DNA of 64,000 bases, taken from the IMG/VR virus record IMGVR_UViG_3300033273_000208, positions 1 through 64,000 of that record; one strand, given 5' to 3'. Source of the DNA: a virus. Below the pieces are notes generated by a model, which was not told where the DNA came from, searched no databases, and was given only the letters and a program-made list of their open reading frames with translations. The translations under genes were made by a program, and so were the position numbers. Below, in pieces: positions 1 to 64,000 of the stretch; the first letter of the stretch is position 1, and each line of letters starts with the position of its first letter.

Positions 1-95
1 TCTATATTGAGTATGTTGTTGAGGGTGAAGGTTGTCCCTTTGATCCTAATCAGGAACCTATTCTTCCTAGAGATGCAATGCCCGAGTGGAACTAA
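1..95 (+). CDS. C-terminal end of an upstream protein (partial)
   Basis: The frame that starts at base 3 is open from the left edge to a TAA at 93-95 and gives a 30-residue tail ending in PEWN. It includes GCPFDP, loosely like the CPF motifs of the DUF6065-type proteins downstream, but the piece is too short to assign. It ends 3 bases before the halogenase start, so it probably belongs to the same transcript. Confidence 0.6.
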   Translation, partial: YIEYVVEGEGCPFDPNQEPILPRDAMPEWN

Positions 96-98
96 TGT

Positions 99-1652
99 AT
101 GATTCGTAATGTTGTTATTGTAGGCGGTGGATCTGCTGGTTGGATGACCGCCGCTGCCTTTGAAAGATTACTTCCCGAATACAACGTAACCCTCGTAGAA
201 TCCCCCGATGTTCCTATTGTTGGAGTCGGGGAATCTACTTTAGGGCATATAAACATGTACCTACATCTGCTTGGTTTGGAAGACCATGAGTGGATGAAAG
301 AATGCGATGCAACATACAAAGTTGGAATCAGATTCACAGATTTCTATAAGAAAGACAATACGCACTGGGATTATCCTTTTGTGGATCCTGATCCTGATGC
401 TCTCCCTGGGGGACTTGTATCTTTCTGGGCGCTTCGCAATGCTTATCCTGAGAAATACTCACACCCTAATACATTCGCCCGAATGGTGAATGGAAACACA
501 TGGTTGATGGAAGAGAATCGTATTGACGATTCAGGTATGTGGGGTGAGATGGATAAGGACTATTCGTACCACATGGATGCGATTAAGTTCGGACAATGGT
601 TGAAGAATAATGTGTGTAAGAACGTCAAGTACGTTCAAGGGCATGTTATGGATGCGGATTATGATGAGCAAGGTAACATCACACGATTGTTCCTTGATAC
701 CAATGTATTCCTAAAAGCAGATCTATTCATTGACTGCACAGGGTTTGGATCTGTGCTGCTGGAAGGATTGATGGGTGTCAAGCACAAGTCTTTCAATCAT
801 ATCCTCCCAAATAATAAGGCAACGGTCTGTCGTGTGCCACATACAGATCCAGAAACTCAGGTGCAGAACTATACAAATGGTACAGCACTTGCTAATGGAT
901 GGGTCTGGAACATTCCACTGTGGAATAGAACTGGCACAGGATATGTGTGGTGCGATAAGTATCAGAATGAGTCGGGTGCTGAGCAGGAGTTTAGATCACA
1001 TCTTGCCAATCATTTTGATAATGTTCCTGACGACTTCCGCGTCATTGATATACGCAATGGCAAGCATGAGAAAGCATGGCATAAGAATGTTGTTGCAGTT
1101 GGACTGTCCTATGGTTTCATTGAACCATTAGAATCCACGGGATTGTTGACAGTACATGAACAGATTCGTCGTTTGATTGAGACACTGCAGACCAGAGATG
1201 GTGTAGTTAGTAGCATTGAGAAGTCAATGTTTAACTGTGCTGCTGATCGTGAGATTGATGGATTTGCCACATTTGTGTCCTGGCACTATGCCTTCTCGCT
1301 ACGTCGTGACTCTGCTTACTGGAGATATGTAACCGAGGATATTGATTACAGTATGGATCATTTCCATATGAACAGTCCTGAGGACAATACATTTAGAGAA
1401 CTTACAACATACAAGTATAGAACTCATGAGTTTCCTGCATCAATGGCAGGTACATTGTATGTACTAGCGGGGAATGATTTTGCTACACTTAGAGGACAGG
1501 GGCAAACTGTTACCTACGAAAAGTTTGGTGAACCTCCCCTAGATAGACTGTCGGGAGACGTTGACAGCAAGATGTATTGTGCATTAGAATACGTCAAGAA
1601 ACTACCTACATCCTATGAGTATTTGAGGGACACCATCTATGCTGTTTCGTAA
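99..1652 (+). CDS. Flavin-dependent tryptophan halogenase-like protein
   Basis: 517 aa, the usual length for flavin-dependent halogenases (PrnA/RebH family), which use FADH2, O2 and halide to make hypohalous acid that a lysine hands to the substrate. Visible: the N-terminal FAD-binding GGGSAGW (residues 9-15), GVGEST (42-47), a lysine in TYKVGIRF (Lys74) at the place of the PrnA catalytic Lys79, and the diagnostic WxWxIP motif as WVWNIP (267-272). These halogenases recur in cyanophage genomes, but their substrate is unknown to me. It overlaps the next gene by 14 bases and heads a chain of oxygenase genes, suggesting joint work on one substrate. The enzyme class is secure; tryptophan as substrate is only a family name. 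Confidence 0.92.
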   Translation: MIRNVVIVGGGSAGWMTAAAFERLLPEYNVTLVESPDVPIVGVGESTLGHINMYLHLLGLEDHEWMKECDATYKVGIRFTDFYKKDNTHWDYPFVDPDPDALPGGLVSFWALRNAYPEKYSHPNTFARMVNGNTWLMEENRIDDSGMWGEMDKDYSYHMDAIKFGQWLKNNVCKNVKYVQGHVMDADYDEQGNITRLFLDTNVFLKADLFIDCTGFGSVLLEGLMGVKHKSFNHILPNNKATVCRVPHTDPETQVQNYTNGTALANGWVWNIPLWNRTGTGYVWCDKYQNESGAEQEFRSHLANHFDNVPDDFRVIDIRNGKHEKAWHKNVVAVGLSYGFIEPLESTGLLTVHEQIRRLIETLQTRDGVVSSIEKSMFNCAADREIDGFATFVSWHYAFSLRRDSAYWRYVTEDIDYSMDHFHMNSPEDNTFRELTTYKYRTHEFPASMAGTLYVLAGNDFATLRGQGQTVTYEKFGEPPLDRLSGDVDSKMYCALEYVKKLPTSYEYLRDTIYAVS

Positions 1653-2361
1653 GAGAAAACCAATCAGGTTCTGGTCTACTCTCCCAGGTGTAAAAGATTG
1701 CCATCCAGTGTATCCAGCACAAAAACTGGAACGCAAGATGTCAAAGTGCCCGTTTGCTGCTATACAACAACATGCCAGCAAATGTCCCGCATTGAAACAA
1801 TGGAGTAACACGGGGTTTATTATTCCTGCTCCGTGTGACTTCGTTATCATTACAAATGGTGATGGTGTTAGTGTAGACTGGAGAGCACCCACACTACTTG
1901 ATACTGACAATGGATTTATTACGATCCACGATGATAAACAAGCAAAGGCATCTGCACCACCTCACAGTATGGATTCTGTGATCAAGGTGGGTACAACCTG
2001 GAGAGTGTGGGCACCAAAAGATATTGTGTTTATTCAGTCCCCTGTGCTATATAATGGTGAGGAGCGATTCACTGCAGCAAGTGGTATCTTTGATCCCACA
2101 AGAGTTCCACAACTCAATGCACAACTTTATTGGCATGTGTTAGAGGGTGAAACACTCATTGAGGCAGGCACACCGCTATTCCAAGTCACGCCGATTCTTC
2201 GCAAATCGCTTAGACAGTGGGACTATGTAGTCGAGGATGCTAATGAGTCTGATCGTATGTTTGAAGCAGCGATCTCATATAATATGACATCTAAGTTTGA
2301 TATAGATACACATAGCGTCCTTAAAAACAACCAAAAGATTATTGAGAACCGTCATGTCTGA
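1639..2361 (+). CDS. DUF6065-type protein
   Basis: 240 aa. It resembles the DUF6065 proteins found beside cyanophage halogenases and oxygenases: a KCPFAA then KCPALKQW cysteine-rich start (residues about 35-55), a central beta-rich part, and GTPLFQVTPI near residue 180. Catalytic function is unknown. The start overlaps the halogenase end by 14 bases. A divergent relative lies at 4009-4698 with the same order of elements (CP..W, PxDL/PCDF, GTPxFxV), so the two look like paralogues flanking two oxygenases. The family name is from memory and moderately certain. Confidence 0.75.
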   Translation: MLFRKRKPIRFWSTLPGVKDCHPVYPAQKLERKMSKCPFAAIQQHASKCPALKQWSNTGFIIPAPCDFVIITNGDGVSVDWRAPTLLDTDNGFITIHDDKQAKASAPPHSMDSVIKVGTTWRVWAPKDIVFIQSPVLYNGEERFTAASGIFDPTRVPQLNAQLYWHVLEGETLIEAGTPLFQVTPILRKSLRQWDYVVEDANESDRMFEAAISYNMTSKFDIDTHSVLKNNQKIIENRHV

Positions 2362-2740
2362 AGAACTTAAAGTATCGTCAATCGATGAACTGTGGGATAA
2401 TCTTGCACTGCAACATGCAGTCAAGATGGAACAATACCTTGTAGCAAAGGGTCAACTGGATACTACTCTCGCCAACCCTGCATCTCAGGGAAGTGGTGTA
2501 ACATTTGATGTTAGAGAGATCCAAAACCTCCGCGATGAACTTGTAAAGATTGAGGGTGCACTTGATGCTCTGAATATCATCTACACTCAGATCGAGGGTA
2601 AAGAAGCACGCACATATGTTGTTGAACCTGAGCGTCCAGCACCTAAGGTAAGAGCGAAGGGTAGGGGCAAAGAGAAGTATAAAGAACTGGAAGAATGGGC
2701 ACCTGATGTTGATGCACCGAAGGTTGATACTGGTCTCTGA
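2354..2740 (+). CDS. Hypothetical protein, partly coiled coil
   Basis: 128 aa from the ATG at 2354; a TTG four codons earlier is possible but less likely. The middle (about residues 50-85, LRDELVKIEGALDALNIIY) looks like an amphipathic helix. The tail is charged and basic (KVRAKGRGKEKYKELEEW). It overlaps the preceding stop by 8 bases, and its TGA overlaps the next ATG (TGATGA), so translation is probably coupled. No function recognised. Confidence 0.75.
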   Translation: MSEELKVSSIDELWDNLALQHAVKMEQYLVAKGQLDTTLANPASQGSGVTFDVREIQNLRDELVKIEGALDALNIIYTQIEGKEARTYVVEPERPAPKVRAKGRGKEKYKELEEWAPDVDAPKVDTGL

Positions 2741-3399
2741 TGATAAATCAAGAGTTGTTATTTCCTACACCAGTATGGTGGCAGGACTTTGATCTAGATA
2801 CTGATAAACTAACTGAAATATGCCATCAGATTCGTGATGAATATGATGGTCAAGTTAGATCTAATGTCGGTGGATATCAGTCCACCGATTTCAATGGCGA
2901 ACATCTATTGACTGTGGATGATGAGTTGGGTAAACTTGCTCATCATCTTACAGACATGGCAACACAAATCTACGCACGATTTGAACCACAAGGTACACAT
3001 GTGGAGATGGCAAATCTGTGGATCAATATCAATCATGGCAATGATTACAACGTCACTCATACACATCCTGGTTCTGTAATCTCTGGTGCATACTATGTCA
3101 CTGCACCAGAAGACGCAGGTAAGATTGTATTTGTGAAGGATCATTCCTCTGCATTTAACTTCTCATCCGTGGGAACAATGCAAGACTTTGCTGAAGGTGA
3201 AGGTGAACCATGGTTGTGGAATCAGTTTATGTACCCACCTGTCAAGAATAGGTGTATAATGTTCCCAGCATGGTTGCCACACAAAGTTGAACGAAGTGAG
3301 ACACAATCAGAACGTATCTCTATCTCATTCAACTTTGTACCTAGACAAAACCATGATAAAATAATGTATGGCATCGTGAAGAAGATCAATGAATGTTGA
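2740..3399 (+). CDS. 2OG-Fe(II) oxygenase (TIGR02466-like)
   Basis: 219 aa. It starts with LFPTPVW, the hallmark opening of this phage oxygenase family. The jelly-roll core shows THTHPGSVISGAYYV (His107/His109) and, after PAWLPH, His181 as the distal iron ligand, then ERISISFNF with Arg192 placed to bind 2-oxoglutarate. The family uses 2OG and O2 to hydroxylate; the substrate cannot be read from sequence. It is one of eight oxygenase or cupin genes in the first 18 kb and is closely related to the next gene, which it overlaps by 11 bases. Confidence 0.85.
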   Translation: MINQELLFPTPVWWQDFDLDTDKLTEICHQIRDEYDGQVRSNVGGYQSTDFNGEHLLTVDDELGKLAHHLTDMATQIYARFEPQGTHVEMANLWININHGNDYNVTHTHPGSVISGAYYVTAPEDAGKIVFVKDHSSAFNFSSVGTMQDFAEGEGEPWLWNQFMYPPVKNRCIMFPAWLPHKVERSETQSERISISFNFVPRQNHDKIMYGIVKKINEC

Positions 3400-4018
3400 G
3401 TTTCTATTTCCCACACCAGTCTGGCATGAAGATGTAAATGTCGATACTGATGCTCTGATTGCATTCAGTGTTGATTATATGCGTACTGAAAAGATGAACG
3501 GTGGTAGTTATGAATCAATGAATCTAACTGGTGCACAGTTCAGAGACAGTAAGTGTGTTGTTGGTAGTTTTGTCAGACAGGTGGAGGATAAAGCAAACGA
3601 AGCATTCCAAGACTTTGGTCCTCTGAATACATATGCTGAGATGGATCACTTCTGGTTCATTACAGTTCCACCAGGAGATCGTATGGCATTACATACACAT
3701 CCTGGTGCTGTGTTGTCTGGTGTTGTATATTTGTATGTGCCTGAAGGTGATGCTGGTTCTATCACTATTCGTAGAGATGCAACAACATCTCACCTCTATC
3801 ATTCTCTAGGTGCATACACATCATGCAATCGTGGTGACAATCAAATCACCTGGGACTCTGTAAGTTACGCTCCTGTTGTCAACAAGATGGTGCTATTTCC
3901 TGCATGGCAACCACACTCAGTATCACAGAATAATACTGACCAGGATCGCATCTCAGTGTCTTTTAACTTCCGCGTTAAGGAAGGTGTATACCCACATACG
4001 TCAAGATTATGGCAGTAG
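3389..4018 (+). CDS. 2OG-Fe(II) oxygenase (TIGR02466-like)
   Basis: 209 aa, a tandem relative of the preceding gene. LFPTPVW is at residues 6-12, LHTHPGAVLSGVVYL carries the proximal His102/His104, LFPAWQPHSV gives His176, and DRISVSFNF gives Arg187. Sequence outside these motifs is quite different from its neighbour, which suggests an old duplication and different substrates. It overlaps both neighbours by about 10 bases. Confidence 0.85.
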   Translation: MNVEFLFPTPVWHEDVNVDTDALIAFSVDYMRTEKMNGGSYESMNLTGAQFRDSKCVVGSFVRQVEDKANEAFQDFGPLNTYAEMDHFWFITVPPGDRMALHTHPGAVLSGVVYLYVPEGDAGSITIRRDATTSHLYHSLGAYTSCNRGDNQITWDSVSYAPVVNKMVLFPAWQPHSVSQNNTDQDRISVSFNFRVKEGVYPHTSRLWQ

Positions 4019-4698
4019 ATATTTACTATACATCTGTGATTCCCAAGAGGGACGAAGACTATCAGATCCCTACATTTGCTGAGGACTATGAAGTTCCACC
4101 TACACCAGCATACAATGATGGGATAAAGTCTCATGACCACATGTATTGTCCTGCCCACAAAGAGTGGTGTAAGAATAGATGGACATTTTACATGCCATTT
4201 GATCTACACTTCAGGTGCGACAGTGAGCATCGCATGATAGGATCAGATACACATGGAGATAAACTACAAGATCTGATTTCGATTGGTCCTAACTGGTGGG
4301 ATGATGAACTGCCAGAGATAGAAATCACATACAACACATTGTTTTGGACTAATACAAAGAATGTGTGGTTAGAGTATACTGGTCATCCCACAGTTGCACA
4401 GCATGGATTCAGTGTGGTGCCTGGCACATTTCCTATGTCATCATGGATGAGATCATTGCCTATTGGTGTCATTCCACATCGTATTGATGACGGTATCTAT
4501 ATCAAACGTGGTACACCCATCTTTCATGTTAAGTTTGTGCGAGGTAAAGATACATTCAAACTCACTAGAAAGACACCACCACCTGATAAGATAGTGCAAA
4601 TCAAACAGGATCAAGAACTCAAACACTGGGCACCATTTAAGTCCTGGGATCTAATCATGAAGAGGGAATCTAAATGTCCATTTCGTATCCGTTTCTGA
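4009..4698 (+). CDS. DUF6065-like protein, divergent paralogue
   Basis: 229 aa. Elements shared with the protein at 1639-2361: YCPAHKEWC near residue 45, a YMPFDLHF segment, a VVPGTFP region, and KRGTPIFHVKFV near residue 170. It ends in KCPFRIRF, recalling the KCPF that begins the other protein. Catalytic role unknown. It overlaps the oxygenase upstream by 10 bases and the cupin gene downstream by 25 bases. Paralogy is my inference from motif order and needs an alignment. Confidence 0.65.
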   Translation: MAVDIYYTSVIPKRDEDYQIPTFAEDYEVPPTPAYNDGIKSHDHMYCPAHKEWCKNRWTFYMPFDLHFRCDSEHRMIGSDTHGDKLQDLISIGPNWWDDELPEIEITYNTLFWTNTKNVWLEYTGHPTVAQHGFSVVPGTFPMSSWMRSLPIGVIPHRIDDGIYIKRGTPIFHVKFVRGKDTFKLTRKTPPPDKIVQIKQDQELKHWAPFKSWDLIMKRESKCPFRIRF

Positions 4699-5366
4699 AC
4701 CGTGAGCATTACGTCTGTGGTGACACACCGTTGTTATTCAAGGGTGTATGTGATGCACCTATACTCTATGTGGACTGGGAAGATGTTGAGCACTGCTTAA
4801 ACAATCCCTGGGAGTATAACATTGAGATTCTTGACAGCAATAACATCAAAGTTCCTATGCCCACTGTTCCTCACCCGTGGCATGGTAACTGGCATCCAGA
4901 CAAGAAAGTTATCATGGATCTTGTCAATGATAACCACACATTTGTGATTGCTAAGTATGGTCATCATAATGTTCATGTTAATGCATTGCTGCGTAGGATT
5001 GAGGATGCATTTGATGTAGCATGTGATGCACACATTTATGGTGCATTAGGTGGTGCAAGTTCATTCAAGATTCATTGGGATCAACCAGCAAACTTCATCA
5101 TGCAAATACATGGTGAGACACATTGGACAGTATATAATGAACGGTGTAGTACACTTGTCAAATATACTGGATTCCCCTATAATCCTAGTGAGGATGAAGT
5201 AACACCTGCAATCGATACGGTACTACAACCTGGAGACATGTTGTATATACCATCACGTTGTTATCATTGTGCTTGTCCTGATCAAGAACGACTGTCCCTA
5301 AGTATTCCTTGTTGGCATGATCCTGAGAACAAACCAGACAGAAATCAATACACACTTGATCTCTGA
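4674..5366 (+). CDS. Cupin/JmjC-type Fe(II) oxygenase
   Basis: 230 aa. The metal site of the cupin_4/JmjC fold is visible: FKIHWDQPANFIMQIHG with His134 and Asp136 (HxD), and LQPGDMLYIPSRCYHCA with His198. Members hydroxylate proteins (often histidine or arginine of ribosomal proteins) or small molecules with 2OG. It differs from the jelly-roll TIGR02466 type nearby, so the cluster combines at least two oxygenase architectures. The N-terminal 60 residues have no recognised motif. It overlaps the next frame by about 50 bases. Confidence 0.8.
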   Translation: MSISYPFLNREHYVCGDTPLLFKGVCDAPILYVDWEDVEHCLNNPWEYNIEILDSNNIKVPMPTVPHPWHGNWHPDKKVIMDLVNDNHTFVIAKYGHHNVHVNALLRRIEDAFDVACDAHIYGALGGASSFKIHWDQPANFIMQIHGETHWTVYNERCSTLVKYTGFPYNPSEDEVTPAIDTVLQPGDMLYIPSRCYHCACPDQERLSLSIPCWHDPENKPDRNQYTLDL

Positions 5367-5853
5367 TGTAGCAACAAAAGAGATTGAACGTATAGTTACT
5401 GCTCCTGAGTTTCCCTGGTTTTATATACCTGATGCCACGGATCTTGTGCCTTCTGGTGGTGGTGCATTCATGCATCTATTGAAGATGGACTATGAGGTAC
5501 GATCACCATATTATGATCTATTTCATCTAGAGATCTGTAACTTTGCAAATCTCTATGGATATAGTCATGAGGATATATACCGTGCACGATTGGGTTTATT
5601 GTATCCCACCAAGAAGAAACATAACAAACCACATGTAGACTTCACTGATCCACATGATGTGATGTTGTGGTATATAACCAGTAACGATAAAGCACCCACA
5701 TTATTCTTCAATGACAGACTTGAAGAGATTCATCGTGTAGAATGTAGGCAGGGTCGTGTTGTGCATTTCCCTGGACATATGCTACACGCTTCAACACCAC
5801 CCAAGGATGGTATTCGTGTCGTTCTAAATGTAAATCTGAAGAGGTCAGTATGA
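5317..5853 (+). CDS. 2OG-Fe(II) oxygenase
   Basis: 178 aa with a classical HxD...H...R set: KPHVDFTD (His106, Asp108), GHMLHAS (His157) and GIRVVLNV (Arg167). This is the prolyl-4-hydroxylase-like phage form, not the LFPTPVW type. The ATG at 5317 gives a 50-base overlap with the cupin gene; a TTG at 5356 would shorten this to 11 bases. The stop overlaps the next ATG (ATGA). Confidence 0.8.
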   Translation: MILRTNQTEINTHLISDVATKEIERIVTAPEFPWFYIPDATDLVPSGGGAFMHLLKMDYEVRSPYYDLFHLEICNFANLYGYSHEDIYRARLGLLYPTKKKHNKPHVDFTDPHDVMLWYITSNDKAPTLFFNDRLEEIHRVECRQGRVVHFPGHMLHASTPPKDGIRVVLNVNLKRSV

Positions 5854-6359
5854 TTACACAATGGTTTGATAGATCTAAGGGCGAGTGGCATTCACACCGC
5901 AGATATTTGTATGGTGAGAGTGCAGAACTCATGACCAGTGAACTACTCGTTGGTGACCTGAATGATGTTGAGAAAGCAGTCATTCCAGAAGATCTCAACA
6001 GTGACTATTATGTAAAGTTTGGATGGCAAACTGTTAAATATAGTTCAGGTGAACCTGCTTCATCTGGTGAGATGCTTGTCGGAATCAATAGTAAGGATGG
6101 GAAGATGTATCGCTCTCAAGGATACATGACCTCCAATCCCACCATGACTGATGTAACTATGATTGATGAGGATACTATCCTCTTTGATACGGAGTATGGA
6201 AAACAAAGATTTCGTGAAGAGATTCGACTCCTACACAATGACTCGGTAAGATTACGACAGACGATTGGTTTCAAGGGCAACCGTGTGACTATCGTCGGTC
6301 AATACTACGAAACTCGTAAGGAGAACGAGACCGATGTTCCTCAAGTCAGCACCACTTAG
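5850..6359 (+). CDS. CpcS/CpeS-like phycobiliprotein lyase
   Basis: 169 aa, the length of CpcS/CpeS bilin lyases, which have a lipocalin fold and attach phycobilins to cysteines of phycobiliproteins. Visible family features: an N-terminal WFDRSKGEWHSHRRYLYG (residues 5-22), a YRSQGY strand, the acidic ILFDTEYGKQRFREEI stretch (110-125) matching the TEYE..S..ERFWF region of CpcS, then VRLRQTIG and VGQYYETR. Bilin-related genes are known in cyanophages, and this one suggests a host with phycobilisomes or phycoerythrin. It is embedded in the oxygenase chain. The active-site arginine and tryptophan positions need structural alignment; another lipocalin-like role is possible. Confidence 0.7.
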   Translation: MITQWFDRSKGEWHSHRRYLYGESAELMTSELLVGDLNDVEKAVIPEDLNSDYYVKFGWQTVKYSSGEPASSGEMLVGINSKDGKMYRSQGYMTSNPTMTDVTMIDEDTILFDTEYGKQRFREEIRLLHNDSVRLRQTIGFKGNRVTIVGQYYETRKENETDVPQVSTT

Positions 6360-6501
6360 CAAAGAGGCGAAAGGATTGCTCAAGAGAGCAATGTTATTGT
6401 TACTCTCTGACCTCTATAAGAGGCAGGGAGACATCAGTCCCAGACAACGTGATACAATACATGAGATTGTTACTACATTACATCTTGAACCCGAAGCATG
6501 A
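6334..6501 (+). CDS. Small hypothetical protein
   Basis: 55 aa (MFLKSAPLSKEAKGL...). It overlaps the lyase end by 26 bases and shares ATGA with the next start, which fills an otherwise empty 138-base gap and fits the coupled layout. Predicted helical and basic. Function unknown. Confidence 0.6.
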   Translation: MFLKSAPLSKEAKGLLKRAMLLLLSDLYKRQGDISPRQRDTIHEIVTTLHLEPEA

Positions 6502-7106
6502 CTGTTTTCCCTATATTCTCCACACCTGTTTATGTTGACACCTATGATATTCCACAAGATGAAATAGATCTAATCAAACAGGAAGAATATAAGGATTATC
6601 CAAAGCGTGCAGATGGTATGCAGTCAGTGGATACACAACTCCTCAAGAGGTATCCGCGTCTGCATCACATCTGTCTGGGTCATATTGCCCACTATGCTCA
6701 CAATGTCCTCGCTATTGATGATCGAGTGACATGTGAGATTGTGTGTTCATGGGTCAACAAACACCGTCCTGGTGAGAGAGCAAACAGGCATGGACATACC
6801 AATAGTATGTTCACAGGTTGCCTGTATCTTGACGTGCCCGATGATAGTGGTAACATCATCTTTGAAGCATCATATAATCATGCCACATGGAACACAGGTA
6901 CACTCGAACCAGCAACATGGGAGGATAACATACTCAACTCACGCATCTGGCAGATTGTACCTGAGCGTGGCATGATTGTATGCTTCCCTGCACATGTAGA
7001 CCACTACACAGGATACAATGAGTCTACACAAGATAGATACTCATTAGGATTCAATGTAATGATGAAAGGTGACTTTAGTGCACCTACACGAGATTTGGTG
7101 TTATGA
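6498..7106 (+). CDS. 2OG-Fe(II) oxygenase (TIGR02466-like)
   Basis: 202 aa. It opens with FPIFSTPVYV. The iron site is RHGHTNSMFTGCLYL (His98/His100) with His169 in FPAHVDHYTG, and DRYSLGFNV carries Arg180. It is more closely related to the next gene than to the pair at 2.7-4.0 kb; both have long spacers before the HxH and a CEIVCSW / ARHHCSW strand. Substrate unknown. Confidence 0.85.
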   Translation: MTVFPIFSTPVYVDTYDIPQDEIDLIKQEEYKDYPKRADGMQSVDTQLLKRYPRLHHICLGHIAHYAHNVLAIDDRVTCEIVCSWVNKHRPGERANRHGHTNSMFTGCLYLDVPDDSGNIIFEASYNHATWNTGTLEPATWEDNILNSRIWQIVPERGMIVCFPAHVDHYTGYNESTQDRYSLGFNVMMKGDFSAPTRDLVL

Positions 7107-7735
7107 ACTTAGGTGAATACGATAGATCAGTCTTTCCACTGTTTAACAATCCACTCTATGTGTCTCGCAATGCTCCACTGTCTGCAGAGATAGTGGAATA
7201 TGTTGTTAATCAGGAGTATTATTCTGACCCACAAGAGAAGAATGGTGAGAATACTTCCAACCAAAGACTATTAGATGGATGCCCAGAGTTAAAGGCATTG
7301 GTTGAGAGACATCTGAATCACTATTTGTATAACATACTGTGCTTTGATAGGAAATATGTAGCACGTCATCATTGTTCGTGGGCAACTAGACACAAGACAG
7401 GTCATTCTGCTCACAAACATACACATTGCAACTCAATGTATAGTGGTGTGATATACATAAAAACGCCACCTAAATGTGGGGATATATTGTTTCACGCTGA
7501 TTGCAATCGTGACACATATACAACACCAGCAATGAGACCTGATATTGTTGAGCACAATATCTACAACTCAGCGTGTTGGTCTATACCTGCTGAAGAGGCA
7601 TTGATATTACTGTTTCCATCAACTGTGGAGCATAGTGTTGAACCCAACCGAAGTCTGTCGGATCGGTATAGTGTTGCGTTCAACTATTGGTTGCATGGAC
7701 AGTACGGCGACTGTACCAATAGGTTGACTATATGA
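7103..7735 (+). CDS. 2OG-Fe(II) oxygenase (TIGR02466-like)
   Basis: 210 aa, a tandem relative of the previous gene. FPLFNNPLYV is at residues 11-20, HKHTHCNSMYSGVIYI gives His106/His108, FPSTVEHSV gives His177, and DRYSVAFNYW gives Arg188. ATGA overlaps occur at both ends. The two tandem pairs (2.7-4.0 kb and 6.5-7.7 kb) suggest repeated expansion of the family in this genome. Confidence 0.85.
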   Translation: MNLGEYDRSVFPLFNNPLYVSRNAPLSAEIVEYVVNQEYYSDPQEKNGENTSNQRLLDGCPELKALVERHLNHYLYNILCFDRKYVARHHCSWATRHKTGHSAHKHTHCNSMYSGVIYIKTPPKCGDILFHADCNRDTYTTPAMRPDIVEHNIYNSACWSIPAEEALILLFPSTVEHSVEPNRSLSDRYSVAFNYWLHGQYGDCTNRLTI

Positions 7736-8067
7736 CGACACCTCTGCTAATCTCAGAGTCAGTTCCACTGGAGATCAGGAACATCATGAAGTCATTGGAG
7801 ATTGGATCACCTATCCGATATGATGGAATGGAAGGACATGTGTGCTTCGTTTGTGATTCCTACATTTCTATGTGCTTCCGTGAGTATGAACATGGTGACA
7901 AATCTGCTCGACATCCAACAACCAAGTGTTGTGTACTTATCTTTCAAGAGTTCTGGGATGAGATCGAGATTGACGACACCCACTTCTATAATAAGAAGGC
8001 ATACAATGGACTGATCCATGAACATCCTGGCAACGATATGCTACCCGAAGGAGAGCGCCCCAAATGA
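7732..8067 (+). CDS. Hypothetical protein
   Basis: 111 aa, acidic, with a compact beta-rich core (IGSPIRYDGMEGHVCFVCDSYISMCF). It starts in an ATGA overlap and ends in one with the next gene. It looks like a conserved cyanophage small protein; I do not recognise a function. Confidence 0.75.
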   Translation: MTTPLLISESVPLEIRNIMKSLEIGSPIRYDGMEGHVCFVCDSYISMCFREYEHGDKSARHPTTKCCVLIFQEFWDEIEIDDTHFYNKKAYNGLIHEHPGNDMLPEGERPK

Positions 8068-8213
8068 ATACCAAAAAAGACCCACAAAAATCAACCAACA
8101 ATCTCCCCTCTGTTTATGACATCAAACGCGAAGAAATACAACGTTATTTGGAAGAGACAGAAGAAGAAAGGGCATACTTCGACAGTTACAGCGACGTTCC
8201 TGACGCTAGTTGA
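8064..8213 (+). CDS. Small hypothetical protein
   Basis: 49 aa, strongly charged (VYDIKREEIQRYLEETEEE), one predicted helix. ATG at 8064 overlaps the previous TGA. Its last two thirds overlap the next gene in another frame. The acidic helix looks like a genuine small phage protein, but one of the two overlapping frames may not be expressed. Confidence 0.55.
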   Translation: MNTKKDPQKSTNNLPSVYDIKREEIQRYLEETEEERAYFDSYSDVPDAS

Positions 8214-8292
8214 TGCTATTGAGTGGGAAAAGCACCTCAAGAAGAGTGGCGTGACAGTTTGCGAAGTGCACCCCGTTTTCACCGACTGGTGA
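8116..8292 (+). CDS. Small hypothetical protein, out-of-frame overlap
   Basis: 58 aa. The shape KYNVIWKRQKKKG, then TFLTLVDAIEWEKHLKKSGV, then VEVxPxF-like VCEVHPVF fits a common cyanophage small-protein pattern (a strand, a DAIxWE helix, a closing strand). It overlaps the preceding gene by 98 bases in another frame, and the promoter box at 8251 lies inside it. Function unknown. Confidence 0.55.
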   Translation: MTSNAKKYNVIWKRQKKKGHTSTVTATFLTLVDAIEWEKHLKKSGVTVCEVHPVFTDW

Positions 8293-8308
8293 GGTGTGGT
8301 AGTATATT
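8251..8308 (+). promoter_or_regulatory. Promoter module (GTGACAGT box plus -10)
   Basis: GTGACAGT at 8251 is followed 52 bases later by a -10-like TATATT (8303-8308), and the helicase ATG lies 30 bases after the -10 start. The same box-to-(-10) spacing recurs at 12745, 13981 and 15966, which is why I call it a module. Confidence 0.6.
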
Positions 8309-8332
8309 ATTTCTGTTGAGCGATCCACATAC

Positions 8333-9571
8333 ATGACCGTTGTTCTTCGTCCTCACCAAGATCGTGCCCTTGCAGCAATGCAAGTCAACGATAAAGGTCA
8401 AGTCATTGTTCCTACTGGCGGTGGCAAGACTTTCATTATGATTCAGGATGCACTGCGTCAACTGCAGCAATCTTCCACGATTGTTGTTGTTGCTCCTCGC
8501 ATTCTGCTTGCTACTCAACTGTGTGATGAGTTCATGCAGTTTGTTGACAGCAAGTATGTGCATGTATGTCATGCTCACAGTGGTGAAACTCATTACTTTC
8601 ACTCTACCAAGAGCAGCAAGATTGCTCTCTTCAACAACACCGCTCGTGCTGCAGGTGAGTCCTGCATTATCTTCACCACCTATCATTCGCTGGGTCGTGT
8701 AGTTGATGCAGGCATCAATATCAGTGCAGTGTACTTTGACGAGGCACACAATAGTGTTGCTAAGTCTTTCTTCGCCAGCACCTTTGCCATCTCTGATGTT
8801 GCAGAGCGTTGCTACTTCTTCACTGCTACTCCTCGCATCTCGCACAAGCATGAGCGTGGAATGCACAATCGTGAGGTGTATGGTACTGTTATCGAGAATG
8901 TTTCTGCTTCGGAACTGATTGCTAACGGTAGCATCATTCCCCCTCAGATTGTGCCATTCAACACGGATAACTCTCGCAACAAGGTCAACGCTCACGTTGT
9001 TGACAGTAACACTGTGCAGGATATCATCGACAATCTCGATGAGACTGCTGCTGCTAAAGTGTTGGTTGCAGTGCCATCCAGTCGTGTGCTAGGTAACATG
9101 ATCGGTCAGACTGATCTACTCCAACAACTCAAGGATCGTGGTTACCATGTTCTCCACGTCACCAGCAAGTTCGGTGCCTATGTAGACGACAAGAAAGTCA
9201 ATCGTGAGGTGTTCTTTGACACTCTCACCGCCTGGGGTGCAGATCCCACCAAGAAGTTTGTTATCTTCCACTATTCTATTCTGTCGGAAGGTATCAACGT
9301 TCCTGGTCTCACCCATTGCATTCTTCTGCGTAATCTCAACGTTGTTGAGATGGCACAGACAATCGGTCGTGTTATTCGTCTACATAAAGACGACGCTGCT
9401 GCTATTCGCAGCGGTGAACTCACCCCTGGTAAGTTTGACTTTTATAGGAAACCTTTCGGTTATGTGACTGTCCCTGTGCATCGCACATACGGTAAGCAAG
9501 TGACCAAGCGACTGCAGAATGTAGTTGATGCTATCTTCGTGAAAGGCATTCCTCCTCTGTCCCTCGTCTAA
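8333..9571 (+). CDS. SF2 DEAH-type helicase (UvsW-like)
   Basis: 412 aa with a complete set of superfamily 2 motifs: Walker A PTGGGKT (27-33), DEAH (136-139), TATPR (164-168), motif V-like LSEGINVPG (317-325) and motif VI QTIGRVIRL (342-350). In T4-like phages this type is represented by UvsW, which unwinds branched DNA and R-loops and moves replication from origin to recombination mode. At 412 aa it lacks the extra N-terminal domain of T4 UvsW (about 500 aa), so it may be a second helicase or a restriction-subunit-like translocase. It has its own promoter module and is followed within 6 bases by the lysozyme gene. Confidence 0.85.
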   Translation: MTVVLRPHQDRALAAMQVNDKGQVIVPTGGGKTFIMIQDALRQLQQSSTIVVVAPRILLATQLCDEFMQFVDSKYVHVCHAHSGETHYFHSTKSSKIALFNNTARAAGESCIIFTTYHSLGRVVDAGINISAVYFDEAHNSVAKSFFASTFAISDVAERCYFFTATPRISHKHERGMHNREVYGTVIENVSASELIANGSIIPPQIVPFNTDNSRNKVNAHVVDSNTVQDIIDNLDETAAAKVLVAVPSSRVLGNMIGQTDLLQQLKDRGYHVLHVTSKFGAYVDDKKVNREVFFDTLTAWGADPTKKFVIFHYSILSEGINVPGLTHCILLRNLNVVEMAQTIGRVIRLHKDDAAAIRSGELTPGKFDFYRKPFGYVTVPVHRTYGKQVTKRLQNVVDAIFVKGIPPLSLV

Positions 9572-9576
9572 ATCTA

Positions 9577-10068
9577 ATGCTTTACGATCAACCACCTGCA
9601 CCTGTATATCAGTGCGTTCAGTGTACTCCTGCCGAGCAGAAAACTCTAGCGTTTCTGCAAGATCGGGGTATTGTGAACAAGAATGCTCTCGCTACTGTGA
9701 TGGGTAACATCAAACAGGAGAGCAACTTTAACCCTCTCGTTTGTGAGGGTGGGGCAAACACTGGTTATCAGCGTTGCACTCGTGGAGGATTTGGTCTCAT
9801 TCAGTGGACTACGGAAGCAAGATACCTGGGTCTGGGTCGTTTCTGCAGGAAGAATAGTTGCAACGTCAACTCTCTTGAGGGACAACTGCGGTACATGTGG
9901 AATGAACAACAGTTCCAAACTCTCATTCCTAAGTTAAAGACACCAGGCAAAACCATCCCACAATATATGAATGACTCATGGTATTGGTTAGGGTGGGGTA
10001 TCCATGGCAATCGTACCCACTATGCATATCAATACCATCGAAAGATGGAACTGAAATATGTAATGTGA
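9577..10068 (+). CDS. Phage tail-type lysozyme
   Basis: 163 aa, fitting the phage tail lysozyme domain: NALATVMGNIKQESNFNP with probable catalytic Glu48, and GFGLIQWTTEARY (residues 71-83), the conserved GxxQW element. Such domains cut peptidoglycan from the tail tip, but this one stands alone, with no signal peptide and no tail domain, next to a helicase and far from the virion genes. It could be the endolysin or an injected virion enzyme. Six cysteines are present. A strong terminator follows. Confidence 0.8.
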   Translation: MLYDQPPAPVYQCVQCTPAEQKTLAFLQDRGIVNKNALATVMGNIKQESNFNPLVCEGGANTGYQRCTRGGFGLIQWTTEARYLGLGRFCRKNSCNVNSLEGQLRYMWNEQQFQTLIPKLKTPGKTIPQYMNDSWYWLGWGIHGNRTHYAYQYHRKMELKYVM

Positions 10069-10086
10069 CAATCCAATAACCTTCAC

Positions 10087-10113
10087 ACGGGGCAGCGTTG
10101 CTGCCCCGTTTCT
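10087..10113 (+). terminator. Intrinsic terminator
   Basis: A perfect 10-bp inverted repeat (ACGGGGCAGC with its complement) around a 3-base loop, followed by a short T-rich run. It closes the helicase-lysozyme unit just before the EcoRI-like gene. Confidence 0.85.
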
Positions 10114-10118
10114 GTGTG

Positions 10119-10124
10119 TATAAT
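10119..10124 (+). promoter_or_regulatory. -10 element of the EcoRI-like gene
   Basis: A consensus TATAAT 10 bases after the terminator hairpin, 31 bases before the ATG at 10150. That distance matches the 30-31 bases seen at the other promoter modules. A GTGACA lies 54 bases upstream at 10065, close to the 52-base spacing of the module, but only six bases match. Confidence 0.6.
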
Positions 10125-10149
10125 GAAGAGGTCCAAACGACACAAGACA

Positions 10150-10665
10150 ATGGCAGGCGGCATTCAGAAAGGCATGGTTGCTACTGATGCACATGCACGC
10201 AAACTTGACAACCAATGTAAAGTCCTCAAAGAGGAGATTGCAGACGTTTTGCAATACACTGGTGTGACATTACAGAAAAAACTGAAGAAGAATCAAATCC
10301 CTGGTGGTAAGGGTGCTTGCGAACCTGATGGTGGCGCATGGTTCTACAAAGGCAAACTGATTGCAGTGTTTGAAGGTAAGAAACAGCAGGACGCTGGTAA
10401 TGCTATCGAACGCTGGTTCAAGAACAACTACATCTGCCGCAAGATTAACCCTGATGTGTCATACGTCACCTTTGCAATCGGTGATGGTGCATACTCTGAT
10501 GGTGTGATCGGTAAGGCACTCAACGTTGCACATCTTGATGGGTTTGATACATATAATGCTGGTGGCAACTCTTGCTTCTTTAACACTCAAGGTTTTACAA
10601 AAGAAGAGATCCGTGCTATCATGATTAAAGTCCTTGCAGAGCGTATTCAGAATGAGGATAGTTGA
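10150..10665 (+). CDS. EcoRI-like type II restriction endonuclease
   Basis: 171 aa from ATG 10150. A PD-(D/E)xK nuclease core is visible: EPDGG (Asp60), FEGKKQ (Glu75, Lys77, Gln79), then DAGNAIERWFKN (81-92). In EcoRI (277 aa) the same blocks read PDGG with Asp91, EAKHQ with Glu111, Lys113 and Gln115, and AGNAIER with Asn141, Glu144 and Arg145. GNAxER is the motif by which EcoRI and MunI recognise the central AATT. The phage enzyme is about 100 residues shorter: the insertion between ExK and GNAIER is gone, as is most of the C-terminal part. No methyltransferase gene is visible. It has its own promoter after a terminator. It ends inside the next gene (14-base overlap). The fold is very likely; AATT cutting is a strong inference. 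Confidence 0.85.
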   Translation: MAGGIQKGMVATDAHARKLDNQCKVLKEEIADVLQYTGVTLQKKLKKNQIPGGKGACEPDGGAWFYKGKLIAVFEGKKQQDAGNAIERWFKNNYICRKINPDVSYVTFAIGDGAYSDGVIGKALNVAHLDGFDTYNAGGNSCFFNTQGFTKEEIRAIMIKVLAERIQNEDS

Positions 10666-11221
10666 CAACTACTTTCCACAATGGATGGTGGATAAGAATG
10701 CAGAAGAGTTCCAACTTATACCCGTAACTTATACCAACTCACCCTACGGTCAGTATGAAGTGAGTCGGTTCTTTGGTCAGTTACTTATCGATGAGGAGCG
10801 ATGGATTGCACCTATCGCCCCTCATTGGTTTGTGGACTATTTGCATATGTGTGTATGCAATGATCTCTTGTTGGACTATAAAATCCAAAAACTTGATCGC
10901 TGCCTGCTGAACGTGCAAACACCTGGGCAGAACGCCCAAAGTCACACGGATTGGGATGTTCTAAAGGAAAGCGACAGAATCAGTGGTCTGTATTACATCA
11001 GAGGCGATGGTGACACTCTATTTGTTAATGAACAGGGTGATACTATGAGTGTTGAGTGCAAACCAGGGCGATTAGTGCTGTTTGACAGTACAATATGGCA
11101 TGAGGGTTGTCCTCCTGTGAGTGAACCTATTCGATACACTCTCGGGTATGTCTGGAAGTGTGCCAGTCCACTCTCTGTCCACGATCCCCAGGATTTGTGC
11201 AACCCTGTGCCTATACTATGA
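10652..11221 (+). CDS. 2OG-Fe(II) oxygenase
   Basis: 189 aa from ATG 10652. HxD...H...R set: SHTDWD (His98, Asp100), TIWHEG (His150) and IRYTLGYVW (Arg161), with GRLVLFDS before the distal histidine as in phage prolyl-hydroxylase-like proteins. It overlaps the endonuclease gene by 14 bases and so shares its transcript. Substrate unknown. Confidence 0.82.
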   Translation: MRIVDNYFPQWMVDKNAEEFQLIPVTYTNSPYGQYEVSRFFGQLLIDEERWIAPIAPHWFVDYLHMCVCNDLLLDYKIQKLDRCLLNVQTPGQNAQSHTDWDVLKESDRISGLYYIRGDGDTLFVNEQGDTMSVECKPGRLVLFDSTIWHEGCPPVSEPIRYTLGYVWKCASPLSVHDPQDLCNPVPIL

Positions 11222-11243
11222 GGGTACCAAACAAGGACACCAA

Positions 11244-11426
11244 ATGTACGGAATCCGCCCCGCTCGTTACACCATCGAGGAACTGGTTGCACAGTCCCGC
11301 AATACTATCCGCAACGTGGAAAGTGTCACTCAACCCCAACCGATCGTGTGGTGCTCAACTAACGGTCGCTATGTTGTGAACCCTGAGTTTGCACAGTGGA
11401 AGAACGGTAAGTTCCAAGAAGTGTGA
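11244..11426 (+). CDS. Small hypothetical protein
   Basis: 60 aa from ATG 11244 (MYGIRPARYTIEELVAQ...). It has an N-terminal helix and a C-terminal part VNPEFAQWKNGKF. ACCAAACAAGGACACC precedes the start with only a weak GGA ribosome site. Function unknown. A hairpin follows. Confidence 0.65.
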   Translation: MYGIRPARYTIEELVAQSRNTIRNVESVTQPQPIVWCSTNGRYVVNPEFAQWKNGKFQEV

Positions 11427-11433
11427 TAGAATA

Positions 11434-11467
11434 TGGGGAAATCATTAAGAATGTCCTGATTTCCCCA
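11434..11467 (+). terminator. Terminator-like hairpin
   Basis: GGGGAAATCA pairs perfectly with TGATTTCCCC across a 12-base loop, with one more flanking T-A pair. The T-tract after it is weak (CTTTC), so it may be a leaky terminator or an mRNA end-protecting structure. It separates the endonuclease unit from the small-gene cluster. Confidence 0.6.
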
Positions 11468-11476
11468 CTTTCATGC

Positions 11477-11484
11477 TTAAATAC
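11477..11484 (+). promoter_or_regulatory. Possible T4-type late promoter
   Basis: TTAAATAC resembles the T4 late consensus TATAAATA. It sits right after a hairpin and 22 bases before the ATG at 11506. One or two mismatches make it a weak call. Confidence 0.4.
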
Positions 11485-11505
11485 TATTAACTTCGCAAGA
11501 TAAGC

Positions 11506-11697
11506 ATGGATTGGAGCAGCACCACAAAACAACAGAAACGTAAGGATGCATTTCACATCTTTTACGAAAGTGTGTTGAAACCCGATCATGAACTCCGTCA
11601 GGATGCTCATGAACAACAATGTTATCATGAGTTGTTAGAATGGAGGGGCGAAATCATCGCTTATCTCGATAAGCGTCGCAACGAAGAGTTTAACTAA
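11506..11697 (+). CDS. Small hypothetical protein
   Basis: 63 aa, mostly helical and charged (KQQKRKDAFHIFYESVLKPDHEL, seen in part). First gene after the hairpin at 11434. Its stop overlaps the next start (TAATG). Function unknown. Confidence 0.7.
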   Translation: MDWSSTTKQQKRKDAFHIFYESVLKPDHELRQDAHEQQCYHELLEWRGEIIAYLDKRRNEEFN

Positions 11698-11930
11698 TGA
11701 CCCAACACTTTACATGCACATCCACTGAACCATATGATCGCCATTGGTATAAAGTATGGTGCAAAGATAACACATGTAAAGTGTTTCAATCATATGATGA
11801 AGTCTTGACCGTTTATTGGAACTTTCACCAACACATTTCTCATGTCGAAGTCATTGACCCCAGACCAGAATCCGAAGGAGGATTTGCAACTAACACCCGA
11901 AGACGACGGTCTAAGGGTAAGCGAAAATGA
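11697..11930 (+). CDS. Small hypothetical protein
   Basis: 77 aa. HWYKVWCKDNTCKVFQSYDE, then VYWNFHQHISHVEVID looks like a small alpha/beta fold, with a very basic tail (RRRRSKGKRK) that could bind nucleic acid. The last 89 bases overlap the next gene in another frame. Confidence 0.65.
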   Translation: MTQHFTCTSTEPYDRHWYKVWCKDNTCKVFQSYDEVLTVYWNFHQHISHVEVIDPRPESEGGFATNTRRRRSKGKRK

Positions 11931-12096
11931 AGATGGAACTTTACAAATAGAGTGGGATCCTAATGATGCACGTTGGTCTATGTTCAATGACTTCACTGAG
12001 CAAGACTTCATCGACATGGTTACATCCTATTGCAAGACAGTTCTAGATGAACATGGTGTAGATTATTCTGACATCATTGAGGAAGATGAACTGTGA
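11842..12096 (+). CDS. Small acidic hypothetical protein
   Basis: 84 aa, acidic. EDGTLQIEWDPNDARWSMFN, then a helical IDMVTSYCKTVLDEHG segment. The ATG at 11842 lies within the preceding gene; no later ATG would keep the N-terminal part. The C-terminal half, which is outside the overlap, looks clearly protein-like. The stop overlaps the next start (GTGA). Confidence 0.65.
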   Translation: MSKSLTPDQNPKEDLQLTPEDDGLRVSENEDGTLQIEWDPNDARWSMFNDFTEQDFIDMVTSYCKTVLDEHGVDYSDIIEEDEL

Positions 12097-12263
12097 TCAC
12101 AGCATACATTGCATCTCTCACATTTGCATTAGGTGGAGCACTTGGTTTTAAGGTAGGTGTATTCCTTGGATGGAAATGGGGTGCAGATGATGAACGTTAT
12201 GTTGCATCCAAACTTAGACAACAAGCAGCACACGAGTTAGTTATCAAAGACCCATGGCAATAG
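12093..12263 (+). CDS. Small single-pass membrane protein
   Basis: 56 aa starting with GTG 12093 in a GTGA overlap. Residues 4-30 form one hydrophobic, glycine-rich segment (LTFALGGALGFKVGVFLGW) followed by a charged tail. It overlaps the next gene by 10 bases. Function unknown. Confidence 0.6.
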   Translation: MITAYIASLTFALGGALGFKVGVFLGWKWGADDERYVASKLRQQAAHELVIKDPWQ

Positions 12264-12469
12264 TAGTAAGACAGAAACGTCCAGTTGAACAAACATGGGA
12301 CTTTGATGATATTGACAGTGCTAAAGAGTTCGCTTACAATCAATACCACGAGAAAAGAGAACTGGTCACCGTGGAGATTGATGGTGCTATTGTGTGCCTA
12401 TTCAGTGATCCAGATCCAAATCTATCAAACGCTGACTCACACCTAGACTACAGGAATCAAACACTATGA
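12254..12469 (+). CDS. Small hypothetical protein
   Basis: 71 aa. WDFDDIDSAKEFAYNQYHEKR forms a helix, then VTVEIDGAIVCLF a hairpin, then an acidic tail. ATGA overlap with the next gene. Function unknown. Confidence 0.65.
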   Translation: MAIVVRQKRPVEQTWDFDDIDSAKEFAYNQYHEKRELVTVEIDGAIVCLFSDPDPNLSNADSHLDYRNQTL

Positions 12470-12711
12470 CACCCCGCCGCCTCACAATCCGCCAACTCAA
12501 CATCATTCTAGATTCACTCGCATCGTATCATCTAGAGGTTGAATCCTTTGACAATGATGAACTGGTTTCAGAAGTGTGGGATACGATTGATCTCATCGGT
12601 AACTATCGTGAGTGGATGATGCATCAATCGATCACGGATAACAGTGACATTGATGTACCTTACGATGAGATCACTAAGTTCTTCGAGGTGGGTGAGATTG
12701 GTGCACCATAA
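12466..12711 (+). CDS. Small acidic hypothetical protein
   Basis: 81 aa, all-helical by appearance, beginning MTPRRLTIRQLNIILDSL. Last gene of the run that begins at 11506; the module promoter at 12745 follows. Function unknown. Confidence 0.65.
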   Translation: MTPRRLTIRQLNIILDSLASYHLEVESFDNDELVSEVWDTIDLIGNYREWMMHQSITDNSDIDVPYDEITKFFEVGEIGAP

Positions 12712-12744
12712 TATCTATTTGCCCCATCGACCCTCTATGCCCCC

Positions 12745-12802
12745 GTGACAGTCGGCAAAGCGGTCTACAGGCGCTTGTGGACGCCTCTCAGGCGTGTATT
12801 AT
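12745..12802 (+). promoter_or_regulatory. Promoter module (GTGACAGT box plus -10)
   Basis: GTGACAGTCGG at 12745, continuing CAAAGCGGTCTAC, and TATTAT (12797-12802) exactly 52 bases from the box start. The ATG at 12827 is 30 bases after the -10. A small hairpin (ACGCC/GGCGT) lies just upstream of the -10. The rest of 12712-12826 shows nothing coding. Confidence 0.6.
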
Positions 12803-12826
12803 TAAAGAGTCAAAGGAACGCACCTC

Positions 12827-13099
12827 ATGCAACTTTCCAACTCCGTCTGCATCGTTGACTTCTTCCCCGAGGCATTTATTGCCGAGGCATGTGAAGAAAA
12901 GGGTGTAAAGACTGTCGTCAAGCGTTTTATCAAGCGTGTGACTTTCCCTTCTGATTATGGCAAAGCACAGCAATCTTGGTCTGTTGTTACTGCTCTCACC
13001 TTCTCCAATGAGGTCGCTGAGCGTATTGCTAACGGCGCTGTGGTTACTGGTTTCAACACTGAAAAGTGCCCTGACTCCTATACTCCTTGCTTCTGCTGA
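12827..13099 (+). CDS. Small hypothetical protein
   Basis: 90 aa. An N-terminal strand-helix (SVCIVDFFPEAFIAEACEEKG), then KTVVKRFIKRVTFPSDY, with CPDSYTPCFC at the C-terminus; the cysteine pattern could bind metal. First gene after the promoter module at 12745. Function unknown. Confidence 0.7.
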   Translation: MQLSNSVCIVDFFPEAFIAEACEEKGVKTVVKRFIKRVTFPSDYGKAQQSWSVVTALTFSNEVAERIANGAVVTGFNTEKCPDSYTPCFC

Positions 13100-13101
13100 T
13101 C

Positions 13102-13359
13102 ATGTTCCCCATTTATATCCAGCAACCCCCATCTGTGGGGTTCGCTGTTGATGAGATTCCCGTTGAGATTGTTCAGTATTGTGCTGACTTTACTCAACTC
13201 AATCCCTACGATCAATACAACAAAATGGAGCAAGATCTCCGTTTAGTTGACTGTTACTGGATGCATCTTGGTTATTATGGAACTCCTGCAAACATTATGG
13301 AAGAAGTTCGACGCGAACATTTCCGCACTCGTCCACCTCTACGTCCTGTCTTTGATTGA
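13102..13359 (+). CDS. Small hypothetical protein
   Basis: 85 aa from ATG 13102. Contains VEIVQYCADFTQLNPYDQYN and a helical IMEEVRREHFRT part. Stop and next start overlap (TGATG). Function unknown. Confidence 0.65.
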   Translation: MFPIYIQQPPSVGFAVDEIPVEIVQYCADFTQLNPYDQYNKMEQDLRLVDCYWMHLGYYGTPANIMEEVRREHFRTRPPLRPVFD

Positions 13360-13484
13360 TGCCTGACACTTACACTTTCACTGGTGATGCTGTTACCTTC
13401 CTTGGTTTGGTTGGTGTTACTTCGGCGTTTATCATTGTTGTTACTGCTTTCCGTCGTTTCTTCAACTCTCCTTACAACAAGTGA
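13359..13484 (+). CDS. Tiny single-pass membrane protein
   Basis: 41 aa. Residues 10-30 (AVTFLGLVGVTSAFIIVVTA) are one transmembrane segment, followed by FRRFFNSPYNK, positive-inside style. Overlapping stop/start signals on both sides support translation. It resembles small thylakoid-type membrane peptides in size only; no function assigned. Confidence 0.6.
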   Translation: MPDTYTFTGDAVTFLGLVGVTSAFIIVVTAFRRFFNSPYNK

Positions 13485-13693
13485 GCACTACAGTTTCTAA
13501 AGTCTTCAACGCGATTGATTTCACTGATAGTGAAGCAAACTGCTTGCTTCATTTCTTACAACAAGCACAAGAATGTGGGTATCCTAGTGCTAACGAACCC
13601 TACTACCCCACGATTAACACAATCCTGAACAAATACTACACCGAACTCAACAACCAAGAGCAAAACTGCACGTTTCGTGAGTATGACTACTGA
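13481..13693 (+). CDS. Small hypothetical protein
   Basis: 70 aa starting with GTG in a GTGA overlap. Contains ANCLLHFLQQAQECGYPSA, then PTINTILNKYYTEL; helical. The DNA after it continues into another overlap. Function unknown. Confidence 0.65.
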   Translation: MSTTVSKVFNAIDFTDSEANCLLHFLQQAQECGYPSANEPYYPTINTILNKYYTELNNQEQNCTFREYDY

Positions 13694-13901
13694 ATACACT
13701 AGAGAACAACTTATCGATGCATTATGTGCAGAGTGGGATTATCTCTGCCATGATGATTTCGATCCTGATGTAGATCCCACGACAGAAGAGTATCGTGAAG
13801 ATCTCAACAACTATACTCTCGAACAGTTAATCGCAGAAACGAATACTGACGAGGATGGTTACACTCTCACCGAATACATGGAGAACTATGGATGTAGTTA
13901 A
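13683..13901 (+). CDS. Small acidic hypothetical protein
   Basis: 72 aa from ATG 13683; a GTG two codons earlier is possible. Very acidic (DDFDPDVDPTTEEYREDL), the kind of charge seen in host-takeover peptides or DNA mimics, but that is speculation. Overlaps both neighbours. Confidence 0.65.
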   Translation: MTTEYTREQLIDALCAEWDYLCHDDFDPDVDPTTEEYREDLNNYTLEQLIAETNTDEDGYTLTEYMENYGCS

Positions 13902-13974
13902 TGCTTCACTGATTGCAACTGGTTTGTTGACTCTTGGTGGTCTAATCCTGTTTTTCAAAGTAATCTATCGGTAG
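13888..13974 (+). CDS. 28-aa membrane peptide
   Basis: 28 aa, MDVVNASLIATGLLTLGGLILFFKVIYR in two pieces: a polar start, then one transmembrane helix (residues 7-24) and a basic end. The start overlaps the preceding gene by 14 bases. Such a short frame could be chance, but its composition and the coupled position favour expression. Confidence 0.45.
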   Translation: MDVVNASLIATGLLTLGGLILFFKVIYR

Positions 13975-13980
13975 GGTAGT

Positions 13981-14039
13981 GTGCCAGTTGGTCAAACCGT
14001 CCACCATCGCTTGATTTCCGCACCAATCGGTGCAATACT
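13981..14039 (+). promoter_or_regulatory. Promoter module (GTGCCAGT box plus -10)
   Basis: GTGCCAGTTGG at 13981, continuing TCAAACCGTCCAC, nearly the same as at 15966. The -10 is AATACT at 14034-14039, 30 bases before ATG 14064. A TTGATT lies 17 bases upstream of the -10 and could serve as -35. Confidence 0.6.
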
Positions 14040-14063
14040 ATGAGAGTTAAAGAAAGCAACGCA

Positions 14064-14333
14064 ATGCAACTCCTCCCAAACGCAGTCACGACCGCAACCT
14101 ATCGTCGTGAGACCCGTTTTTTCTTCGATGATGATACCTCTGCGAGCGAGTTCAAGACCATCAAGAAACTGACCTCTTTTCCTGATTCTGGTGATGTCCG
14201 CCGCCGCACTTTGCGTGAGTGGCAGGAAATGAACCCCTCCATCGTTCGTATCACTTTCAAGGACACTCCTGTCCTGGTTGATAACACTCCCGACGAGATT
14301 ACCCGTTTCAAAGTAGCAAACCTCTCCCGATGA
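14064..14333 (+). CDS. Small basic hypothetical protein
   Basis: 89 aa from ATG 14064, chosen because the longer frame from 14040 would begin at the transcription start. Contains ATYRRETRFFFDDD, then KTIKKLTSFPDSGDVRRRT and MNPSIVRITFKDTPV. Function unknown. ATGA overlap with the next gene. Confidence 0.7.
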   Translation: MQLLPNAVTTATYRRETRFFFDDDTSASEFKTIKKLTSFPDSGDVRRRTLREWQEMNPSIVRITFKDTPVLVDNTPDEITRFKVANLSR

Positions 14334-14470
14334 TTACACAACAAGACCGTGAGTTTGTTGACTTTTTGTTTAGCAAACTCACGAAGCATGTTGACACCGA
14401 CATGATAGATTTGCAGGATGATGATACCTGCTGTGACCATCTTAACTTTCAACAACTCGAACTCTTCTGA
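14330..14470 (+). CDS. Small acidic hypothetical protein
   Basis: 46 aa, MITQQDREFVDFLFSKLTKH..., acidic and helical, ending in a CCDH region. Starts in an ATGA overlap. Function unknown. Confidence 0.6.
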   Translation: MITQQDREFVDFLFSKLTKHVDTDMIDLQDDDTCCDHLNFQQLELF

Positions 14471-14491
14471 ACACTCTTAACTAACACTCTC

Positions 14492-14752
14492 ATGCTTAAG
14501 AAAGTCTCCGAGTCTAAACAAACACCTTCACCAGTTATTGTCAACAAAGGAAAGCATGGATACAACTGCTGGGTGTATGTAAGCACGATTCAGAAGAATC
14601 AAAACACTTACCATAAGTATAAAGTTGCCAACAAGTTTGGCAAGAAGTTTGTATCTAAAAAGGATGCACTTATGTACGGTTGGGCAACAATCAACGGACA
14701 CGATGTTTCAACCTATGATGTACCAATGCGACACAAACCAGTCGCTCGCTGA
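14492..14752 (+). CDS. Small basic hypothetical protein
   Basis: 86 aa, lysine-rich. Central NCWVYVSTIQKNQNTYHKYKV, then KKFVSKKDALMYGWATINGH resembles short DNA-binding alpha/beta domains of integrases (AP2-like or SAM-like arm-binding), but I cannot confirm this. Function unknown. Confidence 0.65.
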   Translation: MLKKVSESKQTPSPVIVNKGKHGYNCWVYVSTIQKNQNTYHKYKVANKFGKKFVSKKDALMYGWATINGHDVSTYDVPMRHKPVAR

Positions 14753-14756
14753 CGGT

Positions 14757-14829
14757 GTGACAGTTCCTCAGGTGGTTTCTCGGTTTTGTATCACCACGAA
14801 CTACCTGGGTCTGGCATCTCGTGTATCTT
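14757..14829 (+). promoter_or_regulatory. Variant promoter module
   Basis: GTGACAGT at 14757 and TATCTT at 14824-14829, the same -10 as at 16018. Here the spacing is 67 bases, 15 longer than in the other copies, and the middle of the box differs. Weaker than the other four. Confidence 0.4.
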
Positions 14830-14856
14830 AGAAACATGGAAAACAACCAAACCGAC

Positions 14857-15084
14857 ATGACCATCACTCCCGCATTCATCGATGCTCTCGATAGCGTGCA
14901 GGCGTTCTGTCTTGACATGAACCCCGACATCGATATGGCATACGATTACGTCTGCGAGCAGGCAGGAATCGACTCCTTTGTTTGCAACAATGCTGCATGG
15001 GATATGTTCTACGATGTGTGGGAAAAGATCATGGATGACAACAATGTCCCTGATCATGTTCGTGCTGGTGACTATCGCTACTGA
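14857..15084 (+). CDS. Small acidic hypothetical protein
   Basis: 75 aa from ATG 14857 (MTITPAFIDALDSVQAF...). An ATG at 14836 would add 7 residues but lies about where transcription should begin; the 33-base distance from the -10 fits the 30-31 bases at other modules. Acidic, with three aromatic-rich helices (AAWDMFYDVWEKIMDD). Function unknown. Confidence 0.65.
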   Translation: MTITPAFIDALDSVQAFCLDMNPDIDMAYDYVCEQAGIDSFVCNNAAWDMFYDVWEKIMDDNNVPDHVRAGDYRY

Positions 15085-15121
15085 TTCACGACTTTCTCAC
15101 ACTAACCCCACTCAAATCATC

Positions 15122-15319
15122 ATGAATCGTTACTGCATCGAAGTTGACCGCATTGAACGTGATGGCAGCATTTTCCACCTCGTTCAATATAGGGAACTGA
15201 AACCCACTAAATCACTCTGGGCACACAAACTGCAGTTGGAAAAACTCACTAATCGCATTGCTGAGGAACTCAAATACTATCAAGTTCCTTACAAACGCTA
15301 TAGCGTGAGCATGGCGTAA
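15122..15319 (+). CDS. Small hypothetical protein
   Basis: 65 aa from ATG 15122; the longer frame upstream is read-through of another gene. An N-terminal beta hairpin (RYCIEVDRIERDGSIFHLVQY), then a long basic helix. Stop/start overlap TAATG with the next gene. Function unknown. Confidence 0.65.
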   Translation: MNRYCIEVDRIERDGSIFHLVQYRELKPTKSLWAHKLQLEKLTNRIAEELKYYQVPYKRYSVSMA

Positions 15320-15537
15320 TGCCTCCCAAATACGACGCAAACTGGTTCACTAACTACAACAAAACAATGGCAACTTACAACCCCTACGTTGATACCCTCG
15401 TCGAGATGGGTTACGATCGCACTGACTGCCAGATGGCAGGTCGTGATGCTACCTATCCTCGTACGATTCACGGTCGTGTTTTTAACACCAAAGAAGAGTA
15501 CGATGAGGCACTCGCTGACTTTATCAACGGTCTCTGA
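15319..15537 (+). CDS. Small hypothetical protein
   Basis: 72 aa. Contains NPYVDTLVEMGYDRTDCQMAG, resembling a small UBA-like helical unit, then VFNTKEEYDEALADFINGL. Function unknown. Confidence 0.65.
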   Translation: MPPKYDANWFTNYNKTMATYNPYVDTLVEMGYDRTDCQMAGRDATYPRTIHGRVFNTKEEYDEALADFINGL

Positions 15538-15545
15538 TTAACATC

Positions 15546-15707
15546 ATGCGAATCATTCTTGCTTCAGTAGTTGTAATCTTTGGCAGCATGATTGGTCTTG
15601 CTGCTATCAACTCAGTCTCTCAAATGCAGGACGCTAAGATGACACGATTCTGCAAACAAATCCCCGTAGGCGCATCCTACGATGAAATGTGCGCTAAGTA
15701 TCGTTAA
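15546..15707 (+). CDS. Small secreted or membrane-anchored protein
   Basis: 53 aa. MRIILASVVVIFGSMIGLAA is a signal peptide or membrane anchor. The short outer part has two cysteines (FCKQIP, MCAKYR) that could form a disulfide, as expected for a periplasmic peptide. It might act on lysis or superinfection, but the sequence does not show which. Confidence 0.6.
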   Translation: MRIILASVVVIFGSMIGLAAINSVSQMQDAKMTRFCKQIPVGASYDEMCAKYR

Positions 15708-15747
15708 TCACGCGCAACACTAACTAACAACAATCACACACACAATC

Positions 15748-15969
15748 ATGGACCGCTCTGAAATCCAACGCCAATATGTTGACTGCATCGTTGATGGCAT
15801 GGACCTTGACGATTGCTTGGCACTGTTAAAAGATTGCCTCAATGCTGACCTGGAAGTGTATAGTGACAAGGAACTGATTGAAGAGGTTAATCAATACTAT
15901 CCTCACCTGATTGAAGAGGATAGTGAAGAGAATAGTGAGGAACCAAGCGAAGCGACGGGTTGGCAGTGA
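15748..15969 (+). CDS. Small acidic hypothetical protein
   Basis: 73 aa, helical and very acidic at the C-terminus (IEEDSEENSEEPSEATGWQ). The promoter box at 15966 begins in its stop codon region. Function unknown. Confidence 0.65.
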   Translation: MDRSEIQRQYVDCIVDGMDLDDCLALLKDCLNADLEVYSDKELIEEVNQYYPHLIEEDSEENSEEPSEATGWQ

Positions 15970-16023
15970 CAGTTGGACAAACCGTCCACTATCACCGCAC
16001 AGACCCCTAAGATCGTGTATCTT
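15966..16023 (+). promoter_or_regulatory. Promoter module (GTGACAGT box plus -10)
   Basis: GTGACAGTTGG at 15966, continuing ACAAACCGTCCAC, and TATCTT at 16018-16023, 52 bases from the box start. The next ATG is 123 bases after the -10, so this transcript would have a leader of about 110 bases; in 16024-16140 I see no gene and no clear hairpin. Confidence 0.6.
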
Positions 16024-16140
16024 AGAGAAGTGGAGGGGAACAGGACACCCGATCATCACTCCTAGCGAGTCAGTTGGCAACTCTACTGCTGATGATAAAC
16101 TCCACTTTTTCCTAACACTTTTCACCTCTCTTTTCTCATC

Positions 16141-16473
16141 ATGCGTAAAATCGAGCAGGCAATGAACACCGCCATCGCTAACAACGACAACTGGCAATCT
16201 GGCAATACTTCTGTTCACTTTAACGAGGAAGAAAACCTCTCCGTTGTGCGTCTGCACGGCAACAAGATTGCCGAGATCGGTGAGGGTTTCATCCGCCTCT
16301 TTGACGGCGGTTGGCAATCCAACACCACCAAATCTCGTCTGAATGCTATTCTCTCTGAGCACGGAGAATGTGGTGATAAAGTATTCGCAAAGGACTTCGA
16401 TTGGTTCCTGCAAATGAATACTGCCCAAGGTCTTTCTGTTGTTCCTTTCTTCTCTTCGATGCGCCTGGGTTGA
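16141..16473 (+). CDS. Conserved hypothetical protein
   Basis: 110 aa. The pattern MRKIEQAMNTAI, NTSVHFNEEENLSVVRLHGNKIA, LFDGGWQSNTTKSRLNAIL is one I associate with small conserved proteins found across phages and plasmids; no biochemical function known to me. Stop/start overlap TGATG with the next gene. Confidence 0.75.
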   Translation: MRKIEQAMNTAIANNDNWQSGNTSVHFNEEENLSVVRLHGNKIAEIGEGFIRLFDGGWQSNTTKSRLNAILSEHGECGDKVFAKDFDWFLQMNTAQGLSVVPFFSSMRLG

Positions 16474-16658
16474 TGTTGAAAGCACTCAACAAATCTCGTT
16501 CCGCTAACTACTATGCGAATCAAGTGAAAGTATTGCTTTTGATTGTAATCGGCGTCCTTATCTATCACTCACAGGACGCCCGATTCTTTATCTCTGACCG
16601 CCTTCAGGATGCATCAGAGTTTATTCGTCCCGAACCCAATCTTCAGTTTCGTTATTGA
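16473..16658 (+). CDS. Small membrane protein
   Basis: 61 aa from ATG 16473. Residues 18-33 (VKVLLLIVIGVLIYHS) form one transmembrane helix after a basic N-terminus, with a charged outer part. Function unknown. Confidence 0.6.
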   Translation: MLKALNKSRSANYYANQVKVLLLIVIGVLIYHSQDARFFISDRLQDASEFIRPEPNLQFRY

Positions 16659-16660
16659 TC

Positions 16661-17074
16661 ATGCTTGAGACTCTGACTAACACTCCCATCAACACATTGA
16701 TCTGCTGTTTGTGTGAAGCACTGGACCAACATTATCGTCTTTACACTGTAAAATCCTTCCGCCGTCGTGTTTCCTCAGGCAACGATGATACGGGGTATTT
16801 CCAACGTCAACTGGATGCAATCCGCAATGATCAGTATGATTGGAACATTTCTTTCGATGTAGAGGAAGGACGCAAGTATGCTAAGATTATAATGACTCAG
16901 AGCGGATCACGTTCTGTTCATGCTTTCATAGATATGAAGACGGGTGACGTATATAAACCCGCATCCTTTTCTAAACCTGCCAAAGGTGTACGTTACAACC
17001 TGTTTGACAAGAACTCCCGTGAAGAGTGTTATCGTCGAGCAGATTGGGCAGGTGATTATCTCTATCTTCGCTGA
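16661..17074 (+). CDS. Conserved hypothetical protein
   Basis: 137 aa from ATG 16661. YAKIIMTQSGSRSVHAFIDMKTGDVYKPASFSKPAKG is a beta-rich unit (given here only in part as a motif region, residues 72-108) that is common in small phage proteins; the end YNLFD...CYRRADWAGDYLYLR is distinctive. Function unknown. Confidence 0.75.
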   Translation: MLETLTNTPINTLICCLCEALDQHYRLYTVKSFRRRVSSGNDDTGYFQRQLDAIRNDQYDWNISFDVEEGRKYAKIIMTQSGSRSVHAFIDMKTGDVYKPASFSKPAKGVRYNLFDKNSREECYRRADWAGDYLYLR

Positions 17075-17077
17075 TTC

Positions 17078-17722
17078 ATGACTAATCCACTCTCCGACAA
17101 TCTCACTGAAGAGGTATTACATAAGAACCAAACATTTGCCTGTTTTCCACAAGCAATCTCCGCATTTGATGTTCCCGATCATTCAAACATCAAACAACAA
17201 ATCCTCTCTTGGATGAGAACAAAGGAACTCGTTCCTGAACACTCAAGGAGAATGATTTCCCACAATGTTGTTACTGTAGGCAATGACAATGAACTGCTCA
17301 ATGAGAATCCTAATCTCAAAGAAATCTTCCTCAATCTTGTCAACAAACACAATGAAGATGCATGGGCATATTCATCAAGATTTGACATACAAGAATCCTA
17401 CTTAGAGGTAGCATCCCAAGGTGCAATCTATGCTCCTCATGAACATTCAAACGCCCTCTATTCTGCCACCTATTTTCTCAACTTTGATAAGAAATCTCAT
17501 TCCCCACTCAAGTTCAGACGACACATTGTTTCATCTCATTTCCCTGTATTGCAGATCGAATGTAGTACACAAACAGCATTCAATCAACCCGATTGCTATG
17601 TACCACATGAAGAAGGAACATTGTTAATCTATCCACCTAATCTGACTCATGGATATGAATCAAATCTAGCAGACAATCGTATCACTTTCTCATTCAATGT
17701 TGTCCCGATAGGAGTGAACTAA
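17078..17722 (+). CDS. 2OG-Fe(II) oxygenase (TIGR02466-like)
   Basis: 214 aa. PHEHSNALYSATYFLNF gives His121/His123, LIYPPNLTHGYES gives His191, and DNRITFSFNVVP gives Arg201: the same site as the genes at 2.7-7.7 kb, although the opening is FACFPQAISAF and not LFPTPVW. It stands apart from the oxygenase cluster, among small genes, and is the eighth oxygenase or cupin gene in the window. Confidence 0.8.
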   Translation: MTNPLSDNLTEEVLHKNQTFACFPQAISAFDVPDHSNIKQQILSWMRTKELVPEHSRRMISHNVVTVGNDNELLNENPNLKEIFLNLVNKHNEDAWAYSSRFDIQESYLEVASQGAIYAPHEHSNALYSATYFLNFDKKSHSPLKFRRHIVSSHFPVLQIECSTQTAFNQPDCYVPHEEGTLLIYPPNLTHGYESNLADNRITFSFNVVPIGVN

Positions 17723-17730
17723 GAGACGCG

Positions 17731-17771
17731 CAGTTTTCCACAACTTTTTCCACATATCCTGTGGAAAACTG
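17731..17771 (+). repeat. DnaA-box-like cluster in an inverted repeat
   Basis: A perfect 12-bp inverted repeat (CAGTTTTCCACA and complement, 17731-17742 and 17760-17771) with a 17-base loop that contains a third copy. In all, TTTTCCACA occurs at 17734-17742 and 17746-17754, its complement at 17760-17768, and another copy at 18079-18087 inside the next gene. TTTTCCACA is close to the DnaA box described for cyanobacteria. It may be an origin or DnaA-titration site, or the hairpin may end the transcript from 17078. Confidence 0.6.
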
Positions 17772-17915
17772 TGTATTTTAGAAATGCTTCAAAAAACATA
17801 CATTAGTGCTCTATAGTTCGTGTTAATGTGTGTGGTTATTGTTGCCTCGGACTGTAACACATTGACAGCGAGTTGGCAACACTCCCAGGACATTTCTGAA
17901 ACCCTCACAAACCCC

Positions 17916-17944
17916 TTGACAATACTCAAAAAATCATACATAAT
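17916..17944 (+). promoter_or_regulatory. Strong sigma70-type promoter
   Basis: TTGACA (17916-17921), a 17-base spacer and CATAAT (17939-17944). This is the closest match to the bacterial housekeeping consensus in the window and is expected to serve host polymerase early in infection. It drives the genes from 17983. The rest of 17772-17915 shows nothing coding. Confidence 0.8.
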
Positions 17945-17982
17945 AGCAGAGTCCTTCACTAACACTTTCATTCACTAATCTC

Positions 17983-18162
17983 ATGGGTCGTACGTACAAG
18001 AAGAACGACATTCACAACACTCGCCGTCCCAAATCTATTCGAGAGAAGCGTAACTGGGGCAACAAAGATAGGCGAGAGTTTTCCACAGATTCCACCGATA
18101 CATATTCGGATAAGTATCGCAAACACTTCACCACTTCTGATGACTATTACGAGGCAGATTGA
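17983..18162 (+). CDS. Small basic hypothetical protein (early)
   Basis: 59 aa, MGRTYKKND..., with a basic RRPKSIREKRNWGNKDRR half and an acidic, tyrosine-rich end. The type is common in cyanophages as a small early protein; possibly nucleic-acid binding. First gene after the sigma70-type promoter. Stop overlaps the next ATG. Confidence 0.65.
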   Translation: MGRTYKKNDIHNTRRPKSIREKRNWGNKDRREFSTDSTDTYSDKYRKHFTTSDDYYEAD

Positions 18163-18293
18163 TGGATGATTTCGATGCACAAGACTGGATTGATTACATG
18201 CTCTCCGATGATGATGAGATCACCGAAGATATCGATCTCGATGATGCTATGATGCCCGAGTTTGCCCATGATTGCCGAGGAGATTGGAGTTGA
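18162..18293 (+). CDS. Small very acidic protein
   Basis: 43 aa; about 40 percent Asp/Glu (DEITEDIDLDDAMMPEF). Starts on the last base of the previous stop and ends in a TTGA overlap. Function unknown. Confidence 0.55.
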   Translation: MDDFDAQDWIDYMLSDDDEITEDIDLDDAMMPEFAHDCRGDWS

Positions 18294-18463
18294 AAACTAT
18301 CACTCTCAACACTAATCCTTCAGTGGATATTCTAATCTGGGAAGACCGCCGTAAACACTTCTGGCGATACGATTACGATGGTTGTCCTAAGTTTGGTCCA
18401 TTTCGTTCTTATGACTTAGCATTGCAAGATGCACTCTTTTACAGTAAACAATCCAATGCCTGA
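18290..18463 (+). CDS. Small hypothetical protein
   Basis: 57 aa. I chose the TTG at 18290, which overlaps the previous stop (TTGA) and has GGAG just upstream, over a TTG at 18272. KTITLNTNPSVDILIWEDRR, then WRYDYDGCPKFGPFRSYDLA is a small beta-rich domain with a final helix. Function unknown. Confidence 0.6.
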   Translation: MKTITLNTNPSVDILIWEDRRKHFWRYDYDGCPKFGPFRSYDLALQDALFYSKQSNA

Positions 18464-18650
18464 AAAGTATCAACTATTGCTAGATCTTTACGACGCAGGA
18501 TCACTACCACCCGATGAACAGGTAGAGTTAGCACAGTTCCTGATTGATACGGGTTTGAGTGAGGAACTCGTACAGTACCAGAGATTCACTGACTACATGA
18601 TTGCAGAGGGTTTCTGTTATGATGTGAGTCTCGGTGAGTATCACATGTGA
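18456..18650 (+). CDS. Small acidic hypothetical protein
   Basis: 64 aa from ATG 18456. LLLDLYDAGSLPPDEQVELAQFLIDTGL is a helical pair (residues 6-33) that recurs in cyanophage small proteins. Overlaps its predecessor by 8 bases. Last gene of the early run. Confidence 0.65.
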   Translation: MPEKYQLLLDLYDAGSLPPDEQVELAQFLIDTGLSEELVQYQRFTDYMIAEGFCYDVSLGEYHM

Positions 18651-18990
18651 GTCACAGTTAGTATAACATAGGGGATGCAATCGTGTCCCCATTTCGCTAT
18701 ATTAAAAAGTACCTATTCGCTAACCTACAAAAGTATAGGATCGCCCTAGTGTTATCTCTCTCTAAAAATATTTCCAGGGGTTCTGAGACCCCCCAGACCC
18801 TCGCTACGACCCCCCGTGAGGAATGGTCGTATATCTTTCTATGCCTAAAAGAGATTGCAAATATCTTTCTACAAAATATTTTTCTCAGTGGTAAAAAGTT
18901 TCTCAGACCTGTGCGTGCTGACGTATACGTTTGGTTATATCACAAACACTGAGAAATCTATATACTGTTATACAAACTCAGGAGTATCAG
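18651..18990. other. 340-base AT-rich non-coding stretch
   Basis: No convincing gene. It holds GGGGA...TCCCC (18671-18690), probably a weak terminator, a GGGGT...ACCCC hairpin at 18777-18792, a cytosine-rich stretch, two ATATCTTTCT direct repeats exactly 30 bases apart (18831 and 18861), and TATACT at 18961, a possible -10 for the gene at 18991. It marks the border between the early small genes and the virion module. Confidence 0.5.
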
Positions 18991-19158
18991 ATGAGTAAGA
19001 GATATGTCTTAGAGGTCCAGGAAGGGGACGATGGTGAAGTATTTGTACAGTTACCTGATGAACTCCTAGAAGAGGCAGGATGGCGTGAAGGAGATACCTT
19101 AGAATACTCTGAGGACATCGATGGTACAATAATGCTCAAGAAGGTTGATGAGGAATGA
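18991..19158 (+). CDS. AbrB/MazE-like small protein
   Basis: 55 aa from ATG 18991 with a good ribosome site (AGGAG, 18980-18984). VFVQLPDELLEEAGWREGDTL and then IMLKKV is the swapped-hairpin AbrB/SpoVT pattern (LPxELLxxxGWxxGDxL). Usually such proteins bind DNA as dimers or act as antitoxins; no toxin gene is next to it, and this acidic version may no longer bind DNA. Confidence 0.65.
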   Translation: MSKRYVLEVQEGDDGEVFVQLPDELLEEAGWREGDTLEYSEDIDGTIMLKKVDEE

Positions 19159-19202
19159 CTCTCGAAAACCGCGAAACCAAAAACCGCGTTTAACCCAACA
19201 TT

Positions 19203-19424
19203 ATGGACAACTTGAACGAAAACTTTAAGAACATTGCTGAAGCATTTAATCATACAAATGCTCGCTTACAGTTACTAGAGGAGGCGGTCTCCAAAATGCC
19301 ACCGCCAGGTCCAGCAATGATTCAGTACAAACCTCCTGGGTCGGAAGAGTATAAAAACCTAAAACAAGTCTTCGATGATCTCTATGACAGGATAAATACA
19401 ATCGAGACAGTTCTTGGTATTTAA
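19203..19424 (+). CDS. Small coiled-coil protein
   Basis: 73 aa. Two helical stretches (residues 4-32 and 50-72, heptad-like), separated by a proline-rich PPPGPAMIQYKPPG. It directly precedes the 1,175-aa structural gene (TAATG overlap), so it could be a minor structural or chaperone protein. Function unknown. Confidence 0.65.
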   Translation: MDNLNENFKNIAEAFNHTNARLQLLEEAVSKMPPPGPAMIQYKPPGSEEYKNLKQVFDDLYDRINTIETVLGI

Positions 19425-22400
19425 TGCCTGCCTATATTATTGAGACGGGAAGATCTTATCGTAATCCAATCGAGTCTAAAGACTTTGAGAAGCGTTGGAA
19501 TAGCGATGAGTATGAAGGCGTGCCTGATGGGTATCAGATCAAGTTCCTGGGTGCAGGTCCTGGGTCGTTACCCTTAGGCAAAGACAATGTGCACTACATT
19601 GGTGATGAAGAAGAAGTCTGCACCAACTGTGATAGTGATAGAAGAGAAGTATACAGACACTATCGCGGTACAGGTGGCAATGGATTTGATCATACCTATA
19701 CCATAGAGAACCGTATCCGTAAGGAGGATATGGCAGGTGAACGTGGTAAAGGTAAGGTAGCAAAGAAATATAACGCAGAACCTCGTTCTAACAGACCTGT
19801 GTTCTACGTATTGGAGTCTGCCTCTTCAGGTGGTACTCAGTTTTATCGTCATTACAACAACGATATCAACAATACAAAAATCTCGTCCAACAACTCTGAG
19901 GGTAGTGGATGGGAAAATACGGGCACTCTAGGGTACATACACACCACAGAGGCGGGTGCTGCTACTCATGGGGCAGACTATACCCCTCTGTATCATTATT
20001 ATGCAGGTGCACCGAAGTATGATGACTTCTATACTATCAATCCTGCAGGTGAAGTAAACCTCTCAGGCGGTCCTATACCCCCCAAGGAGGCGAGAAAGGG
20101 GGAGTATGTATACCAAGGCATCATCGGTTATGTATATACTGGTGGTTTTGGGTCACAGAAATCAAAGCAAGTTGTTGATATTGGTCTGATTGGACCGACT
20201 GGACAGTGTGTAGACAAGTCTGGTTGGTATCAATGGGCAGAGCCATGGTCATATTTCAGGTATAGATGGGGTAGACGAGGCGATACTGACTCCAGATTTG
20301 AGGGACCACCCAATATGAACGGGTGGGGAGACGCAGATTACGTCGAAGTTGCCGATCCAGAAGCAAACTTTGAGTGGGCATACGGTCTAAACGGCGCAAT
20401 CAAGGGTGCCGTTCCTCGATATCTGGGATTTGAGGACATGTACGACTCCCAGTTTGTCTATTATTTGTACGATACGTCGTATCCGTGGAACGGTCCTATC
20501 TTTGGAATCCAATATACACTGTCAGATGCGGGGTGTTGCCCTAACTCAACGTGTTCAGATGGACAAGATAGATCATATCCTTGCTGTATTCGCACCTATT
20601 CTTACCATTCTCACTTCTATCAGATCCGTCAGGACTCCTGGGAGACGACAAAATCAACTTTGACGCTCTCCGATATGTCCACACAGGGCGTAAATGAGTC
20701 GTTCTGGACAGTTGGCACGGATTCTAGACGCATTTTCTTCCGTTATACTAGCACAACTGGCGCATTTAGGCGTGGTGAATCGGTAAATGGGTGGACAATC
20801 ACGTCTGTTCGTTACTTTGGTGACGAAAATAAGGCGGGTTTTATGGATTTGGGTGAGACAGATGCGGAATCTGGTAACGGAAACCCCTTTACATACAACC
20901 AACAGATCACTTCTGCCGATGGAGGCACCGCAGTTGTGCTTGCTGGGTACGGTATTGGCGACAAATGTGCGTTCTTTGGCGTATATGAGTTCCCCAAGAA
21001 GATCACTTACTTCCAAGTTGAGATCGATCCTAACGCATTAGTCGCATCTAGGACGCTTGATGAGGCAAAACTGGAGGCAGTGATCAATGAAGCGGGTGAA
21101 CTAGCGCAAGTTAAGATCGTAAATGGTGGTTATGGATATCGTTTTGAGGATACTACCATCTCAGTTTCGTCTCCTGGCATCATGGAGGACTTCTCTCCTG
21201 GCGATTATGCGTCAGAAATGATGAATCAGACGCCTTTGGACAACAATCTGAGTAATGCAAAGGTTGCTGGTTACCCACAAGAGACAAATCAGGACTACGA
21301 TATGCAGATGCATAACGCAATCCAGAAAACTTCCAACACCTTAGCGCAGTCTGACGAAAAAACTGCAGGTAAAGCAGTCTACAATCGCGGCAAAACCGTC
21401 CTCCAGAAGCAAGCAAAGGTCATTGTAGAGGAGATGGACGCAAATGGAAGCATTCTCCGCGTTGCAATCACTGATCCTGGGTCGGGATACTCCCCAGATT
21501 TCCCTCCTTTGGTCGCAGTTGTGATTCCAGAGAAGGTATCACGTGGATTTGAAGGTCAAGATACCTCTGGATTTGACCCTGTGAACTCAGGTGCACTCAA
21601 AAATGTCAAGGATCTGGTCGGAAACGACGGTGGATTCGACTTAGAGAGCGTATTGAGCGAAGGTTTTAGCAAAATCGAAGAAGGATTGAGCGTAGAAATA
21701 CCTCAAGGTTACATGAAAGTGACCGATGTGCACAAATCTGACAAGACTGTGCTCTGCCAAGACCTTCCTGCGACTTGTTTAGACCTCGTTATGCCTGGTG
21801 TGGTGTCTGATGCACTTCCAACAGAGGAATCTTTCAGGGAAGTACGCAAAGTTTCGGATGGAATCAACGATTATTTGAATGGTCCCTTCTCTCAAGCACG
21901 ACAAGCAGCGCAGGAATCGGACCAAAGGTCTGCGGCACTGTCTGGTGTCTATGGTTGGAACGGTGGAAAGGCGTGTATTGAGATCCCCCAACCCAAAACT
22001 TACGCTGTAAGTCGTTTCTTTGACATGCCTTGCTCCTACAGGGGCACTTCTAACCCACTCAGTCCACTGGAAGACCCCAAACCTGTGGCATTTGGGTGGG
22101 TTGTACACAAATATTGTGCCTCTGAGGCAGAAGATGCCACATTCAAGGTTTCAATGCGGTTAGAGGGGCATACAGTGGGGTCTCAGGGGCAAGATTTTAT
22201 GGACTTCCTGCGAGATAAAATGCCTGCAGCGAAGTTGACACCCACTAGAAAGGTTTCTGGACTCGCAAAGACCCATCCTTGCTTCCGTGGAGGCATTCAG
22301 GGACGCTGTTACCGAGATCCCAATGGTCCTGGTTACGTTTTTGTGCCCATTGGACTGGATGAGAACACATTTGACTACAACAGATCGAGTTTTACTGAGT

Positions 22401-22951
22401 TTGAGCAGTTCCAACTTTGGTTGCATGACAATATTGCGACTTATACACCCAACTTCTTGGTCGGACCTTGGACTTGGAGTTTTACAAACGAAGATCCAGA
22501 AACGGGCGAGGAAACAACAGAAGAGTTTAGCGATTCCACCACCATTACTGCGATTGCAGCAGAACCTTGGGTGAATGGTGCGCCGCCAAACGAATGTTGG
22601 GATACTTATGTGCGTGGTGTTACTGCCTCAGATGGTCCTTTGGACGTTTTCTGCGGATGGGACGCCAACGGACAACCTATTGCGGGTACTACATATGATC
22701 AAGTACCCGAACTCATGAGTGTCTGTGCGGCTCTTGAGAATGTCAACGATGTTTCTATTGCAGTACAACCAGGCAGAATGCAGGGTGGTAACCCAAGTAT
22801 GGTCTTAGGACCATATGTCGGTCAGATGAAAGTACGGAACTACCTAACAGGTGCGACCATTGTTTATTCCAAGGCAGTTCAGTATTTGAGCAATCCATAC
22901 TTCAGTGAATGTGACGTTGACATCCAAAGCGTTATTGGAGCTGGATTCTAA
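19424..22951 (+). CDS. Large virion structural protein with DUF5648-like repeats
   Basis: 1,175 aa. Residues about 60-250 carry repeats of the type FYRHYN...N.K.SSNN...GW.N.GTLGYI and LYHYYAG.KYDDFYTIN...YQGIIGYVY, like the DUF5648 lectin-type unit common in surface proteins. Further on come a cysteine-rich loop (CCPNSTCSDG, about 375), a GSGY motif (near 690) and domains without recognised relatives. It is followed by the PAAR-like gene and gp25, so it probably belongs to the baseplate hub, spike or an attached fibre. The next ATG overlaps its stop. Confidence 0.75.
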   Translation: MPAYIIETGRSYRNPIESKDFEKRWNSDEYEGVPDGYQIKFLGAGPGSLPLGKDNVHYIGDEEEVCTNCDSDRREVYRHYRGTGGNGFDHTYTIENRIRKEDMAGERGKGKVAKKYNAEPRSNRPVFYVLESASSGGTQFYRHYNNDINNTKISSNNSEGSGWENTGTLGYIHTTEAGAATHGADYTPLYHYYAGAPKYDDFYTINPAGEVNLSGGPIPPKEARKGEYVYQGIIGYVYTGGFGSQKSKQVVDIGLIGPTGQCVDKSGWYQWAEPWSYFRYRWGRRGDTDSRFEGPPNMNGWGDADYVEVADPEANFEWAYGLNGAIKGAVPRYLGFEDMYDSQFVYYLYDTSYPWNGPIFGIQYTLSDAGCCPNSTCSDGQDRSYPCCIRTYSYHSHFYQIRQDSWETTKSTLTLSDMSTQGVNESFWTVGTDSRRIFFRYTSTTGAFRRGESVNGWTITSVRYFGDENKAGFMDLGETDAESGNGNPFTYNQQITSADGGTAVVLAGYGIGDKCAFFGVYEFPKKITYFQVEIDPNALVASRTLDEAKLEAVINEAGELAQVKIVNGGYGYRFEDTTISVSSPGIMEDFSPGDYASEMMNQTPLDNNLSNAKVAGYPQETNQDYDMQMHNAIQKTSNTLAQSDEKTAGKAVYNRGKTVLQKQAKVIVEEMDANGSILRVAITDPGSGYSPDFPPLVAVVIPEKVSRGFEGQDTSGFDPVNSGALKNVKDLVGNDGGFDLESVLSEGFSKIEEGLSVEIPQGYMKVTDVHKSDKTVLCQDLPATCLDLVMPGVVSDALPTEESFREVRKVSDGINDYLNGPFSQARQAAQESDQRSAALSGVYGWNGGKACIEIPQPKTYAVSRFFDMPCSYRGTSNPLSPLEDPKPVAFGWVVHKYCASEAEDATFKVSMRLEGHTVGSQGQDFMDFLRDKMPAAKLTPTRKVSGLAKTHPCFRGGIQGRCYRDPNGPGYVFVPIGLDENTFDYNRSSFTEFEQFQLWLHDNIATYTPNFLVGPWTWSFTNEDPETGEETTEEFSDSTTITAIAAEPWVNGAPPNECWDTYVRGVTASDGPLDVFCGWDANGQPIAGTTYDQVPELMSVCAALENVNDVSIAVQPGRMQGGNPSMVLGPYVGQMKVRNYLTGATIVYSKAVQYLSNPYFSECDVDIQSVIGAGF

Positions 22952-23484
22952 TGGCATATGGATTTCTAAAACCTGTCGCAGCGCATAATGCACTGCCTTG
23001 TAGTGGTCACGGTCTCTGTTTGCCACCCACCATTCACTCGGTTCAGTGGTGTGGCACTCCGCCGATCCCATATACAATCAAAGTCAAAGACTTTACTTGT
23101 TGGTGGCCACCATATCCATTGGTACCACTAACTGCTCTCAATCCACTGAGGGCAATGGTGCTTGTGCACTTTCTCCCGATCTATTTGTTGGGGGATACGT
23201 TCATTCCCCATTTCAGTACATGCACAAACATTGTTATATACTTATGCCCATGTGGAAACTCCATTTGTCCTAAACCAACACCTTTTGCTTGTTCAATCCT
23301 GACGATTGAGGATGCAGGTGGTATAGGACACCCAAGAGTTCTATTCACAACAACACTGACTGTGTTTGCATTGAAACTGCCAGTTGGCAGAATGCTCGAT
23401 CCCCTCGGAATCGGATTCCCTGGGTGGTCATATCCTTGCAGTTCTGTTGTTGCATGGGGATCTGCTACGGTCTGGTCGTCCTGA
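22951..23484 (+). CDS. PAAR-like spike-tip protein
   Basis: 177 aa, rich in proline, histidine and cysteine, with repeated P.SGHGLCLPPT and CPCGNSICPKP elements like the PAAR repeats that sharpen the tail spike of contractile tails by binding a metal at the tip. T4 gp5.4 has this role. Its place between a large structural gene and gp25 fits. It is longer than gp5.4 (97 aa) and begins with a distinct MAYGFLKPVAAHN. Confidence 0.65.
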   Translation: MAYGFLKPVAAHNALPCSGHGLCLPPTIHSVQWCGTPPIPYTIKVKDFTCWWPPYPLVPLTALNPLRAMVLVHFLPIYLLGDTFIPHFSTCTNIVIYLCPCGNSICPKPTPFACSILTIEDAGGIGHPRVLFTTTLTVFALKLPVGRMLDPLGIGFPGWSYPCSSVVAWGSATVWSS

Positions 23485-23490
23485 TCGTGC

Positions 23491-23496
23491 TATAAT
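23491..23496 (+). promoter_or_regulatory. -10 element (TATAAT)
   Basis: Consensus TATAAT 33 bases before ATG 23524, similar to the distance at other early or middle promoters here. No clear -35 or GTGACAGT box is visible. Confidence 0.45.
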
Positions 23497-23523
23497 ATTC
23501 AAGTCCACTACACGACACACACT

Positions 23524-23673
23524 ATGCCTGCTAAAGCGAAAGTTGGTTCTTCTCGGGTTGTTTTCGAGTCGGGTCCTCCGAAGCGGACTCGTCAAGGTCG
23601 CAGTTCAAACACGAAACTGTCTGCCACCTCTCGTAATGGCGCTAAGAAGCGTTATCGGGGTCAAGGTAAGTAA
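23524..23673 (+). CDS. Small very basic protein
   Basis: 49 aa, MPAKAKVGSSRVVFESG..., with TRQGRSSNTKLSATSRNGAKKR. A conserved cyanophage small protein by appearance, probably DNA or RNA binding or packaged. Coupled to the next gene (TAATG). Confidence 0.7.
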   Translation: MPAKAKVGSSRVVFESGPPKRTRQGRSSNTKLSATSRNGAKKRYRGQGK

Positions 23674-23867
23674 TGAGTAAAGTTAAAACTACACCCCAGT
23701 TGGTTGATGAGGCTAACTGGGGTCTTTTTCGGGCAACTATGAATCTGCCCGCCGCGGCCGAGCATTGTGGAATGTCACAGAGAGAAATGAAAATGACTTT
23801 CCGTGAGTTCCTTAAATACCATCATGAAGACTATGAGCATGTAACTCAACTGTTCTTCAACATTTAA
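23673..23867 (+). CDS. Small hypothetical protein
   Basis: 64 aa. LPAAAEHCGMSQREMKMTFREF looks like a helix-turn-helix, so a small DNA-binding protein is possible. It is followed by a hairpin. Cyanophages often carry this pair just before gp25. Confidence 0.65.
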   Translation: MSKVKTTPQLVDEANWGLFRATMNLPAAAEHCGMSQREMKMTFREFLKYHHEDYEHVTQLFFNI

Positions 23868-23874
23868 TCATAAA

Positions 23875-23895
23875 GGTCTCTCCCAAAGAGAGACC
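23875..23895 (+). terminator. Terminator-like hairpin
   Basis: GGTCTCTC and GAGAGACC form a perfect 8-bp stem with a 5-base loop. No T-tract follows on the + strand (AAATATG), so termination may be incomplete. It precedes the late promoter at 23918. Confidence 0.6.
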
Positions 23896-23917
23896 AAATA
23901 TGCACTGGGATTGGGGA

Positions 23918-23925
23918 GATAAATA
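23918..23925 (+). promoter_or_regulatory. T4-type late promoter
   Basis: GATAAATA, one base from the T4 late consensus TATAAATA, followed by A. It lies 59 bases before ATG 23984 and after a hairpin, placed to drive the gp25-gp6 baseplate genes with the gp55-type sigma factor. Confidence 0.7.
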
Positions 23926-23983
23926 ACTTTGAGCGATAGCAACCGCTTAAAAAGTTCTGTTGATCCTTAAGCAAGAGAAACAG

Positions 23984-24175
23984 ATGGCTAACAATCCGAT
24001 ACCTGACCATGTGCCTAGCATCATGGAGCAACAGTTTGGCACAAGGGTACTAATCACTGACCCAAAAGCTGATAAATATCTGAAGTTAGCACACAAAAAC
24101 GATCCGCCCAACGATCGTCTTTCAAAATGGTGTGGTGGTAAAAATGGGTTCGATGATTACGTTGAACGTCTCTAA
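23984..24175 (+). CDS. Small hypothetical protein upstream of gp25
   Basis: 63 aa from ATG 23984, preferred over an upstream TTG because of AAGAGAAA before it. VLITDPKADKYLKLAHKND, then LSKWCGGKNGFDDYVERL. It overlaps gp25 by one base; small proteins at this place are common in cyanophages and may help baseplate assembly, but function is unproven. Confidence 0.7.
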   Translation: MANNPIPDHVPSIMEQQFGTRVLITDPKADKYLKLAHKNDPPNDRLSKWCGGKNGFDDYVERL

Positions 24176-24588
24176 TGCCCGCTTATAGATTTAGATCTGA
24201 AAAGTTCCTTAGTAGAGGGTACAAAGACCTTGCAGTTTCTTTCAAGGCAAATCCCAATACTAAGGATTTTAGTGTGGTTAAAAATGAGAACGCAATCAAA
24301 CAGTCCATCAGAAACCTGATGCTTACTGCGTTTGGTGAGCGTCCTTTCCAACCTGGGATTGGTTCTAGAATCAAAGGTCTTCTCTTTGAACCATTTGATG
24401 TGTTCTTGGCAGAAGAAATGAAGACAGAGATTAGAAACACTGTTGAAAGACTGGAACCAAGGGTCGAACTTCAGAATGTATTCATCCGCGAAAACCCCGA
24501 TGCTGGGGAACTCAATGTGACTATTGAATATATCATTATTGGTCAAACAATAACCCAAACTGTAGATTTCCTCCTAGAGGTCGCATAA
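24175..24588 (+). CDS. 25: Baseplate wedge protein gp25
   Basis: 137 aa (T4 gp25 is 132). The gp25/GPW lysozyme-like wedge domain is clear: KQSIRNLMLTAFGERPFQP, then GSRIKGLLFEP, typical of the sheath-initiator interface. In T4, gp25 bridges the wedge core and sheath and starts sheath polymerisation. gp6 starts 2 bases later. Confidence 0.93.
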   Translation: MPAYRFRSEKFLSRGYKDLAVSFKANPNTKDFSVVKNENAIKQSIRNLMLTAFGERPFQPGIGSRIKGLLFEPFDVFLAEEMKTEIRNTVERLEPRVELQNVFIRENPDAGELNVTIEYIIIGQTITQTVDFLLEVA

Positions 24589-24589
24589 C

Positions 24590-26659
24590 ATGCCAGCCGT
24601 ACCCTCTCAACTTACATCCCTTGATTTCTTTGAGATCAAGGAATCAATCAAGTCATATCTGAGAACTCGTGATGAGTTCAGCGATTATGATTTTGAGGGG
24701 TCGTCTGCCTCTTATCTGATTGATATCTTAGCATACAACACGTACTACTCTGCGTTCAATGCCAACATGGCGCTGAACGAGACTTTCCTTGAGTCGGCAA
24801 CTGTTAGAGATAACATTGTTCGTGTTGCTAAGCAACTTAACTACACCCCCAGATCGATCAAAGCAGCTAGAGCTTGTGTTCGTATCAACGTTCAAACCTC
24901 TGCTATTGGTTCTTCTACAAACTTCCCCGAAACCGTTACCCTTAGAAAGGGTGATGTGTTCGTTTCTAGAAACCTGACCGATACTTTCATCTTTGCGGTT
25001 AGGAGTGATGTTCAAGTTTCGGTAGATCCGCAAACTGGACTTGCTGAGTTTAGCAAAATCATCTTCTACCAAGGAAACCTACTCAACTTTGAGTATACCG
25101 TTGATGATACTAAAGATCAGGACTTCATCGTTCCTTCGGAGAACGTTGATACTGAACTCATCAGAGTCTTTGTACGTCCTAACGTACAGTCTCAAGAAAC
25201 TGACGAGTATTCCCCTGTTGGAAACGCTGTGAACCTCGACGGAGGAAGTCGTGTGTACTTCCTTGAGGAAGCAGATGACCTCAGATATAAGATTATCTTT
25301 GGAGATGGCGTCCTGGGGCGTAAACTGCTCAATGGTGAGGTTATTAACATTGAGTATATCCGCACTGCGGGTCCAGAAGCAAACGGTTGTACTGATTTTG
25401 CCTTTACTGGTCTGATTGTTGACTCTGAGGGTCGTCCTATTCCTCCTCAGAACATTATCATCACAACTATTGATGCTGCAACTGACGCTGAGGTCCGTGA
25501 ATCGCCTCTGAGCATCAAGTTCAATGCTCCTAGATCGTTTGCGACACAAAACCGTGCCGTAACCGAGTCTGACTATGAGTTCATCACCAAAAAGATCTAT
25601 CCCCAAGCGGCATCGGTCACTGCATATGGTGGTGAGAAGTTAAATCCGCCGATTTACGGAAAAGTGTACATCGCTATCCGTTCTAAGTCGGGTACAAGAC
25701 TGAATGCAACGACAAAAGCACAGATTAAGAACAATCTGCTTCCATATGCAATGGCGTCAATCGAGCCTGTCATTACAGACCCGACTTCGTTCTTCGTTGT
25801 TCCCAAATCTTGGGTATATTACGATGGAAACTGCGCTGTGAAGAGTTCTGCAGAACTGAAGACCGATCTTCTCCGCAGTATTGACAAATATAACGCTGCT
25901 GGCCAATCAAATCGCTTTGGTGGTCGTATTGAAGGTTCAAAATACAGCTCTATGCTGGATGCGACCAATCCCTGCATCTCTGGTAGCGTTACTCAACTCT
26001 CTTTGGGTCAAAATCTGGAAAACTTCACTTTCGGTACCGTATTTACCGAGTGTCTGGATTTTGGTAACCCCATTCATAACCCCAATGACCTGACAGGCAA
26101 TGATGGCGATGGTAATCAGTGTGCACCTGTCTTCTCATCCGTAAAATCGGGCGTATTCTACGCTACAGGATATACAGCAGATCTTGTAGACCTGATTGCT
26201 GGTGGAATCAGCACCACTCAGGTTGCGAATACAATCGTTAGTGTGGATCAAGAAACTCTCGTCCCCGTAAACATCAGGGACGATGGTAGAGGGTCATTGA
26301 TGCTCGTTACGACCAGAAACGAGAAAGAACTCATTTTGAATAGTAACGTTGGTACTGTGGATTATTCCTCAGGTATCGTCTGTGTTGGACCCATTGCTAT
26401 TGCAGGTACACCAGACGATACAGAACGCCTTCCTGTGTCGGTTAACCCCTATTCGTCTTCTATCGTCATTCCCCCTGGTGTGGATCCTGCAATCTTCAAT
26501 CCTGGTGTTTTCCCCATTGATTACAACACCAATAATAACGTGACATCGCCCTTCGATCCTAACAACTTCGACTCCTGGAACTACGGAACGACCGACATAA
26601 ATATCATTGATTATCCCACGGATACGTTTGTGTATCCTGAGTTCGAGTCTTGTTTCTAA
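24590..26659 (+). CDS. 6: Baseplate wedge protein gp6
   Basis: 689 aa (T4 gp6 is 660). The conserved N-terminus LTSLDFFEIKESIKSYL and ILAYNTYYSAFNANMALNE (about residues 42-60) mark the gp6/GpJ baseplate family. The middle region FGDGVLGRKL and the SPLSIKFNAPRSFATQNRAVTESDYE block (roughly residues 300-325) are also typical. It forms the inner ring that holds the wedges together and changes shape at sheath contraction. Its stop lies 5 bases before the giant gene. Confidence 0.93.
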   Translation: MPAVPSQLTSLDFFEIKESIKSYLRTRDEFSDYDFEGSSASYLIDILAYNTYYSAFNANMALNETFLESATVRDNIVRVAKQLNYTPRSIKAARACVRINVQTSAIGSSTNFPETVTLRKGDVFVSRNLTDTFIFAVRSDVQVSVDPQTGLAEFSKIIFYQGNLLNFEYTVDDTKDQDFIVPSENVDTELIRVFVRPNVQSQETDEYSPVGNAVNLDGGSRVYFLEEADDLRYKIIFGDGVLGRKLLNGEVINIEYIRTAGPEANGCTDFAFTGLIVDSEGRPIPPQNIIITTIDAATDAEVRESPLSIKFNAPRSFATQNRAVTESDYEFITKKIYPQAASVTAYGGEKLNPPIYGKVYIAIRSKSGTRLNATTKAQIKNNLLPYAMASIEPVITDPTSFFVVPKSWVYYDGNCAVKSSAELKTDLLRSIDKYNAAGQSNRFGGRIEGSKYSSMLDATNPCISGSVTQLSLGQNLENFTFGTVFTECLDFGNPIHNPNDLTGNDGDGNQCAPVFSSVKSGVFYATGYTADLVDLIAGGISTTQVANTIVSVDQETLVPVNIRDDGRGSLMLVTTRNEKELILNSNVGTVDYSSGIVCVGPIAIAGTPDDTERLPVSVNPYSSSIVIPPGVDPAIFNPGVFPIDYNTNNNVTSPFDPNNFDSWNYGTTDINIIDYPTDTFVYPEFESCF

Positions 26660-26664
26660 GATAA

Positions 26665-29600
26665 ATGCAAAAGAACATCAACGTATCTGACAGAGTTGCT
26701 TATCAGGTACCTGATTTTATCAGGGAAGAAGATCAGCAGTTCGTAGACTTCCTGTTTGAATACTACAAGTCACAGGAAAAGACAGGCAGGCCCTTTGACA
26801 TCCTCAATAACGTCAATCTCTACCTGGACGTTGATTCTTATTCTCAGAGAACCCTCTCTGCAGGCACCACACTGCTCAAGGACATCGGTTTCGTTGAAGA
26901 CCTCATTGAGGTTGAGTCGATTGATGGATTTATCGAAAAGGATGGCAGCATCCTGATCGATAATGAAGTCATCTACTACGAATCGCTGACTAGAGGTCCT
27001 GATGCGATTCTGACCCCTGGCATTTCGATCGAAGAGTTCAAGAAGAAAGAACAACTCCTGGAATCTCCGTTCCAATACTTTGATGGCGTCCAAAACACCT
27101 TTGATCTACGATTCCTTGGTGAACCGATTCAACCCGTCTCGGCAGATCACCTCATTGTGCGTGTTTATGGCGTAGCACAGATTCCTGGTGAAGACTATTT
27201 CGTTGAAGGCGACACTATTCGCTTTGCAACACCCCCTAGAGAAAAACTCGGCACCGATGACCCGAACACAACCTCCATTATCTACATGGTGGGTTTTGCG
27301 GACATCAATATCGACACTCTGGACGAAAATCCAATCCAAGATGGTTCTAAGACCCATCCGCTTCGCTTTGGTACTCAGTTCTATACTCCAGTATCAGAAG
27401 TTGGTCTGATCGTCAACAGAAATGGTGTCTTCCAGCAACCATTTGTTGATTATGTGATCTATCAGACTACTGCTGATGGCACATACATTGAGTTCCGTGG
27501 TTTGCAACTGTCTGCCAGCGAAAGACTGACGATTCGTTCGATTGAGTACATTTCTCCCGCTGTTGGATCGGGGGCTCAGATCGTTTCTAGTGTCAATGAA
27601 GACGGTCTTCTGATCGACCTCCTGGTTAAAGAGGGTGGTAGTGGTTATCGCCTTGAGTTTGCACCCAAAGTAACCATTACTCCGTCTGACCTTGGTGGTG
27701 TCGGTGCAACTGCACGTAGTTTGATCGGTGGTGCTAAAAATATTAACTTGATCGGTGGTGGTCAGGGATATACCTCATATAACCCCCCTCTGATTGAGAT
27801 TGCTCCCCCTACAAACCCCTATGGCACTCAAGCAACAGCAGAACTGGTTGTTGATGATGAAACTGGTCAGGTAAGTTCCCTCAAGATCACTAACTCTGGT
27901 TCTGGTTACGACTTCATCCCCGCAGTTAGTTTTAAGAACCCCAGTGGTGCTGCGATTACCGATCCTGAGATTGACAGTGAGGGTCGTCTGGTAACCGACA
28001 GCATTAGTGTGACTAATGGTGGTCTTGGTTATTCCAATCCCCCTCTGGTACATATTGACCAGGCTCCTGTAGGTGGCATTGATGCCCAAGCAGTCGCTGT
28101 TTTGAACCCTGAGGGCATTGTGGTCCAAGTTGTGATCACAAACCGTGGTAGAGGGTATACCAATGCCCCCAGAGCACGTATTATTCAACCCGTTGGTGCA
28201 CAAGTCCTTGGTGTGACTGTTGCATCTGGTTCAGTTACTGACATTGAACTGCTGACTGGTGGTAGAGGTTACGTTGACCCCCCATCTGTCTATATTGTCG
28301 ATGATCGTAAGGACTCTGCTGGTCTCCCCATCGGCGGTACTGGTGCAACTGCTGTTGCAACCATCTTTAACGGTGAAATCACAGATATCAGCATTACCAA
28401 CTTTGGTGAGGGGTATGATCCCGCATTCCCACCGAAAATCTACATTGCAGAACCTCAAGCGGCTAGAGCATCTGTAGATATCGGTTTTGATGAGGTTACT
28501 GGATTTGAAATCAACACACCTGGCTCTGGGTACAAACCCTCTGCTCTGGTGGGCTGTGTGCGTGGCACCAGCGGAACCATCTCCTACGATAATGTAGGAA
28601 ACCAAATCTTTGCAACCGAATCTCAACTCAAACTCAGCAATCATATTGCTGGTGCTGAAGTTGTCTCTCTCGACACACTTTTCTTACGTCAGATCTTTGA
28701 TAAGATTCGCCGTCAGTACCTGCCGACCATTCGACTGGATTATACCAAGGTAAATCCCGTTCAGGTCATCAAACGTATCCGTGACTTCTATGTATCTAAG
28801 GGTACTAAGACTGCAACTCAGTTCCTGTTCAAAGTTCTGTTTGGTGAAGAGGTTGATGTCTACTATCCCCGCGATGAGGTCATTTCTCCTTCTGCTGCAA
28901 GTTGGGTTGTTGATACCATCCTTCGTGCAACCCTTATTGAGGGTAACCCAGACGATCTGATCGATGGTGAGATCGTTCAACTCGTAGATGAAGTCGATAC
29001 TAACGTTACTGCTGCTTCTGCATTGATTGAGAACGTTATCTCGATTATTAAAGGCACTGACACCATTTACGAACTGGCAATCTCTGAAGAAACCCTTCAG
29101 GGCAAGTTTATCATCCCATATAAGACAAAACTGGTTGAGTTTCTGAGCAAGACTGATCAGATCATCACTGTGGACTCCACAATCGGATGGCCTGCAAGAA
29201 ACGGTACAATCCGAATCAATGATGAGGAAGTTGTTCAGTATAAAGAGCGTTCACTGAACCAGTTCATCGAATGTACTCGTTCTAAGAACGGTGTGGTTGA
29301 AGATTGGGATCCTGGCACTATTATCTATTCTGATATCTACGTTTACGTCAACTATGGCACTGATCAGCAGTGCAAACTGCGTATTCTGGGTATTGCTGAA
29401 GCAGGAAGTACAACTCTCGACGATACTGGTTCTTACTACCTCGAAGGCGATAAACTGACCGTTGCATCTCTTGGTGCTACCGATCAGGACGAAAAACTGT
29501 CCTCTTGGTTGTACAACGTCAAAAAACTGATTTCGGTTGAGTCTGCAACTCCTGGTGGTCAGAATAATCAGACTGCAACCATCGTAACAAGCAATCCTCA

Positions 29601-32600
29601 TGGTTTGCTGGTGGAAGATAACGTGACAGTCTATGGTGCAAACCCAACTGTCTATAACGGCACTTTCCAAGTCACAGCACGTCTTGATGAGTATACATTC
29701 TCCTATCAGATGCTTGCTCCTACGGATATTATTCCTCAGGGCAACATTCTGCTGTCGGTTGACCTAAACCGTGGTAAGTCCGACGTTACTGCGATCAATA
29801 CTGCGATCACACCGTTTACCAGTAATATCCAAAACTCGTTCTTCAATGCACAGTATGTTTATGCTGCTGCAACGGGTCTTCCCAACTACAAAGTTGGTCC
29901 GTTTATTGGCACTGCACTGATTCCTGGTAACCAACGCAAACTCTTGCGTTTCCCCAGAAAGGCAACAACGGTCTCCAAGCGTGAAACTGTAAGACCCAAC
30001 ACTGCCGTTGGTGCATGGGTCAATGGTGTTTCTGTATGGTCCTATAAGTCCTCTGAGTTCCTGCGCTATGGTCCCCTGACAAGCATTGACATCACTAATG
30101 GTGGTCAAGGGTATGACGCTGGCAATAAACCACAACTGGAGATTTCTGGTGGTGGTGGATCTGGTGCAACTGCAGAAGTTACCGTTAATGGTTCCCTGTT
30201 CTCCATTGAGGTCACTGACGGTGGTACTGGATATAAGACACAACCTCTGGTGTCGGTTGTTGGTGGCGATGGCATTGGTGCTACAGCACAAGCCGTTATC
30301 ACTGGTGGTCGTGTAAGTCGTGTTCTGGTCGAACAACCTGGAACTGGATATACATCCCAACCCCTGATCTCTATTACTGGTGGTGGCGGTAGTGGTGCTA
30401 CAGCAACTGCAAGTGTCCGTGGTCCTATTTCTGCAGTAACTCTGACCAATGCTGGTTCTGGTTACACAGAACTTCCCACTATTAACCTAAACTCTGGTTC
30501 TGGTGCTCTTGCACAACCAATCGTTATCAATGGTCGTATTGTCTCTATTGCTATCATCAACTCTGGTAGTGGTTACACAACTGCACCCAACATTGTGATT
30601 AACGGCGATGGTTTTGGTGCTATCGCAAAAGCAGTCATTGGAACTATCGGTGAAGATAAGGGTAAGGTCATTAGTGTCCAGATCCTGAACAAGGGCATTA
30701 ACTATACTCAGGGCAATACAACAATCCGTTTGGAGGCAGTTGGTGAGTTTGCAACGTTCAAACCCAATGTTTTCCAATGGACCAAGAACCTGCATTATGA
30801 TCTTGCAGACAAGTATGACTTTGCAAGAGGTTATGTCTTCACAGGTTACAATAACCAGTTCGGTGGCGAATATGCACACCTCGTTGACCCGAAAGAACTG
30901 CGCTATGTAGTTGGTGACAACGTATTCCTGGATCCTGCAACAAATACATTCCAAGAACAGACTGCTAACAACGAGCACTCTCCGATTCTTGGTTGGGCAT
31001 ACGATGGTAACCCCATCTATGGACCATATGGTTATATCGACCCCACAGACCAGAATAGTGGTCTGAGAAGACTCCGTTCTTCTTATCAGTTGAAGTCTTC
31101 ACTGGTCTACGAGGTAGACTCCAACCCCAATCCCACTCGTGGCGATGGTCCTCCGCTGAGTGAGTATCCTGCTGGTACATTCGTTGATGACTACGAGTAT
31201 GCATTCCAGTTGGGTGATCTGGACCCCTACAACGGTCGTTTCTGTAAGACCCCCGAGTATCCTGACGGCACTTATGCATATTTCGTCACTATTGACGAAT
31301 CTGATGCGGGTCAAGCAGTATTCCCATATATCATTGGTCCTGAGTTCTATTCTCAACCAGATACCTGGAATATGAGTCAGGATGCGACTCAGGATAATAT
31401 TCCTTCCGATGTTGTCCGTTTCCGCGATCCGTTTACCGAAGTTGACATTGATGTTGATCGTCAACCCAACAGAGAACCAGATATCCTGACTACAGAACTT
31501 GAGGCATATCCTCTGATCTTGGAAATCCAAGATACTAACGGTGATGGCATCATTGACTCTAATGAGCAGTTAGAAACTATCGAACTCTCTGAAGAATCAA
31601 CTCTACAAATCTATGATTACTTCCCAACTGTTTCTGACGAGTCTAGAGTTGATATTGAAGTCGAAACTATTACTAAGTTTGAATCCGCACAGATTGACGG
31701 ATTCGTTATCGAAAATCCTGGTGTTTCTTATCAGGTAGATGACGTTATCTTCTTCAATAATGAGGGATCTGGTGGTTTTGGTGCTTCTGCAGCGGTTTCT
31801 GCTGTTGAAGGTCTCAGCATCCTCGGATATCAGAAGATCATTGAAGATGATGTGGTATACGGTAAGATTACCACTGATGGTAACCACGAACTGTATGTTG
31901 GTGATGAGGTAATCGTTACATCTACAGTTATCCCCGACAATACCAATAAAACCTACTATACCAAGGTTGTTTCTGGTATTGAGGATATTGTCATTGATCA
32001 AGAGGGAGTTGGTTACAACGAATCGATTCCTCCCACATATGAACTGATCACGACTTCTGGTCAGGATGCAGTATTTAATCTGAACGTTACTCAGACTGGT
32101 CAGATTACAGAGGCTCAGATCAGCATTATCAACTCTGGTAATCAGTATGATCCTGAGAATCCTCCACAAGTACGTGTCTCCCACCCACAAATCTTCAAGA
32201 AGACTCGCTACTATGCTGGTGAATACAGAGAAACCACTCAGAGTGAGGAAACTCTTGGTGTATTCAATGTCAACCACTCACTGACAAATGCTCTTCGTTA
32301 TACCTATGTCTGTGGTTCCATCACTAAGTCAGATGGCACAACCGCTGCATGGATTGCTAAGTTTAACGATGTTGGCGATCTGATTTGGGATCGTACACTC
32401 GAAACCATCGATGGTATCACCAAGACTGCTAGATTCAAGCAGATGTACCTCGATGAGCGTGCAGAGAATGACATTATCTATGTTGTTGGTGAAACTGAGT
32501 ACGATAATGCAAACAATCGTCCCGACATCCTACTCGTTAAGTATGAGTCGGCATTTGACAATGCAAACCAACCCGAAGGTCAAGTAAGATACCAGAAGGA

Positions 32601-35600
32601 GATTTCTGGTGTGTCTGGTACTACTCGTCGTGACTATGCGATGGGTATCACCCTTGGCGAAGAAGAAAGAGTATACATCTGCGGTTATACCGACACCAAC
32701 TCACCCGACCCCGATGATATGTGGGTCATTCAGATGAATGAAGAAGGTGAGATGAGAGAGAAGCGTAAGTTCTCTTCTTCGGATGATGATGAGCGTATGC
32801 ACCAGATCAAGTATCTGGGTGATGCAAGATATCTGTTTGTCGGCATGAATATGTCCGACTATTACATGATTATTGGTGAGTTCTTCTTCGATGGTAATAA
32901 CATCGAACTTTCCTATGCTAAGAACATCAATATCTCTGGTGGTAGACCCCAGAATCCTCGTTTCACGATTGACAACTATAATGATGTATATCTGACATTT
33001 GATATCTTTAACAATGCCATCCAGAAGAACTCTGCTGTTGGTATTGCCAAGTTTGCTTATGATCAGATCAATGCTAATGAACCCACCTGGGATTGGTATA
33101 AAATCCTTGCACCTAGCACAGAGTTTGTTTCTATCACCAATGCAGACATCAATATTGATATTTTTGGTAATGTGACCCTGGTCACTGACACCAAACTTAC
33201 CGAAAACACCAGAAAAGTTGGTGCTCACTATATTAAGTTTGATGGTGAGATTCTTAAGCAATCTACTATCGAAGATGTTGACACAGTTGGTGTTCAGGCA
33301 ACAACCCACACTGTTGATGATTCGGGAGACCTGATCATCTTTGGTCAGAAGCAAAAGTCCGATCAAGCGGCATCTTACCGTTTTGATGGTTCTGAGGGTA
33401 GTGGCGGATTTATTTCTGCTATTACTAACATTACTGGCACTGCCGCAACTCGTGGTGCTGGTGTTGGTACTCTTGGTTCTATTTCTGCGGCAGATCAAAT
33501 CAGAGCAACCAATATCGGCACTCTGACTACTGCAACTGCTGTCAACGTTCTCCGTGCTGGTAAGATCTCAACCGTTGGTGGATTTAGTGCTGCTGATGTT
33601 CGACGTGCAGGTACCGTCCTTGATCTGGAGAACTTCAGTGCTGCTGATGCCCGTCGTGGTGGTGCAGTTAATGGTGTAACCAACATCTCCGCTGCAGATC
33701 CGAAGCGTGGTGGTGTTATTGCATCTGTAAACAATATTGGTGCTGCAGATCAAGCAAGAGGTGGTCGAATCACCTTGATGGCAAATATCTCTGCTGCAGA
33801 CCCCATCCGTGGTGGTAATATCCTCGGTGTTGGTAATGTTAGTGCTTCCGATCCTTCCAGAACTGCTGGAACATATCAGGCTGTTACCTATACAACATCT
33901 GGTAGTGGTGTTAATGCCGTCTTTGATATTACAGTCAATGCTGCAGGTGCAGCAATCATTACAGTTGTAAATGGTGGTATTTCGTTTGCAATCAACGAAA
34001 CAATCACTGTTGCTGACGCTCAGTTGGGCGGTGGTGGTGCACCTGATGTGACATTCCAAGTCAATGCTATTGGTGGTTTTAACTACACAAATGTTCCTGT
34101 AACCAGTACAGATGTAAACAGCACTGGTTCTGGTGCCACTGTGGATGTTGGTGTTTCTTCCACTGGTGATGTTTCCTTGACAGTCAACCAAGGTGGTATT
34201 GGATACTATAACGGTGAGACTCTGACCATTTCCGATTCGGATATCGGTGCCTCTGGTGCAGCGAACCCAACGTTTGATGTATCTGGTCTTGGTGGATTCT
34301 CTTATACCAACGTTGCTAGCACAAACAATGGTGTTGGTGTTAATGCAACCTTTAACGTAACTATTGATGGCACGGGTGCGGCAATCGTTGTACAGGTCAA
34401 TCAGGGTGGTCTTGCATATGCTGCAGGCGACACAGTAACCATTTCAGATTCTCTGCTTGGCAATAATGGTGCAGCAAACCTGACCTTTGATGTTGAAACG
34501 ATTACTGCTCCTGCAACATATACAAACGTTGCTGCCACTTCGACAAGTGGCATCGGTACAAATGCAACGTTCTCCGTCACTATCGATGCTAACGGTGCCG
34601 CATCTATCGTATCTGGCACTCCTGCTGGTCTGTCTTATGCGGTCGGTGACACCATTACGATTGCAGACACATCTCTGGGCAATAGTGGTGCTGCTGACCT
34701 CACATTTGAGGTAGCAACCATCAAAGCACCCCCTCTGTATAGCAACGTTGCTACAACATCTAATGGTGCTGGTTCTGGTCTGACTCTGCAGGTCACTATC
34801 AATGCAGATGGTTCTGTAGCATTCTTGAACGTCACCGATCCTGGTAATGGATATGTGGTTGGTGATACCATCACTATCCAAGATGCAGATGTTGGTGGTA
34901 CTGGTGCTCCAAATATTACTGCAGATGTTGAGTCTGTTGGTGGTGGTGCAATCTATACCGTAAGCAACTTTACGAGCACTGGTTCTGGTACTGGTGCCAC
35001 ATTCAACGTCACTGTTGACAGTAGTGGTGCTATTTCTCAGGTAAATATCATTAACAGTGGTAATGGATTCGTTGCTAACGAGACCGTGACTGTTCCCGAT
35101 AGTGAACTGGGTAACAACGGCGGTGCAGACTTCACATTCAATGTGACTGCAACTAACGGCATTACTTATAGTGGTATCTCCACGTGGACATCCAGCAATA
35201 ATGCATATGGTGGTGGTACTGGTGCAGTATTCAACATTGAGTTGGATAACCTGGGTAACTTTACAGCACTGACACCAATCAGCCGTGGTGCAAACTTTGT
35301 TCTTAACGACACAATCACCATCCCAGATTCTCAGTTGGGTAACACTGGGGCACCTGATGTAGTCCTGAGTGTGGCGTCCATTGAGGGTCATACTTACAAT
35401 AATATTTCTGCCACCACAAGTGGAACTGGCGAACTCGCAACCTTCAATGTTGTCGTTGATGGCAATGGTCTGGCAACACCTACTGTTAATGACCCTGGTA
35501 GAGAATATCAAACTGGTGATACATTCACCATTACCGATGCTCAACTTGGCAACTTTGGTGGTGCTAATCTGACCTTTGAGGTCACCGTACTTCAAGGTAT

Positions 35601-38600
35601 TGTCTATAGCAACATCAGTGCTTCTGAAGGCAGTGGCGTTAATGCATCTATCGACGTTAACGTTGATGCTAGCGGTGCTGTTACTATCAATATGAATAAG
35701 ACGGGTCGTGGATATCTGATTAGCGACACTCTGAGAGTAACTGATGCACAACTGGGTGGATATGGATATGCCGACATCACGTTTGATGTTCAAACAACCA
35801 TTAACGTCTTTGATGAGACAAAACTGAACCGTGGTACTCCCCAATACTACAATGCAACCGATGCAACCATTGATACGGTTAACTATAAGTGGGGAACTGG
35901 TTCTACTGCACTAACTGCAGCAAACCACTATGGTATTACAGGTTTCGACCTGAATACATCCGAGTGGACCCTGCAAGGTTGGTTCCGTATTGATAGTGCA
36001 ACTCAAGCACTGAACAACTCTCAACCCACATTCTTCGAGACTCATCCTAATGATGGCAGCAACCCTTCCAATACGCTGAGACTGTATGTTGATGGTGATA
36101 GTGGTAGTGCAGACTATGGAAAACTGAAACTGGTCCATGAAGGAACCACTGACGTTGCGGTATCCGTTTCTGCTACTGTTTGGGCAACATTTGCTGGTGG
36201 CGCATGGGTTCATGTTGCACTGTCTAAGACTCAGCCCACATTGGGTGCATATGACTATGCAGCATACATCAACGGTCAACAGTTGGGTCTGTGGTCTGGT
36301 AGTACGGATGATATTGGTGTTGATGAAGTATACGTTGGTGGTATCAAAGTTCCAACAACATATACAACACTTATCGGTAACATCGATGACTTTGTGATCG
36401 ATGATGATAGTCAGTATTCTGGTGCTTCTTTCACTTTGCCTGATGCTGCTATTCCGATTAGAACAACAAACACTGGTGTATCGATCTATAAGATCGATAG
36501 ACAGCATGATCGTCGTGGAACATTTGCAGTAACTGATCTGCCGAACTCCACATCGGTTGCATTCCTCGCAGAATCTAACTGGTCATATAACACCCAGACT
36601 CAACCTGCAATGACTAACTGGGAGATTGGTCCTGGTGGTCTGCAGATTCTTGACTATGCTGAGGTTACCAGTCAGTTGACTACAGGCATCTATACATTTG
36701 ACTACGATTCCGTTCTGTACGGTTCTAAGACTTCTACCGTTCCTTCTCCTGGTGGAAAGAGACTTGTACTGTCTCCTGTCGTAACACCAAAGTATTATAT
36801 CAAGGATGCGACATATCAGAAGATTGATAGTGTCCAACAACTGACCTTTAATCAGGATGTCCGCTTTACTAAGGGGCAAATCCTGCAACAGTACAACGAG
36901 CAGGGCACTACCCAGCGTTACGGCACTATTGTTGAAGTTCCAGAGGGAACTATTGAGAATCCTGGTCTGGGCACAACCTACAAGATTGGTAACATCTTCC
37001 CTGCTGCAGCAACATTTAATACCACTGATAAAATCAGAAGCACCAGTGCAACTGATGCAGGTCTGAACGTTATTACTGGCATTACATTCACAGTTGCTCG
37101 TGATTTTGCTGAATGGGAACAGGCGGCATCTTACATTGCTGGTGATCAGGTTTACTCTCAGGGTAATATTTACACAGCAACCACCAATGGCACCGCTGGT
37201 ACTAATGAACCAGTCCACACAACTGGCAATGCTAGCGATGGTGGTGTTTCTTGGGACTTCACAGTTTCTGCCAACACTCCCCTTGAAGTAGATCTGTCGA
37301 ATACCCCATATCCTACACCTAAGGATCCTATCTGGACAAAACTGAAGATCTATGACATCGGTGATGTTGTCTACTACGGCAGAAACAAGTATACCGCAAC
37401 TGCTGCTGGTCGTTCTTCTCAGAATCCTCCCACCCACACTACAGGCACTGCAACAGACGGTACTGTAACTTGGCAATATACTTCGACATATGATCCTCTG
37501 AGTGATTATGCAACCTTCAAAGAGTTTGATGCTGGTGAAAACTGGTATTCTCTCACGGTTAATAAAATCTACAGCGATTCCAACTTCATTGCTAATGACA
37601 ACCTTAGCATTGGTGGTTCGGTAACTGTCAATCCTAAAGAGGATGCACCCACTATCCTTCAAATCAATGGTATCGGTAGTGTCAAAGAGATCTCTCTCAT
37701 TGCAGTTCTCGACAAGACAATCCTCGTTGATACGCAGGAAAGAACTGATCTTGTTTACTGTGTCGCAAATAGTGCACACAAATACTCCGCAAATGACATC
37801 CTGTTTACAGAAGGATTCAGCACAAGCGAGTTTAATGGTTCGTTCTTCGTCAGAGAAGTCTTCTCTTCTAGAGAGTTTACTTTCCAAGTTCGTGAAACAC
37901 CTGCAGCAGAACCAGCATTCCTGCAGAACAGCATTGCTCGTGTAAACATTTACACTAAGCACCCAACTCTGCTTCTGATCAGGAACCACAACTACCTCTT
38001 TGATATGAGTGACAGCAGTAACCTTGGTTACTATCTGTCATTCTCTCAAGATAACGAGTTCAAACTGGAATACTCCTTCAATAATATTGAACGTCAGGGA
38101 ACTCCTGGTGTGTTTGACGGTACCAATGCACCATTCGTTAAACTCAAAGTTGACGGTCAAGTTACTAATATCTCTTATTACTTCGACCCCTCCAGAACTG
38201 GTGCAAACTCCCCTGTGGGTGATAAGTCCTTCATTGATGTTAAGAAGACACCGTTTGACGGCAGATATACCGTCAGCAAAGTTCTTTCTCAGACTGAGTT
38301 CCAGTTCCCACTGCTATTTGAACCTGAAAACAATAATGCCGAAATCGGTAGTGATGATCAGGGCAATCCATATTCCGTTTACTCCACAACATCCAAGAGA
38401 GCAATCGGTCCTATTGCAGACATCAAACTGATTTCTGCTGGTGGTTTCTATCAGAGACTGCCCATCATTTCCGATATTGCATCTTTCCGTCAGATTGAGC
38501 GTGTTGAGATTATCTCTGGTGGTTCTGAGTATGCTATCGGTACATATGATCAGGTGCCCATTAACGGTGACGGTGAAGGCGGTCTCTGCCGCATCGAAGT

Positions 38601-41600
38601 TGCAGTTGATGAAGAAATCGGTTCTGGCACTATCGTTAGCGTAACCGTTACCGATCCTGGTAAGGGATATACAACTGCAAGCATCGACGTTGATGGAATC
38701 CAAGGTATTCTTGGTCCCACGCTGACTGGTTCGGGTGCTGATTTGGATGTCATCATTCCTGATGAGGGATCTGGTGCATCGGTCTTCCTGACTGGTAAGA
38801 ATATTGGTAAGATCAAGAAACTCAAGAACAATGAGTTTGGTTATGGTTACTCCCACGACTACACTCTGAAACCTGAGATCACCTTCCCGATCAACCTGCA
38901 ACTCTTCAATACCTCGATTCTGTCGCAGATCACCATCACCGATCCTGGTGCTGGATACACCTCTGCTCCTGCGGTGATCATTTCTGGTGGCGGTGGTGTT
39001 GGTGCCGAGGCAGTTGCAGTCGTTAAGAACAACCGTCTGAGTGAGATCCAGATCAAGAATCCTGGTGCTGGTTACTCTTCAGAACCCAGCGTAACTCTGA
39101 AGTCTGAGTTCAACTACGTTGTCAACCTTGACTTGAACTACCTACAGTTCAACTTCCCTCATGGCATTACTAATGGTGCTGCTATTCAGTTCCGTGCCGA
39201 TGATGTTGGTACTACTGTTGGCGAACTGCCGAAGCCCAGTTCTGCTGGTTTGACCAGTTTGGTGGTGGGTCAAACCTACTATGCGATTGCTGGAGAATCC
39301 AACTCTCTGGAAGGTGACCAACTCCGCTTTGCACTGACTCCTGCCGACGCCGAGTCTGGTAACTTTATTACATTCCTGACTCAGGGTGCTGGTCGCCAAG
39401 TCCTGCTTACCGAGGTCTTCGGTGGTAAAGCAGAGGCAGTGGTTGAAACATCCAGATTCCTGGAAGGTGAGAAAGTCTATCAAGGCGATTCTGAAGAAAC
39501 CGCAACCGTTTTTGCATATGTTTCTGAGAATAATGGTTGGCAGCTTGGTCCCAAGATTCTGAAACTTATCAATGCTACTGGCACATTTGTGGTCGGTGAG
39601 CGTGTAAATGGTTCTGTGTCTCGTGCATCTGGTGTTATCGATAACGTTTCCCTTGCTAAGGGCGTCCTGAACATCGACTCTCTGACACAAACTCCTGGTA
39701 GATTCATCGATGACGTTGGTAAACCTTCCGAAATCGTTCAGAAGATTCAAGACTCCTTCTTCTACCAGAACTTCTCTTACGTCATTAAGTCCACGATTCC
39801 CATCAACCGTTGGCGTGAGCAAATCCTGGAGAATAACCACCCGACTGGTTTCAACATGTTCGGTCAGCTTCAACTGGCTGGTGGTAAGGATATCTCTGGT
39901 CGTAAGGTTGGTACTGAGTTCATCAAGCAGGTGAACATCAATGAGTACGCCAATGTCAACCAAATCACATCCTTCGGTGCTGCTCAACCGATCTACACAG
40001 ACTTCAACAATACTGAGGTTCTGTTCCGTAAGAAGCGTTTGACCAACTCTGAGGAAATCCTCACCTCCATCGTTAAGAAACTGGACGATATTGCCGATCA
40101 GTTTGATGGCATTCAAACAGCATTCAATCTTACGGTTGAGGGTGAACAGGTCATCGTTAAGAACAACCAGTTGTTGATCACCCTGAACGGTATCATTCAG
40201 GCACCTGTCGATGCTTACGATATTGTTGGTGGTCAGATCGTCTTCAAGGAAGCACCGAAGGCACCTTCTAAGGTTGTCTATCGTGATGTGGGTCTTGAGT
40301 TCCTGACTATAACTCGTCTGAACCTGACAGATGTTTCTGGCATCTATCCCGAGATTGGATATCAGATCTCTGGTGCTTCTAGCGATGCTTACGCAACTGT
40401 AGTCGCATCTGGTACGAATACAATCGATGTGGTTGATATTACAGGTGGTCCTTTCCAGAACAACGAAAGAATCGACGTTTCTGCTCTTGGATTCAGTGCA
40501 CTGATTGGTTCACAGGAAGTCCTCACACAGTCCACACTGTATGAGTTTGATGAAACTCTGGTTTGCACCAACCGCAACCGTGGCAACCCGACTGCTCAGG
40601 TTAACGCGATCAACTTGGATGAAAACGGCGATGCCAGCAGTGCAATCGTTGTAAGCAAGACAACTGGTACTGCTAAGTATGAGACTGGCGTCTTTGACTT
40701 CCGTCTGCAGGATATCATCTACTCCACTCGCTCCAACTTGGCGGCACGTATCACATTCCTGGCACCTTACAGAGATCCCGTCACTGACGATGTTGTTGGC
40801 GAACAGATCCTGACTGCTGGTTCTTCGTTCTATGGTCTGCTGTTTGAGCGTATTGTTAGCACCAGCTATCCGAACATCCTGTTGGATGATATTTCTAAGT
40901 CCACCATCACACCTACCGAACTCTTTGACAACGAAGAGCGTATCAACTCGTTCTTCCTTGACTTTGAAGAAGTTCGTTCCACTGAGGTAACTTATACCGA
41001 TCTTAGTAGTGGAGTCTTTAGTAATGGCGATGATATCCGTAACATTAAGGTCTTCTATAACAACCCCATTTACGGTGCTGCATATGGAACTGCTGCACCA
41101 CGTTATTACGATGCTAGAAATCGCATTTCTGCATCCAAAGATGAAATCATTGACTTTGCAACTGCAGAGATTGCAGTTGAGCATGAAGACTTCTACTATC
41201 CTGGTCAACCTCAAACCGACTCCCGTTCTAGATTCCGTGACGGTTATCGTCTGATCATCAAGAACAAGGATTGGATTGTTGCCAAGACTTATGAGGATAT
41301 GATCCTCCAGTATCCTTCTCTGGTGGTTCCGAATAGTGATAAGTGTAAGCGTGACTTGGGACATTTTGTTGATGCAGTTGCATACGACACCTATGCAGGT
41401 GGTAACAAGTATGCTCGCAAGTTTATCCAGATGTACTTCACAGGTCAGGGTCTTGGTTATATCAACCAGCAACTTGCAGAAACCACTTGGGCATATGGTC
41501 GTGCAGCAACCTACATGAAGGATGCTATCACTAACCAACTGTCTGGTACTGAGACTATTGATTCTGTGTTATACACCAAGTATCAAGATCTTACAGTTAC

Positions 41601-44600
41601 CGAAGGTGGCGCTACCTATGGTGCACCTGGCACTGTCTCCAACACCGATACTGGTGCTTGTGCAGATGTTCAATCGGCAGTTGATACTTTGGCAACAGCG
41701 ATCACTGAGACGCTGCTTGGTAACCAAGACTTCGACGACATTGACGCCGAAGAACCCACATATAATACTACCGAAGAAAAATGCCGTCGTGACGTTGGTT
41801 ACTTCGTTGATGGTCTTGCGTCTGACGTTGGTCAGGGTGGCAACCTGGGTGTTGTTACCTGGGCACGTTTCTACTTCGAGAATGGAACTTTCATCAGCAA
41901 CGGTGTTGCTGGCGAAGAAGCAGAAACAATCACCGCTCTGAACAAAGCACGCGATCTTGCTAAAAGAGCAATCAACAACCTTCTGTATGAAAAGGATTTG
42001 ACAATCCTGTATGATCCTGCATCTTACGGTGGTTCTGCTCCTGGTCATGACTATGATGCAAACTACGCTTCTGGTACTAACCAAGATGCAAGCAACTGTG
42101 CGGACGTTCAGTCCACCATTGACACTCTGACTACGATTGCTACAACTGCAATCAACAACCAGACACTTGCAAATATCAACGCTCTGTCCTCCATCGATGA
42201 TGGTTCCTTCAGAGATGGTGAGACTATTCGTGTTATCAAGGTTGCATATAAGAACAAGTCCACAGGTCTGTTTAACAGATTGGATTCTGTTCGCGGTGTC
42301 ACCTCTGGTGCAACCATGACCCTGGAGGGTGTTAACTCTGGTCTTAAGTGGTTGTTTGCTTCCAGTGCAGGTGTCAATGGAACGTTCCAAGACGATGAGT
42401 ACATCACCAACTCCACCATCACCAACCCTGGTGCTGCACAAGTTACTCAGAGTGTTCTGAATGTCAAGTCCGACTTGGCAAACAGCACTAAGTCTCTGAA
42501 GTTTGTTGCAAACTCCTGGCTGAAGAAGGCAGAGTCCTACGATGTAGACTTCGGAACTGGCGATTTCACTCTGGAAGGATGGTTCTACCCCACTGGCATT
42601 GTTGGTCAGCAAACCCTCTTTGACTTCCGTCGTACAGCGACTGAGGGTCTCATGATTGAGATGAACAACGACACTCTCCGTGTTTATAGCGGTTCAGGTA
42701 CTGTCGTTATCATTTCCAATGCGGTCTTTACTGCTAACACCTGGCACCACGTTGCAGTCGTCAGAACATCTGGCGTGATGCTCGCATTCGTGGATGGTGT
42801 TCAAGCAGGTGGTAGTGCTACCAATAGCGATGACTTCGGATGGGGTCCTTGCTACATCGGTTCCGACTTGAATGGATCTAATGGTTTCATCGGTAATGCC
42901 GATCAGGTCGCAGTCTACAAGGGATATGCCAAGTTTACTTCGGCATTCACTGCACCCACTAGCAATGACTGGGATGATGAGAGAATCGTTCTTGGTCTGA
43001 ATGCTGAACAACCCTTCATCGTTTCTACTGCTGAGGTTTATGCTCAGTTCAGTGGTCAGACAGTATCGTCTGCAACTGCTAAGAGAATCGACTACGCCGA
43101 TAAGCGTGTAATCGTTGAGGACATTGATCTGGGTCGTGACTCCCATCGTGATGCGGCAGATCTTATCCTCAAGAACGATAAGTGGATCTCTGAGGTTGCT
43201 GTCGGTCGCATGAAGGCGAAGTATTCTGACTTCGTGTTGCCTGGTGATGATCCCGCAACCAACATATATCAAGGCACCTACTATTGCCTCCGCGACACCG
43301 AAGAGTACATCCTCGACGCTATCGTTAAGGATCTCAAGTATGGTGGTGATTACTATACAACCGTCGCGGCCAAGGGTTACCTGGAGAAAGATGGCAGTCT
43401 GGACTTCATCGGCAAAGAACTTCTGCAATCCCTGTACGCATGGGAGCAAGCAGGTGAACTCTGCAAGTACGTTGTTTCGACAACTGACACAGATCTGACC
43501 GATGCATACACTGAAAGACTCCGCATTCCTCTGACTGGTTCTGCTGCAACGCAGGCAGTTCTGGATAACATCGACGCTCTGACTCAGAACATTCTGAACA
43601 TCCTTGCACCTACTGGCGACCGCTTCCGCGACGCTGGCGATGCTCTGTGGTTGAACAGAACTTACATTGCTGAGGAAGTTGTTGGTTACATTGAGAACAA
43701 GTGGGAAGTTACCATCAATGGTACCTACTACGACAAACTGCAGATCCCTGGTGGTAACAACGGTCAGGTCTGCATCCGCGACATCAAGGAGTACATCATT
43801 CCTGCAATCATTGCTGACCTGCTCACAGGTGGTAATGCAGCAGTCAACGAAGTCATCGACTTCTACCTGAATGGTGAGCAAGATATCCTTCACGTCAGCG
43901 AAGAACTGCTGCCGATGCTGGATGCAATCTCCTACACCAAGTATCTGTCCACCAAGGCAATCAACCAACTGCTTGTTCAGTTCGGTCAAGCACCTGATCC
44001 TGCTCAGGGTTCTACAAACTACGACGATTACTACATCGCTCAGTACACTCAGGCAGTTCCCTACATCGATCACACGGTAACCGTGGATCCTCAGGGTTAT
44101 GACGCCAACCGCGCTGATAACAACCTGCTGATTGATGCAGCAGACATGATTGAAAGGAACAAGAAGCAGATTGCTTCTGAGGCAGTCATGAGAATGAATG
44201 ACCTCGCTAAGTTCCAAGATCTACAAATCCCTGGCGGTCAGCAGAACTGTATCGATGATGTGGTTGGTTTCATTGAGGCACTTGTCCACGACATTCGTCT
44301 GGGTGGCAACAGCAAGGTTTTTGATGCTGCTGAACTGTACATCGAACCTGAGAACAACTCCCTCCGTCACATTGAGAGTGAAGCAGAAGCATCCATCTAC
44401 GCATACAAGATGGCGAGAGACATCTGTGTTCTCGCAATGCGTAACGGATTCGGACGCGATAACATCTATGGCTATGGGTCTGGTGAGGAAAATGATCCTA
44501 GCGTTGAGTCTTACGATCAGAACCCACAATCCTCTCGCATCATTGATGCTGCAAACATCCTCGACAGAAATATCCGTTTCATTGCTGAGGAAGCAGTTTA

Positions 44601-47600
44601 TCGTACAACGATCCAGTATCCTTCCCTCACCATCCCTGGTGGCAACATCAACTGTGTCCACGACATTGCAGACACCCTGAATGCAATGGTCTTCAACATG
44701 AAGTACGGTGGCAACAACATGGTTTATGACGCTGCTGAGTTCTACGTGGGTACCTCTGGTCTCCAGCACGTTGCATCTCAGTCTGCTGAGTCTGTCTACG
44801 CATTCAACCAGGCACGCGACATTGCGATTCAGGTTATGCGTGCAGTGCCCGTTATCAACACTGGTAACGAGGTTCATGGGTTTGAGCAGAAGTATTATGA
44901 CGAGCTCGACTACGAACCCTACAAGTCCAAAACCCGCGACTATGTGACTCTGGATGAGGCTGCTCTGACTGGTGGCACTACTGCAAACCGCTCTCGTGCT
45001 GCTGACGCATACAACCTGATCTACAACAACGCTCGCTGGATTGCAGAAGGCACCGTCAATACCTTCGTGGCATCTAATAGTTGGACAATCCCTAACGGCA
45101 CCGAATCCTGTATCGATGATACTGAGCGTATCCTGAAAGGTGTTGCATATCACGTTGCTTACGGTGGTAACTCCTATGTCTGGGATTATGCAAACGAGTA
45201 TGTCCAAAATGGACACATCGGTTCTCCCCAGAACGGTTGGACGCAGGCGATCTTCAACTACATCAACAGCAATATCCTGCCCGATGTTATCCGCAACATC
45301 CAACCCACTGCAGCAAGTTCCTGGAACGCTGCAGGTCACACGGATCTTCAGCAATACAGAGATCTCACGATCACTACTGACGTGACCCAACCCGCATGTC
45401 CTACTGAGGTTGCTGCTGCTACAACGCTGCTGTCGATCGTTACCGATGCTGTGGTGAATGGCAACATGAACCACGCAGCTCGTACCGTTCCTCCTGGCGG
45501 TGGTGCATGTGCAAACGTTGAGTCTACAATCACAGATCTGTTTGCAATCGTCACCGATACAATCAACAACTACACCAGTCTGGGTGGCGTTCCTCGCACA
45601 CTGCCTAGCATCTGGCCTCTGAAGTACACCGCAGATTCTGCTGAGCGTGATCTCACCGTCACCTACGACAGTGCTGCTACTTCCTGGGGTACCACTTGCC
45701 AGAATGTTGAAACAACCATCAACGGTCTGTTTGATATCGTTCTGCAAACCATCACAGACGCAAGTGCTGCATCGCCCAGTAACTACCTGGATAGTATCTC
45801 TAGAACACTGCCCACAAACGGATTCACCAACACTCTGTATCAGCAATATACCTGCTACAACGTGATTGATGCTGCATGGACTCTGTTCGATCTGATGCTG
45901 GATAGTCTGGGTTCTGGTTCCTACTCAAACCGCCTGACTGCAGAGTTCATTCGTAAGAATGATCACGCGATTACTGCTCGTGCTGTGGCAGCAACCTTGG
46001 CACAGTATCCTTCGGGCGATATCCCCGATCAGGCATATGCACAGGATGTTCTTGAAGCATGTATCTACGATATTGCAACTAACGGCAACGCAGGTGCATT
46101 CAAACTCGCAAATGAATGGTTCGATGGTGAAGGTAACTTCATCGCTTACCCAGATATTCAGAGAATCCGCCTCCTGTACTGCATGAACAAGGTTCGTGAG
46201 TATGCGAAGGATGTGATGTTCAACTTCAATGATATTGATTGGTCTTTGTACGATGTTTGGAGTCCTGAGCAAGTTCAGGGTTATACTCCTCGCCTGGAAT
46301 GGGATCAGGAGAGCACCGAGTTCAATATGGATTCCTCGTTCAACTGCCTGGAGTTTGCTATCGAGCGTGGCACATTCCCCTCTGACAACGTGGTCACATT
46401 CGTTGCTTCCACGGACGCTCAGAACCTCACCAACTCCTATAACGAAGGACAAGACTACAACACAGACCCCGCTCTGGTTCTTCTCACTCCGACAATCGAA
46501 GTTGGTTGGGAGCGCGAAGAAAATCGCGTACGCATCAACCGTACCAACTTCTTCCGCCGTGGCGATGTTCTGAAATATGTCCTCGCTTCTGCAACTTCCC
46601 TGGACGGTGCGAACGATCAAGATTACTACTACGTTCTCAACGCAGAACCGCAGTGGTTTGAGATCTCTCGTATGTCGAAGCACGATGCTCGCTTCCGCGA
46701 CTTCACTTTCGATCTTAACAACACAGGTAACCAGCAGTTCTTCACTGCTCGTCGTGCAGGTGTTACTCGCGTTGCCAACGATTATGGAACACGCGATATC
46801 CAGACCCCCATCTCTGCTGGATTCAACATCGCAGACGTGCTCGTGGGCACGACAACTGGTGCTTCCGCCGAAGTATCGTCTACCTTTATCAATAACGCAA
46901 AGATTGTTAAGACCTTCAAATACTATGGTCTTGAAACGATGTCTGAGACTACCTTCATCGACGGCGAACAAGTTGTCGTGCAGGGTGCCGTCACAAACAA
47001 CGGTTATGTCATGCAGCACGTCATTCCTGACGAGTTTGACAACGGTTGGATCAAACTTGAAACACTCCAAGGCACAATCTCTCAGGGAGATACCATTGAG
47101 GGCATCACATCTGGTGCAACTGCGGTTGTAACTGCAGTTGAGGAAGATCGCCTGCTTCTCAATGCCAAGACTGGTATCTTTAGTCAGGGTGACTGGTTGT
47201 TCAAGAAAGATACCGCAACCGAAGCATATATTGATGTCTTCAATGACAAGCGTGGTGTTCTTACCGCAACTGACGGTGGTCGCATCACTATGGACGTTGA
47301 AACAATCAATAGTTCCTGGGAAACTGGCGATGTAATCTACGGTTCCATCACAGACAAGTATCTTGATCTGGTTGGTATTGATGACCAGGGACAAGCAATC
47401 TCCGTGAACACCTACGTGCACGGTCAGAAAATCTACAAACTGTCCCTCTCTAGCGTCTCACGCGATACGGGTTACACGGGCGACTTTGTTTCTGGTGATA
47501 CCGTATATCTGCTGCAAGGCACAACCGTTGCGGTACCTGGCATTACAGCAACTGTATCCCAGTGGGATTATCGCCCCGAGGATGGTGTAAATGATCTTTA

Positions 47601-49236
47601 TCTCACCTCACCCGTACAGACGGGTGGTGGAAACGTCCCCGTGAGTACATTTGGTGCAGGTGGTTACAACGTTGGTAAGTTTGAGAACCTCAACAACTTC
47701 CCGCTGATCTTTGCATCTGGCACCTTCGTCGAAACCTCCTATTCCGCTTACGGCAAGATCGCTAAGATCGATCAAACGGGCACAACCGCTCGCTGCTGGT
47801 TGGAAGAAGTTGAAGGCGACTTCCTCACCAACATGACCATCACGTCCGATAATGGTTGGCAGGCAGGTGTCGCACTTGCGAAAGATTTGATTGGTCGTGT
47901 TGATCGCTACTTCCGTGGTTTCGACGGTTCTCAAACAACCTTCAAACTCACCATTGCTAACGGCGAACAATACCTGCCCGACCCCGCAGGTCACATGCTG
48001 ATTTTCGTGAACGGCATCCTGCAACCCCCTGGCGCATCTGCATCGTACACCGCGTCTTCTGACGAGATTACGTTCACAGAGGCACCTGAAGTTGGATCTG
48101 AGTTCATCGGTTACTACATCGGTAAACTCCGTCAACTGGATGATATCAGCTTCGAGTTTGACTCGCTCCGCTCCTCGTTCAACCTCAAGTACCAGGGTGG
48201 TTTCTACTCCCTGACCCTGACTGAAGGTGTTTCTTCCAACACCATTCTGCCTGAGAACAACATCATCGTTTCCCTCAACGGCATCATTCAGGAACCTGGA
48301 GTTGGTTATGAGATCGTTGGTTCTCGCATTATCTTCTCTGAGATTCCTCGCTCAGGCACGACCTTTGTAGCATTCAGCTACATTGGTTCTGACGCGGACG
48401 TTATTGCTGCAACCGTCGTTCCCCCGATTGAATCGGGTGATCAACTATTCATCGAAGGTGAAGACGAGGCAGAACCCCGTGAGGTCGCTCTGATCGAATC
48501 CTCCAACTCGCTGGTTACCTTCGAGTACACAGGTACAGTCAAGGGTCGTAACGCTTCCGCTCTGGCGAACATTCGCCAAGGTACGCTCTCCGCAGCAATC
48601 ATCACCAACCCTGGTAACGGTTATACCACACGCCCGAATGTGGACGTGATTTCCTCCAGTGGTTTTGACGGTCGCGTACGTGCACAAATGGGTGTCGCAA
48701 GCATCCAAGTTAAGACTCCTGGTGTTGGTTATGCACTGCCCGTGGTTAGCGTTCTGACAACGGTTGCCGATGACTTCACATCGCCTCAGGGACCTCCGAT
48801 TAACGGTGGTTTTGATGTCTACGCAGGCGAAGCGATCGATGCTACTACTGGCGAAGTTATCACCATTGAGGCAGGTGCAATCCAGATCACACGCCAACCT
48901 CTGAACATCACAGTCAACCAAGGTCAGACTGCAGTGTTCAACGTGATCGCAGTGTTCAACGCTGCTGATGGCGATCCCATGGGCGTGACCGAAGGTCTGA
49001 ACTATCAGTGGCAGAAGAAGAACTACGGCGAAACTAACTGGAACAACATCATCGGTGCAAACCAGGCAACATACACAACCAGCAGCACCATTCAAGGTGA
49101 TGATGGTGATGAGTATAGAGTTGCAATCACATACGCAGGTGCAACACCTGTCTACTCCAACTCCTCTGTCCTCACGGTACAGACGGGCGCTACTGTGATC
49201 GCCAACTTCGATCCCTCGTCTATTTTCGCACAATAA
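26665..49236 (+). CDS. Giant 7,523-aa baseplate/fibre protein (gp7-position)
   Basis: One intact frame of 22.6 kb. Residues 1-1180 resemble the cyanophage gp7-position wedge protein (VSDRVAYQVPDF, then RIRDFYVSKGTKTATQFLFKVLFGEE near 700-725). Inserted modules: GSGYT-type repeats (310-630, 1130-1360, 3945-4150, 7300-7370), a YHYH-like domain (1410-1562), a beta-propeller-like part (1875-2240), eight 17-aa repeats (2263-2398), nine 70-aa repeats (2405-3050), a LamG-like domain (3070-3250), carbohydrate-binding-like repeats (3480-3605), a second LamG-like domain (5270-5430), helical repeats (4890-5175, 5490-6510) and an Ig-like C-terminus (7405-7508). It probably starts as a wedge protein and continues into a host-binding appendage. 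T4 gp7 has 1,032 aa. Positions are approximate. Confidence 0.8.
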   Translation: MQKNINVSDRVAYQVPDFIREEDQQFVDFLFEYYKSQEKTGRPFDILNNVNLYLDVDSYSQRTLSAGTTLLKDIGFVEDLIEVESIDGFIEKDGSILIDNEVIYYESLTRGPDAILTPGISIEEFKKKEQLLESPFQYFDGVQNTFDLRFLGEPIQPVSADHLIVRVYGVAQIPGEDYFVEGDTIRFATPPREKLGTDDPNTTSIIYMVGFADINIDTLDENPIQDGSKTHPLRFGTQFYTPVSEVGLIVNRNGVFQQPFVDYVIYQTTADGTYIEFRGLQLSASERLTIRSIEYISPAVGSGAQIVSSVNEDGLLIDLLVKEGGSGYRLEFAPKVTITPSDLGGVGATARSLIGGAKNINLIGGGQGYTSYNPPLIEIAPPTNPYGTQATAELVVDDETGQVSSLKITNSGSGYDFIPAVSFKNPSGAAITDPEIDSEGRLVTDSISVTNGGLGYSNPPLVHIDQAPVGGIDAQAVAVLNPEGIVVQVVITNRGRGYTNAPRARIIQPVGAQVLGVTVASGSVTDIELLTGGRGYVDPPSVYIVDDRKDSAGLPIGGTGATAVATIFNGEITDISITNFGEGYDPAFPPKIYIAEPQAARASVDIGFDEVTGFEINTPGSGYKPSALVGCVRGTSGTISYDNVGNQIFATESQLKLSNHIAGAEVVSLDTLFLRQIFDKIRRQYLPTIRLDYTKVNPVQVIKRIRDFYVSKGTKTATQFLFKVLFGEEVDVYYPRDEVISPSAASWVVDTILRATLIEGNPDDLIDGEIVQLVDEVDTNVTAASALIENVISIIKGTDTIYELAISEETLQGKFIIPYKTKLVEFLSKTDQIITVDSTIGWPARNGTIRINDEEVVQYKERSLNQFIECTRSKNGVVEDWDPGTIIYSDIYVYVNYGTDQQCKLRILGIAEAGSTTLDDTGSYYLEGDKLTVASLGATDQDEKLSSWLYNVKKLISVESATPGGQNNQTATIVTSNPHGLLVEDNVTVYGANPTVYNGTFQVTARLDEYTFSYQMLAPTDIIPQGNILLSVDLNRGKSDVTAINTAITPFTSNIQNSFFNAQYVYAAATGLPNYKVGPFIGTALIPGNQRKLLRFPRKATTVSKRETVRPNTAVGAWVNGVSVWSYKSSEFLRYGPLTSIDITNGGQGYDAGNKPQLEISGGGGSGATAEVTVNGSLFSIEVTDGGTGYKTQPLVSVVGGDGIGATAQAVITGGRVSRVLVEQPGTGYTSQPLISITGGGGSGATATASVRGPISAVTLTNAGSGYTELPTINLNSGSGALAQPIVINGRIVSIAIINSGSGYTTAPNIVINGDGFGAIAKAVIGTIGEDKGKVISVQILNKGINYTQGNTTIRLEAVGEFATFKPNVFQWTKNLHYDLADKYDFARGYVFTGYNNQFGGEYAHLVDPKELRYVVGDNVFLDPATNTFQEQTANNEHSPILGWAYDGNPIYGPYGYIDPTDQNSGLRRLRSSYQLKSSLVYEVDSNPNPTRGDGPPLSEYPAGTFVDDYEYAFQLGDLDPYNGRFCKTPEYPDGTYAYFVTIDESDAGQAVFPYIIGPEFYSQPDTWNMSQDATQDNIPSDVVRFRDPFTEVDIDVDRQPNREPDILTTELEAYPLILEIQDTNGDGIIDSNEQLETIELSEESTLQIYDYFPTVSDESRVDIEVETITKFESAQIDGFVIENPGVSYQVDDVIFFNNEGSGGFGASAAVSAVEGLSILGYQKIIEDDVVYGKITTDGNHELYVGDEVIVTSTVIPDNTNKTYYTKVVSGIEDIVIDQEGVGYNESIPPTYELITTSGQDAVFNLNVTQTGQITEAQISIINSGNQYDPENPPQVRVSHPQIFKKTRYYAGEYRETTQSEETLGVFNVNHSLTNALRYTYVCGSITKSDGTTAAWIAKFNDVGDLIWDRTLETIDGITKTARFKQMYLDERAENDIIYVVGETEYDNANNRPDILLVKYESAFDNANQPEGQVRYQKEISGVSGTTRRDYAMGITLGEEERVYICGYTDTNSPDPDDMWVIQMNEEGEMREKRKFSSSDDDERMHQIKYLGDARYLFVGMNMSDYYMIIGEFFFDGNNIELSYAKNINISGGRPQNPRFTIDNYNDVYLTFDIFNNAIQKNSAVGIAKFAYDQINANEPTWDWYKILAPSTEFVSITNADINIDIFGNVTLVTDTKLTENTRKVGAHYIKFDGEILKQSTIEDVDTVGVQATTHTVDDSGDLIIFGQKQKSDQAASYRFDGSEGSGGFISAITNITGTAATRGAGVGTLGSISAADQIRATNIGTLTTATAVNVLRAGKISTVGGFSAADVRRAGTVLDLENFSAADARRGGAVNGVTNISAADPKRGGVIASVNNIGAADQARGGRITLMANISAADPIRGGNILGVGNVSASDPSRTAGTYQAVTYTTSGSGVNAVFDITVNAAGAAIITVVNGGISFAINETITVADAQLGGGGAPDVTFQVNAIGGFNYTNVPVTSTDVNSTGSGATVDVGVSSTGDVSLTVNQGGIGYYNGETLTISDSDIGASGAANPTFDVSGLGGFSYTNVASTNNGVGVNATFNVTIDGTGAAIVVQVNQGGLAYAAGDTVTISDSLLGNNGAANLTFDVETITAPATYTNVAATSTSGIGTNATFSVTIDANGAASIVSGTPAGLSYAVGDTITIADTSLGNSGAADLTFEVATIKAPPLYSNVATTSNGAGSGLTLQVTINADGSVAFLNVTDPGNGYVVGDTITIQDADVGGTGAPNITADVESVGGGAIYTVSNFTSTGSGTGATFNVTVDSSGAISQVNIINSGNGFVANETVTVPDSELGNNGGADFTFNVTATNGITYSGISTWTSSNNAYGGGTGAVFNIELDNLGNFTALTPISRGANFVLNDTITIPDSQLGNTGAPDVVLSVASIEGHTYNNISATTSGTGELATFNVVVDGNGLATPTVNDPGREYQTGDTFTITDAQLGNFGGANLTFEVTVLQGIVYSNISASEGSGVNASIDVNVDASGAVTINMNKTGRGYLISDTLRVTDAQLGGYGYADITFDVQTTINVFDETKLNRGTPQYYNATDATIDTVNYKWGTGSTALTAANHYGITGFDLNTSEWTLQGWFRIDSATQALNNSQPTFFETHPNDGSNPSNTLRLYVDGDSGSADYGKLKLVHEGTTDVAVSVSATVWATFAGGAWVHVALSKTQPTLGAYDYAAYINGQQLGLWSGSTDDIGVDEVYVGGIKVPTTYTTLIGNIDDFVIDDDSQYSGASFTLPDAAIPIRTTNTGVSIYKIDRQHDRRGTFAVTDLPNSTSVAFLAESNWSYNTQTQPAMTNWEIGPGGLQILDYAEVTSQLTTGIYTFDYDSVLYGSKTSTVPSPGGKRLVLSPVVTPKYYIKDATYQKIDSVQQLTFNQDVRFTKGQILQQYNEQGTTQRYGTIVEVPEGTIENPGLGTTYKIGNIFPAAATFNTTDKIRSTSATDAGLNVITGITFTVARDFAEWEQAASYIAGDQVYSQGNIYTATTNGTAGTNEPVHTTGNASDGGVSWDFTVSANTPLEVDLSNTPYPTPKDPIWTKLKIYDIGDVVYYGRNKYTATAAGRSSQNPPTHTTGTATDGTVTWQYTSTYDPLSDYATFKEFDAGENWYSLTVNKIYSDSNFIANDNLSIGGSVTVNPKEDAPTILQINGIGSVKEISLIAVLDKTILVDTQERTDLVYCVANSAHKYSANDILFTEGFSTSEFNGSFFVREVFSSREFTFQVRETPAAEPAFLQNSIARVNIYTKHPTLLLIRNHNYLFDMSDSSNLGYYLSFSQDNEFKLEYSFNNIERQGTPGVFDGTNAPFVKLKVDGQVTNISYYFDPSRTGANSPVGDKSFIDVKKTPFDGRYTVSKVLSQTEFQFPLLFEPENNNAEIGSDDQGNPYSVYSTTSKRAIGPIADIKLISAGGFYQRLPIISDIASFRQIERVEIISGGSEYAIGTYDQVPINGDGEGGLCRIEVAVDEEIGSGTIVSVTVTDPGKGYTTASIDVDGIQGILGPTLTGSGADLDVIIPDEGSGASVFLTGKNIGKIKKLKNNEFGYGYSHDYTLKPEITFPINLQLFNTSILSQITITDPGAGYTSAPAVIISGGGGVGAEAVAVVKNNRLSEIQIKNPGAGYSSEPSVTLKSEFNYVVNLDLNYLQFNFPHGITNGAAIQFRADDVGTTVGELPKPSSAGLTSLVVGQTYYAIAGESNSLEGDQLRFALTPADAESGNFITFLTQGAGRQVLLTEVFGGKAEAVVETSRFLEGEKVYQGDSEETATVFAYVSENNGWQLGPKILKLINATGTFVVGERVNGSVSRASGVIDNVSLAKGVLNIDSLTQTPGRFIDDVGKPSEIVQKIQDSFFYQNFSYVIKSTIPINRWREQILENNHPTGFNMFGQLQLAGGKDISGRKVGTEFIKQVNINEYANVNQITSFGAAQPIYTDFNNTEVLFRKKRLTNSEEILTSIVKKLDDIADQFDGIQTAFNLTVEGEQVIVKNNQLLITLNGIIQAPVDAYDIVGGQIVFKEAPKAPSKVVYRDVGLEFLTITRLNLTDVSGIYPEIGYQISGASSDAYATVVASGTNTIDVVDITGGPFQNNERIDVSALGFSALIGSQEVLTQSTLYEFDETLVCTNRNRGNPTAQVNAINLDENGDASSAIVVSKTTGTAKYETGVFDFRLQDIIYSTRSNLAARITFLAPYRDPVTDDVVGEQILTAGSSFYGLLFERIVSTSYPNILLDDISKSTITPTELFDNEERINSFFLDFEEVRSTEVTYTDLSSGVFSNGDDIRNIKVFYNNPIYGAAYGTAAPRYYDARNRISASKDEIIDFATAEIAVEHEDFYYPGQPQTDSRSRFRDGYRLIIKNKDWIVAKTYEDMILQYPSLVVPNSDKCKRDLGHFVDAVAYDTYAGGNKYARKFIQMYFTGQGLGYINQQLAETTWAYGRAATYMKDAITNQLSGTETIDSVLYTKYQDLTVTEGGATYGAPGTVSNTDTGACADVQSAVDTLATAITETLLGNQDFDDIDAEEPTYNTTEEKCRRDVGYFVDGLASDVGQGGNLGVVTWARFYFENGTFISNGVAGEEAETITALNKARDLAKRAINNLLYEKDLTILYDPASYGGSAPGHDYDANYASGTNQDASNCADVQSTIDTLTTIATTAINNQTLANINALSSIDDGSFRDGETIRVIKVAYKNKSTGLFNRLDSVRGVTSGATMTLEGVNSGLKWLFASSAGVNGTFQDDEYITNSTITNPGAAQVTQSVLNVKSDLANSTKSLKFVANSWLKKAESYDVDFGTGDFTLEGWFYPTGIVGQQTLFDFRRTATEGLMIEMNNDTLRVYSGSGTVVIISNAVFTANTWHHVAVVRTSGVMLAFVDGVQAGGSATNSDDFGWGPCYIGSDLNGSNGFIGNADQVAVYKGYAKFTSAFTAPTSNDWDDERIVLGLNAEQPFIVSTAEVYAQFSGQTVSSATAKRIDYADKRVIVEDIDLGRDSHRDAADLILKNDKWISEVAVGRMKAKYSDFVLPGDDPATNIYQGTYYCLRDTEEYILDAIVKDLKYGGDYYTTVAAKGYLEKDGSLDFIGKELLQSLYAWEQAGELCKYVVSTTDTDLTDAYTERLRIPLTGSAATQAVLDNIDALTQNILNILAPTGDRFRDAGDALWLNRTYIAEEVVGYIENKWEVTINGTYYDKLQIPGGNNGQVCIRDIKEYIIPAIIADLLTGGNAAVNEVIDFYLNGEQDILHVSEELLPMLDAISYTKYLSTKAINQLLVQFGQAPDPAQGSTNYDDYYIAQYTQAVPYIDHTVTVDPQGYDANRADNNLLIDAADMIERNKKQIASEAVMRMNDLAKFQDLQIPGGQQNCIDDVVGFIEALVHDIRLGGNSKVFDAAELYIEPENNSLRHIESEAEASIYAYKMARDICVLAMRNGFGRDNIYGYGSGEENDPSVESYDQNPQSSRIIDAANILDRNIRFIAEEAVYRTTIQYPSLTIPGGNINCVHDIADTLNAMVFNMKYGGNNMVYDAAEFYVGTSGLQHVASQSAESVYAFNQARDIAIQVMRAVPVINTGNEVHGFEQKYYDELDYEPYKSKTRDYVTLDEAALTGGTTANRSRAADAYNLIYNNARWIAEGTVNTFVASNSWTIPNGTESCIDDTERILKGVAYHVAYGGNSYVWDYANEYVQNGHIGSPQNGWTQAIFNYINSNILPDVIRNIQPTAASSWNAAGHTDLQQYRDLTITTDVTQPACPTEVAAATTLLSIVTDAVVNGNMNHAARTVPPGGGACANVESTITDLFAIVTDTINNYTSLGGVPRTLPSIWPLKYTADSAERDLTVTYDSAATSWGTTCQNVETTINGLFDIVLQTITDASAASPSNYLDSISRTLPTNGFTNTLYQQYTCYNVIDAAWTLFDLMLDSLGSGSYSNRLTAEFIRKNDHAITARAVAATLAQYPSGDIPDQAYAQDVLEACIYDIATNGNAGAFKLANEWFDGEGNFIAYPDIQRIRLLYCMNKVREYAKDVMFNFNDIDWSLYDVWSPEQVQGYTPRLEWDQESTEFNMDSSFNCLEFAIERGTFPSDNVVTFVASTDAQNLTNSYNEGQDYNTDPALVLLTPTIEVGWEREENRVRINRTNFFRRGDVLKYVLASATSLDGANDQDYYYVLNAEPQWFEISRMSKHDARFRDFTFDLNNTGNQQFFTARRAGVTRVANDYGTRDIQTPISAGFNIADVLVGTTTGASAEVSSTFINNAKIVKTFKYYGLETMSETTFIDGEQVVVQGAVTNNGYVMQHVIPDEFDNGWIKLETLQGTISQGDTIEGITSGATAVVTAVEEDRLLLNAKTGIFSQGDWLFKKDTATEAYIDVFNDKRGVLTATDGGRITMDVETINSSWETGDVIYGSITDKYLDLVGIDDQGQAISVNTYVHGQKIYKLSLSSVSRDTGYTGDFVSGDTVYLLQGTTVAVPGITATVSQWDYRPEDGVNDLYLTSPVQTGGGNVPVSTFGAGGYNVGKFENLNNFPLIFASGTFVETSYSAYGKIAKIDQTGTTARCWLEEVEGDFLTNMTITSDNGWQAGVALAKDLIGRVDRYFRGFDGSQTTFKLTIANGEQYLPDPAGHMLIFVNGILQPPGASASYTASSDEITFTEAPEVGSEFIGYYIGKLRQLDDISFEFDSLRSSFNLKYQGGFYSLTLTEGVSSNTILPENNIIVSLNGIIQEPGVGYEIVGSRIIFSEIPRSGTTFVAFSYIGSDADVIAATVVPPIESGDQLFIEGEDEAEPREVALIESSNSLVTFEYTGTVKGRNASALANIRQGTLSAAIITNPGNGYTTRPNVDVISSSGFDGRVRAQMGVASIQVKTPGVGYALPVVSVLTTVADDFTSPQGPPINGGFDVYAGEAIDATTGEVITIEAGAIQITRQPLNITVNQGQTAVFNVIAVFNAADGDPMGVTEGLNYQWQKKNYGETNWNNIIGANQATYTTSSTIQGDDGDEYRVAITYAGATPVYSNSSVLTVQTGATVIANFDPSSIFAQ
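33451..33858 (+). repeat. Eight tandem 51-bp repeats in the giant gene
   Basis: Units begin at 33451, 33502, 33553, 33604, 33655, 33706, 33757 and 33808, each exactly 51 bases (17 aa). The consensus is near RGGxIxxVxNISAADPx; the last five are most alike. The DNA has diverged by synonymous changes, so the repeats are old. The protein form suggests a regular solenoid or fibre shaft. Confidence 0.85.
33880..35815 (+). repeat. About nine tandem 70-aa repeats in the giant gene
   Basis: Each unit runs YTNV...GSGxxATFNVTxDxxGA...VNxGGxxYxxGDTxTI and then xDxxLGNxGAADLTFDV, with lengths of about 68-76 aa. They are beta-rich and probably form a row of small beta domains as in adhesin stalks. Nine units can be read by eye. 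Confidence 0.8.
43120..46210 (+). repeat. Helical repeats in the giant gene
   Basis: Repeats of roughly 110-140 aa with the pattern DAADLIxxNxxxIAEEAVxRM, then PGGxxNCIxDIxxxI, then YGGNxxVxDAAExYI and YAFxxARDIAIxVMR. At least five units are readable between residues 5490 and 6510, and shorter relatives occur near 4890-5175. A helical rod between beta domains is the simplest reading. Confidence 0.7.
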
Positions 49237-49239
49237 ATA
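49232..49239 (+). promoter_or_regulatory. Possible T4-type late promoter
   Basis: AATAAATA overlaps the stop codon of the giant gene and lies only 10 bases before the next ATG, so the transcript would be nearly leaderless. Weak call. Confidence 0.35.
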
Positions 49240-49249
49240 GTCAAAAACG

Positions 49250-50845
49250 ATGACAGCAACTGCTGAGTACAATCCATCAACTAACATTCTGACAGTTACG
49301 GGGGACGGGTTGCCAACCCCCGTGTCTTACGGAACGTTCCCTAATGCAAACAACCCAAACACTGTTACTGAACAGGCGTTTGAGCATGACTTCTTTTTTA
49401 GAGGTGGTACATTTGGCATTGCTAGAACGTTTGATGATAATACTTGGTCGAAAGAAGGATACGTTATTACTATCCCACTATCACCAGATGACAATGCACT
49501 TTTGAGTTCAGACCCCCTTTCTGGAACCATTCGTCCTGGAGACAACTTACTGTTTGTATTCAGTGATGGAAGAAAGCAAAAGTTTGTCTATCAAGGTACA
49601 ACATTTACTTCTACTCCTGGTAACTGCTGGAGAAGTACAGACACAACCCTCGATCTGATTGTTGCCGATTCGTCTTATGGCGATACTGGAACATACACAT
49701 ATTATGACCAGAGAGACGGCAGAACGCCGACTCCCCTGGGCATCATTGGCATATCCTCAAATGGTGTTGCTCTATTCAATCCTAGTGCTGGTGCTGGTGG
49801 AAACCCACCGCCAGGATTCAACTGGAACGCACACTATGAGTTATCGCCTGTAGATTTTGGTGATGATGAGTGTGGTGGACACCCCGAAAACACAGGACAA
49901 TATCACTATCATGATAGTCATTTCTTGGACTGTTGGAAGGAAGGTTCCATCATGTCAACATACAATGATTATTATGGTCTGACTCAGTACAACGGGAACA
50001 ATCTTAGACACCCAGATGGTCACTCTAAGATGGTCGGTATCGCTTTTGATGGATTCCCTGTATATGGTCCATATGCATATACAGATCCCTGGGATAATGA
50101 ATCTGAGATTACGTATATGACTTCATCGTACGATCTCAAGCCTATCGAACCCGATGGTAGACCTACCTATGGCAGCACCCTCCAGAACCCCCCTGCAGGG
50201 TCATTTATACAGGACTGGGAGTACAACGAAGGGCAGGGTTCACTTGACTATCATAACGGGCGTTTCTGCCTCACTCCAGAATATCCTGACGGCACATATG
50301 CATACTTCCTGACAGTTGATGAAACAGGAGATGCACAGTTCCCATACATGGTGGGTCTGACATCCAGACAGTCTCTTGATCAACCAGCAAACAATGGTGC
50401 TGCTGCACCCCCCGATCCTGGTTCTGGTGGTGAAGGTGGTGGCGGTGTTGCACCCACTCTACAGATCAATACACAACCCCAGAACGTCACACTCAACAGC
50501 GGACAGGTTGCAACATTCTCTGTTTCTGCAACTATCCTCCCCGAGAATGGACCCAAGTCTTATCAGTGGTTCAGATCTACTGACGGTGGTTTCTCATACT
50601 CCACTCTCAATGGTGCAACGTCCTCGTCCTACACCTTCACTGCACTGTCTTATATGACAGGGTATAAGTTCAAAGTAGAGATTAGTGGACCTATTGGTGC
50701 CCCCGCACCTGCACAAAACTCTCCACTGACTTCAGATGTTGCAACTCTAACCGTAACAGGGGTGGGTGGTTCAACTGGTGATACTCAGTTTGATTCTACT
50801 GCGACAACGTTCGACAGCACATCTACCCGTTTCGATCAAACCTAA
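49250..50845 (+). CDS. Virion protein with YHYH and Ig-like domains
   Basis: 531 aa. The YHYH domain is plain: GQYHYHDSHFLDCW (about residues 219-232), MVGIAFDGFPVYGPYAYTDP and LDYHNGRFCLTPEYPDGTYAYF. An Ig-like domain (about 402-500) follows a glycine-rich linker. The giant protein has both a YHYH-like and an Ig-like domain, so this gene may descend from a part of it. YHYH domains are frequent in marine phage structural proteins with unknown binding partner. Confidence 0.8.
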   Translation: MTATAEYNPSTNILTVTGDGLPTPVSYGTFPNANNPNTVTEQAFEHDFFFRGGTFGIARTFDDNTWSKEGYVITIPLSPDDNALLSSDPLSGTIRPGDNLLFVFSDGRKQKFVYQGTTFTSTPGNCWRSTDTTLDLIVADSSYGDTGTYTYYDQRDGRTPTPLGIIGISSNGVALFNPSAGAGGNPPPGFNWNAHYELSPVDFGDDECGGHPENTGQYHYHDSHFLDCWKEGSIMSTYNDYYGLTQYNGNNLRHPDGHSKMVGIAFDGFPVYGPYAYTDPWDNESEITYMTSSYDLKPIEPDGRPTYGSTLQNPPAGSFIQDWEYNEGQGSLDYHNGRFCLTPEYPDGTYAYFLTVDETGDAQFPYMVGLTSRQSLDQPANNGAAAPPDPGSGGEGGGGVAPTLQINTQPQNVTLNSGQVATFSVSATILPENGPKSYQWFRSTDGGFSYSTLNGATSSSYTFTALSYMTGYKFKVEISGPIGAPAPAQNSPLTSDVATLTVTGVGGSTGDTQFDSTATTFDSTSTRFDQT

Positions 50846-50849
50846 ATAG
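50842..50849 (+). promoter_or_regulatory. Possible T4-type late promoter
   Basis: CTAAATAG overlaps the previous stop; TATAAAAG follows at 50853. Either could be a late promoter for ATG 50871. Weak call. Confidence 0.4.
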
Positions 50850-50870
50850 CACTATAAAAGTCCGAGAACT

Positions 50871-52379
50871 ATGTCTAAGCAGAATATTGGTATTGGTTCT
50901 GCCGCTAATGACGGTACTGGCGACACCCTACGAGATGGTGCCGTCAAACTCAATAACGTCATCGACGAACTGTATGATCGACTTGGTAATGGTACCGATA
51001 TTTTGATCAATATCGGTGCTGGTATCACAGACGGTCAAGTTCTTCGTTTTAGAACCGACCCACAATCAGAGTTTTATGGGGATCACCTGGATACCCTGAC
51101 AGCAGATCTTGATGTCAGTGGGTATAACATCATCTCCAATAGCAACGGCAATATCACGCTCAAGCCAAGTGGCGTTGGTGATATTAACTTCTGGGGTGGT
51201 AACAGTGGCACACCATATACCTATATTGATGGTGCAGATGGATACCTGAAGTGGTATGCACCTTACAGTGAGTTGACAGACCTACCCAACGCTACCAACC
51301 ACCATGGCATGTTTGCTCATGTTCATGACACAGGTAAGGGATACTTCGCACACTCCTCTTCTTGGATTGAACTGGTTGACGTAACCAGCAGTATTGGTGA
51401 CTTGGCTGACGTTGACATGACTGTCGGTGGTGGTCCCTCCAATGGTCAAATCTTGAAGTGGAACTCCACAACTTCTAAGTTTGAACCTGCAAACGACGCT
51501 ACCTCTGAGGGTGGTGGAGGAGGTACCACTCAGAACCTATGGGAAACATTTAATGCTGACACTGGCACCACAACTGCTAGTGCTGCACAGGATGTACTGA
51601 CAATCACTGGTGGTACAAACATTTCAACGTCTATCTCTGGTGATACTCTCACTATTGATATGACTGGTGCTCTGGGTGATCCAGATCAAAACCTGTTCAG
51701 TGTGATCGGTTCGGATAGTGGTAACAAGACTGCTACTACAACCACATCCCAAATCAACCTTATTGGCGGCACAGGTATTTCGACAGCGATTTCTGGCGAC
51801 GACCTGACAATCACTAACGATTCCCCCAATATCACCCAGAACCTGTATGAAACCATCAGTGGTGATACTGGAAGTCAAACTGCATCTGCTGCAACTGCTG
51901 AGGTAACTTTCACTGGTGGTACAGGGATTGCCACCGTAGTCACTGGTGATGGTACTAGCACAACGGTTACTATTAACAACACTGCTGCTGCTCTGCCCTC
52001 TGTTGCCGAAGGTCAGTCGATTGTCGGTACAGGGACAGACACATATAGTGCATATGCATCTCCCGTTCTTTCTTGGAGCGTGAGTGCAAATGGAAGCACA
52101 GCATATAGATTTGATGGTCCTGGTCTGAGCAATACTACAGACAACCCAACAATCTATGTCTATAGAGGTTTCACATACAGATTCAACAATACCACTGGTA
52201 CAGGACATCCGTTTGAAATCCGTGTTGGATCTGGTGGTGCTGCAGTAACAGACGGTGTATCTGGATCTACAACTGGCGTTCTGGTGTACACAGTTCCTAT
52301 GTCTGTGTCAGCAGGTACGACTTATGTGTATCAGTGCACCATCCACGGTGGGATGGTTGGAAACATTGTAGTGGTCTGA
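50871..52379 (+). CDS. Tail-fibre-like structural protein with cupredoxin-like end
   Basis: 502 aa. It opens with NIGIGSAANDGTGDTLRDGA, a cyanophage structural N-terminus seen in several fibre or baseplate proteins, and continues with repeats of the type TAAQDVLTITGGTNISTSISGD (three units, about 225-370). The last 100 residues (YVYRGFTYRFNNTTGTGHPF, and VYQCTIHGGMVGNIVV) look like a cupredoxin fold, with His and Cys/His/Met in copper-site order. It is probably part of the distal tail; a ligand-binding role for the end is speculation. Confidence 0.7.
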   Translation: MSKQNIGIGSAANDGTGDTLRDGAVKLNNVIDELYDRLGNGTDILINIGAGITDGQVLRFRTDPQSEFYGDHLDTLTADLDVSGYNIISNSNGNITLKPSGVGDINFWGGNSGTPYTYIDGADGYLKWYAPYSELTDLPNATNHHGMFAHVHDTGKGYFAHSSSWIELVDVTSSIGDLADVDMTVGGGPSNGQILKWNSTTSKFEPANDATSEGGGGGTTQNLWETFNADTGTTTASAAQDVLTITGGTNISTSISGDTLTIDMTGALGDPDQNLFSVIGSDSGNKTATTTTSQINLIGGTGISTAISGDDLTITNDSPNITQNLYETISGDTGSQTASAATAEVTFTGGTGIATVVTGDGTSTTVTINNTAAALPSVAEGQSIVGTGTDTYSAYASPVLSWSVSANGSTAYRFDGPGLSNTTDNPTIYVYRGFTYRFNNTTGTGHPFEIRVGSGGAAVTDGVSGSTTGVLVYTVPMSVSAGTTYVYQCTIHGGMVGNIVVV

Positions 52380-52382
52380 TAA

Positions 52383-54242
52383 ATGGCAAGAACAGTCCCA
52401 GGAAGCGGCGCTCAAATATCTCCAATATTCAACAGTACCTACGGTGTTCGTGAGGTATATGTGGTTGATGGTGGATCTGGATATGATGCCAATGATCCGC
52501 CACAACTTACTATTGGTAACTGTGGCACACCTCTTCGTGATGCTGTTTTAAGACCTATTATCAATACTGCAGGTGAGATTCAGGCAGTAGAAGTTCTTGA
52601 TCCTGGTGAAGGATATAGTCCACTCCGTCTTGTAATCGATAGTACAGATGCTGGTGCTGCAGGTGCTAACGGTCAAGTCTTTTTGAACGAAACTGGTGGT
52701 ATTGACTACATCCAGTTGACCAGAAATGGTGATAACTATTTCGGTGGCACTACCGCATCGATTGTCGGCGGTGGTGGTGCTGGTGCTGAGTTGGTACCTG
52801 TTACTGGTTTTGTGACTGGTTTATCTCTGGAAAATGTCGGTCGCAACTATACCAGAGACGACATTGCTCTCGTGATCGCTGGCGGTGGTGGTGAAGGTGC
52901 AACAGGCATCTGTGAGGTAAACGAGTTTGGTCAGGTTGAGAACATCAACATCAGTAACCCTGGTGAGTTCTTCGAGACTCCTCCCATCATTCAGTTGATT
53001 GGTGGTGGTGGATCTGGTGCAACTGCTGAAGCAGTTGTCAATCTCGGTAGGATTGAACAAATCAACATCACAAACCCTGGCGATGGATATACTTCTGCCC
53101 CTCAGGTTATCTTCACAAGAAATACGAACCTTGTCAGAACTGCAAGAAATAGACAGTCTCTGAACTCAGTCCTGTATAACATTACTGGTCTTACTTCAGA
53201 CGTTGGTGTTTCGGACACCACAATCAACGTTGAAACCACTGCAGCATTCCCTGGTTCAGGAAAGGCACAGATTGGTAAAGAGATCTTCCGTTATACATCT
53301 AAGACTGCCACTCAGTTCAGGGGCATTACAAGAGGTATTAACTTCAAGTATGACCAGAAAGTTATTCTGGATGCTTTGCAGAATGACCCCAACACTGGAA
53401 TAACTGGATATCAGTTTGCCATCAACGATCGAGTTCGTCGTGTTCAAGAATCGGCAGATAACAAGATCGCTATTGTTTATGACTGGAGACCCGAAACCAG
53501 AGAACTGTATCTGGTGTTTGAGGTTGACGAACTGGCATTCATTGATGCTGGTAAATCTCAGGCAGAGACAAAGATTATCACATTTATTGCTGGTGTTGCT
53601 GGTTCTTCTGGAACTGGTGTGGAACCTCACGTAATCCTGGATTCTCCTGGTGATGAGATTGTTCTGTTTACATCTCCACTTTCAGTTAGACCCGACAGTA
53701 AGTTTGAAGATGATGATGAACTAGAGGGTGCAGGTGATGGCATCATCGATATCATCAATACAGGCACTGACTTTGAATATGAAGTCAGTCTTGATGGCGG
53801 TATTGCTTCATCTAAATATGGTATTGAGGAAACTGTTGGTGGACAGAATACCACACTTCTCCAGATTGGTGATCGTGTGTATGACGGTAGTCAATCACCT
53901 CTAGTTGCAACAGTTCAAGGTGCAGGTGCACTTGGAGACGGCGAATCTCACTCCGCCGACATCAGAATGATCATCAAAGATTGGAATGGCATCACACAGT
54001 TCTTGGTTGGTGAAACCATTCTCTCTTCAGTTTCTGGTGTTAGTGCAACTCTAGATTCTGTGGATTATTCGCCCACAGGATATGGCACAGGATATGTGCA
54101 ACTCAATCTATCCGCCCCCGTCAATAATGGTACGAACTATAAGTTCGATCCAACTGATGCTATTTCTGGTGGTAGCACAAGTGCGTCGGGTAATCTCTGG
54201 GAGGTCTATTACGATTACCTCCTGAGGAACGAACCAGAATAA
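52383..54242 (+). CDS. Virion structural protein with GSGY repeats
   Basis: 619 aa. The first 240 residues are GSGYDANDPP, GEGYSPLRL, GDGYTSAP-type repeats with GGGGSGATAEAVV between them, the same unit as in the giant protein and gp8. Further on, IGKEIFRYTSKTATQFRGITRG resembles a segment common in cyanophage baseplate proteins. It sits between the fibre gene and gp8, where T4 phages carry gp9-gp10, but I see no clear similarity to them. Confidence 0.7.
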   Translation: MARTVPGSGAQISPIFNSTYGVREVYVVDGGSGYDANDPPQLTIGNCGTPLRDAVLRPIINTAGEIQAVEVLDPGEGYSPLRLVIDSTDAGAAGANGQVFLNETGGIDYIQLTRNGDNYFGGTTASIVGGGGAGAELVPVTGFVTGLSLENVGRNYTRDDIALVIAGGGGEGATGICEVNEFGQVENINISNPGEFFETPPIIQLIGGGGSGATAEAVVNLGRIEQINITNPGDGYTSAPQVIFTRNTNLVRTARNRQSLNSVLYNITGLTSDVGVSDTTINVETTAAFPGSGKAQIGKEIFRYTSKTATQFRGITRGINFKYDQKVILDALQNDPNTGITGYQFAINDRVRRVQESADNKIAIVYDWRPETRELYLVFEVDELAFIDAGKSQAETKIITFIAGVAGSSGTGVEPHVILDSPGDEIVLFTSPLSVRPDSKFEDDDELEGAGDGIIDIINTGTDFEYEVSLDGGIASSKYGIEETVGGQNTTLLQIGDRVYDGSQSPLVATVQGAGALGDGESHSADIRMIIKDWNGITQFLVGETILSSVSGVSATLDSVDYSPTGYGTGYVQLNLSAPVNNGTNYKFDPTDAISGGSTSASGNLWEVYYDYLLRNEPE

Positions 54243-54244
54243 CC

Positions 54245-54252
54245 TATAAATA
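54245..54252 (+). promoter_or_regulatory. T4-type late promoter
   Basis: A perfect TATAAATA, 23 bases before the gp8 ATG at 54275 and 3 bases after the previous stop. The best late promoter in the window. Confidence 0.85.
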
Positions 54253-54274
54253 AAGGGAAGGGTAAAACAGCATA

Positions 54275-55810
54275 ATGGCGTTACTTACTGACCAGTTTAG
54301 GATTTTTACTGCCAACAAGTTCATCAAGGCATTGGAGGGTCCAGATCCCATCCAATCTGACATTGATGCTGGGGCAAGTAGAGACCGTCTGTACGTTTTC
54401 ATTGGTCGTCCACAATCGTGGGACAATGAAAATAATCCACCGACACCTATTGACTCTTTCCAAGAGTTCTCAGATGTCTTTGATGATATGATTTCGCTTA
54501 AGCGTGTGCTTGCGAATGATGTCATTCAAGTTATCCGTCGTGTGGACTGGACACCTCCCGAACAAACCACTGGTGGTTTGGGTTATGTCTATGACATGTA
54601 TCGTCATGACTATAGTTCTACCAAGACGGCATCGTCTGGTGCTACCAAACTGTATGACGCTGACTTCTACGTGGTCAACTCCTCGTATCAGGTCTATAAG
54701 TGCATCTACAACGGAACATCCCCTTCTGATCCGAACGGTAAGCCCTCGACTGTTGAACCGACTGGTACTTCCACATCTGTTATCACTACCTCCGACGGTT
54801 ATCGCTGGAAGTATATGTATACCATCCCTGTGGGACAGGTGCTGAAGTTCTTCTCTGGCGAATATATGCCAGTGTTGAGTGACGTTGCTGTGCAGTCTGA
54901 TGCTATCGGTGGAGAAATCGACACTGTTGTTATTCAGGCATCTGGTGCTGGTTACAACAACGGCACCTATGAAAACGTTCCCATTAAGGGTGACGGTACT
55001 GGTGGTCGTGTATCACTGGTTGTTGATGGTGGTAAGGTCGTTTCTGCAACCGTGACCTCTGGTGGTTCTGGTTACACATTCGGTAAAGTCATCATCGACG
55101 AAGTGAACGGTATTGGTGCTGGCGCTGGTGCAGGTGCAACTATCGACGTTATTATCCCCCCTGTTGGCGGTCACGGTGCTGTACCCCCCGTCGAACTGGG
55201 TGGTTTCCGAGTAATGATCAACACAAAGTTCACCTACGCTGAAGGTAGCGGTGACTTCCCGACCGATAACGACTATCGTCGTATTGGTCTGGTGATCAAC
55301 CCCAAGAGATTCGGTACCGCTGAACTGGTATCCGACCTCACCTTGTCTGGAACGTATGCATCCATCTTCCCCGCATCGTTTACAGGTCAGTTCCAAACTG
55401 ATGAAATCATCACACAATCCCGTACCGTTGGTGGTCAGCAAGTGACTGCTCGTGGACGAGTCATCTCCTGGAACTCCACAACCAAAGTTTTGAAGTATTA
55501 CCAGAACAGAGTTGACGGTGTGTTCCCTGAAATCACAGGTAACCTCGTTGAGTTTGAAGGTGGTAACGCAATCGTTGGTGCTACATCTGGTACCTCTGGT
55601 GACCCAGATATTAACTTCCCGATTGTCGCAGGTGCATCAACTCGTGTTATCAACAACACAGAATATGACCTGGGTATGTCATTCACAAACGGATATGCAT
55701 CTCCTGAGATCGAACCGAACTCTGGCGATGTCATCTACATAGATAACAGGAGCGCGATTTCTCGTGCTGGTGACCAAATCGAAGATATCAAAATCGTAAT
55801 CGAGTTCTAA
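54275..55810 (+). CDS. 8: Baseplate wedge protein gp8
   Basis: 511 aa (T4 gp8 is 334). The conserved frame is present: FIGRPQSW near residue 47, VIQVIRRVDW near 88, DGYRWKYMYTIP (about 173-184), IGLVINP (about 335) and the closing GDVIYIDNRSAISRAGDQIEDIKIV, which parallels T4 MIYMENRPPI...QTEEINILF. The extra length comes mainly from an inserted GSGY unit (about residues 215-310). gp8 dimers link the wedge to gp7 and gp10 in T4. Confidence 0.88.
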   Translation: MALLTDQFRIFTANKFIKALEGPDPIQSDIDAGASRDRLYVFIGRPQSWDNENNPPTPIDSFQEFSDVFDDMISLKRVLANDVIQVIRRVDWTPPEQTTGGLGYVYDMYRHDYSSTKTASSGATKLYDADFYVVNSSYQVYKCIYNGTSPSDPNGKPSTVEPTGTSTSVITTSDGYRWKYMYTIPVGQVLKFFSGEYMPVLSDVAVQSDAIGGEIDTVVIQASGAGYNNGTYENVPIKGDGTGGRVSLVVDGGKVVSATVTSGGSGYTFGKVIIDEVNGIGAGAGAGATIDVIIPPVGGHGAVPPVELGGFRVMINTKFTYAEGSGDFPTDNDYRRIGLVINPKRFGTAELVSDLTLSGTYASIFPASFTGQFQTDEIITQSRTVGGQQVTARGRVISWNSTTKVLKYYQNRVDGVFPEITGNLVEFEGGNAIVGATSGTSGDPDINFPIVAGASTRVINNTEYDLGMSFTNGYASPEIEPNSGDVIYIDNRSAISRAGDQIEDIKIVIEF

Positions 55811-55811
55811 A

Positions 55812-58800
55812 ATGCCCCAGAATACTAATCTGAACATTAGTCCTTATTTTGACGACTTCGATAAGGACAAAAACTTTTACAGAGTTCTCTTTAGACCAGG
55901 ATTCCCCATCCAGGCTAGGGAACTTACCTCGATGCAGACTATTCTGCAGAACCAAATCGAGTCCATGGGTCAACACTTCTTCAAAGAAGGTGCCATGGTC
56001 ATTCCTGGTCAGATTGGTTACGACCTGAATGTTAAAGCAGTTATCCTGCAACAAAACTTTCTGGGGGTTGATGTTGAGAACTACCGTGAGCAACTGCACG
56101 GACAACTGATTACTGGCGTTACATCTGGTGTTAAGGCAAAGGTTCTGTACTCTATTCCTGCTACAGAATCCGATAGAGGATATATCACACTGTACGTTAA
56201 GTATGTTGACTCTGGCGATACCGTTTCGGCAGAAAATGTCAAAGAGTTTATCGATAACGAACAACTCTACGCTGAGAACGAGATTACCTTTGGATCAACC
56301 CTGATTGAGGTTTCTTCTCCGTTTGCACAACTTTTGCCTGCTGAGTCAACTGCAACGGGTTCTGTTGCATACATCAATGCTGGTGTGTATTTCATCAGAG
56401 GTTACTTTGTAGACGTGGAGTCTGCATACCTTCTGCTGGATCAATACACCAACAACCCTTCTTATCGTGTTGGTCTTGAGGTCAGTGAGTCGATTATCAC
56501 CCCTGAGGATGATCCCTCACTGAACGACAATGCTGCTGGTTCTTCTAACTATTCTGCCCCTGGTGGACATAGATTCCGCATTAGAACTACCCTCACTAAG
56601 AAAGCAATCAATGATGATACTGATAAGAACTTCATTGAACTGCTGAGAATCAACAACAGTAAGGTTGAGCAGGTCGTTAATAAGACTGCATATTCCGAAC
56701 TGGAGCGTTCTCTTGCACGCCGTACGTTTGAAGAGAGTGGCGACTACGTTGTAGATACGTTTGACGTTACTGCCCGTGAGCACCTTGATGATTTCTTCAA
56801 CAACGGTGTTTACAGAACTGGAGAAGTTTCCCCCGATGGCGTTTCTGCTTCTGATGAGTACCTTGCTGTTGAGGTTGGTCCTGGTAGAGCATATGTTAGA
56901 GGTTATAGAACCGAGTTCTTGACTTCTCAGTATGCTTCTGTTCCCAAACCCAGAACATTCAAAACCAGAGAGAACGGTATTATTTCGTTTGAACTCGGCA
57001 ACTTTGTCGAAGTTTACGACGTTTATGGCAATCCACAAATCAGTGGTGACGGTGTTAACGATGCATATCAGATCATCGAACTCCGTGACAACTGGATGAT
57101 CGCACCTAACGACACAACCGATTATTCCACTTACACTGGTTCTTCCCAGGGTAACATGATCGGTAAGGCTCGTGTCGTCCAGATGAAGTATGTGAAGACT
57201 GATACCACACTCGGTACAGACTTCCACAACCTCTACATGATGGACATTCAAATGTTCACGGTGATGAACTTCAAGGCAAACGTCGTTCTGCAAGCAGGCG
57301 ATGTTATTGAAGGTCGTACATCTGGTGCTAGAGCATATGTCTATGAAGGTGCAACAACGGGTCAGAACCGTAAGTATGTGACACTCTATCAGGTGTCTGG
57401 CACATTTACAAATGGTGAGGTCGTCACAAGAGACGGTCGTGTCGTGGGTGAGATTGATGCTGTGTTCGGTTATCAGTTCCAAGACACCAGATCCATGGTT
57501 GGTAGAAACCAGGGTTCGGCAATCGTTTTTGGTTGTAACGTCAGCCTGAAGGATCAGTATGCAATCGACTGCTATAACGTTGATGTTGATCAGACCACTA
57601 ACCAACTCCTTTATGGTTATGGTTCCAACTTTGGTACAGAACTCCGCCCTGGTGAAGTTCTCCGTGTAACTGGTACATCCCTGAAGGGCGAAAACACTCT
57701 CCGCATTAAGAGAGTTGACCCAACAGCGATTGATGCTACAGAAGCAAACTCTGCAACTTCCGTCTCAAACTACATCTTTGACTATGCCAATCAAACGGCA
57801 ATCCTCGATACGACTCTGACTAAGGGTACCATTCCTGATGGCGAATATGCTCAGGGTGTGGTCATTCGTATGAGACCGTATCTGCAGATGAAGTCATATC
57901 AGAACGGTGAACTCAGCATTGACTTGCCATATCGTTCGATGCGTTCTCTGGAAGACGAATCGTTCTTCGTCTATAGATCGTTTGTTAATAAGGTTGTAAG
58001 TAACGGTGATATCACTATCACTCTCCCCGAGTCTGAGGCATTCGGTTCACTGGATGAAGGTGACTTCACTCTTACGGTTGCTGCTCAATCTGGTTCTTCC
58101 TATACAGTTGGACAGAACCTCGATCTGGAAACAGAAAATGATGCACAGAATCTGACAGTTAGTTTTGGTGCTGAGAGACAGTCCATTACTGTTCAAGGTC
58201 TGACAGGTGTTACTTCGGTTCACCTGAATGCACTGGTCTCAAAAAATACCGTCTCCAGAAAGATCAAGACTGCATCTAAGATGCGTGTCCTGAAAGTTAT
58301 TAAGACGAATCAGCAGAACGATACTCTGAAGTTTGGTCTTGCTTACGGTAACCTGTACGGTACTCGTATTGAAGACCGTGAGATCTCGATGGGTCTGAAC
58401 GATGTCTATAAGATTCATGCTGTATATGAGTCTGAGACTGATCAAGATGCACAGATTCCATATGTTGTTCTTGACTCAGCAACCTTCTTTGATGTTGGTT
58501 CTGTTGTTGTCGGTCGTACCTCTGGTGCTAGAGCACGAGTCGTATCGTTTGTCAACTCCACCCTCCGTCTCTATAACGTATCTCTGAATAACGTTCCGTT
58601 CGTTCCTGGTGAGATTATCGACGGTTTTGACGATGATGGCATTGCACTGACTGCACTGATTGATGACGCTGATGGATCTGTCGTCCTTGGTGCTAGAAAC
58701 ATTACATCATCGTTCACTCTGGATCCTCAGCAAGGTTCACACTTTACTGATGTTTCCAAACTGATTCGTGAACCCAACATCACTGCTCCTACAAGGAAAC

Positions 58801-61800
58801 TGATCATTATCTTTGATTACTTCCTGCATGAGCAGACTGGTGATTATTTCTCTGCACAATCTTACACAGGTATTCCTTTCAAGGAAATCCCTAACTACAA
58901 ACTTGACGGTAGTATCAACTTCCTGGTTGACCAGATTGACTTCCGTCCTGCAGTTGGTGAGCAAGCAGAAGGTTCGGGTACGGTAGGCAACCCCTACTAT
59001 GTGAACTGTACCTCTCTTGACTTCGACTCCCGTGTATTCTCTACGCAGAACAATGCTGCTGGTGGATCCACAATCTTCGATATCATGCGTGTAGAGACAG
59101 CATTCCGTGCTGACTACTCCTGGTATCAACCCAGACTTGACCACATCTATCTGGGTCACAATAACGAAATCATCGTTGCTCAGGGTAAACCTGGGGATGA
59201 TCTTCTTCCTCCCGACAAGGTTGAGAATGCCATGTTGCTTGCAACTATGGAACTCAAACCATATGTCTACAATCCTGAGCGTGACGTAATCATCAGCCCT
59301 GAGCAGATTCGTCGCTTCACGATGAAGGACATTGGTGACCTTGAGGCACGTCTTGCACAAGTTGAATACTACACCTCCCTGTCTCTGCTTGAAGTTCAGG
59401 CAGACAACACCAAGTCCTACGATGCTAACGGTCTTGATAGATTCAAGAACGGTTATGTTGTGGATGACTTCACCGATCATACAGTTGGTGATGTTCTGAG
59501 TCCTGACTACAAGTGCTCCTTGGACTTCAGAGAAGGTATTCTCCGTCCGTCTCACTACACAACTAACGTTGCTCTTGAGTGGAACGAGACTTCCTCTAGC
59601 AGTATTGTCAAGCACGAAGCAAACGTTCTGACACTTCCATACACCGAGGAAGTTATCGTTGAGCAACCATATGCTTCCCGTCAAGAGAACGTTAACCCGT
59701 TCAACGTGTTTACATTCATTGGTCGTATCGACCTCCTGCCGTCTTCTGACGACTGGATCGACACCAAGCGTCTGCCTGCAAGAGTTGAGAACGTCGAAGG
59801 TGACTTCTCTGCAGTTGCTAGAGACCTGAACATCGACCAGAACGGTTTCGCTCCTATTCAGTGGGGTTCTTGGCAGACCAACTGGACTGGTGAAACACTA
59901 CAATCCAGAAACAGATTCCTGTCTAGATCTGGTAGATATGGTGTTGGTCGTCAGTTGGGTCGTGCTGGTCACGGTCAGCGTCGTCAAGGTCTCTTCTACC
60001 TGCACGAACGTCGTACCTATCGTGTTGTTAATAACCAGACACGTCAAGGTGTGAGAACTCGTGTTGTTCCTCGTGTTGATCGCAAGTCTCTGGGTGACAG
60101 CATTCTGTCTCAGACAGCAATCCCCTGGATTCGTTCCAGAAACGTGGGTTACAAGGTTTCTCGTATGAAACCCAATACTCGTTTCTATGCATTCTTCGAC
60201 AACGTGAATGTAAACAACTACATGATGCCTAAGATCATCGAGTTGGTGAAGAACTCTTCTGCAGACCCCAATACAAACGAAACACCGTTTGTTGTTGGTG
60301 AGACTGTTGTTGGTTCTACATCTGGTTGCCGTTTGAAAGTTGCTAACCCGAATGATGGTGGTCAGTTCAACCCCTATACTGGCACATCCTCCCCGCTGCC
60401 CGAGTCTTATGCATCGCAGACAGATATCCTAAACATTGACGTTACTGCTCTGGCAGAAACCAAGAACCCTGATTACTACGGCAACATTGCTGTCGGTGAG
60501 GTCCTTGTCGGTCAAACCTCTGGTGCTCGTGCTGTCGTCAAGGATCGTCGTCTGATCTCCAACAACGTTGGTGAGATTGCTGGTACTCTGTTTATTCCAA
60601 ACCCAAACGAGGATGCAAACCCCCGTTTCGCAACAGGTACTCGTACTTTCCGTTTTACAACGAATGCCGATAACAGCAAACTGCCAGGCACCGTTGACTC
60701 TTCTGCTGAAACAACTTACGAAGCAAGAGGTGTTCTGAACACTGTCCAAGAAAACATCCTAGCAGTTCGTAACGCTGAGATTGTTCGTGACACGGTTTCG
60801 AGTACAAGAAACGTTATCTCTACAAGAACAGAGACACGTCAGATTGGTTGGTATGACCCTCTGGCACAATCCTTCATCCTCGACGAAGAAGGTGGTATGT
60901 TCCTGAACTCGGTTGACATCTTCTTTGCAACCAAGGACGCGAACATTCCCATCTCTATGCAGATTCGTACCATGGAGAATGGTTATCCGACTGGCGTTAT
61001 TTTGCCGTTCTCGGATATCACACTCAATCCCTCCCAGGTAGAAACATCTGAGAACGCTGCTATTGCAACCAAGTTCACATTCCGCGCACCTGTTTACATC
61101 AAGCAGTCCACAGAATACTGTTTTGTTCTGCTGTCCGACTCCAACGAATACAAGGTTTGGATCTCCAGAATGGGTGACGTTGATGTCTCTGGTACAAGAA
61201 CGATCTCTGAGCAACCGTATGCTGGTGTTCTGTTCAAGTCTCAGAACGCATCTACCTGGACCGCCGACCAGTATGAAGACCTGAAGTTCCGCATCAACCG
61301 CTGCATCTTCGGTCCTACATCTGGTACTGCAGTCTTCAATAACTGCACTCTGGGTAAGGGTAATGGTGGTGTTCACAATCTCGTTGAGAACCCGATCCAA
61401 ACTCTCAAACCCAAACAGATTATTGATCTTCCTGTCGGATTTGCTGAGTCGTTCACCGTTGGTGCTCGTTTGATTCAGGATCCCTCCAATGCAGCAGGTA
61501 CCATTGTCGAATATGACACCACTGGTTCTATTCCAAGACTGACCCTTAATGATCTTGAAGGCACAATCGCAACTGGTTTCCTCCAGCAAGGTGGCGGTAT
61601 CTTCAACGTGTTCAAGTCCTCTCAGTCACTGGTAACCATCACAACATCTGTGGTTCAGAACGGTGCATTCCAAGCAGGTCAAGTCATTACTAATGGTGGT
61701 GATGCTGAAGCAACCGTGGTTTCTTTCGACGAAAACACAGGGATTATTGAAGCAAACTTCTGTAAGGGTACCTTCACTGATGCTGACACAATCAGCAATA

Positions 61801-63167
61801 CTGCCAGTGTAACTGCAACGATTGTTGCATCAGGTGTTGTCTATAGTGGCGACTCTCGTTCTGGATATCCTACTGCTTCACCCACTTACGACTCTGACGA
61901 GAAGGAAGTGCTGGTATATCACAAGAACCACGGTATGCACGAACGTAGCAACAACATCACTGTTGAAGGCATCGTTTCCGAAGTTGGTGGTACAACTCTG
62001 ACATCTACTCTTGCTGCTGATGCAACAAACATCGCAGTACAGGATGCTCTGTCATTCCACATCATCATCAACAACAAAGACGTTGGTACTACCAACCCTG
62101 GTTATATCAAGATCGGTGATGAGATCATTGCATATAGTGCAATCTCTTCAACTGGTCAAACCATCACTGTTGCTCCTTCTGGTCGTGGTGCTGATGGCAC
62201 TGCTGCCGTTGAGCACCCCGCAGGATCTGTAGTTGAGTGCTACAACCTGGATGGTATTCCTCTGATCGAACTGAACAAAACACACGAACAGATCTCCTGC
62301 CCATGGTTGGATACTTACATGCTGCACACCACAAGTGTTGCAAGCAACGGTATCCGTGGCGGTGGTAAGAATGTCTTTGCATCTCAGAACGTACAGTTCG
62401 AGACCATCACCCCGACATTGAAGGTTATGAACCTTCCAGAAACTGCTGTTCGTGCCTTGGTAAATACTACTACGGCGACTTCGATCGGTGATGGTTCAAC
62501 TAACATCGACCAAGCATCGTTCATCAACACTGGTGACTATGAAGAGATTGTTCTCAACGAACTGAACCAGTTTGCAACTCCCAGAATGATTGCTTCTCAA
62601 ATCAATGAGAACAACAAAATGGAAGGTAGCAAGTCTCTGACGATGCAAGTTCAACTCAGCACACAAAACACAAATCTGTCACCTGTTGTTGACCTTGACC
62701 GCTGCTCTTTGATCACTACATCCAATCGTATCAACTATTGGCCAGGTGGTTCTGCTGTTATTCCTTCTCAGGCAAACATTGATAGAACTGCTGACACCTC
62801 TACCGATCCTGTTGGTGATCAAAATGACGCTGTGTATCTCACCCGTCTCGCAAGACTCACAAACGAATCTCGTTCTTTGAAACTTCAGTTCCAGATTACA
62901 AGATCTGATGAGTCGTACATCTATCCTTATTACAAGGTGTTCACTTTCGGTTCTTCTACTAGACCTGAAGAAGTGGATTGGATTCCGTTCCCGACAACAA
63001 TCGAGTACGACGACACCCCATCCGAAGAACTCCTCTGGAAGGATTATGAATATGAAGTCAACGGATTGAACTTCAACGCTTTCCAAATCAAGTTGGTGAT
63101 GAAGTCGAAGAACCAAGCACGAGTACCGCTCATCGCGGACATGAGAGCAATCGCACTCGCTACTTAA
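55812..63167 (+). CDS. 2,451-aa tail protein with DUF4815-like start
   Basis: The N-terminus NLNISPYFDDFDKDKNFYRVLFRPG and ARELTSMQTILQNQIE (seen within residues 6-55) matches the DUF4815-type opening of phage baseplate or fibre proteins. The next part has several GxTSGARAxV units (near 500, 900 and 1570), a short inserted motif that also occurs in its neighbours. Near 1340-1420 there is a basic, arginine-rich stretch (GRAGHGQRRQGLFYLHERR). It follows gp8 by 2 bases and is followed by two small helical proteins. Likely a large baseplate-attached adhesin; no enzymatic domain recognised. Confidence 0.8.
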   Translation: MPQNTNLNISPYFDDFDKDKNFYRVLFRPGFPIQARELTSMQTILQNQIESMGQHFFKEGAMVIPGQIGYDLNVKAVILQQNFLGVDVENYREQLHGQLITGVTSGVKAKVLYSIPATESDRGYITLYVKYVDSGDTVSAENVKEFIDNEQLYAENEITFGSTLIEVSSPFAQLLPAESTATGSVAYINAGVYFIRGYFVDVESAYLLLDQYTNNPSYRVGLEVSESIITPEDDPSLNDNAAGSSNYSAPGGHRFRIRTTLTKKAINDDTDKNFIELLRINNSKVEQVVNKTAYSELERSLARRTFEESGDYVVDTFDVTAREHLDDFFNNGVYRTGEVSPDGVSASDEYLAVEVGPGRAYVRGYRTEFLTSQYASVPKPRTFKTRENGIISFELGNFVEVYDVYGNPQISGDGVNDAYQIIELRDNWMIAPNDTTDYSTYTGSSQGNMIGKARVVQMKYVKTDTTLGTDFHNLYMMDIQMFTVMNFKANVVLQAGDVIEGRTSGARAYVYEGATTGQNRKYVTLYQVSGTFTNGEVVTRDGRVVGEIDAVFGYQFQDTRSMVGRNQGSAIVFGCNVSLKDQYAIDCYNVDVDQTTNQLLYGYGSNFGTELRPGEVLRVTGTSLKGENTLRIKRVDPTAIDATEANSATSVSNYIFDYANQTAILDTTLTKGTIPDGEYAQGVVIRMRPYLQMKSYQNGELSIDLPYRSMRSLEDESFFVYRSFVNKVVSNGDITITLPESEAFGSLDEGDFTLTVAAQSGSSYTVGQNLDLETENDAQNLTVSFGAERQSITVQGLTGVTSVHLNALVSKNTVSRKIKTASKMRVLKVIKTNQQNDTLKFGLAYGNLYGTRIEDREISMGLNDVYKIHAVYESETDQDAQIPYVVLDSATFFDVGSVVVGRTSGARARVVSFVNSTLRLYNVSLNNVPFVPGEIIDGFDDDGIALTALIDDADGSVVLGARNITSSFTLDPQQGSHFTDVSKLIREPNITAPTRKLIIIFDYFLHEQTGDYFSAQSYTGIPFKEIPNYKLDGSINFLVDQIDFRPAVGEQAEGSGTVGNPYYVNCTSLDFDSRVFSTQNNAAGGSTIFDIMRVETAFRADYSWYQPRLDHIYLGHNNEIIVAQGKPGDDLLPPDKVENAMLLATMELKPYVYNPERDVIISPEQIRRFTMKDIGDLEARLAQVEYYTSLSLLEVQADNTKSYDANGLDRFKNGYVVDDFTDHTVGDVLSPDYKCSLDFREGILRPSHYTTNVALEWNETSSSSIVKHEANVLTLPYTEEVIVEQPYASRQENVNPFNVFTFIGRIDLLPSSDDWIDTKRLPARVENVEGDFSAVARDLNIDQNGFAPIQWGSWQTNWTGETLQSRNRFLSRSGRYGVGRQLGRAGHGQRRQGLFYLHERRTYRVVNNQTRQGVRTRVVPRVDRKSLGDSILSQTAIPWIRSRNVGYKVSRMKPNTRFYAFFDNVNVNNYMMPKIIELVKNSSADPNTNETPFVVGETVVGSTSGCRLKVANPNDGGQFNPYTGTSSPLPESYASQTDILNIDVTALAETKNPDYYGNIAVGEVLVGQTSGARAVVKDRRLISNNVGEIAGTLFIPNPNEDANPRFATGTRTFRFTTNADNSKLPGTVDSSAETTYEARGVLNTVQENILAVRNAEIVRDTVSSTRNVISTRTETRQIGWYDPLAQSFILDEEGGMFLNSVDIFFATKDANIPISMQIRTMENGYPTGVILPFSDITLNPSQVETSENAAIATKFTFRAPVYIKQSTEYCFVLLSDSNEYKVWISRMGDVDVSGTRTISEQPYAGVLFKSQNASTWTADQYEDLKFRINRCIFGPTSGTAVFNNCTLGKGNGGVHNLVENPIQTLKPKQIIDLPVGFAESFTVGARLIQDPSNAAGTIVEYDTTGSIPRLTLNDLEGTIATGFLQQGGGIFNVFKSSQSLVTITTSVVQNGAFQAGQVITNGGDAEATVVSFDENTGIIEANFCKGTFTDADTISNTASVTATIVASGVVYSGDSRSGYPTASPTYDSDEKEVLVYHKNHGMHERSNNITVEGIVSEVGGTTLTSTLAADATNIAVQDALSFHIIINNKDVGTTNPGYIKIGDEIIAYSAISSTGQTITVAPSGRGADGTAAVEHPAGSVVECYNLDGIPLIELNKTHEQISCPWLDTYMLHTTSVASNGIRGGGKNVFASQNVQFETITPTLKVMNLPETAVRALVNTTTATSIGDGSTNIDQASFINTGDYEEIVLNELNQFATPRMIASQINENNKMEGSKSLTMQVQLSTQNTNLSPVVDLDRCSLITTSNRINYWPGGSAVIPSQANIDRTADTSTDPVGDQNDAVYLTRLARLTNESRSLKLQFQITRSDESYIYPYYKVFTFGSSTRPEEVDWIPFPTTIEYDDTPSEELLWKDYEYEVNGLNFNAFQIKLVMKSKNQARVPLIADMRAIALAT

Positions 63168-63230
63168 TACTTAAAGCTATATCTGTTCTTCTGAACCCTT
63201 ACAGTGTTATTCTAATCAGATTATTAGATT

Positions 63231-63491
63231 ATGTCAAGTCTTGATCCATATGAAGAAGGATATATTCCCGTTGAAGGTAGAGACAACCTTTTTCGGGATC
63301 CTTACTCAAAAGCGATTGTCAATACAGACAAATCGGAGTACGCTAAATACATGGATGCTGTAAAGCGCCGAGAGTCTCAAACAAACAAAGTTGACTCTTT
63401 ACAAAAGGAGGTTTCTGATCTAAAATCAGACATCCAGTATATGAAAACCTTACTAATGAAACTTGCAAAGGAGGACAACGATGCCCGCTGA
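63231..63491 (+). CDS. Small coiled-coil protein
   Basis: 86 aa. An N-terminal DPYEEGYIPVEGRDNLFRDP motif and a C-terminal coiled coil (LQKEVSDLKSDIQYMKTLLMKL, residues about 57-78). Small proteins of this type follow structural genes in many cyanophages; maybe a fibre chaperone. A GGAGG for the next gene lies in its end. Confidence 0.75.
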   Translation: MSSLDPYEEGYIPVEGRDNLFRDPYSKAIVNTDKSEYAKYMDAVKRRESQTNKVDSLQKEVSDLKSDIQYMKTLLMKLAKEDNDAR

Positions 63492-63687
63492 AGTGACCGA
63501 AACTATGGAACAGAGTGAACTGCTCGCTAACTTTCGTGAACGTTACACCAAACTTCTCGAAACAAACAAAGAACTTACTCAGCAAATCAAGAATAATGAG
63601 GCACAAGCACTGAAACTGCTTGGAGCAATCGAAACCCTAGAGTATTTGGGACAAGAAAGTGAAACCGCTGAAACCCCCGAAGAATGA
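63481..63687 (+). CDS. Small coiled-coil protein
   Basis: 68 aa from ATG 63481, chosen for the strong AAGGAGG 7 bases upstream. LLANFRERYTKLLETNKELT, then KNNEAQALKLLGAIETLEYL is one long helical stretch. Coupled to the previous gene (11-base overlap). Ends right before a terminator. Confidence 0.75.
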   Translation: MPAEVTETMEQSELLANFRERYTKLLETNKELTQQIKNNEAQALKLLGAIETLEYLGQESETAETPEE

Positions 63688-63692
63688 TACAG

Positions 63693-63716
63693 AGAGTCCT
63701 TCGGGACTCTTTTTTT
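63693..63716 (+). terminator. Strong intrinsic terminator
   Basis: AGAGTCC and GGACTCT around a TTCG tetraloop, followed by a run of at least six T. The best rho-independent terminator in the window. It ends the late transcript that begins before gp8. Confidence 0.92.
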
Positions 63717-63720
63717 CTGG

Positions 63721-63728
63721 CATAAATA
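63721..63728 (+). promoter_or_regulatory. T4-type late promoter
   Basis: CATAAATA, one base from TATAAATA, directly after the terminator and 41 bases before ATG 63769. Confidence 0.75.
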
Positions 63729-63768
63729 ACTAGAAGGCAAGGTACCGCTGGCACTATCTTAATAAGCA

Positions 63769-64000
63769 ATGGCAAATAGAATCCAACTAAGACGTGACGG
63801 TGCTCAGCAGTGGGCAAACGTCAACCCAATCCTCGCTCAGGGTGAACTCGGAATCGAGATCGACACTTCGCGTATTAAGATTGGTGATGGTGTTACACCC
63901 TGGAACTCGTTGAAATATGAGCGACCAATCGAGACTGAATCGAACACTGCAAATACGCTCGTCAAGCGTGATGCTGACGGTAACTTCTCTGCAGGTGCGA
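63769..64000 (+). CDS. Tail-fibre protein, N-terminal part (partial)
   Basis: 77 aa visible, open to the right edge. MANRIQLRRDGAQQWANVNP, then LAQGELGIEIDTSRIKIGDGVTPWNSL is the short fibre-attachment domain found at the start of many phage fibre and tropism-determinant proteins (Mtd N-terminal type). What follows is cut off. Confidence 0.8.
   Translation, partial: MANRIQLRRDGAQQWANVNPILAQGELGIEIDTSRIKIGDGVTPWNSLKYERPIETESNTANTLVKRDADGNFSAGA

Follow-up and report, generated by a model that had tools for sequence, protein, structure and literature searches.

The window (64,000 nucleotides) belongs to a 73.9-kb contig (73,883 b) of a T4-like cyanophage and carries five forward-strand boxes, at 8251, 11160, 12745, 13981, and 15966, each with a -10 hexamer 52-53 bases downstream. 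Four of them had been picked out in the original prediction, and the boxes at 8251, 12745, 13981, and 15966 are indeed present with -10-like hexamers at +52, +52, +53, and +52, as is the reported distance of 30 bases from -10 to ATG (start to start) at 8251, 12745, and 13981. The list of sites was incomplete: a fifth of the same kind, at 11160, reads GTGCCAGTCC..CTGTCCAC with TATACT at +52. The features are as follows, with scores from a box plus -10 matrix built from relatives.

8251-8274, forward strand: box 1, GTGACAGTTTGCGAAGTGCACCCC, with a degenerate right half; below the matrix threshold
8303-8308, forward strand: -10 TATATT, +52 of box 1, followed by ORF 8333-9571, a DEAD/ResIII-type helicase
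11160-11183, forward strand: box 2, GTGCCAGTCCACTCTCTGTCCACG, degenerate; below the matrix threshold
11212-11217, forward strand: -10 TATACT, +52 of box 2, followed by the small ORF 11244-11426
12745-12768, forward strand: box 3, GTGACAGTCGGCAAAGCGGTCTAC; matrix score 15.7 bits
12797-12802, forward strand: -10 TATTAT, +52 of box 3; leader with AAAGAGTCAAAGGAA, ORF 12827-13099
13981-14004, forward strand: box 4, GTGCCAGTTGGTCAAACCGTCCAC; matrix score 24.0 bits
14011-14016, forward strand: possible -35 TTGATT of the box 4 promoter
14034-14039, forward strand: -10 AATACT, +53 of box 4, extended by TG; ORF 14064-14333
14757-14805, forward strand: composite element, left half-site GTGACAGTTCC plus GGTGGTTTCTCGGTTTTGTATCACCACGAACTACC; five contigs have GGTNGTTTCNCGGTTTTGTATC, each ahead of a -10
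14824-14829, forward strand: -10 TATCTT of the composite promoter; ORF 14836-15084
15966-15989, forward strand: box 5, GTGACAGTTGGACAAACCGTCCAC; matrix score 22.1 bits
16018-16023, forward strand: -10 TATCTT, +52 of box 5; leader GTGGAG..CTCCAC, then ORF 16141-16473 (Kyanoviridae Gp96)

The site at 14757, previously read as a variant of the box with 67-base spacing, is instead composed of a left half-site and, after it, a different element that is separately conserved. This second element, GGTGGTTTCTCGGTTTTGTATCACC, begins 51 bases ahead of the TG belonging to its own -10 and also occurs in five further viral contigs. By eye, the helicase gene of S-RIM12 and ACG-2014b is also preceded by a box-like promoter. 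The matrix recovers only three of the five window sites (12745, 13981, and 15966) and also picks 22085, which has a poor -10 and is probably a chance match. An Rfam scan of the window at gathering thresholds returned no match. Across both strands of the 73,883-b contig, GTGNCAGT occurs 20 times, and 7 occurrences have a -10-like hexamer at 51-53: the five of the window cluster and two on the minus strand (39584 and 67873). In 200 second-order Markov sequences the mean number of such spaced sites was 0.77 and the maximum 4.

The box proved to be one form of a 24-bp dyad, TGTGMCAGTT-N4-AACTGKCACA, whose common form, TGTGMCAGTTGGTCAAACTGTCCAC, has one central base more. The small inverted repeat described earlier is real, as part of this larger dyad and not as a stand-alone element. 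The dyad lies at about -64 to -41 relative to the predicted start, with its centre near -53, and information falls steeply upstream of -51. The fixed distance to the -10 was evident from whichever end the search began. With the box as the starting point, GTGNCAGTTGGNCAAACYGTCC was found in IMG/VR at 34 loci (35 sites, 26 distinct), and full boxes at other positions without the -10 spacing did not appear: a -10-like hexamer stood at 51-53 in 35 of 35 sites, and other distance ranges gave 0-3 of 26. A relaxed box plus TG gave, among the matches listed, 113 of 128 distinct sites with a -10 at 51-53 under a strict rule and 0-11 of 128 in other ranges; duplicates in this set were merged only if 70 bases were identical. 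A looser -10 rule (positions 52-56, down to 3/6 matches) raised the count among the matches listed to 116 of 128, three of which (L090, L094, and L101) look like chance by eye; among the 12 sites that fail this rule, 8 are copies of two unrelated sequences. One set, of 33 sites, included relaxed-pattern sites and three sites from published phages.

With the promoter as the starting point, 154 and 62 non-redundant promoters were picked by -10 and leader only. Box scores exceeded 5 bits in 147/154 and 53/62 (200/216 in total; leave-one-out, best of three shifts), or in 135/154 and 49/62 without the shift, against 5/3850 and 6/1550 upstream positions scored alike. For the matrix, the information profile, and the -35 analysis, duplicates were merged at 85% identity. 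The perfect dyad TGTGNCAGT-N6-ACTGNCACA had at least 120 matches in IMG/VR versus 17 for one scrambled dyad; among the matches listed, 115 of 125 distinct sites had a -10 at 51-53 on one or both sides, and other ranges gave 7-33 of 125. In ten known phages, a -10 was in register at 38 of 49 sites and missing from register at 11; counted by orientation, the figure was 42/62 versus a mean of 3.8.

Clear copies of the dyad were present in 16 of the 19 T4-like cyanophage records examined and also in S-SKS1, which is called T4-like on the basis of protein matches to S-RIM12. Copies in S-PM2 and S-RSM4 are weak, S-SM2 had no match above its control, and the dyad was not found in T4. The sites cluster on one strand in both genomes scanned, with six matrix sites in S-RIM12 at 37.5-45.7 kb, all plus, and seven in S-SKS1 at 147-161 kb, all minus (null 0.4 in each); the matrix training set consisted partly of S-RIM12 and S-SKS1 sites, including a few of the clustered sites. 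Syn9 has the box ahead of several small genes of its own with the -10 in register, as is the case for four of four sites in 44-62 kb. A matching box also occurs in a non-coding region of T7-like cyanophages. There, box and TATACT in KBS-P-1A are 47 bases apart instead of 52, a shift of roughly half a helical turn, and the matrix detects no module in this phage. Plasmids searched with one S-RIM12 module gave no match.

These features suggest, with a probability of about 0.8, that the module is an activator-dependent and probably early promoter for host RNA polymerase of the sigma-70 type, with a dimer on the dyad. A dimeric DNA-binding protein would occupy the dyad, centred some 53 bp ahead of the predicted start, and recruit polymerase to the extended -10 (TGTATATT / TGCCATACT), taking the place of a good -35. 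In the TGCNATACT promoter class, a better -35 match accompanied a lower box score (rho -0.54, p 6e-6). The TGTAT class had no such trade-off (rho 0.04, p 0.61), and the five promoters with the weakest boxes in this class match the -35 at only 2-4 of 6 positions. The proposal that the box is an activator site too far upstream to be a -35 is thus upheld by the position of the dyad, its fixed spacing to the -10, and the trade-off in one class. The assignment to early or middle small genes is compatible with the clusters of small genes and with the reported work on Syn9; the timing of expression is a prediction.

A promoter element of this kind has probably been described before in T4-like cyanophages. 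Doron et al. reportedly described in 2016 a novel element that controls early genes of Syn9 and P-TIM40 and is conserved in T4-like cyanophages. We take the dyad to be probably the same element, matched by description only: the phage group is the same and Syn9 itself has this box, although the published element may or may not include the dyad, the -35 trade-off, and the T7-like box. Keyword and letter-string searches found no description of the box motif in the passages of papers they returned, and the letter strings led only to unrelated papers.

The most speculative part of the explanation is who encodes the activator. On balance we lean toward the host, because a matching box is present in T7-like cyanophages; a phage-encoded protein has somewhat less than an even chance. 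Activation from a comparable position is known from cyanobacteria, where RpaB acts from roughly -66 to -45, although its HLR1 site (TTACA direct repeats) bears no resemblance to the dyad. T4 middle promoters, which combine a MotA box near -30 with an extended -10, are similar in that a phage-specific box plus extended -10 replace the -35. They differ in the position of the box, a 24-bp dyad at about -64 to -41 and near -53 in the modules here, so the MotA-type location is not matched. According to a passage of PMC2984593, motA is absent from cyanomyoviruses. That a phage can exploit an activator of its host has a precedent in the binding of S-PM2d genes by host PhoB, as described in a passage of PMC10976474, but the Pho box consensus is another sequence than the dyad.

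The strongest competing account, which we hold to be possible but tentative, is that the phage encodes the activator or brings it along in the virion and that the modules are delayed-early or middle promoters in a MotA-like switch. The high frequency of the dyad in T4-like cyanophages is what a core phage regulator would predict, and in a scan of genome contigs the exact phage form of the box occurred in no cyanobacterial genome, the two matches being in Roseburia and Nesterenkonia. Cyanophages can carry regulators, for example the MarR-type protein of P-SSP7 mentioned in part of PMC9692554, and a passage of PMC2984593 mentions that Syn9 and one other cyanophage have a putative middle promoter. 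The matching box in T7-like cyanophages speaks against this account. Of 18 KBS-P-1A reading frames matching S-RIM12, 7 are separate genes and 11 are other frames of psbA or thyX. Pfam assigned the seven genes to Photo_RC, Thy1, Phage_OMP, DUF6321, DUF6450, a sub-threshold chlorophyll-binding match, and no family; no DNA-binding regulator domain was found among these proteins, so they include no known regulator, and those without a known function remain as candidates. Seven window proteins likewise lack a Pfam regulator. No match turned up when 28 records were searched for MarR_2, but this search also missed the reported P-SSP7 protein and so carries no weight. The phage transcription factor that had been suggested is not supported: no candidate was found, and the T7-like box favours a host protein instead.

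A repressor or silencing site, at which a host defence protein or a phage regulator shuts the promoters, is improbable. Dyads are typical of repressor operators, but this one is set at a constant spacing ahead of the core promoter, and the better -35 of box-poor promoters in one class fits activation; both observations led us to prefer activation over repression.

Still less probable is that the box is an RNA stem-loop terminating the upstream gene, as part of a cassette for promoter-terminator shuffling of the kind described as PeSLs in T4-type phages (Arbiol 2010 and Comeau 2014, as cited in a passage of PMC4503421). The modules resemble those repeated early-promoter cassettes in lying between small genes, and the box and spacer are somewhat more stably folded than shuffles that preserve base composition only (mean z -1.51 and -0.83). 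The 40 bases upstream have no such excess (mean z -0.18), the aligned sites show by eye no T-run after the dyad, and covariation is absent between paired bases at the variable positions (observed 0.452 against 0.478 expected, p 0.77), so a terminator stem-loop beside the promoter is not supported and the RNA hairpin was rejected. Chance repetition of a short motif can be dismissed: the 11-base consensus alone is no commoner in the window than expected (36 matches versus 37.4, one mismatch allowed), but the tests of the full box plus spacing contradict it.

To return to the activator-dependent promoter, a passage of a 2010 review (PMC2984593) described as unclear how T4-like cyanophages, which lack the T4 modifiers, control early and middle transcription, and a precise dyad at a fixed position offers a bait for finding the binding protein. 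A bolder and rather unlikely extension is that one conserved host activator, from freshwater Synechococcus to Prochlorococcus, is a common entry to early transcription for T4-like and some T7-like cyanophages, with near-perfect operators in the phages and not in the hosts; infection by unrelated phages would then depend on a single host gene. Should the activator be host-encoded, phages that infect the main marine primary producers would share a dependence on it, and mutations conferring resistance would be expected in it.

Each of the four boxes originally predicted at 8251, 12745, 13981 and 15966 was confirmed, with a -10-like hexamer 52–53 bases downstream, and a fifth box of the same kind, absent from that prediction, was found at 11160. 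The window takes up 64 kb of the virus contig, which is 73,883 bases long and contains GTGNCAGT 20 times. Of these copies, 7/20 have a -10-like hexamer at 51–53 bases, whereas 200 simulations averaged 0.77 such copies and gave at most 4. By itself, the short box motif is no commoner in the window than expected by chance. The in-register copies are:

8251, forward strand: GTGNCAGT with -10 in register
11160, forward strand: GTGNCAGT with -10 in register
12745, forward strand: GTGNCAGT with -10 in register
13981, forward strand: GTGNCAGT with -10 in register
15966, forward strand: GTGNCAGT with -10 in register
39584, minus strand: GTGNCAGT with -10 in register
67873, minus strand: GTGNCAGT with -10 in register

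A matrix derived from relatives recovered only 12745, 13981 and 15966, plus 22085, where the -10 is poor. A 9-kb stretch of the contig matched 183 phage records, all Synechococcus or Prochlorococcus cyanophages by name; none of the 183 reached 80% coverage, and the helicase gene was the main matched part in the listed records (12–14% of the stretch). Small forward-strand genes are numerous in the region, which also has a DEAD/ResIII helicase and the gene for Kyanoviridae Gp96. From the matched cyanophage relatives, we infer that the contig is T4-like.

The fixed spacing was upheld in relatives. The box GTGNCAGTTGGNCAAACYGTCC was located in 34 IMG/VR loci at 35 sites (26 distinct), and 35/35 had a -10-like hexamer at 51–53, against 0–3/26 in control three-base windows. 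A relaxed box search, with TG fixed at +50, gave at least 128 distinct sites; among the matches listed, 113/128 had a -10 at 51–53 under a strict rule, compared with 0–11/128 in control windows. Promoters were also picked by the -10 and leader alone, using TGTATNNTNNAAGAGTCAAAGGA for a first class (at least 154 non-redundant promoters, among the matches listed) and TGCNATACTATAAGAGTCAAAG for a second (62). In these 154 and 62 promoters, a conserved block opens abruptly at -51 relative to the TG and extends to -27. Information is near zero upstream of it, the highest value, 0.31 bits, coming from position -64 in second-class promoters, and the spacer carries some at the -35 place and next to the TG. 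With leave-one-out scoring and the best of three shifts, the box exceeded 5 bits in 147/154 first-class promoters among the matches listed and in 53/62 of the second class (135/154 and 49/62, respectively, without a shift); background upstream positions did so in 5/3850 and 6/1550 cases. In the second class, a better -35 accompanied a weaker box (rho -0.54, p 6e-6), and 6/7 of the weakest-box sites had a 5/6 -35. No such relation was seen among the first-class promoters listed (rho 0.04, p 0.61), so the trade-off appears in one class only.

A 2010 review (PMC2984593) describes early and middle control in cyanomyoviruses as unclear, motA as missing, early genes of S-PM2 and Syn9 as preceded by sigma-70-like motifs, and a putative middle promoter in Syn9 and one other phage. 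Several pattern and dyad searches combined gave clear copies of the box in 16/19 T4-like cyanophage records: syn9, S-H35, S-WAM1, S-RIM12, ACG-2014d, S-RIM8, P-SSM2, P-SSM4, S-CRM01, S-SZBM1 (one site), S-SCSM1, ACG-2014b, S-SM1, P-HM1, S-RIM2 and Sf-CH5. These records take in phages of Prochlorococcus and, with S-CRM01, a freshwater phage. S-SKS1 also has copies; in it and in S-RIM12 the sites are clustered, on one strand each. Copies were weak in S-PM2 and S-RSM4 (pattern over whole records, relaxed dyad over 20 kb each), and the pattern search of S-SM2 gave nothing above its control. None were found in T4 (pattern search, and relaxed dyad over two 20-kb stretches) or by pattern search in Ma-LMM01. 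In ten phages, 38/49 sites had a -10 in register and 11/49 had none there. Judged from these sequence patterns, the box with its spaced -10 is a genuine promoter architecture that is widespread among cyanophages, and the original observation is both confirmed and extended.

Many sites are perfect dyads, TGTGMCAGTT-N4-AACTGKCACA; a common form has one extra central base and a right half of CTGTCCAC or GTGTCCAC. The pattern TGTGNCAGT-N6-ACTGNCACA returned more than 120 IMG/VR rows, against 17 for one scrambled dyad. Setting the first base of the -10 at -12 places the centre of the dyad near -53. The variable paired bases did not covary (0.452 vs. 0.478 expected, p 0.77; 126 sites), which counts against an RNA hairpin and argues for a protein-bound DNA site. 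Among the matches listed, 115/125 distinct perfect dyads had a -10 at 51–53 on at least one side (control windows, 7–33/125) and 25/125 had one in register on both sides, suggesting that the latter are divergent promoters. One dyad in P-SSM2, at 14593 (+) and 14614 (-) of locus L393, has a -10 in register both ways. A T4 late-promoter-like TATAAATA starts 57–60 bases from the dyad at 9/245 oriented sites in the fetched viral loci L403–L522, where early and late starts perhaps overlap.

The element at 14757, originally read as a 67-base variant of the box, is instead a left half-site with GGTGGTTTCTCGGTTTTGTATCACC, a separate promoter type. GGTGGTTTCTCGGTTTTGTATCACC is kept in five further contigs in three gene contexts, judged by eye, and in one of these contexts the gene is that of the window. 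Across 14757–14829, this second type of conserved element reads GGTGGTTTCGCGGTTTTGTATCACC..GAACTACCTG behind the left half-site. The Gp96 gene leader (16028–16110) has GTGGAG..CTCCAC ends; its predicted fold was not exceptional (z -1.23), and no Rfam family matched at threshold. At many of the fetched loci, leaders related to it, GTGGAGGGG.., come after -10 elements. The leader GAGTCAAAGGA, directly after the -10 (12797–12826), recurs at many such promoters, and the promoter may therefore move together with its leader as a cassette.

Evidence on who encodes the binding protein came from T7-like cyanophages. In KBS-P-1A, GTGCCAGTTTGTCCAACTGTCCAC lies inside a 600-base non-coding stretch, which is near the left end in the linear S-SBP1 and S-TIP37 records; the other T7-like records are cut at other points. 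From the right half, GTCCACC is present in 5/5 aligned T7-like phages and TGTCCACC in 4/5, and the left half is clear in KBS-P-1A and MedDCM-OCT-S45-C4 only; this conservation may come partly from shared descent. The KBS-P-1A box lies 47 bases from TATACT, compared with the usual 52, which may be why the relatives-derived matrix detected no module there. Syn5 and P-SSP7 had no match. Eighteen KBS-P-1A frames matched S-RIM12; setting aside 11 alternative frames of psbA or thyX leaves seven genes. Pfam assigned three of these to PsbA, ThyX and an outer-membrane-like protein; two more have unknown functions, one has a weak chlorophyll-binding match and one belongs to no family. None is a known regulator by Pfam, but a regulator of an unknown kind may be among them. 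A box without a shared known regulator leads us to lean toward a host-encoded protein, the weakest link of the case. Phage use of a host activator has a precedent in PhoB at S-PM2d promoters (PMC10976474). The exact common form of the box was absent from cyanobacteria in a genome collection (84,980 species by its description), where its two matches were on Roseburia and Nesterenkonia contigs. Downstream of the box region, five T7-like cyanophages (loci L053, at 800–870, and L386–L389) share a conserved inverted repeat, TCTCGACTCTCCCT..AGGAGAGTCTCGA.

Doron et al. in 2016 reportedly described a new kind of regulatory element acting on early genes of T4-like cyanophages and host-like promoters for middle genes, said to be conserved in these phages. 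Because the box and -35 promoters match this early/middle split, the box element is probably one that is already known.

Follow-up and report, generated by a model that had tools for sequence, protein, structure and literature searches.

Gene content of the nuclease locus

The window, meaning the whole stretch of DNA analysed here, comprises positions 1 to 64,000 of IMG/VR record IMGVR_UViG_3300033273_000208 (full record 73,883 b) and derives from a virus of marine cyanobacteria that belongs to the T4-like cyanophage lineage. The following features are referred to below:

5850-6359: CpeS-like gene (PF09367)
8333..9571, plus strand: ResIII/DEAD helicase, upstream of the nuclease (Pfam match)
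9577..10068, plus strand: phage tail lysozyme, immediate upstream neighbour of the nuclease (PF18013, 6e-15)
10150..10665, plus strand: EcoRI-type PD-(D/E)XK nuclease of phrog_2400, 171 aa (phrog_2400 match, EcoRI alignment, dN/dS)
10324..10335, plus strand: PDGG, nuclease residues 59-62, aligned with P90-D91-G92-G93 of EcoRI and containing the catalytic Asp (sequence, hhalign)
10372..10386, plus strand: E75-G-K77-K-Q79, aligned with the catalytic E111-A-K113-H-Q115 of EcoRI (sequence, hhalign)
10396..10413, plus strand: GNAIER, nuclease residues 83-88, aligned with the AATT-reading segment G140-N141-A142-I-E-R145 of EcoRI (sequence, hhalign)
10652..11221, plus strand: 2OG-Fe(II) oxygenase, overlapping the nuclease stop (PF13640, 2.6e-7)
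1..64000, no strand: AATT void spanning the whole window (0 versus 299 +/- 14.5) and continuing through the remainder of the 73,883-b record

A helicase also adjoins the nuclease-methyltransferase block of the cyanophage S-RIM2. The 2OG-Fe(II) oxygenase gene that follows the nuclease occupies the slot where most relatives have a D12 methyltransferase. Elsewhere in the window, the CpeS-like gene lies near a halogenase-like flavoprotein (99-1652), in a cluster that also holds several 2OG-oxygenase-like genes (2740-7735), both recognized by eye. A single open frame of 7523 aa (26665-49236) probably encodes a giant structural protein of the tail or fibre.

A divergent phage homologue of EcoRI

Translation of 10150-10665 confirms the observation of the preliminary description that PDGG, an ExK followed by Gln, and GNAIER occur within a 171-aa protein in the same order as in EcoRI. 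The protein belongs to phrog_2400 (E 4.5e-80), a family annotated as of "unknown function". Two phrog_2400 proteins of known cyanophages, S-CREM2 gp11 and S-RIM2 SWTG_00030, are 61-72% identical to the window nuclease, and the former is annotated as restriction endonuclease EcoRI. Homologues are present in 65 Synechococcus phage records, and an alignment scan of IMG/VR identified 84 stretches that carry them, of which the best 80 were used. Among 54 diverse relatives, 15 positions are invariant, including P59, D60, E75, K77, Q79, G83, N84, A85, E87 and R88. This invariant set covers both the catalytic residues of EcoRI and its AATT-reading segment.

The proposed relationship to EcoRI is well supported by profile searches and their controls. 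A profile of the 54 phage relatives, run against 177,635 PDB sequences with hmmsearch, matched EcoRI as the only family (E 1.1e-5), and hhalign of the family profile against EcoRI gave a probability of 95.4 (E 1.8e-8, score 61.3). The EcoRI query sequence matches the PDB EcoRI chains over their full length, with one residue differing in 2OXV. The score of 61.3 compares with at most 26.2 for 200 shuffled EcoRI sequences, and masking all three motifs in EcoRI left a score of 30.7. Chance resemblance is ruled out by the shuffled, reversed and motif-masked controls. A cyanobacterial PF02963 protein also aligns with the nuclease family (E 7e-9).

Searched against Pfam on its own, the window protein matched no family and lies outside PF02963 at the curated cut-off; it is therefore named here a divergent EcoRI homologue and not a PF02963 member. 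PF02963 is nonetheless the Pfam family that most of its relatives match, weakly, with E values of 0.03-0.04 for the best of them. By its shared core, with aligned PDGG, ExKxQ and GNAIER, the protein falls within the EcoRI family. PADLOC REase_II matches 8 of the 54 relatives (best 2.4e-4).

Structure prediction, proposed earlier as a check, upheld the fold and was silent on the closest experimental structure. An AlphaFold model (pLDDT 89.6) shows the alpha-beta-beta-beta-alpha-beta order of the PD-(D/E)XK core, and the BFVD matches of Foldseek include a protein annotated as a restriction endonuclease (2.2e-3) and a viral PD-(D/E)XK nuclease (E 1.5e-3, prob 0.99). Foldseek against the PDB gave nothing significant, with EcoRI absent among the matches listed, so that assignment to the PD-(D/E)XK superfamily, to which the core fold and the PD...ExK active site both lead, is supported mainly by sequence.

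EcoRI, a bacterial enzyme accompanied by a methylase of its own, recognises GAATTC, which contains AATT. R.EcoRI (PF02963; PDB 1ERI, 1CKQ, 2OXV) has PDGG, ExKxQ and GNAIER in common with the phage nuclease, in the same order, but spans 277 aa against 171. The phage protein is shorter in the C-terminal region and in the insert of roughly 20 aa that separates ExK from GNAIER. Between the window record and its sister record G001, the nuclease has a dN/dS of 0.092 (L001 locus), and the gene is kept under purifying selection in the window lineage.

Absence of AATT and the probable target

AATT is absent from the window, where dinucleotide-preserving shuffles contain 299 +/- 14.5 copies, and from the full 73,883-b record, where about 330 are expected. 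Observed over expected counts in the three records of the window lineage are 0/330 (window record), 0/508 (G001) and 0/399 (G002). The preliminary description had singled out AATT as the word missing from this genome. The absence holds, but AATT is not the sole absent word, as CCGG is also at 0 against about 120 expected in the window record, in which the RGCY words AGCT, GGCC and GGCT are strongly depleted. AGTACT, TTCGAA, GACGTC, GTCGAC and GCATGC are likewise absent from this record.

CCGG is at 0 in related non-carriers of the nuclease too, and most related nuclease-less cyanophage loci share the CCGG and RGCY gaps. Because gene-less cyanophages share it, the CCGG gap is unrelated to the nuclease and reflects another pressure; avoidance of CCGG and RGCY as part of the same system was rejected on this ground. 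A general AT or compositional bias was rejected as well, other AT-rich words being near expectation, as is AATT itself in non-carriers.

Depletion of AATT follows the nuclease gene. The comparison covered 42 carrier and 50 non-carrier cyanophage sequences, the carriers not being phylogenetically independent of one another; the non-carriers were found via a baseplate gene, and the nuclease had no match in those non-carrier records in which it was sought. AATT separates the two groups best of all 4-mers (AUC 0.004), with a median log2 O/E of -2.16 in carriers versus -0.04 in non-carriers. Depletion recurs among carriers that are 35-95% identical in the nuclease, and the nearest non-carrier, G024 (baseplate protein 77% identical), contains 577 copies against 602 expected over 78 kb. 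S-PM2, for which the phage records gave no homologue, has AATT at the expected level as well. All ten NAATTN classes are reduced to a similar degree in carriers, and the residual AATT sites show no strong flank bias, their flanks resembling those of non-carriers. A longer site (GAATTC, CAATTG or RAATTY) is not supported, given this resemblance. The word comparison and the unbiased flanks thus point to bare AATT as the probable target, and the earlier suggestion of plain AATT is well supported. EcoRI, in contrast, needs the outer G and C, whereas the phage nuclease family tracks bare AATT.

The extent of depletion varies among carriers. S-CREM2 and S-RIM2 retain AATT at 68/227 and 60/311, and two loci with a nuclease and no methylase nearby (L165 and L167) are only mildly depleted (O/E 0.70-0.80). 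Beside or near the nuclease at L165:2381-3274 lies a gene for a DUF6267 protein, which bears a KIDGAPAIVWG motif and by eye resembles a ligase/nucleotidyltransferase. A DUF6267 protein also occurs near the nuclease in L167, L172, L178 and L180, which are carriers without an adjacent methyltransferase. In the reverse direction, predicting the nuclease from low AATT, one independent lineage (three records) was examined and no homologue was found in it. In G379 (L460-L465), a cyanophage record of 116.7 kb without a detected nuclease, AATT is scarce over the initial 65 kb and at a normal level thereafter. The record may be a recombination mosaic with carrier and non-carrier ancestry, may preserve a fossil trace of earlier contact with the nuclease, or may have been assembled chimerically.

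The partner methyltransferase and its absence from the part of the window lineage seen

At 63 of 76 testable loci, the nuclease is either fused to a D12 N6-adenine methyltransferase (PF02086) or has one no more than 3 kb downstream, and in 47 of these 63 the methyltransferase frame starts no more than 60 bases from the nuclease end. At one further locus, L193, it lies just upstream. S-CREM2 and S-RIM2 each encode a D12 adenine methyltransferase 1-2 kb from the nuclease, and in G071 the orthologue of the partner (55% identical) lies roughly 18 kb away, not adjoining. Distances among the nucleases correlate with those among the methyltransferases (0.74, a value that none of 2000 permutations reached), and loci found through the methyltransferase are also AATT-depleted. 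Judged by this gene pairing, the nuclease family is predicted to supply the restriction (R) half of an AATT restriction-modification pair carried by phages.

In one case (L035:1887-3296), nuclease and D12 methyltransferase form a single 470-aa open reading frame, a candidate natural single-chain restriction-modification enzyme. L504 carries a partner-type methyltransferase and AATT at 1/122, with no homologous nuclease in view. An unrelated frame with an FVEIKNNG motif (L504:5634-6509) lies directly upstream of that methyltransferase and possibly encodes a non-homologous AATT nuclease.

AATT contains no cytosine, and only adenine methylation could therefore protect it. Searches with PF02086, PF01555, PF13651, PF05869 and PF02384 gave no match in the window record, G001 or G002, and there was likewise no match to SWTG_00032, the partner methyltransferase of S-RIM2. 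Of the lineage's genome, about 117 kb is covered by the window record plus G001. The full genome is assumed to measure 170-190 kb (S-RIM2 175 kb, S-PM2 196 kb), which leaves about a third unseen; overlapping contigs that would complete the lineage's genome were looked for and none were found. Over the about 117 kb seen in the window record and G001, and in G002, the cognate methyltransferase that a Type II restriction-modification system requires is missing. The methyltransferase search proposed in the preliminary description has thus come out negative over about two thirds of the assumed genome, and the unseen part presumably lacks a methylase as well. The earlier picture of a phage without a methylase stands for the sequence covered, in which none is recognisable, but the condition has to be read as a derived loss, since 63 of 76 relatives carry the D12 partner. 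As most relatives have this methylase adjacent or fused, its absence here is a derived state in which the M half was lost.

Maintenance of the purge

The window record and G001 are about 14% divergent over 65 kb aligned. They differ by one base within AATT context at 176 positions, and in none of these is AATT present on either side. By the same measure, most other words tested gave 32-67%, AGCT 11% and CCGG 0%. The AATT purge is maintained in the window lineage. Self-protection by sequence purge, as first proposed from the window alone, is well supported by the retention of AATT in non-carriers and by the fact that none has arisen between the sisters.

A strong purge also occurs in relatives that possess the methylase, such as G011 (42/468) and G010 (26/227). 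The purge is accordingly no proof of methylase loss, because it is near-complete in G011 with a methylase present. These strongly purged, methylase-positive relatives suggest an order of events in which the purge came first and may have made the methylase dispensable. In the window lineage, all AATT appears to have been removed instead of being protected chemically, as relatives seem to do. This might take the place of the modified-base strategy of T4, as the preliminary description supposed.

Proposed function and alternative explanations

We favour, at a probability of roughly 0.7, an orphaned but active AATT nuclease of the EcoRI family, whose D12 methyltransferase was lost, whose own genome is protected by site purge and which is aimed at host or rival DNA. 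Sequence comparison speaks for homology, intact catalytic residues, purifying selection, restriction-modification pairing, AATT depletion that tracks the gene and the void in the window lineage; cleavage of AATT by the nuclease, and its use against host or rivals, are presumed. The fuller version of this reading, a lytic phage with an active 4-base enzyme, no methylase anywhere in its genome and the purge as its only protection, shredding the DNA of the host and of AT-rich rivals, has slightly better than even odds.

By analogy with EcoRI, the nuclease would act as a dimer and cleave host and foreign DNA at AATT. The phage genome would be immune, having lost the methyltransferase and every AATT, and so offering no sites. 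During infection, cuts would fall on the host chromosome and, far more densely, on the genomes of co-infecting cyanophages. Per 100 kb, samples of likely host DNA contain 25-151 copies of AATT and the nearest non-carrier phage 738, that is, about once per 0.7-4 kb in the host samples taken and about once per 135 bp in the phage. Rival phages are favoured as the main victims because of this higher density, but the more than a thousand cuts predicted for a host chromosome would also be lethal. The hosts may resemble Synechococcus WH 5701 or Cyanobium, as suggested by psbA at the end of G001, which is 96% identical to proteins of both.

The alternative that survives best, doubtful as it is, holds that the window phage has an ordinary restriction-modification pair whose methyltransferase lies unlinked in the unseen genome, the void being the extreme of the depletion found in methylase-positive phages. 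G071, where the partner orthologue does not lie beside the nuclease, offers a precedent for such an arrangement, and near-complete purge coexists with a methylase in G010, G011 and L504; about a third of the genome, at the size assumed, is unseen. Yet no methylase occurs in about 117 kb of the window lineage, as compared with its location within 3 kb in 63 of 76 carriers, and none of the loci found through the partner methyltransferase is free of AATT, the lowest count being 1/122 in L504, a different phage. Moreover, with exactly zero AATT in about 117 kb, a methylase would have no site to protect. The orphaned nuclease remains the preferred reading.

The purge could also be an answer to an AATT restriction system of the host, with the phage nuclease incidental. 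Phages commonly avoid host restriction sites (PMC6286503), the avoidance of CCGG and RGCY words in the window phage and its gene-less relatives fits such a pressure, and an EcoRI-type restriction-modification pair exists in one cyanobacterium of the host family. This explanation is nevertheless highly improbable, given that gene-less cyanophages, the closest lineage included, do not avoid AATT and that carriers whose nucleases are 35-95% identical share the depletion. Equally improbable is the view that the nuclease has ceased to cut AATT, whether through decay or through a new role in regulation, homing or repair: bacterial solitary restriction endonuclease genes can be inactive (PMC3488263) and activity is a prediction for every family member, but the catalytic and recognition residues are invariant, dN/dS is 0.09, and no AATT arose while the sister lineages diverged by about 14%.

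Comparison with known restriction systems

EcoRI-type enzymes, virus-borne restriction-modification and a solitary enzyme with a site-free host are each known separately. MluCI and Tsp509I are bacterial AATT endonucleases. They resemble the phage enzyme in the AATT target, which is predicted for the latter, and in belonging to the same broad group, the likeness being drawn from their description. They are part of bacterial restriction-modification systems, whereas the window nuclease is phage-borne and orphaned. MluCI has been placed in one group with EcoRI and MunI, as a possible case of mosaicism (PMC4081073).

The chlorovirus enzymes CviAII and CviJI are virus-encoded restriction endonucleases with short sites and an adjacent methyltransferase (PMC7019647). 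The restriction enzymes of chloroviruses are considered to break down host DNA but were found not to account for mutual exclusion (PMC7019647). Packaging of the nuclease is also reported for chloroviruses. These are viruses of eukaryotic algae whose DNA is protected by methylation (PMC7019647), in contrast to the site purge of the window phage. PacI is a solitary enzyme without a cognate methylase, and the genome of its host is reported to lack its sites (PMC3488263). It is bacterial, however, and few sites are expected by chance because the PacI site is 8 bp long, whereas hundreds of 4-bp sites are missing from the window phage. If the present reading is correct, immunity by purge of a 4-base word is an extreme form of the solitary-enzyme case represented by PacI.

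S-CREM2 and S-RIM2 keep the D12 methyltransferase and some AATT, and the window lineage has neither in the sequence seen. The S-CREM2 paper discusses the methylase and leaves the nuclease, and the link between the two, undiscussed (PMC10665884). In the literature, of which part was covered, no description was found of a phage EcoRI-type AATT system or of a genome that protects itself by eliminating a 4-base word completely. If confirmed, the reading would connect phrog_2400, so far without an assigned function, with a restriction system of EcoRI type in many cyanophages and would explain a strong compositional anomaly of the carrier genomes. The cyanophages would then provide a natural experiment: those with nuclease and methylase keep some AATT, the window lineage has none, and those without the nuclease keep the expected level. 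The nuclease is a candidate weapon for competition between phages in the ocean.

A close cellular relative of the nuclease was sought among cellular genome contigs, without a match. Among 300 genomes of the presumed host family there were two weak matches, one of which is a genuine pair of PF02963 and D12 restriction-modification genes. At L297:1450-3236, from the presumed host family, a PF02963 gene overlaps a D12 methyltransferase gene, and the two form a cellular restriction-modification pair related to the phage family.

Follow-up and report, generated by a model that had tools for sequence, protein, structure and literature searches.

The window analysed here (64,000 nucleotides, positions 1 to 64,000 of the 73,883-base IMG/VR virus record IMGVR_UViG_3300033273_000208) holds a giant gene whose product belongs to an already known family of giant proteins, the baseplate wedge proteins that occupy the gp7 position in T4-like marine cyanophages (Kyanoviridae). 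The helical modules in the later part of this protein are, as judged from profiles and models, eight domains of the phycobiliprotein/bilin-binding-globin fold, which we call phycobiliprotein-like (PBL) domains. We explain the protein as a T4-gp7-type wedge core to which long modules have been appended, with the PBL domains representing a co-opted fold, and we give this reading a probability of about 0.82. Protein size by itself is not news; what we consider novel is the repeated incorporation, into the tails of ocean cyanophages, of a fold from pigment proteins that retains its chromophore cysteine. We found no description of PBL or phycobilisome domains in cyanophage tails in the open-access literature that we searched. 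Because Pfam itself assigns PF00502 here, database annotation of such matches may already exist.

The giant gene follows two baseplate wedge genes on the same strand:

24175..24588, + strand: gp25-type baseplate wedge gene (PHROG 261, E 3e-54)
24590..26659, + strand: gp6-type baseplate wedge gene (PHROG 219, E 3e-196)
26665..49236, + strand: whole giant gene, 7,523 aa, 812.5 kDa, pI 4.4 (open reading frame and comparison with relatives)

A reading of the sequence alone (the sequence-only reading) had called a single frame of 7,523 aa, and this call was borne out. The frame begins with ATG and runs for 7,523 codons without an internal stop, and the orthologous frame is likewise open in 17 further cyanophage genomes from our sample (3,007-8,573 aa). 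In an independent IMG/VR contig the gene is also exactly 22,572 nt, or 7,523 codons, with no indels. Comparison with this relative gave 90.5% amino acid identity, a dS of 0.62, a dN of 0.058 and a dN/dS of 0.094; the ratio lay between 0.06 and 0.16 in each block of the gene, including the C-terminal 433 residues and the last 100 residues, and was highest (0.16) in the repeat insert at aa 2244-3048, the least conserved block. The independent contig with the same 7,523 codons and the low blockwise dN/dS rule out a sequencing or frameshift artefact. The giant gene is one intact frame, selected as one unit.

In a search of 50,697 phage records, the first 712 residues matched 399 records, all with Synechococcus, Prochlorococcus or Cyanophage names except for four named 'Marine' and one named 'Bacteriophage'. 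The orthologues that we sampled from isolates, which are annotated as 'baseplate wedge initiator', 'gp7' or 'virion structural protein', have lengths of 3,007 (S-SSM6a), 3,494, 3,533, 3,891, 4,225, 4,314, 4,454 (P-HM2), 5,195 (P-SSM2), 5,512, 6,076 (Syn9), 6,405, 6,422, 6,619 (S-SZBM1), 6,737 (S-WAM1), 6,817, 7,351 (P-TIM40) and 8,573 aa (P-RSM6), and the orthologue in IMGVR_UViG_3300026270_000004, at 9,560 aa, exceeds every isolate orthologue measured. The earlier statement that this is among the largest phage proteins is true, but within the giant family its size is ordinary: with orthologues of 3,007-9,560 aa, its length is large and not exceptional. PHROG 701 spans most of the protein, and homology to the Kyanoviridae giant wedge proteins is colinear over most of its length. 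With family members such as S-SZBM1_208 and the S-WAM1, P-TIM40 and P-RSM6 proteins it shares gene order, N-to-C colinearity, PBL domains and 53-63% identity in the main conserved blocks. It differs from those of S-SZBM1, P-TIM40 and P-RSM6 in an insert of about 805 aa (aa 2244-3048) that the three relatives do not have at this site.

The order gp25-gp6-giant gene is found in the window and in S-WAM1, P-TIM40, S-SZBM1, P-RSM6 and ACG-2014d. A PAAR-motif protein is also encoded before the giant gene, and downstream genes encode, among others, a protein with YHYH and Ig parts, a tail-fibre connector and a wedge protein judged gp8-like from its PHROG ('baseplate wedge subunit') and its position. 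This is where a T4-like marine cyanophage encodes its baseplate. Upstream of the PAAR gene, a gene for 1,175 aa (19424-22951; PHROG 22792, a family of unknown function) occupies the position at which relatives have a similar gene of 3-4 kb.

Two segments near the N terminus make up the conserved wedge portion:

26665..26994, + strand: N-terminal segment, aa 1-110, common to the shortest and most divergent orthologues (P-SSM2, S-8S55, S-SSM6a)
28525..30024, + strand: gp7-like wedge core, aa 621-1120; its motif RDFYVSKGTKTATQFLFKVLFGEEVDV at aa 706-732 (28780-28860) aligns with T4 gp7 residues 732-758

A profile of aa 621-1000 built from 13 diverse phages, when searched against all of the PDB, matched T4 gp7 and nothing else (E 2.7e-5, over 27 residues). 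The Pfam Baseplate_wedge match to the giant protein was sub-threshold, and an AlphaFold2 model of aa 621-1120, made from 16 similar sequences, reached a pLDDT of 32, too low to give a fold. The link to gp7, on which our main explanation draws, consists of a 27-residue stretch and synteny; profile match and gene order together support a probable gp7 identity for the core. T4 gp7 (PDB 5HX2/5IV5) has the same operon place after gp25 and gp6, and the motif DFY..KG...S..FLFK.L..EEV is conserved between the two. However, T4 gp7 has 1,032 aa and the cyanophage chain is about seven times longer, with the detected likeness limited to the short core. The wedge-like start proposed from sequence is supported by this profile match; the wider proposal of a wedge protein with long arms fits both the match and the gp25-gp6-giant synteny. 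The interpretation given in the sequence-only reading is, as a whole, supported in part.

Along the remainder of the chain we recognised the following modules besides the PBL domains:

27562..28539, + strand: GSGY-type beta repeats, aa ~300-625 (pattern; in a stretch absent from short orthologues)
30082..30654, + strand: second block of GSGY-type repeats, aa ~1140-1330 (pattern)
30862..31296, + strand: YHYH domain, aa ~1400-1544 (PF14240, E 3.6e-30)
32242..33393, + strand: propeller-like part, aa ~1860-2243 (by eye only)
33394..35808, + strand: insert of ~805 aa with two repeat arrays, aa 2244-3048 (S-SZBM1, P-TIM40 and P-RSM6 lack it here)
35809..40644, + strand: conserved central block, aa 3049-4660, with GSGY motifs and a small domain (orthologue comparison)
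42517..42939, + strand: LamG/concanavalin-like domain, aa ~5285-5425 (PF13385, E 9.3e-20)
47242..48786, + strand: conserved C-terminal block, aa ~6860-7374 (distant orthologues share 40-61% identity)
48925..49188, + strand: Ig-like end, aa ~7421-7508 (PHROG 613, match over aa ~7391-7506)

Much of this architecture had been proposed from the sequence alone, and several elements were confirmed: 17 GSGY-type motifs were counted by pattern, the YHYH domain has the strong PF14240 match given above, and the Ig-like end is supported by PHROG 613. Two LamG-like domains had been suggested, of which the second is real, with PF13385 matching aa ~5293-5419; the first, like the propeller-like part, drew no Pfam match at E 0.1 and is unproved. 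The first GSGY block can be placed in a stretch missing from the shortest orthologues because in these proteins aa 1-110 adjoins the segment that begins at aa 620. The small domain of the central block resembles stretches at aa ~130-195 and ~7129-7235. The insert consists of SAAD..RGG units followed by 'YTNVAST..' units of about 70 aa, and its borders are sharp against the three close relatives. Weak Pfam matches, including Glyco_hydro_30C, FLgD_tudor, MHC_I and Gp18_dom_I, fell below the cut-off and were taken as chance, and a PF13550 search of the window's own 73,883-base record returned nothing. Modules are shared among neighbouring tail genes: the next gene (49250-50845) carries YHYH and Ig, a pairing also present in the giant protein (YHYH at 30862-31296), and GSGY repeats occur again in 52383-54242.

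The sequence-only reading had noted helical repeats; these are real, but their identity had been missed. A profile made from one repeat resolved the region of aa ~4,850-6,530 into eight PBL domains, of which domain 6 was the one modelled with AlphaFold2 and searched against the PDB as a model:

41209..41553, + strand: PBL domain 1, aa 4849-4963, CKRD at 4894
41752..41994, + strand: PBL domain 2, an N-terminally truncated match, aa 5030-5110, CRRD at 5040
43120..43500, + strand: PBL domain 3, aa 5486-5612, CLRD at 5541
43600..43986, + strand: PBL domain 4, aa 5646-5774, CIRD at 5703
44104..44463, + strand: PBL domain 5, aa 5814-5933, CIDD at 5862
44515..44862, + strand: PBL domain 6, aa 5951-6066, CVHD at 5997
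44974..45318, + strand: PBL domain 7, aa 6104-6218, CIDD at 6149
45904..46242, + strand: PBL domain 8, divergent, aa 6414-6526, CIYD at 6466

The same one-repeat profile found about 67 PBL matches across 13 of 18 giant-family members, the window's protein counted. Two pieces of the giant protein, of 1,100 aa each, matched Pfam PF00502 with 47.8 and 31.4 bits against a cut-off of 22.2; among single domains, 21 of 51 matched PF00502 at E<=0.05, with no more than one matching any other family. When an alignment of 51 domains was searched against 177,635 PDB sequences, the best E was 1.4e-8, all of the 60 matches listed were phycobiliproteins, and the Cys and Asp of the domains fell in register with the alpha-84 CxRD chromophore site. 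A second alignment gave phycobiliproteins in 50 of 51 matches; the exception, a designed repeat protein, scored highest, and we judged it spurious because its score is the sum of eight repeats of 2-3 bits. The AlphaFold2 model of aa 5951-6066, from an alignment built from IMG/VR loci, reached a pLDDT of 93.5. Its best 50 Foldseek matches in the PDB were all phycobiliproteins or proteins derived from them (E ~0.01), as were its top 50 by VIA-align (Z ~12, rmsd ~2.4 A, ~107 of 116 residues). Since helical models can attain a Z of 13 by chance, we put weight on fold, profile and motif together. BLAST self-comparison of the giant protein found no strong internal repeats, because the PBL repeats are too divergent.

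Could the likeness be due to chance, or to convergence of a small helical domain? Helical bundles do yield many structural matches, and searches of the PDB with single PBL sequences gave weak matches (E 0.04-0.6). However, the profiles match almost nothing except phycobiliproteins among the PDB sequences searched, PF00502 scores above the Pfam cut-off, the motif residues are in register and the domains were found in cyanophages only, so that we regard chance or convergence as very improbable. With phycobiliproteins (PF00502; phycocyanin alpha, phycoerythrin beta, allophycocyanin) the PBL domains share the helical fold over ~107 residues, N47, a PGGN-type loop, equivalents of Cys84 and Asp87, and a GG turn. 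They differ in being shorter (~115 aa versus 160-177), in often having Arg86 replaced, and in forming a tandem array inside a virion protein, with a pigment that is only putative. A domain of ~115 aa has little room for the N-terminal helices of alpha/beta pairing, and the array context may supply partners. By description only, we set beside them the bacterial bilin-binding globins (BBAGs), bilin-capable relatives of phycobiliproteins outside phycobilisomes, which are free proteins with genes beside bilin-synthesis genes (PMC10151467).

The C-x-x-D motif is present in 158 of 163 distinct PBL domains from IMG/VR loci, as against ~10% of shuffled domains. All eight C-x-x-D motifs of the window's protein sit within its eight PBL domains; the cysteines of these domains are identical in the 90.5% relative, and the Cys content of the whole protein is low (0.39%). 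The full C-x-R-D occurs in roughly one domain in three (22 of 70; four of eight in the window's protein). More invariant than the cysteine is an Asn in an early helix (52 of 52).

PBL domains occur in 365 phage records, all with cyanophage names except one 'Marine' record. A scan of one genome from each of 84,980 prokaryote species with the PBL array, at a sensitivity that excludes close relatives only, found no cellular relative. Among 24 phages, 15 of the 18 with PBL domains encode CpeT (PF06206), versus 0 of the 6 without them (Fisher p 6e-4, with the tree not controlled). In four phages, from four genera, the CpeT gene precedes a tail-fibre gene with PBL domains by 0.3-2 kb on the same strand:

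S-PM2, NC_006820 163952-177267: CpeT-like bilin-lyase gene and 11-12-kb PBL tail-fibre gene
Syn1, GU071105 19938-33236: CpeT-like bilin-lyase gene and 11-12-kb PBL tail-fibre gene
ACG-2014j, NC_026926 17514-30501: CpeT-like bilin-lyase gene and 11-12-kb PBL tail-fibre gene
ACG-2014h, NC_023587 18382-32105: CpeT-like bilin-lyase gene and 11-12-kb PBL tail-fibre gene

Genes for 2OG-Fe(II) oxygenases stand between CpeT and the tail-fibre gene in three of these four loci. Because the site known for T-type lyases is a different cysteine (beta-153, not Cys-84), we treat the company of CpeT as a hint and not as a mechanism.

Whether the PBL domains carry a pigment bears directly on their role. We think it possible, at clearly less than even odds, that in the virion they would carry bilin or another linear tetrapyrrole. 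A tentative form of this idea has phage- or host-made bilins attached covalently, perhaps with the help of the CpeT-like lyases, and the domains acting as a light sensor or switch in adsorption. It would account for the retention of the chromophore-site Cys and Asp and for the association and proximity of CpeT, and the benefit of phage bilin genes in Prochlorococcus has been called unclear in the literature. Yet the lyases are known for the wrong site, a single inheritance could explain all four adjacent cases, the CxRD Arg has frequently been lost, and P-SSM2 has bilin genes without a PBL match in the profile search. S-SM2 is likewise without PBL domains. For P-SSM2, adsorption in the dark reportedly does take place. 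P-HM2, which has six PBL matches, fails to adsorb to its host without light (PMC7112961), and adsorption of several cyanomyoviruses has been reported to be light-dependent (PMC2984593), though such dependence may lie with the host. With so few phages, the link between PBL domains and light is a lead only. If the domains do bind bilin, the bilin synthases and CpeT-like lyases of phages would have a use, and the light-dependent adsorption of cyanomyoviruses would have a physical explanation. The most far-reaching version, in which cyanophage virions are biliproteins whose baseplate and tail-fibre PBL arrays are loaded through phage PebS/PcyA/Ho1 and CpeT-type lyases and make adsorption light-dependent, seems to us unlikely.

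We lean slightly towards purely structural or carbohydrate-contact modules, in which Cys and Asp would be retained because they serve folding, bind a metal or form a disulfide. The greater invariance of the early-helix Asn, the frequent replacement of the Arg, and the adhesin-like placement of the domains beside LamG and beta repeats are consistent with this role. It must contend with a cysteine that is rare in the protein yet near-invariant exactly at the chromophore position, and a regular internal disulfide is unlikely because most domains have one Cys. Prochlorococcus hosts lack phycobilisomes, and still their phages carry PBL domains, which counts against our main explanation. That explanation runs as follows: the conserved wedge core (aa 1-110 and 621-1120) lies towards the N terminus, and the protein has gained a very long series of further modules, some beta-rich, some lectin-like and some helical; six copies per baseplate, if the T4 stoichiometry applies, would give long host-facing arms; and cyanophages have co-opted the PBL fold and spread it through their tail proteins. 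We infer a role in host contact, and the protein is most likely a wedge/adhesin arm of structural function into which PBL modules have been recruited.

Virion mass spectrometry had been proposed as a check on the giant chain, and an orthologue largely supplies it. S-SZBM1_208 (6,619 aa, 724.20 kDa) was detected in purified virions by 71 peptides with 13.5% coverage, in a table where coverage peaks at 43.7% (PMC9146016 Table 1). Coverage of ~894 residues within the first 1,200 alone would need 74% local coverage; because no listed protein exceeds 43.7%, the peptides are not reasonably confined to the first 1,200 aa. The sequence-only reading had also raised a pre-protein, that is, a chain cut after translation into several virion parts. 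The very long mosaic chain would suit such processing, as would neighbouring genes that encode separate copies of similar modules (49250-50845, YHYH + Ig; 52383-54242, GSGY), but the 71 peptides were assigned to a full-length entry and cannot be confined to its first 1,200 aa. We found no support here for a pre-protein and consider it improbable.

A minor observation concerns the S-PM2 record at 161500-178000, which puts 16 tRNAs inside the tail-fibre CDS. ARAGORN found none there and nine upstream, around CpeT, and the tRNA coordinates of the record therefore look shifted.
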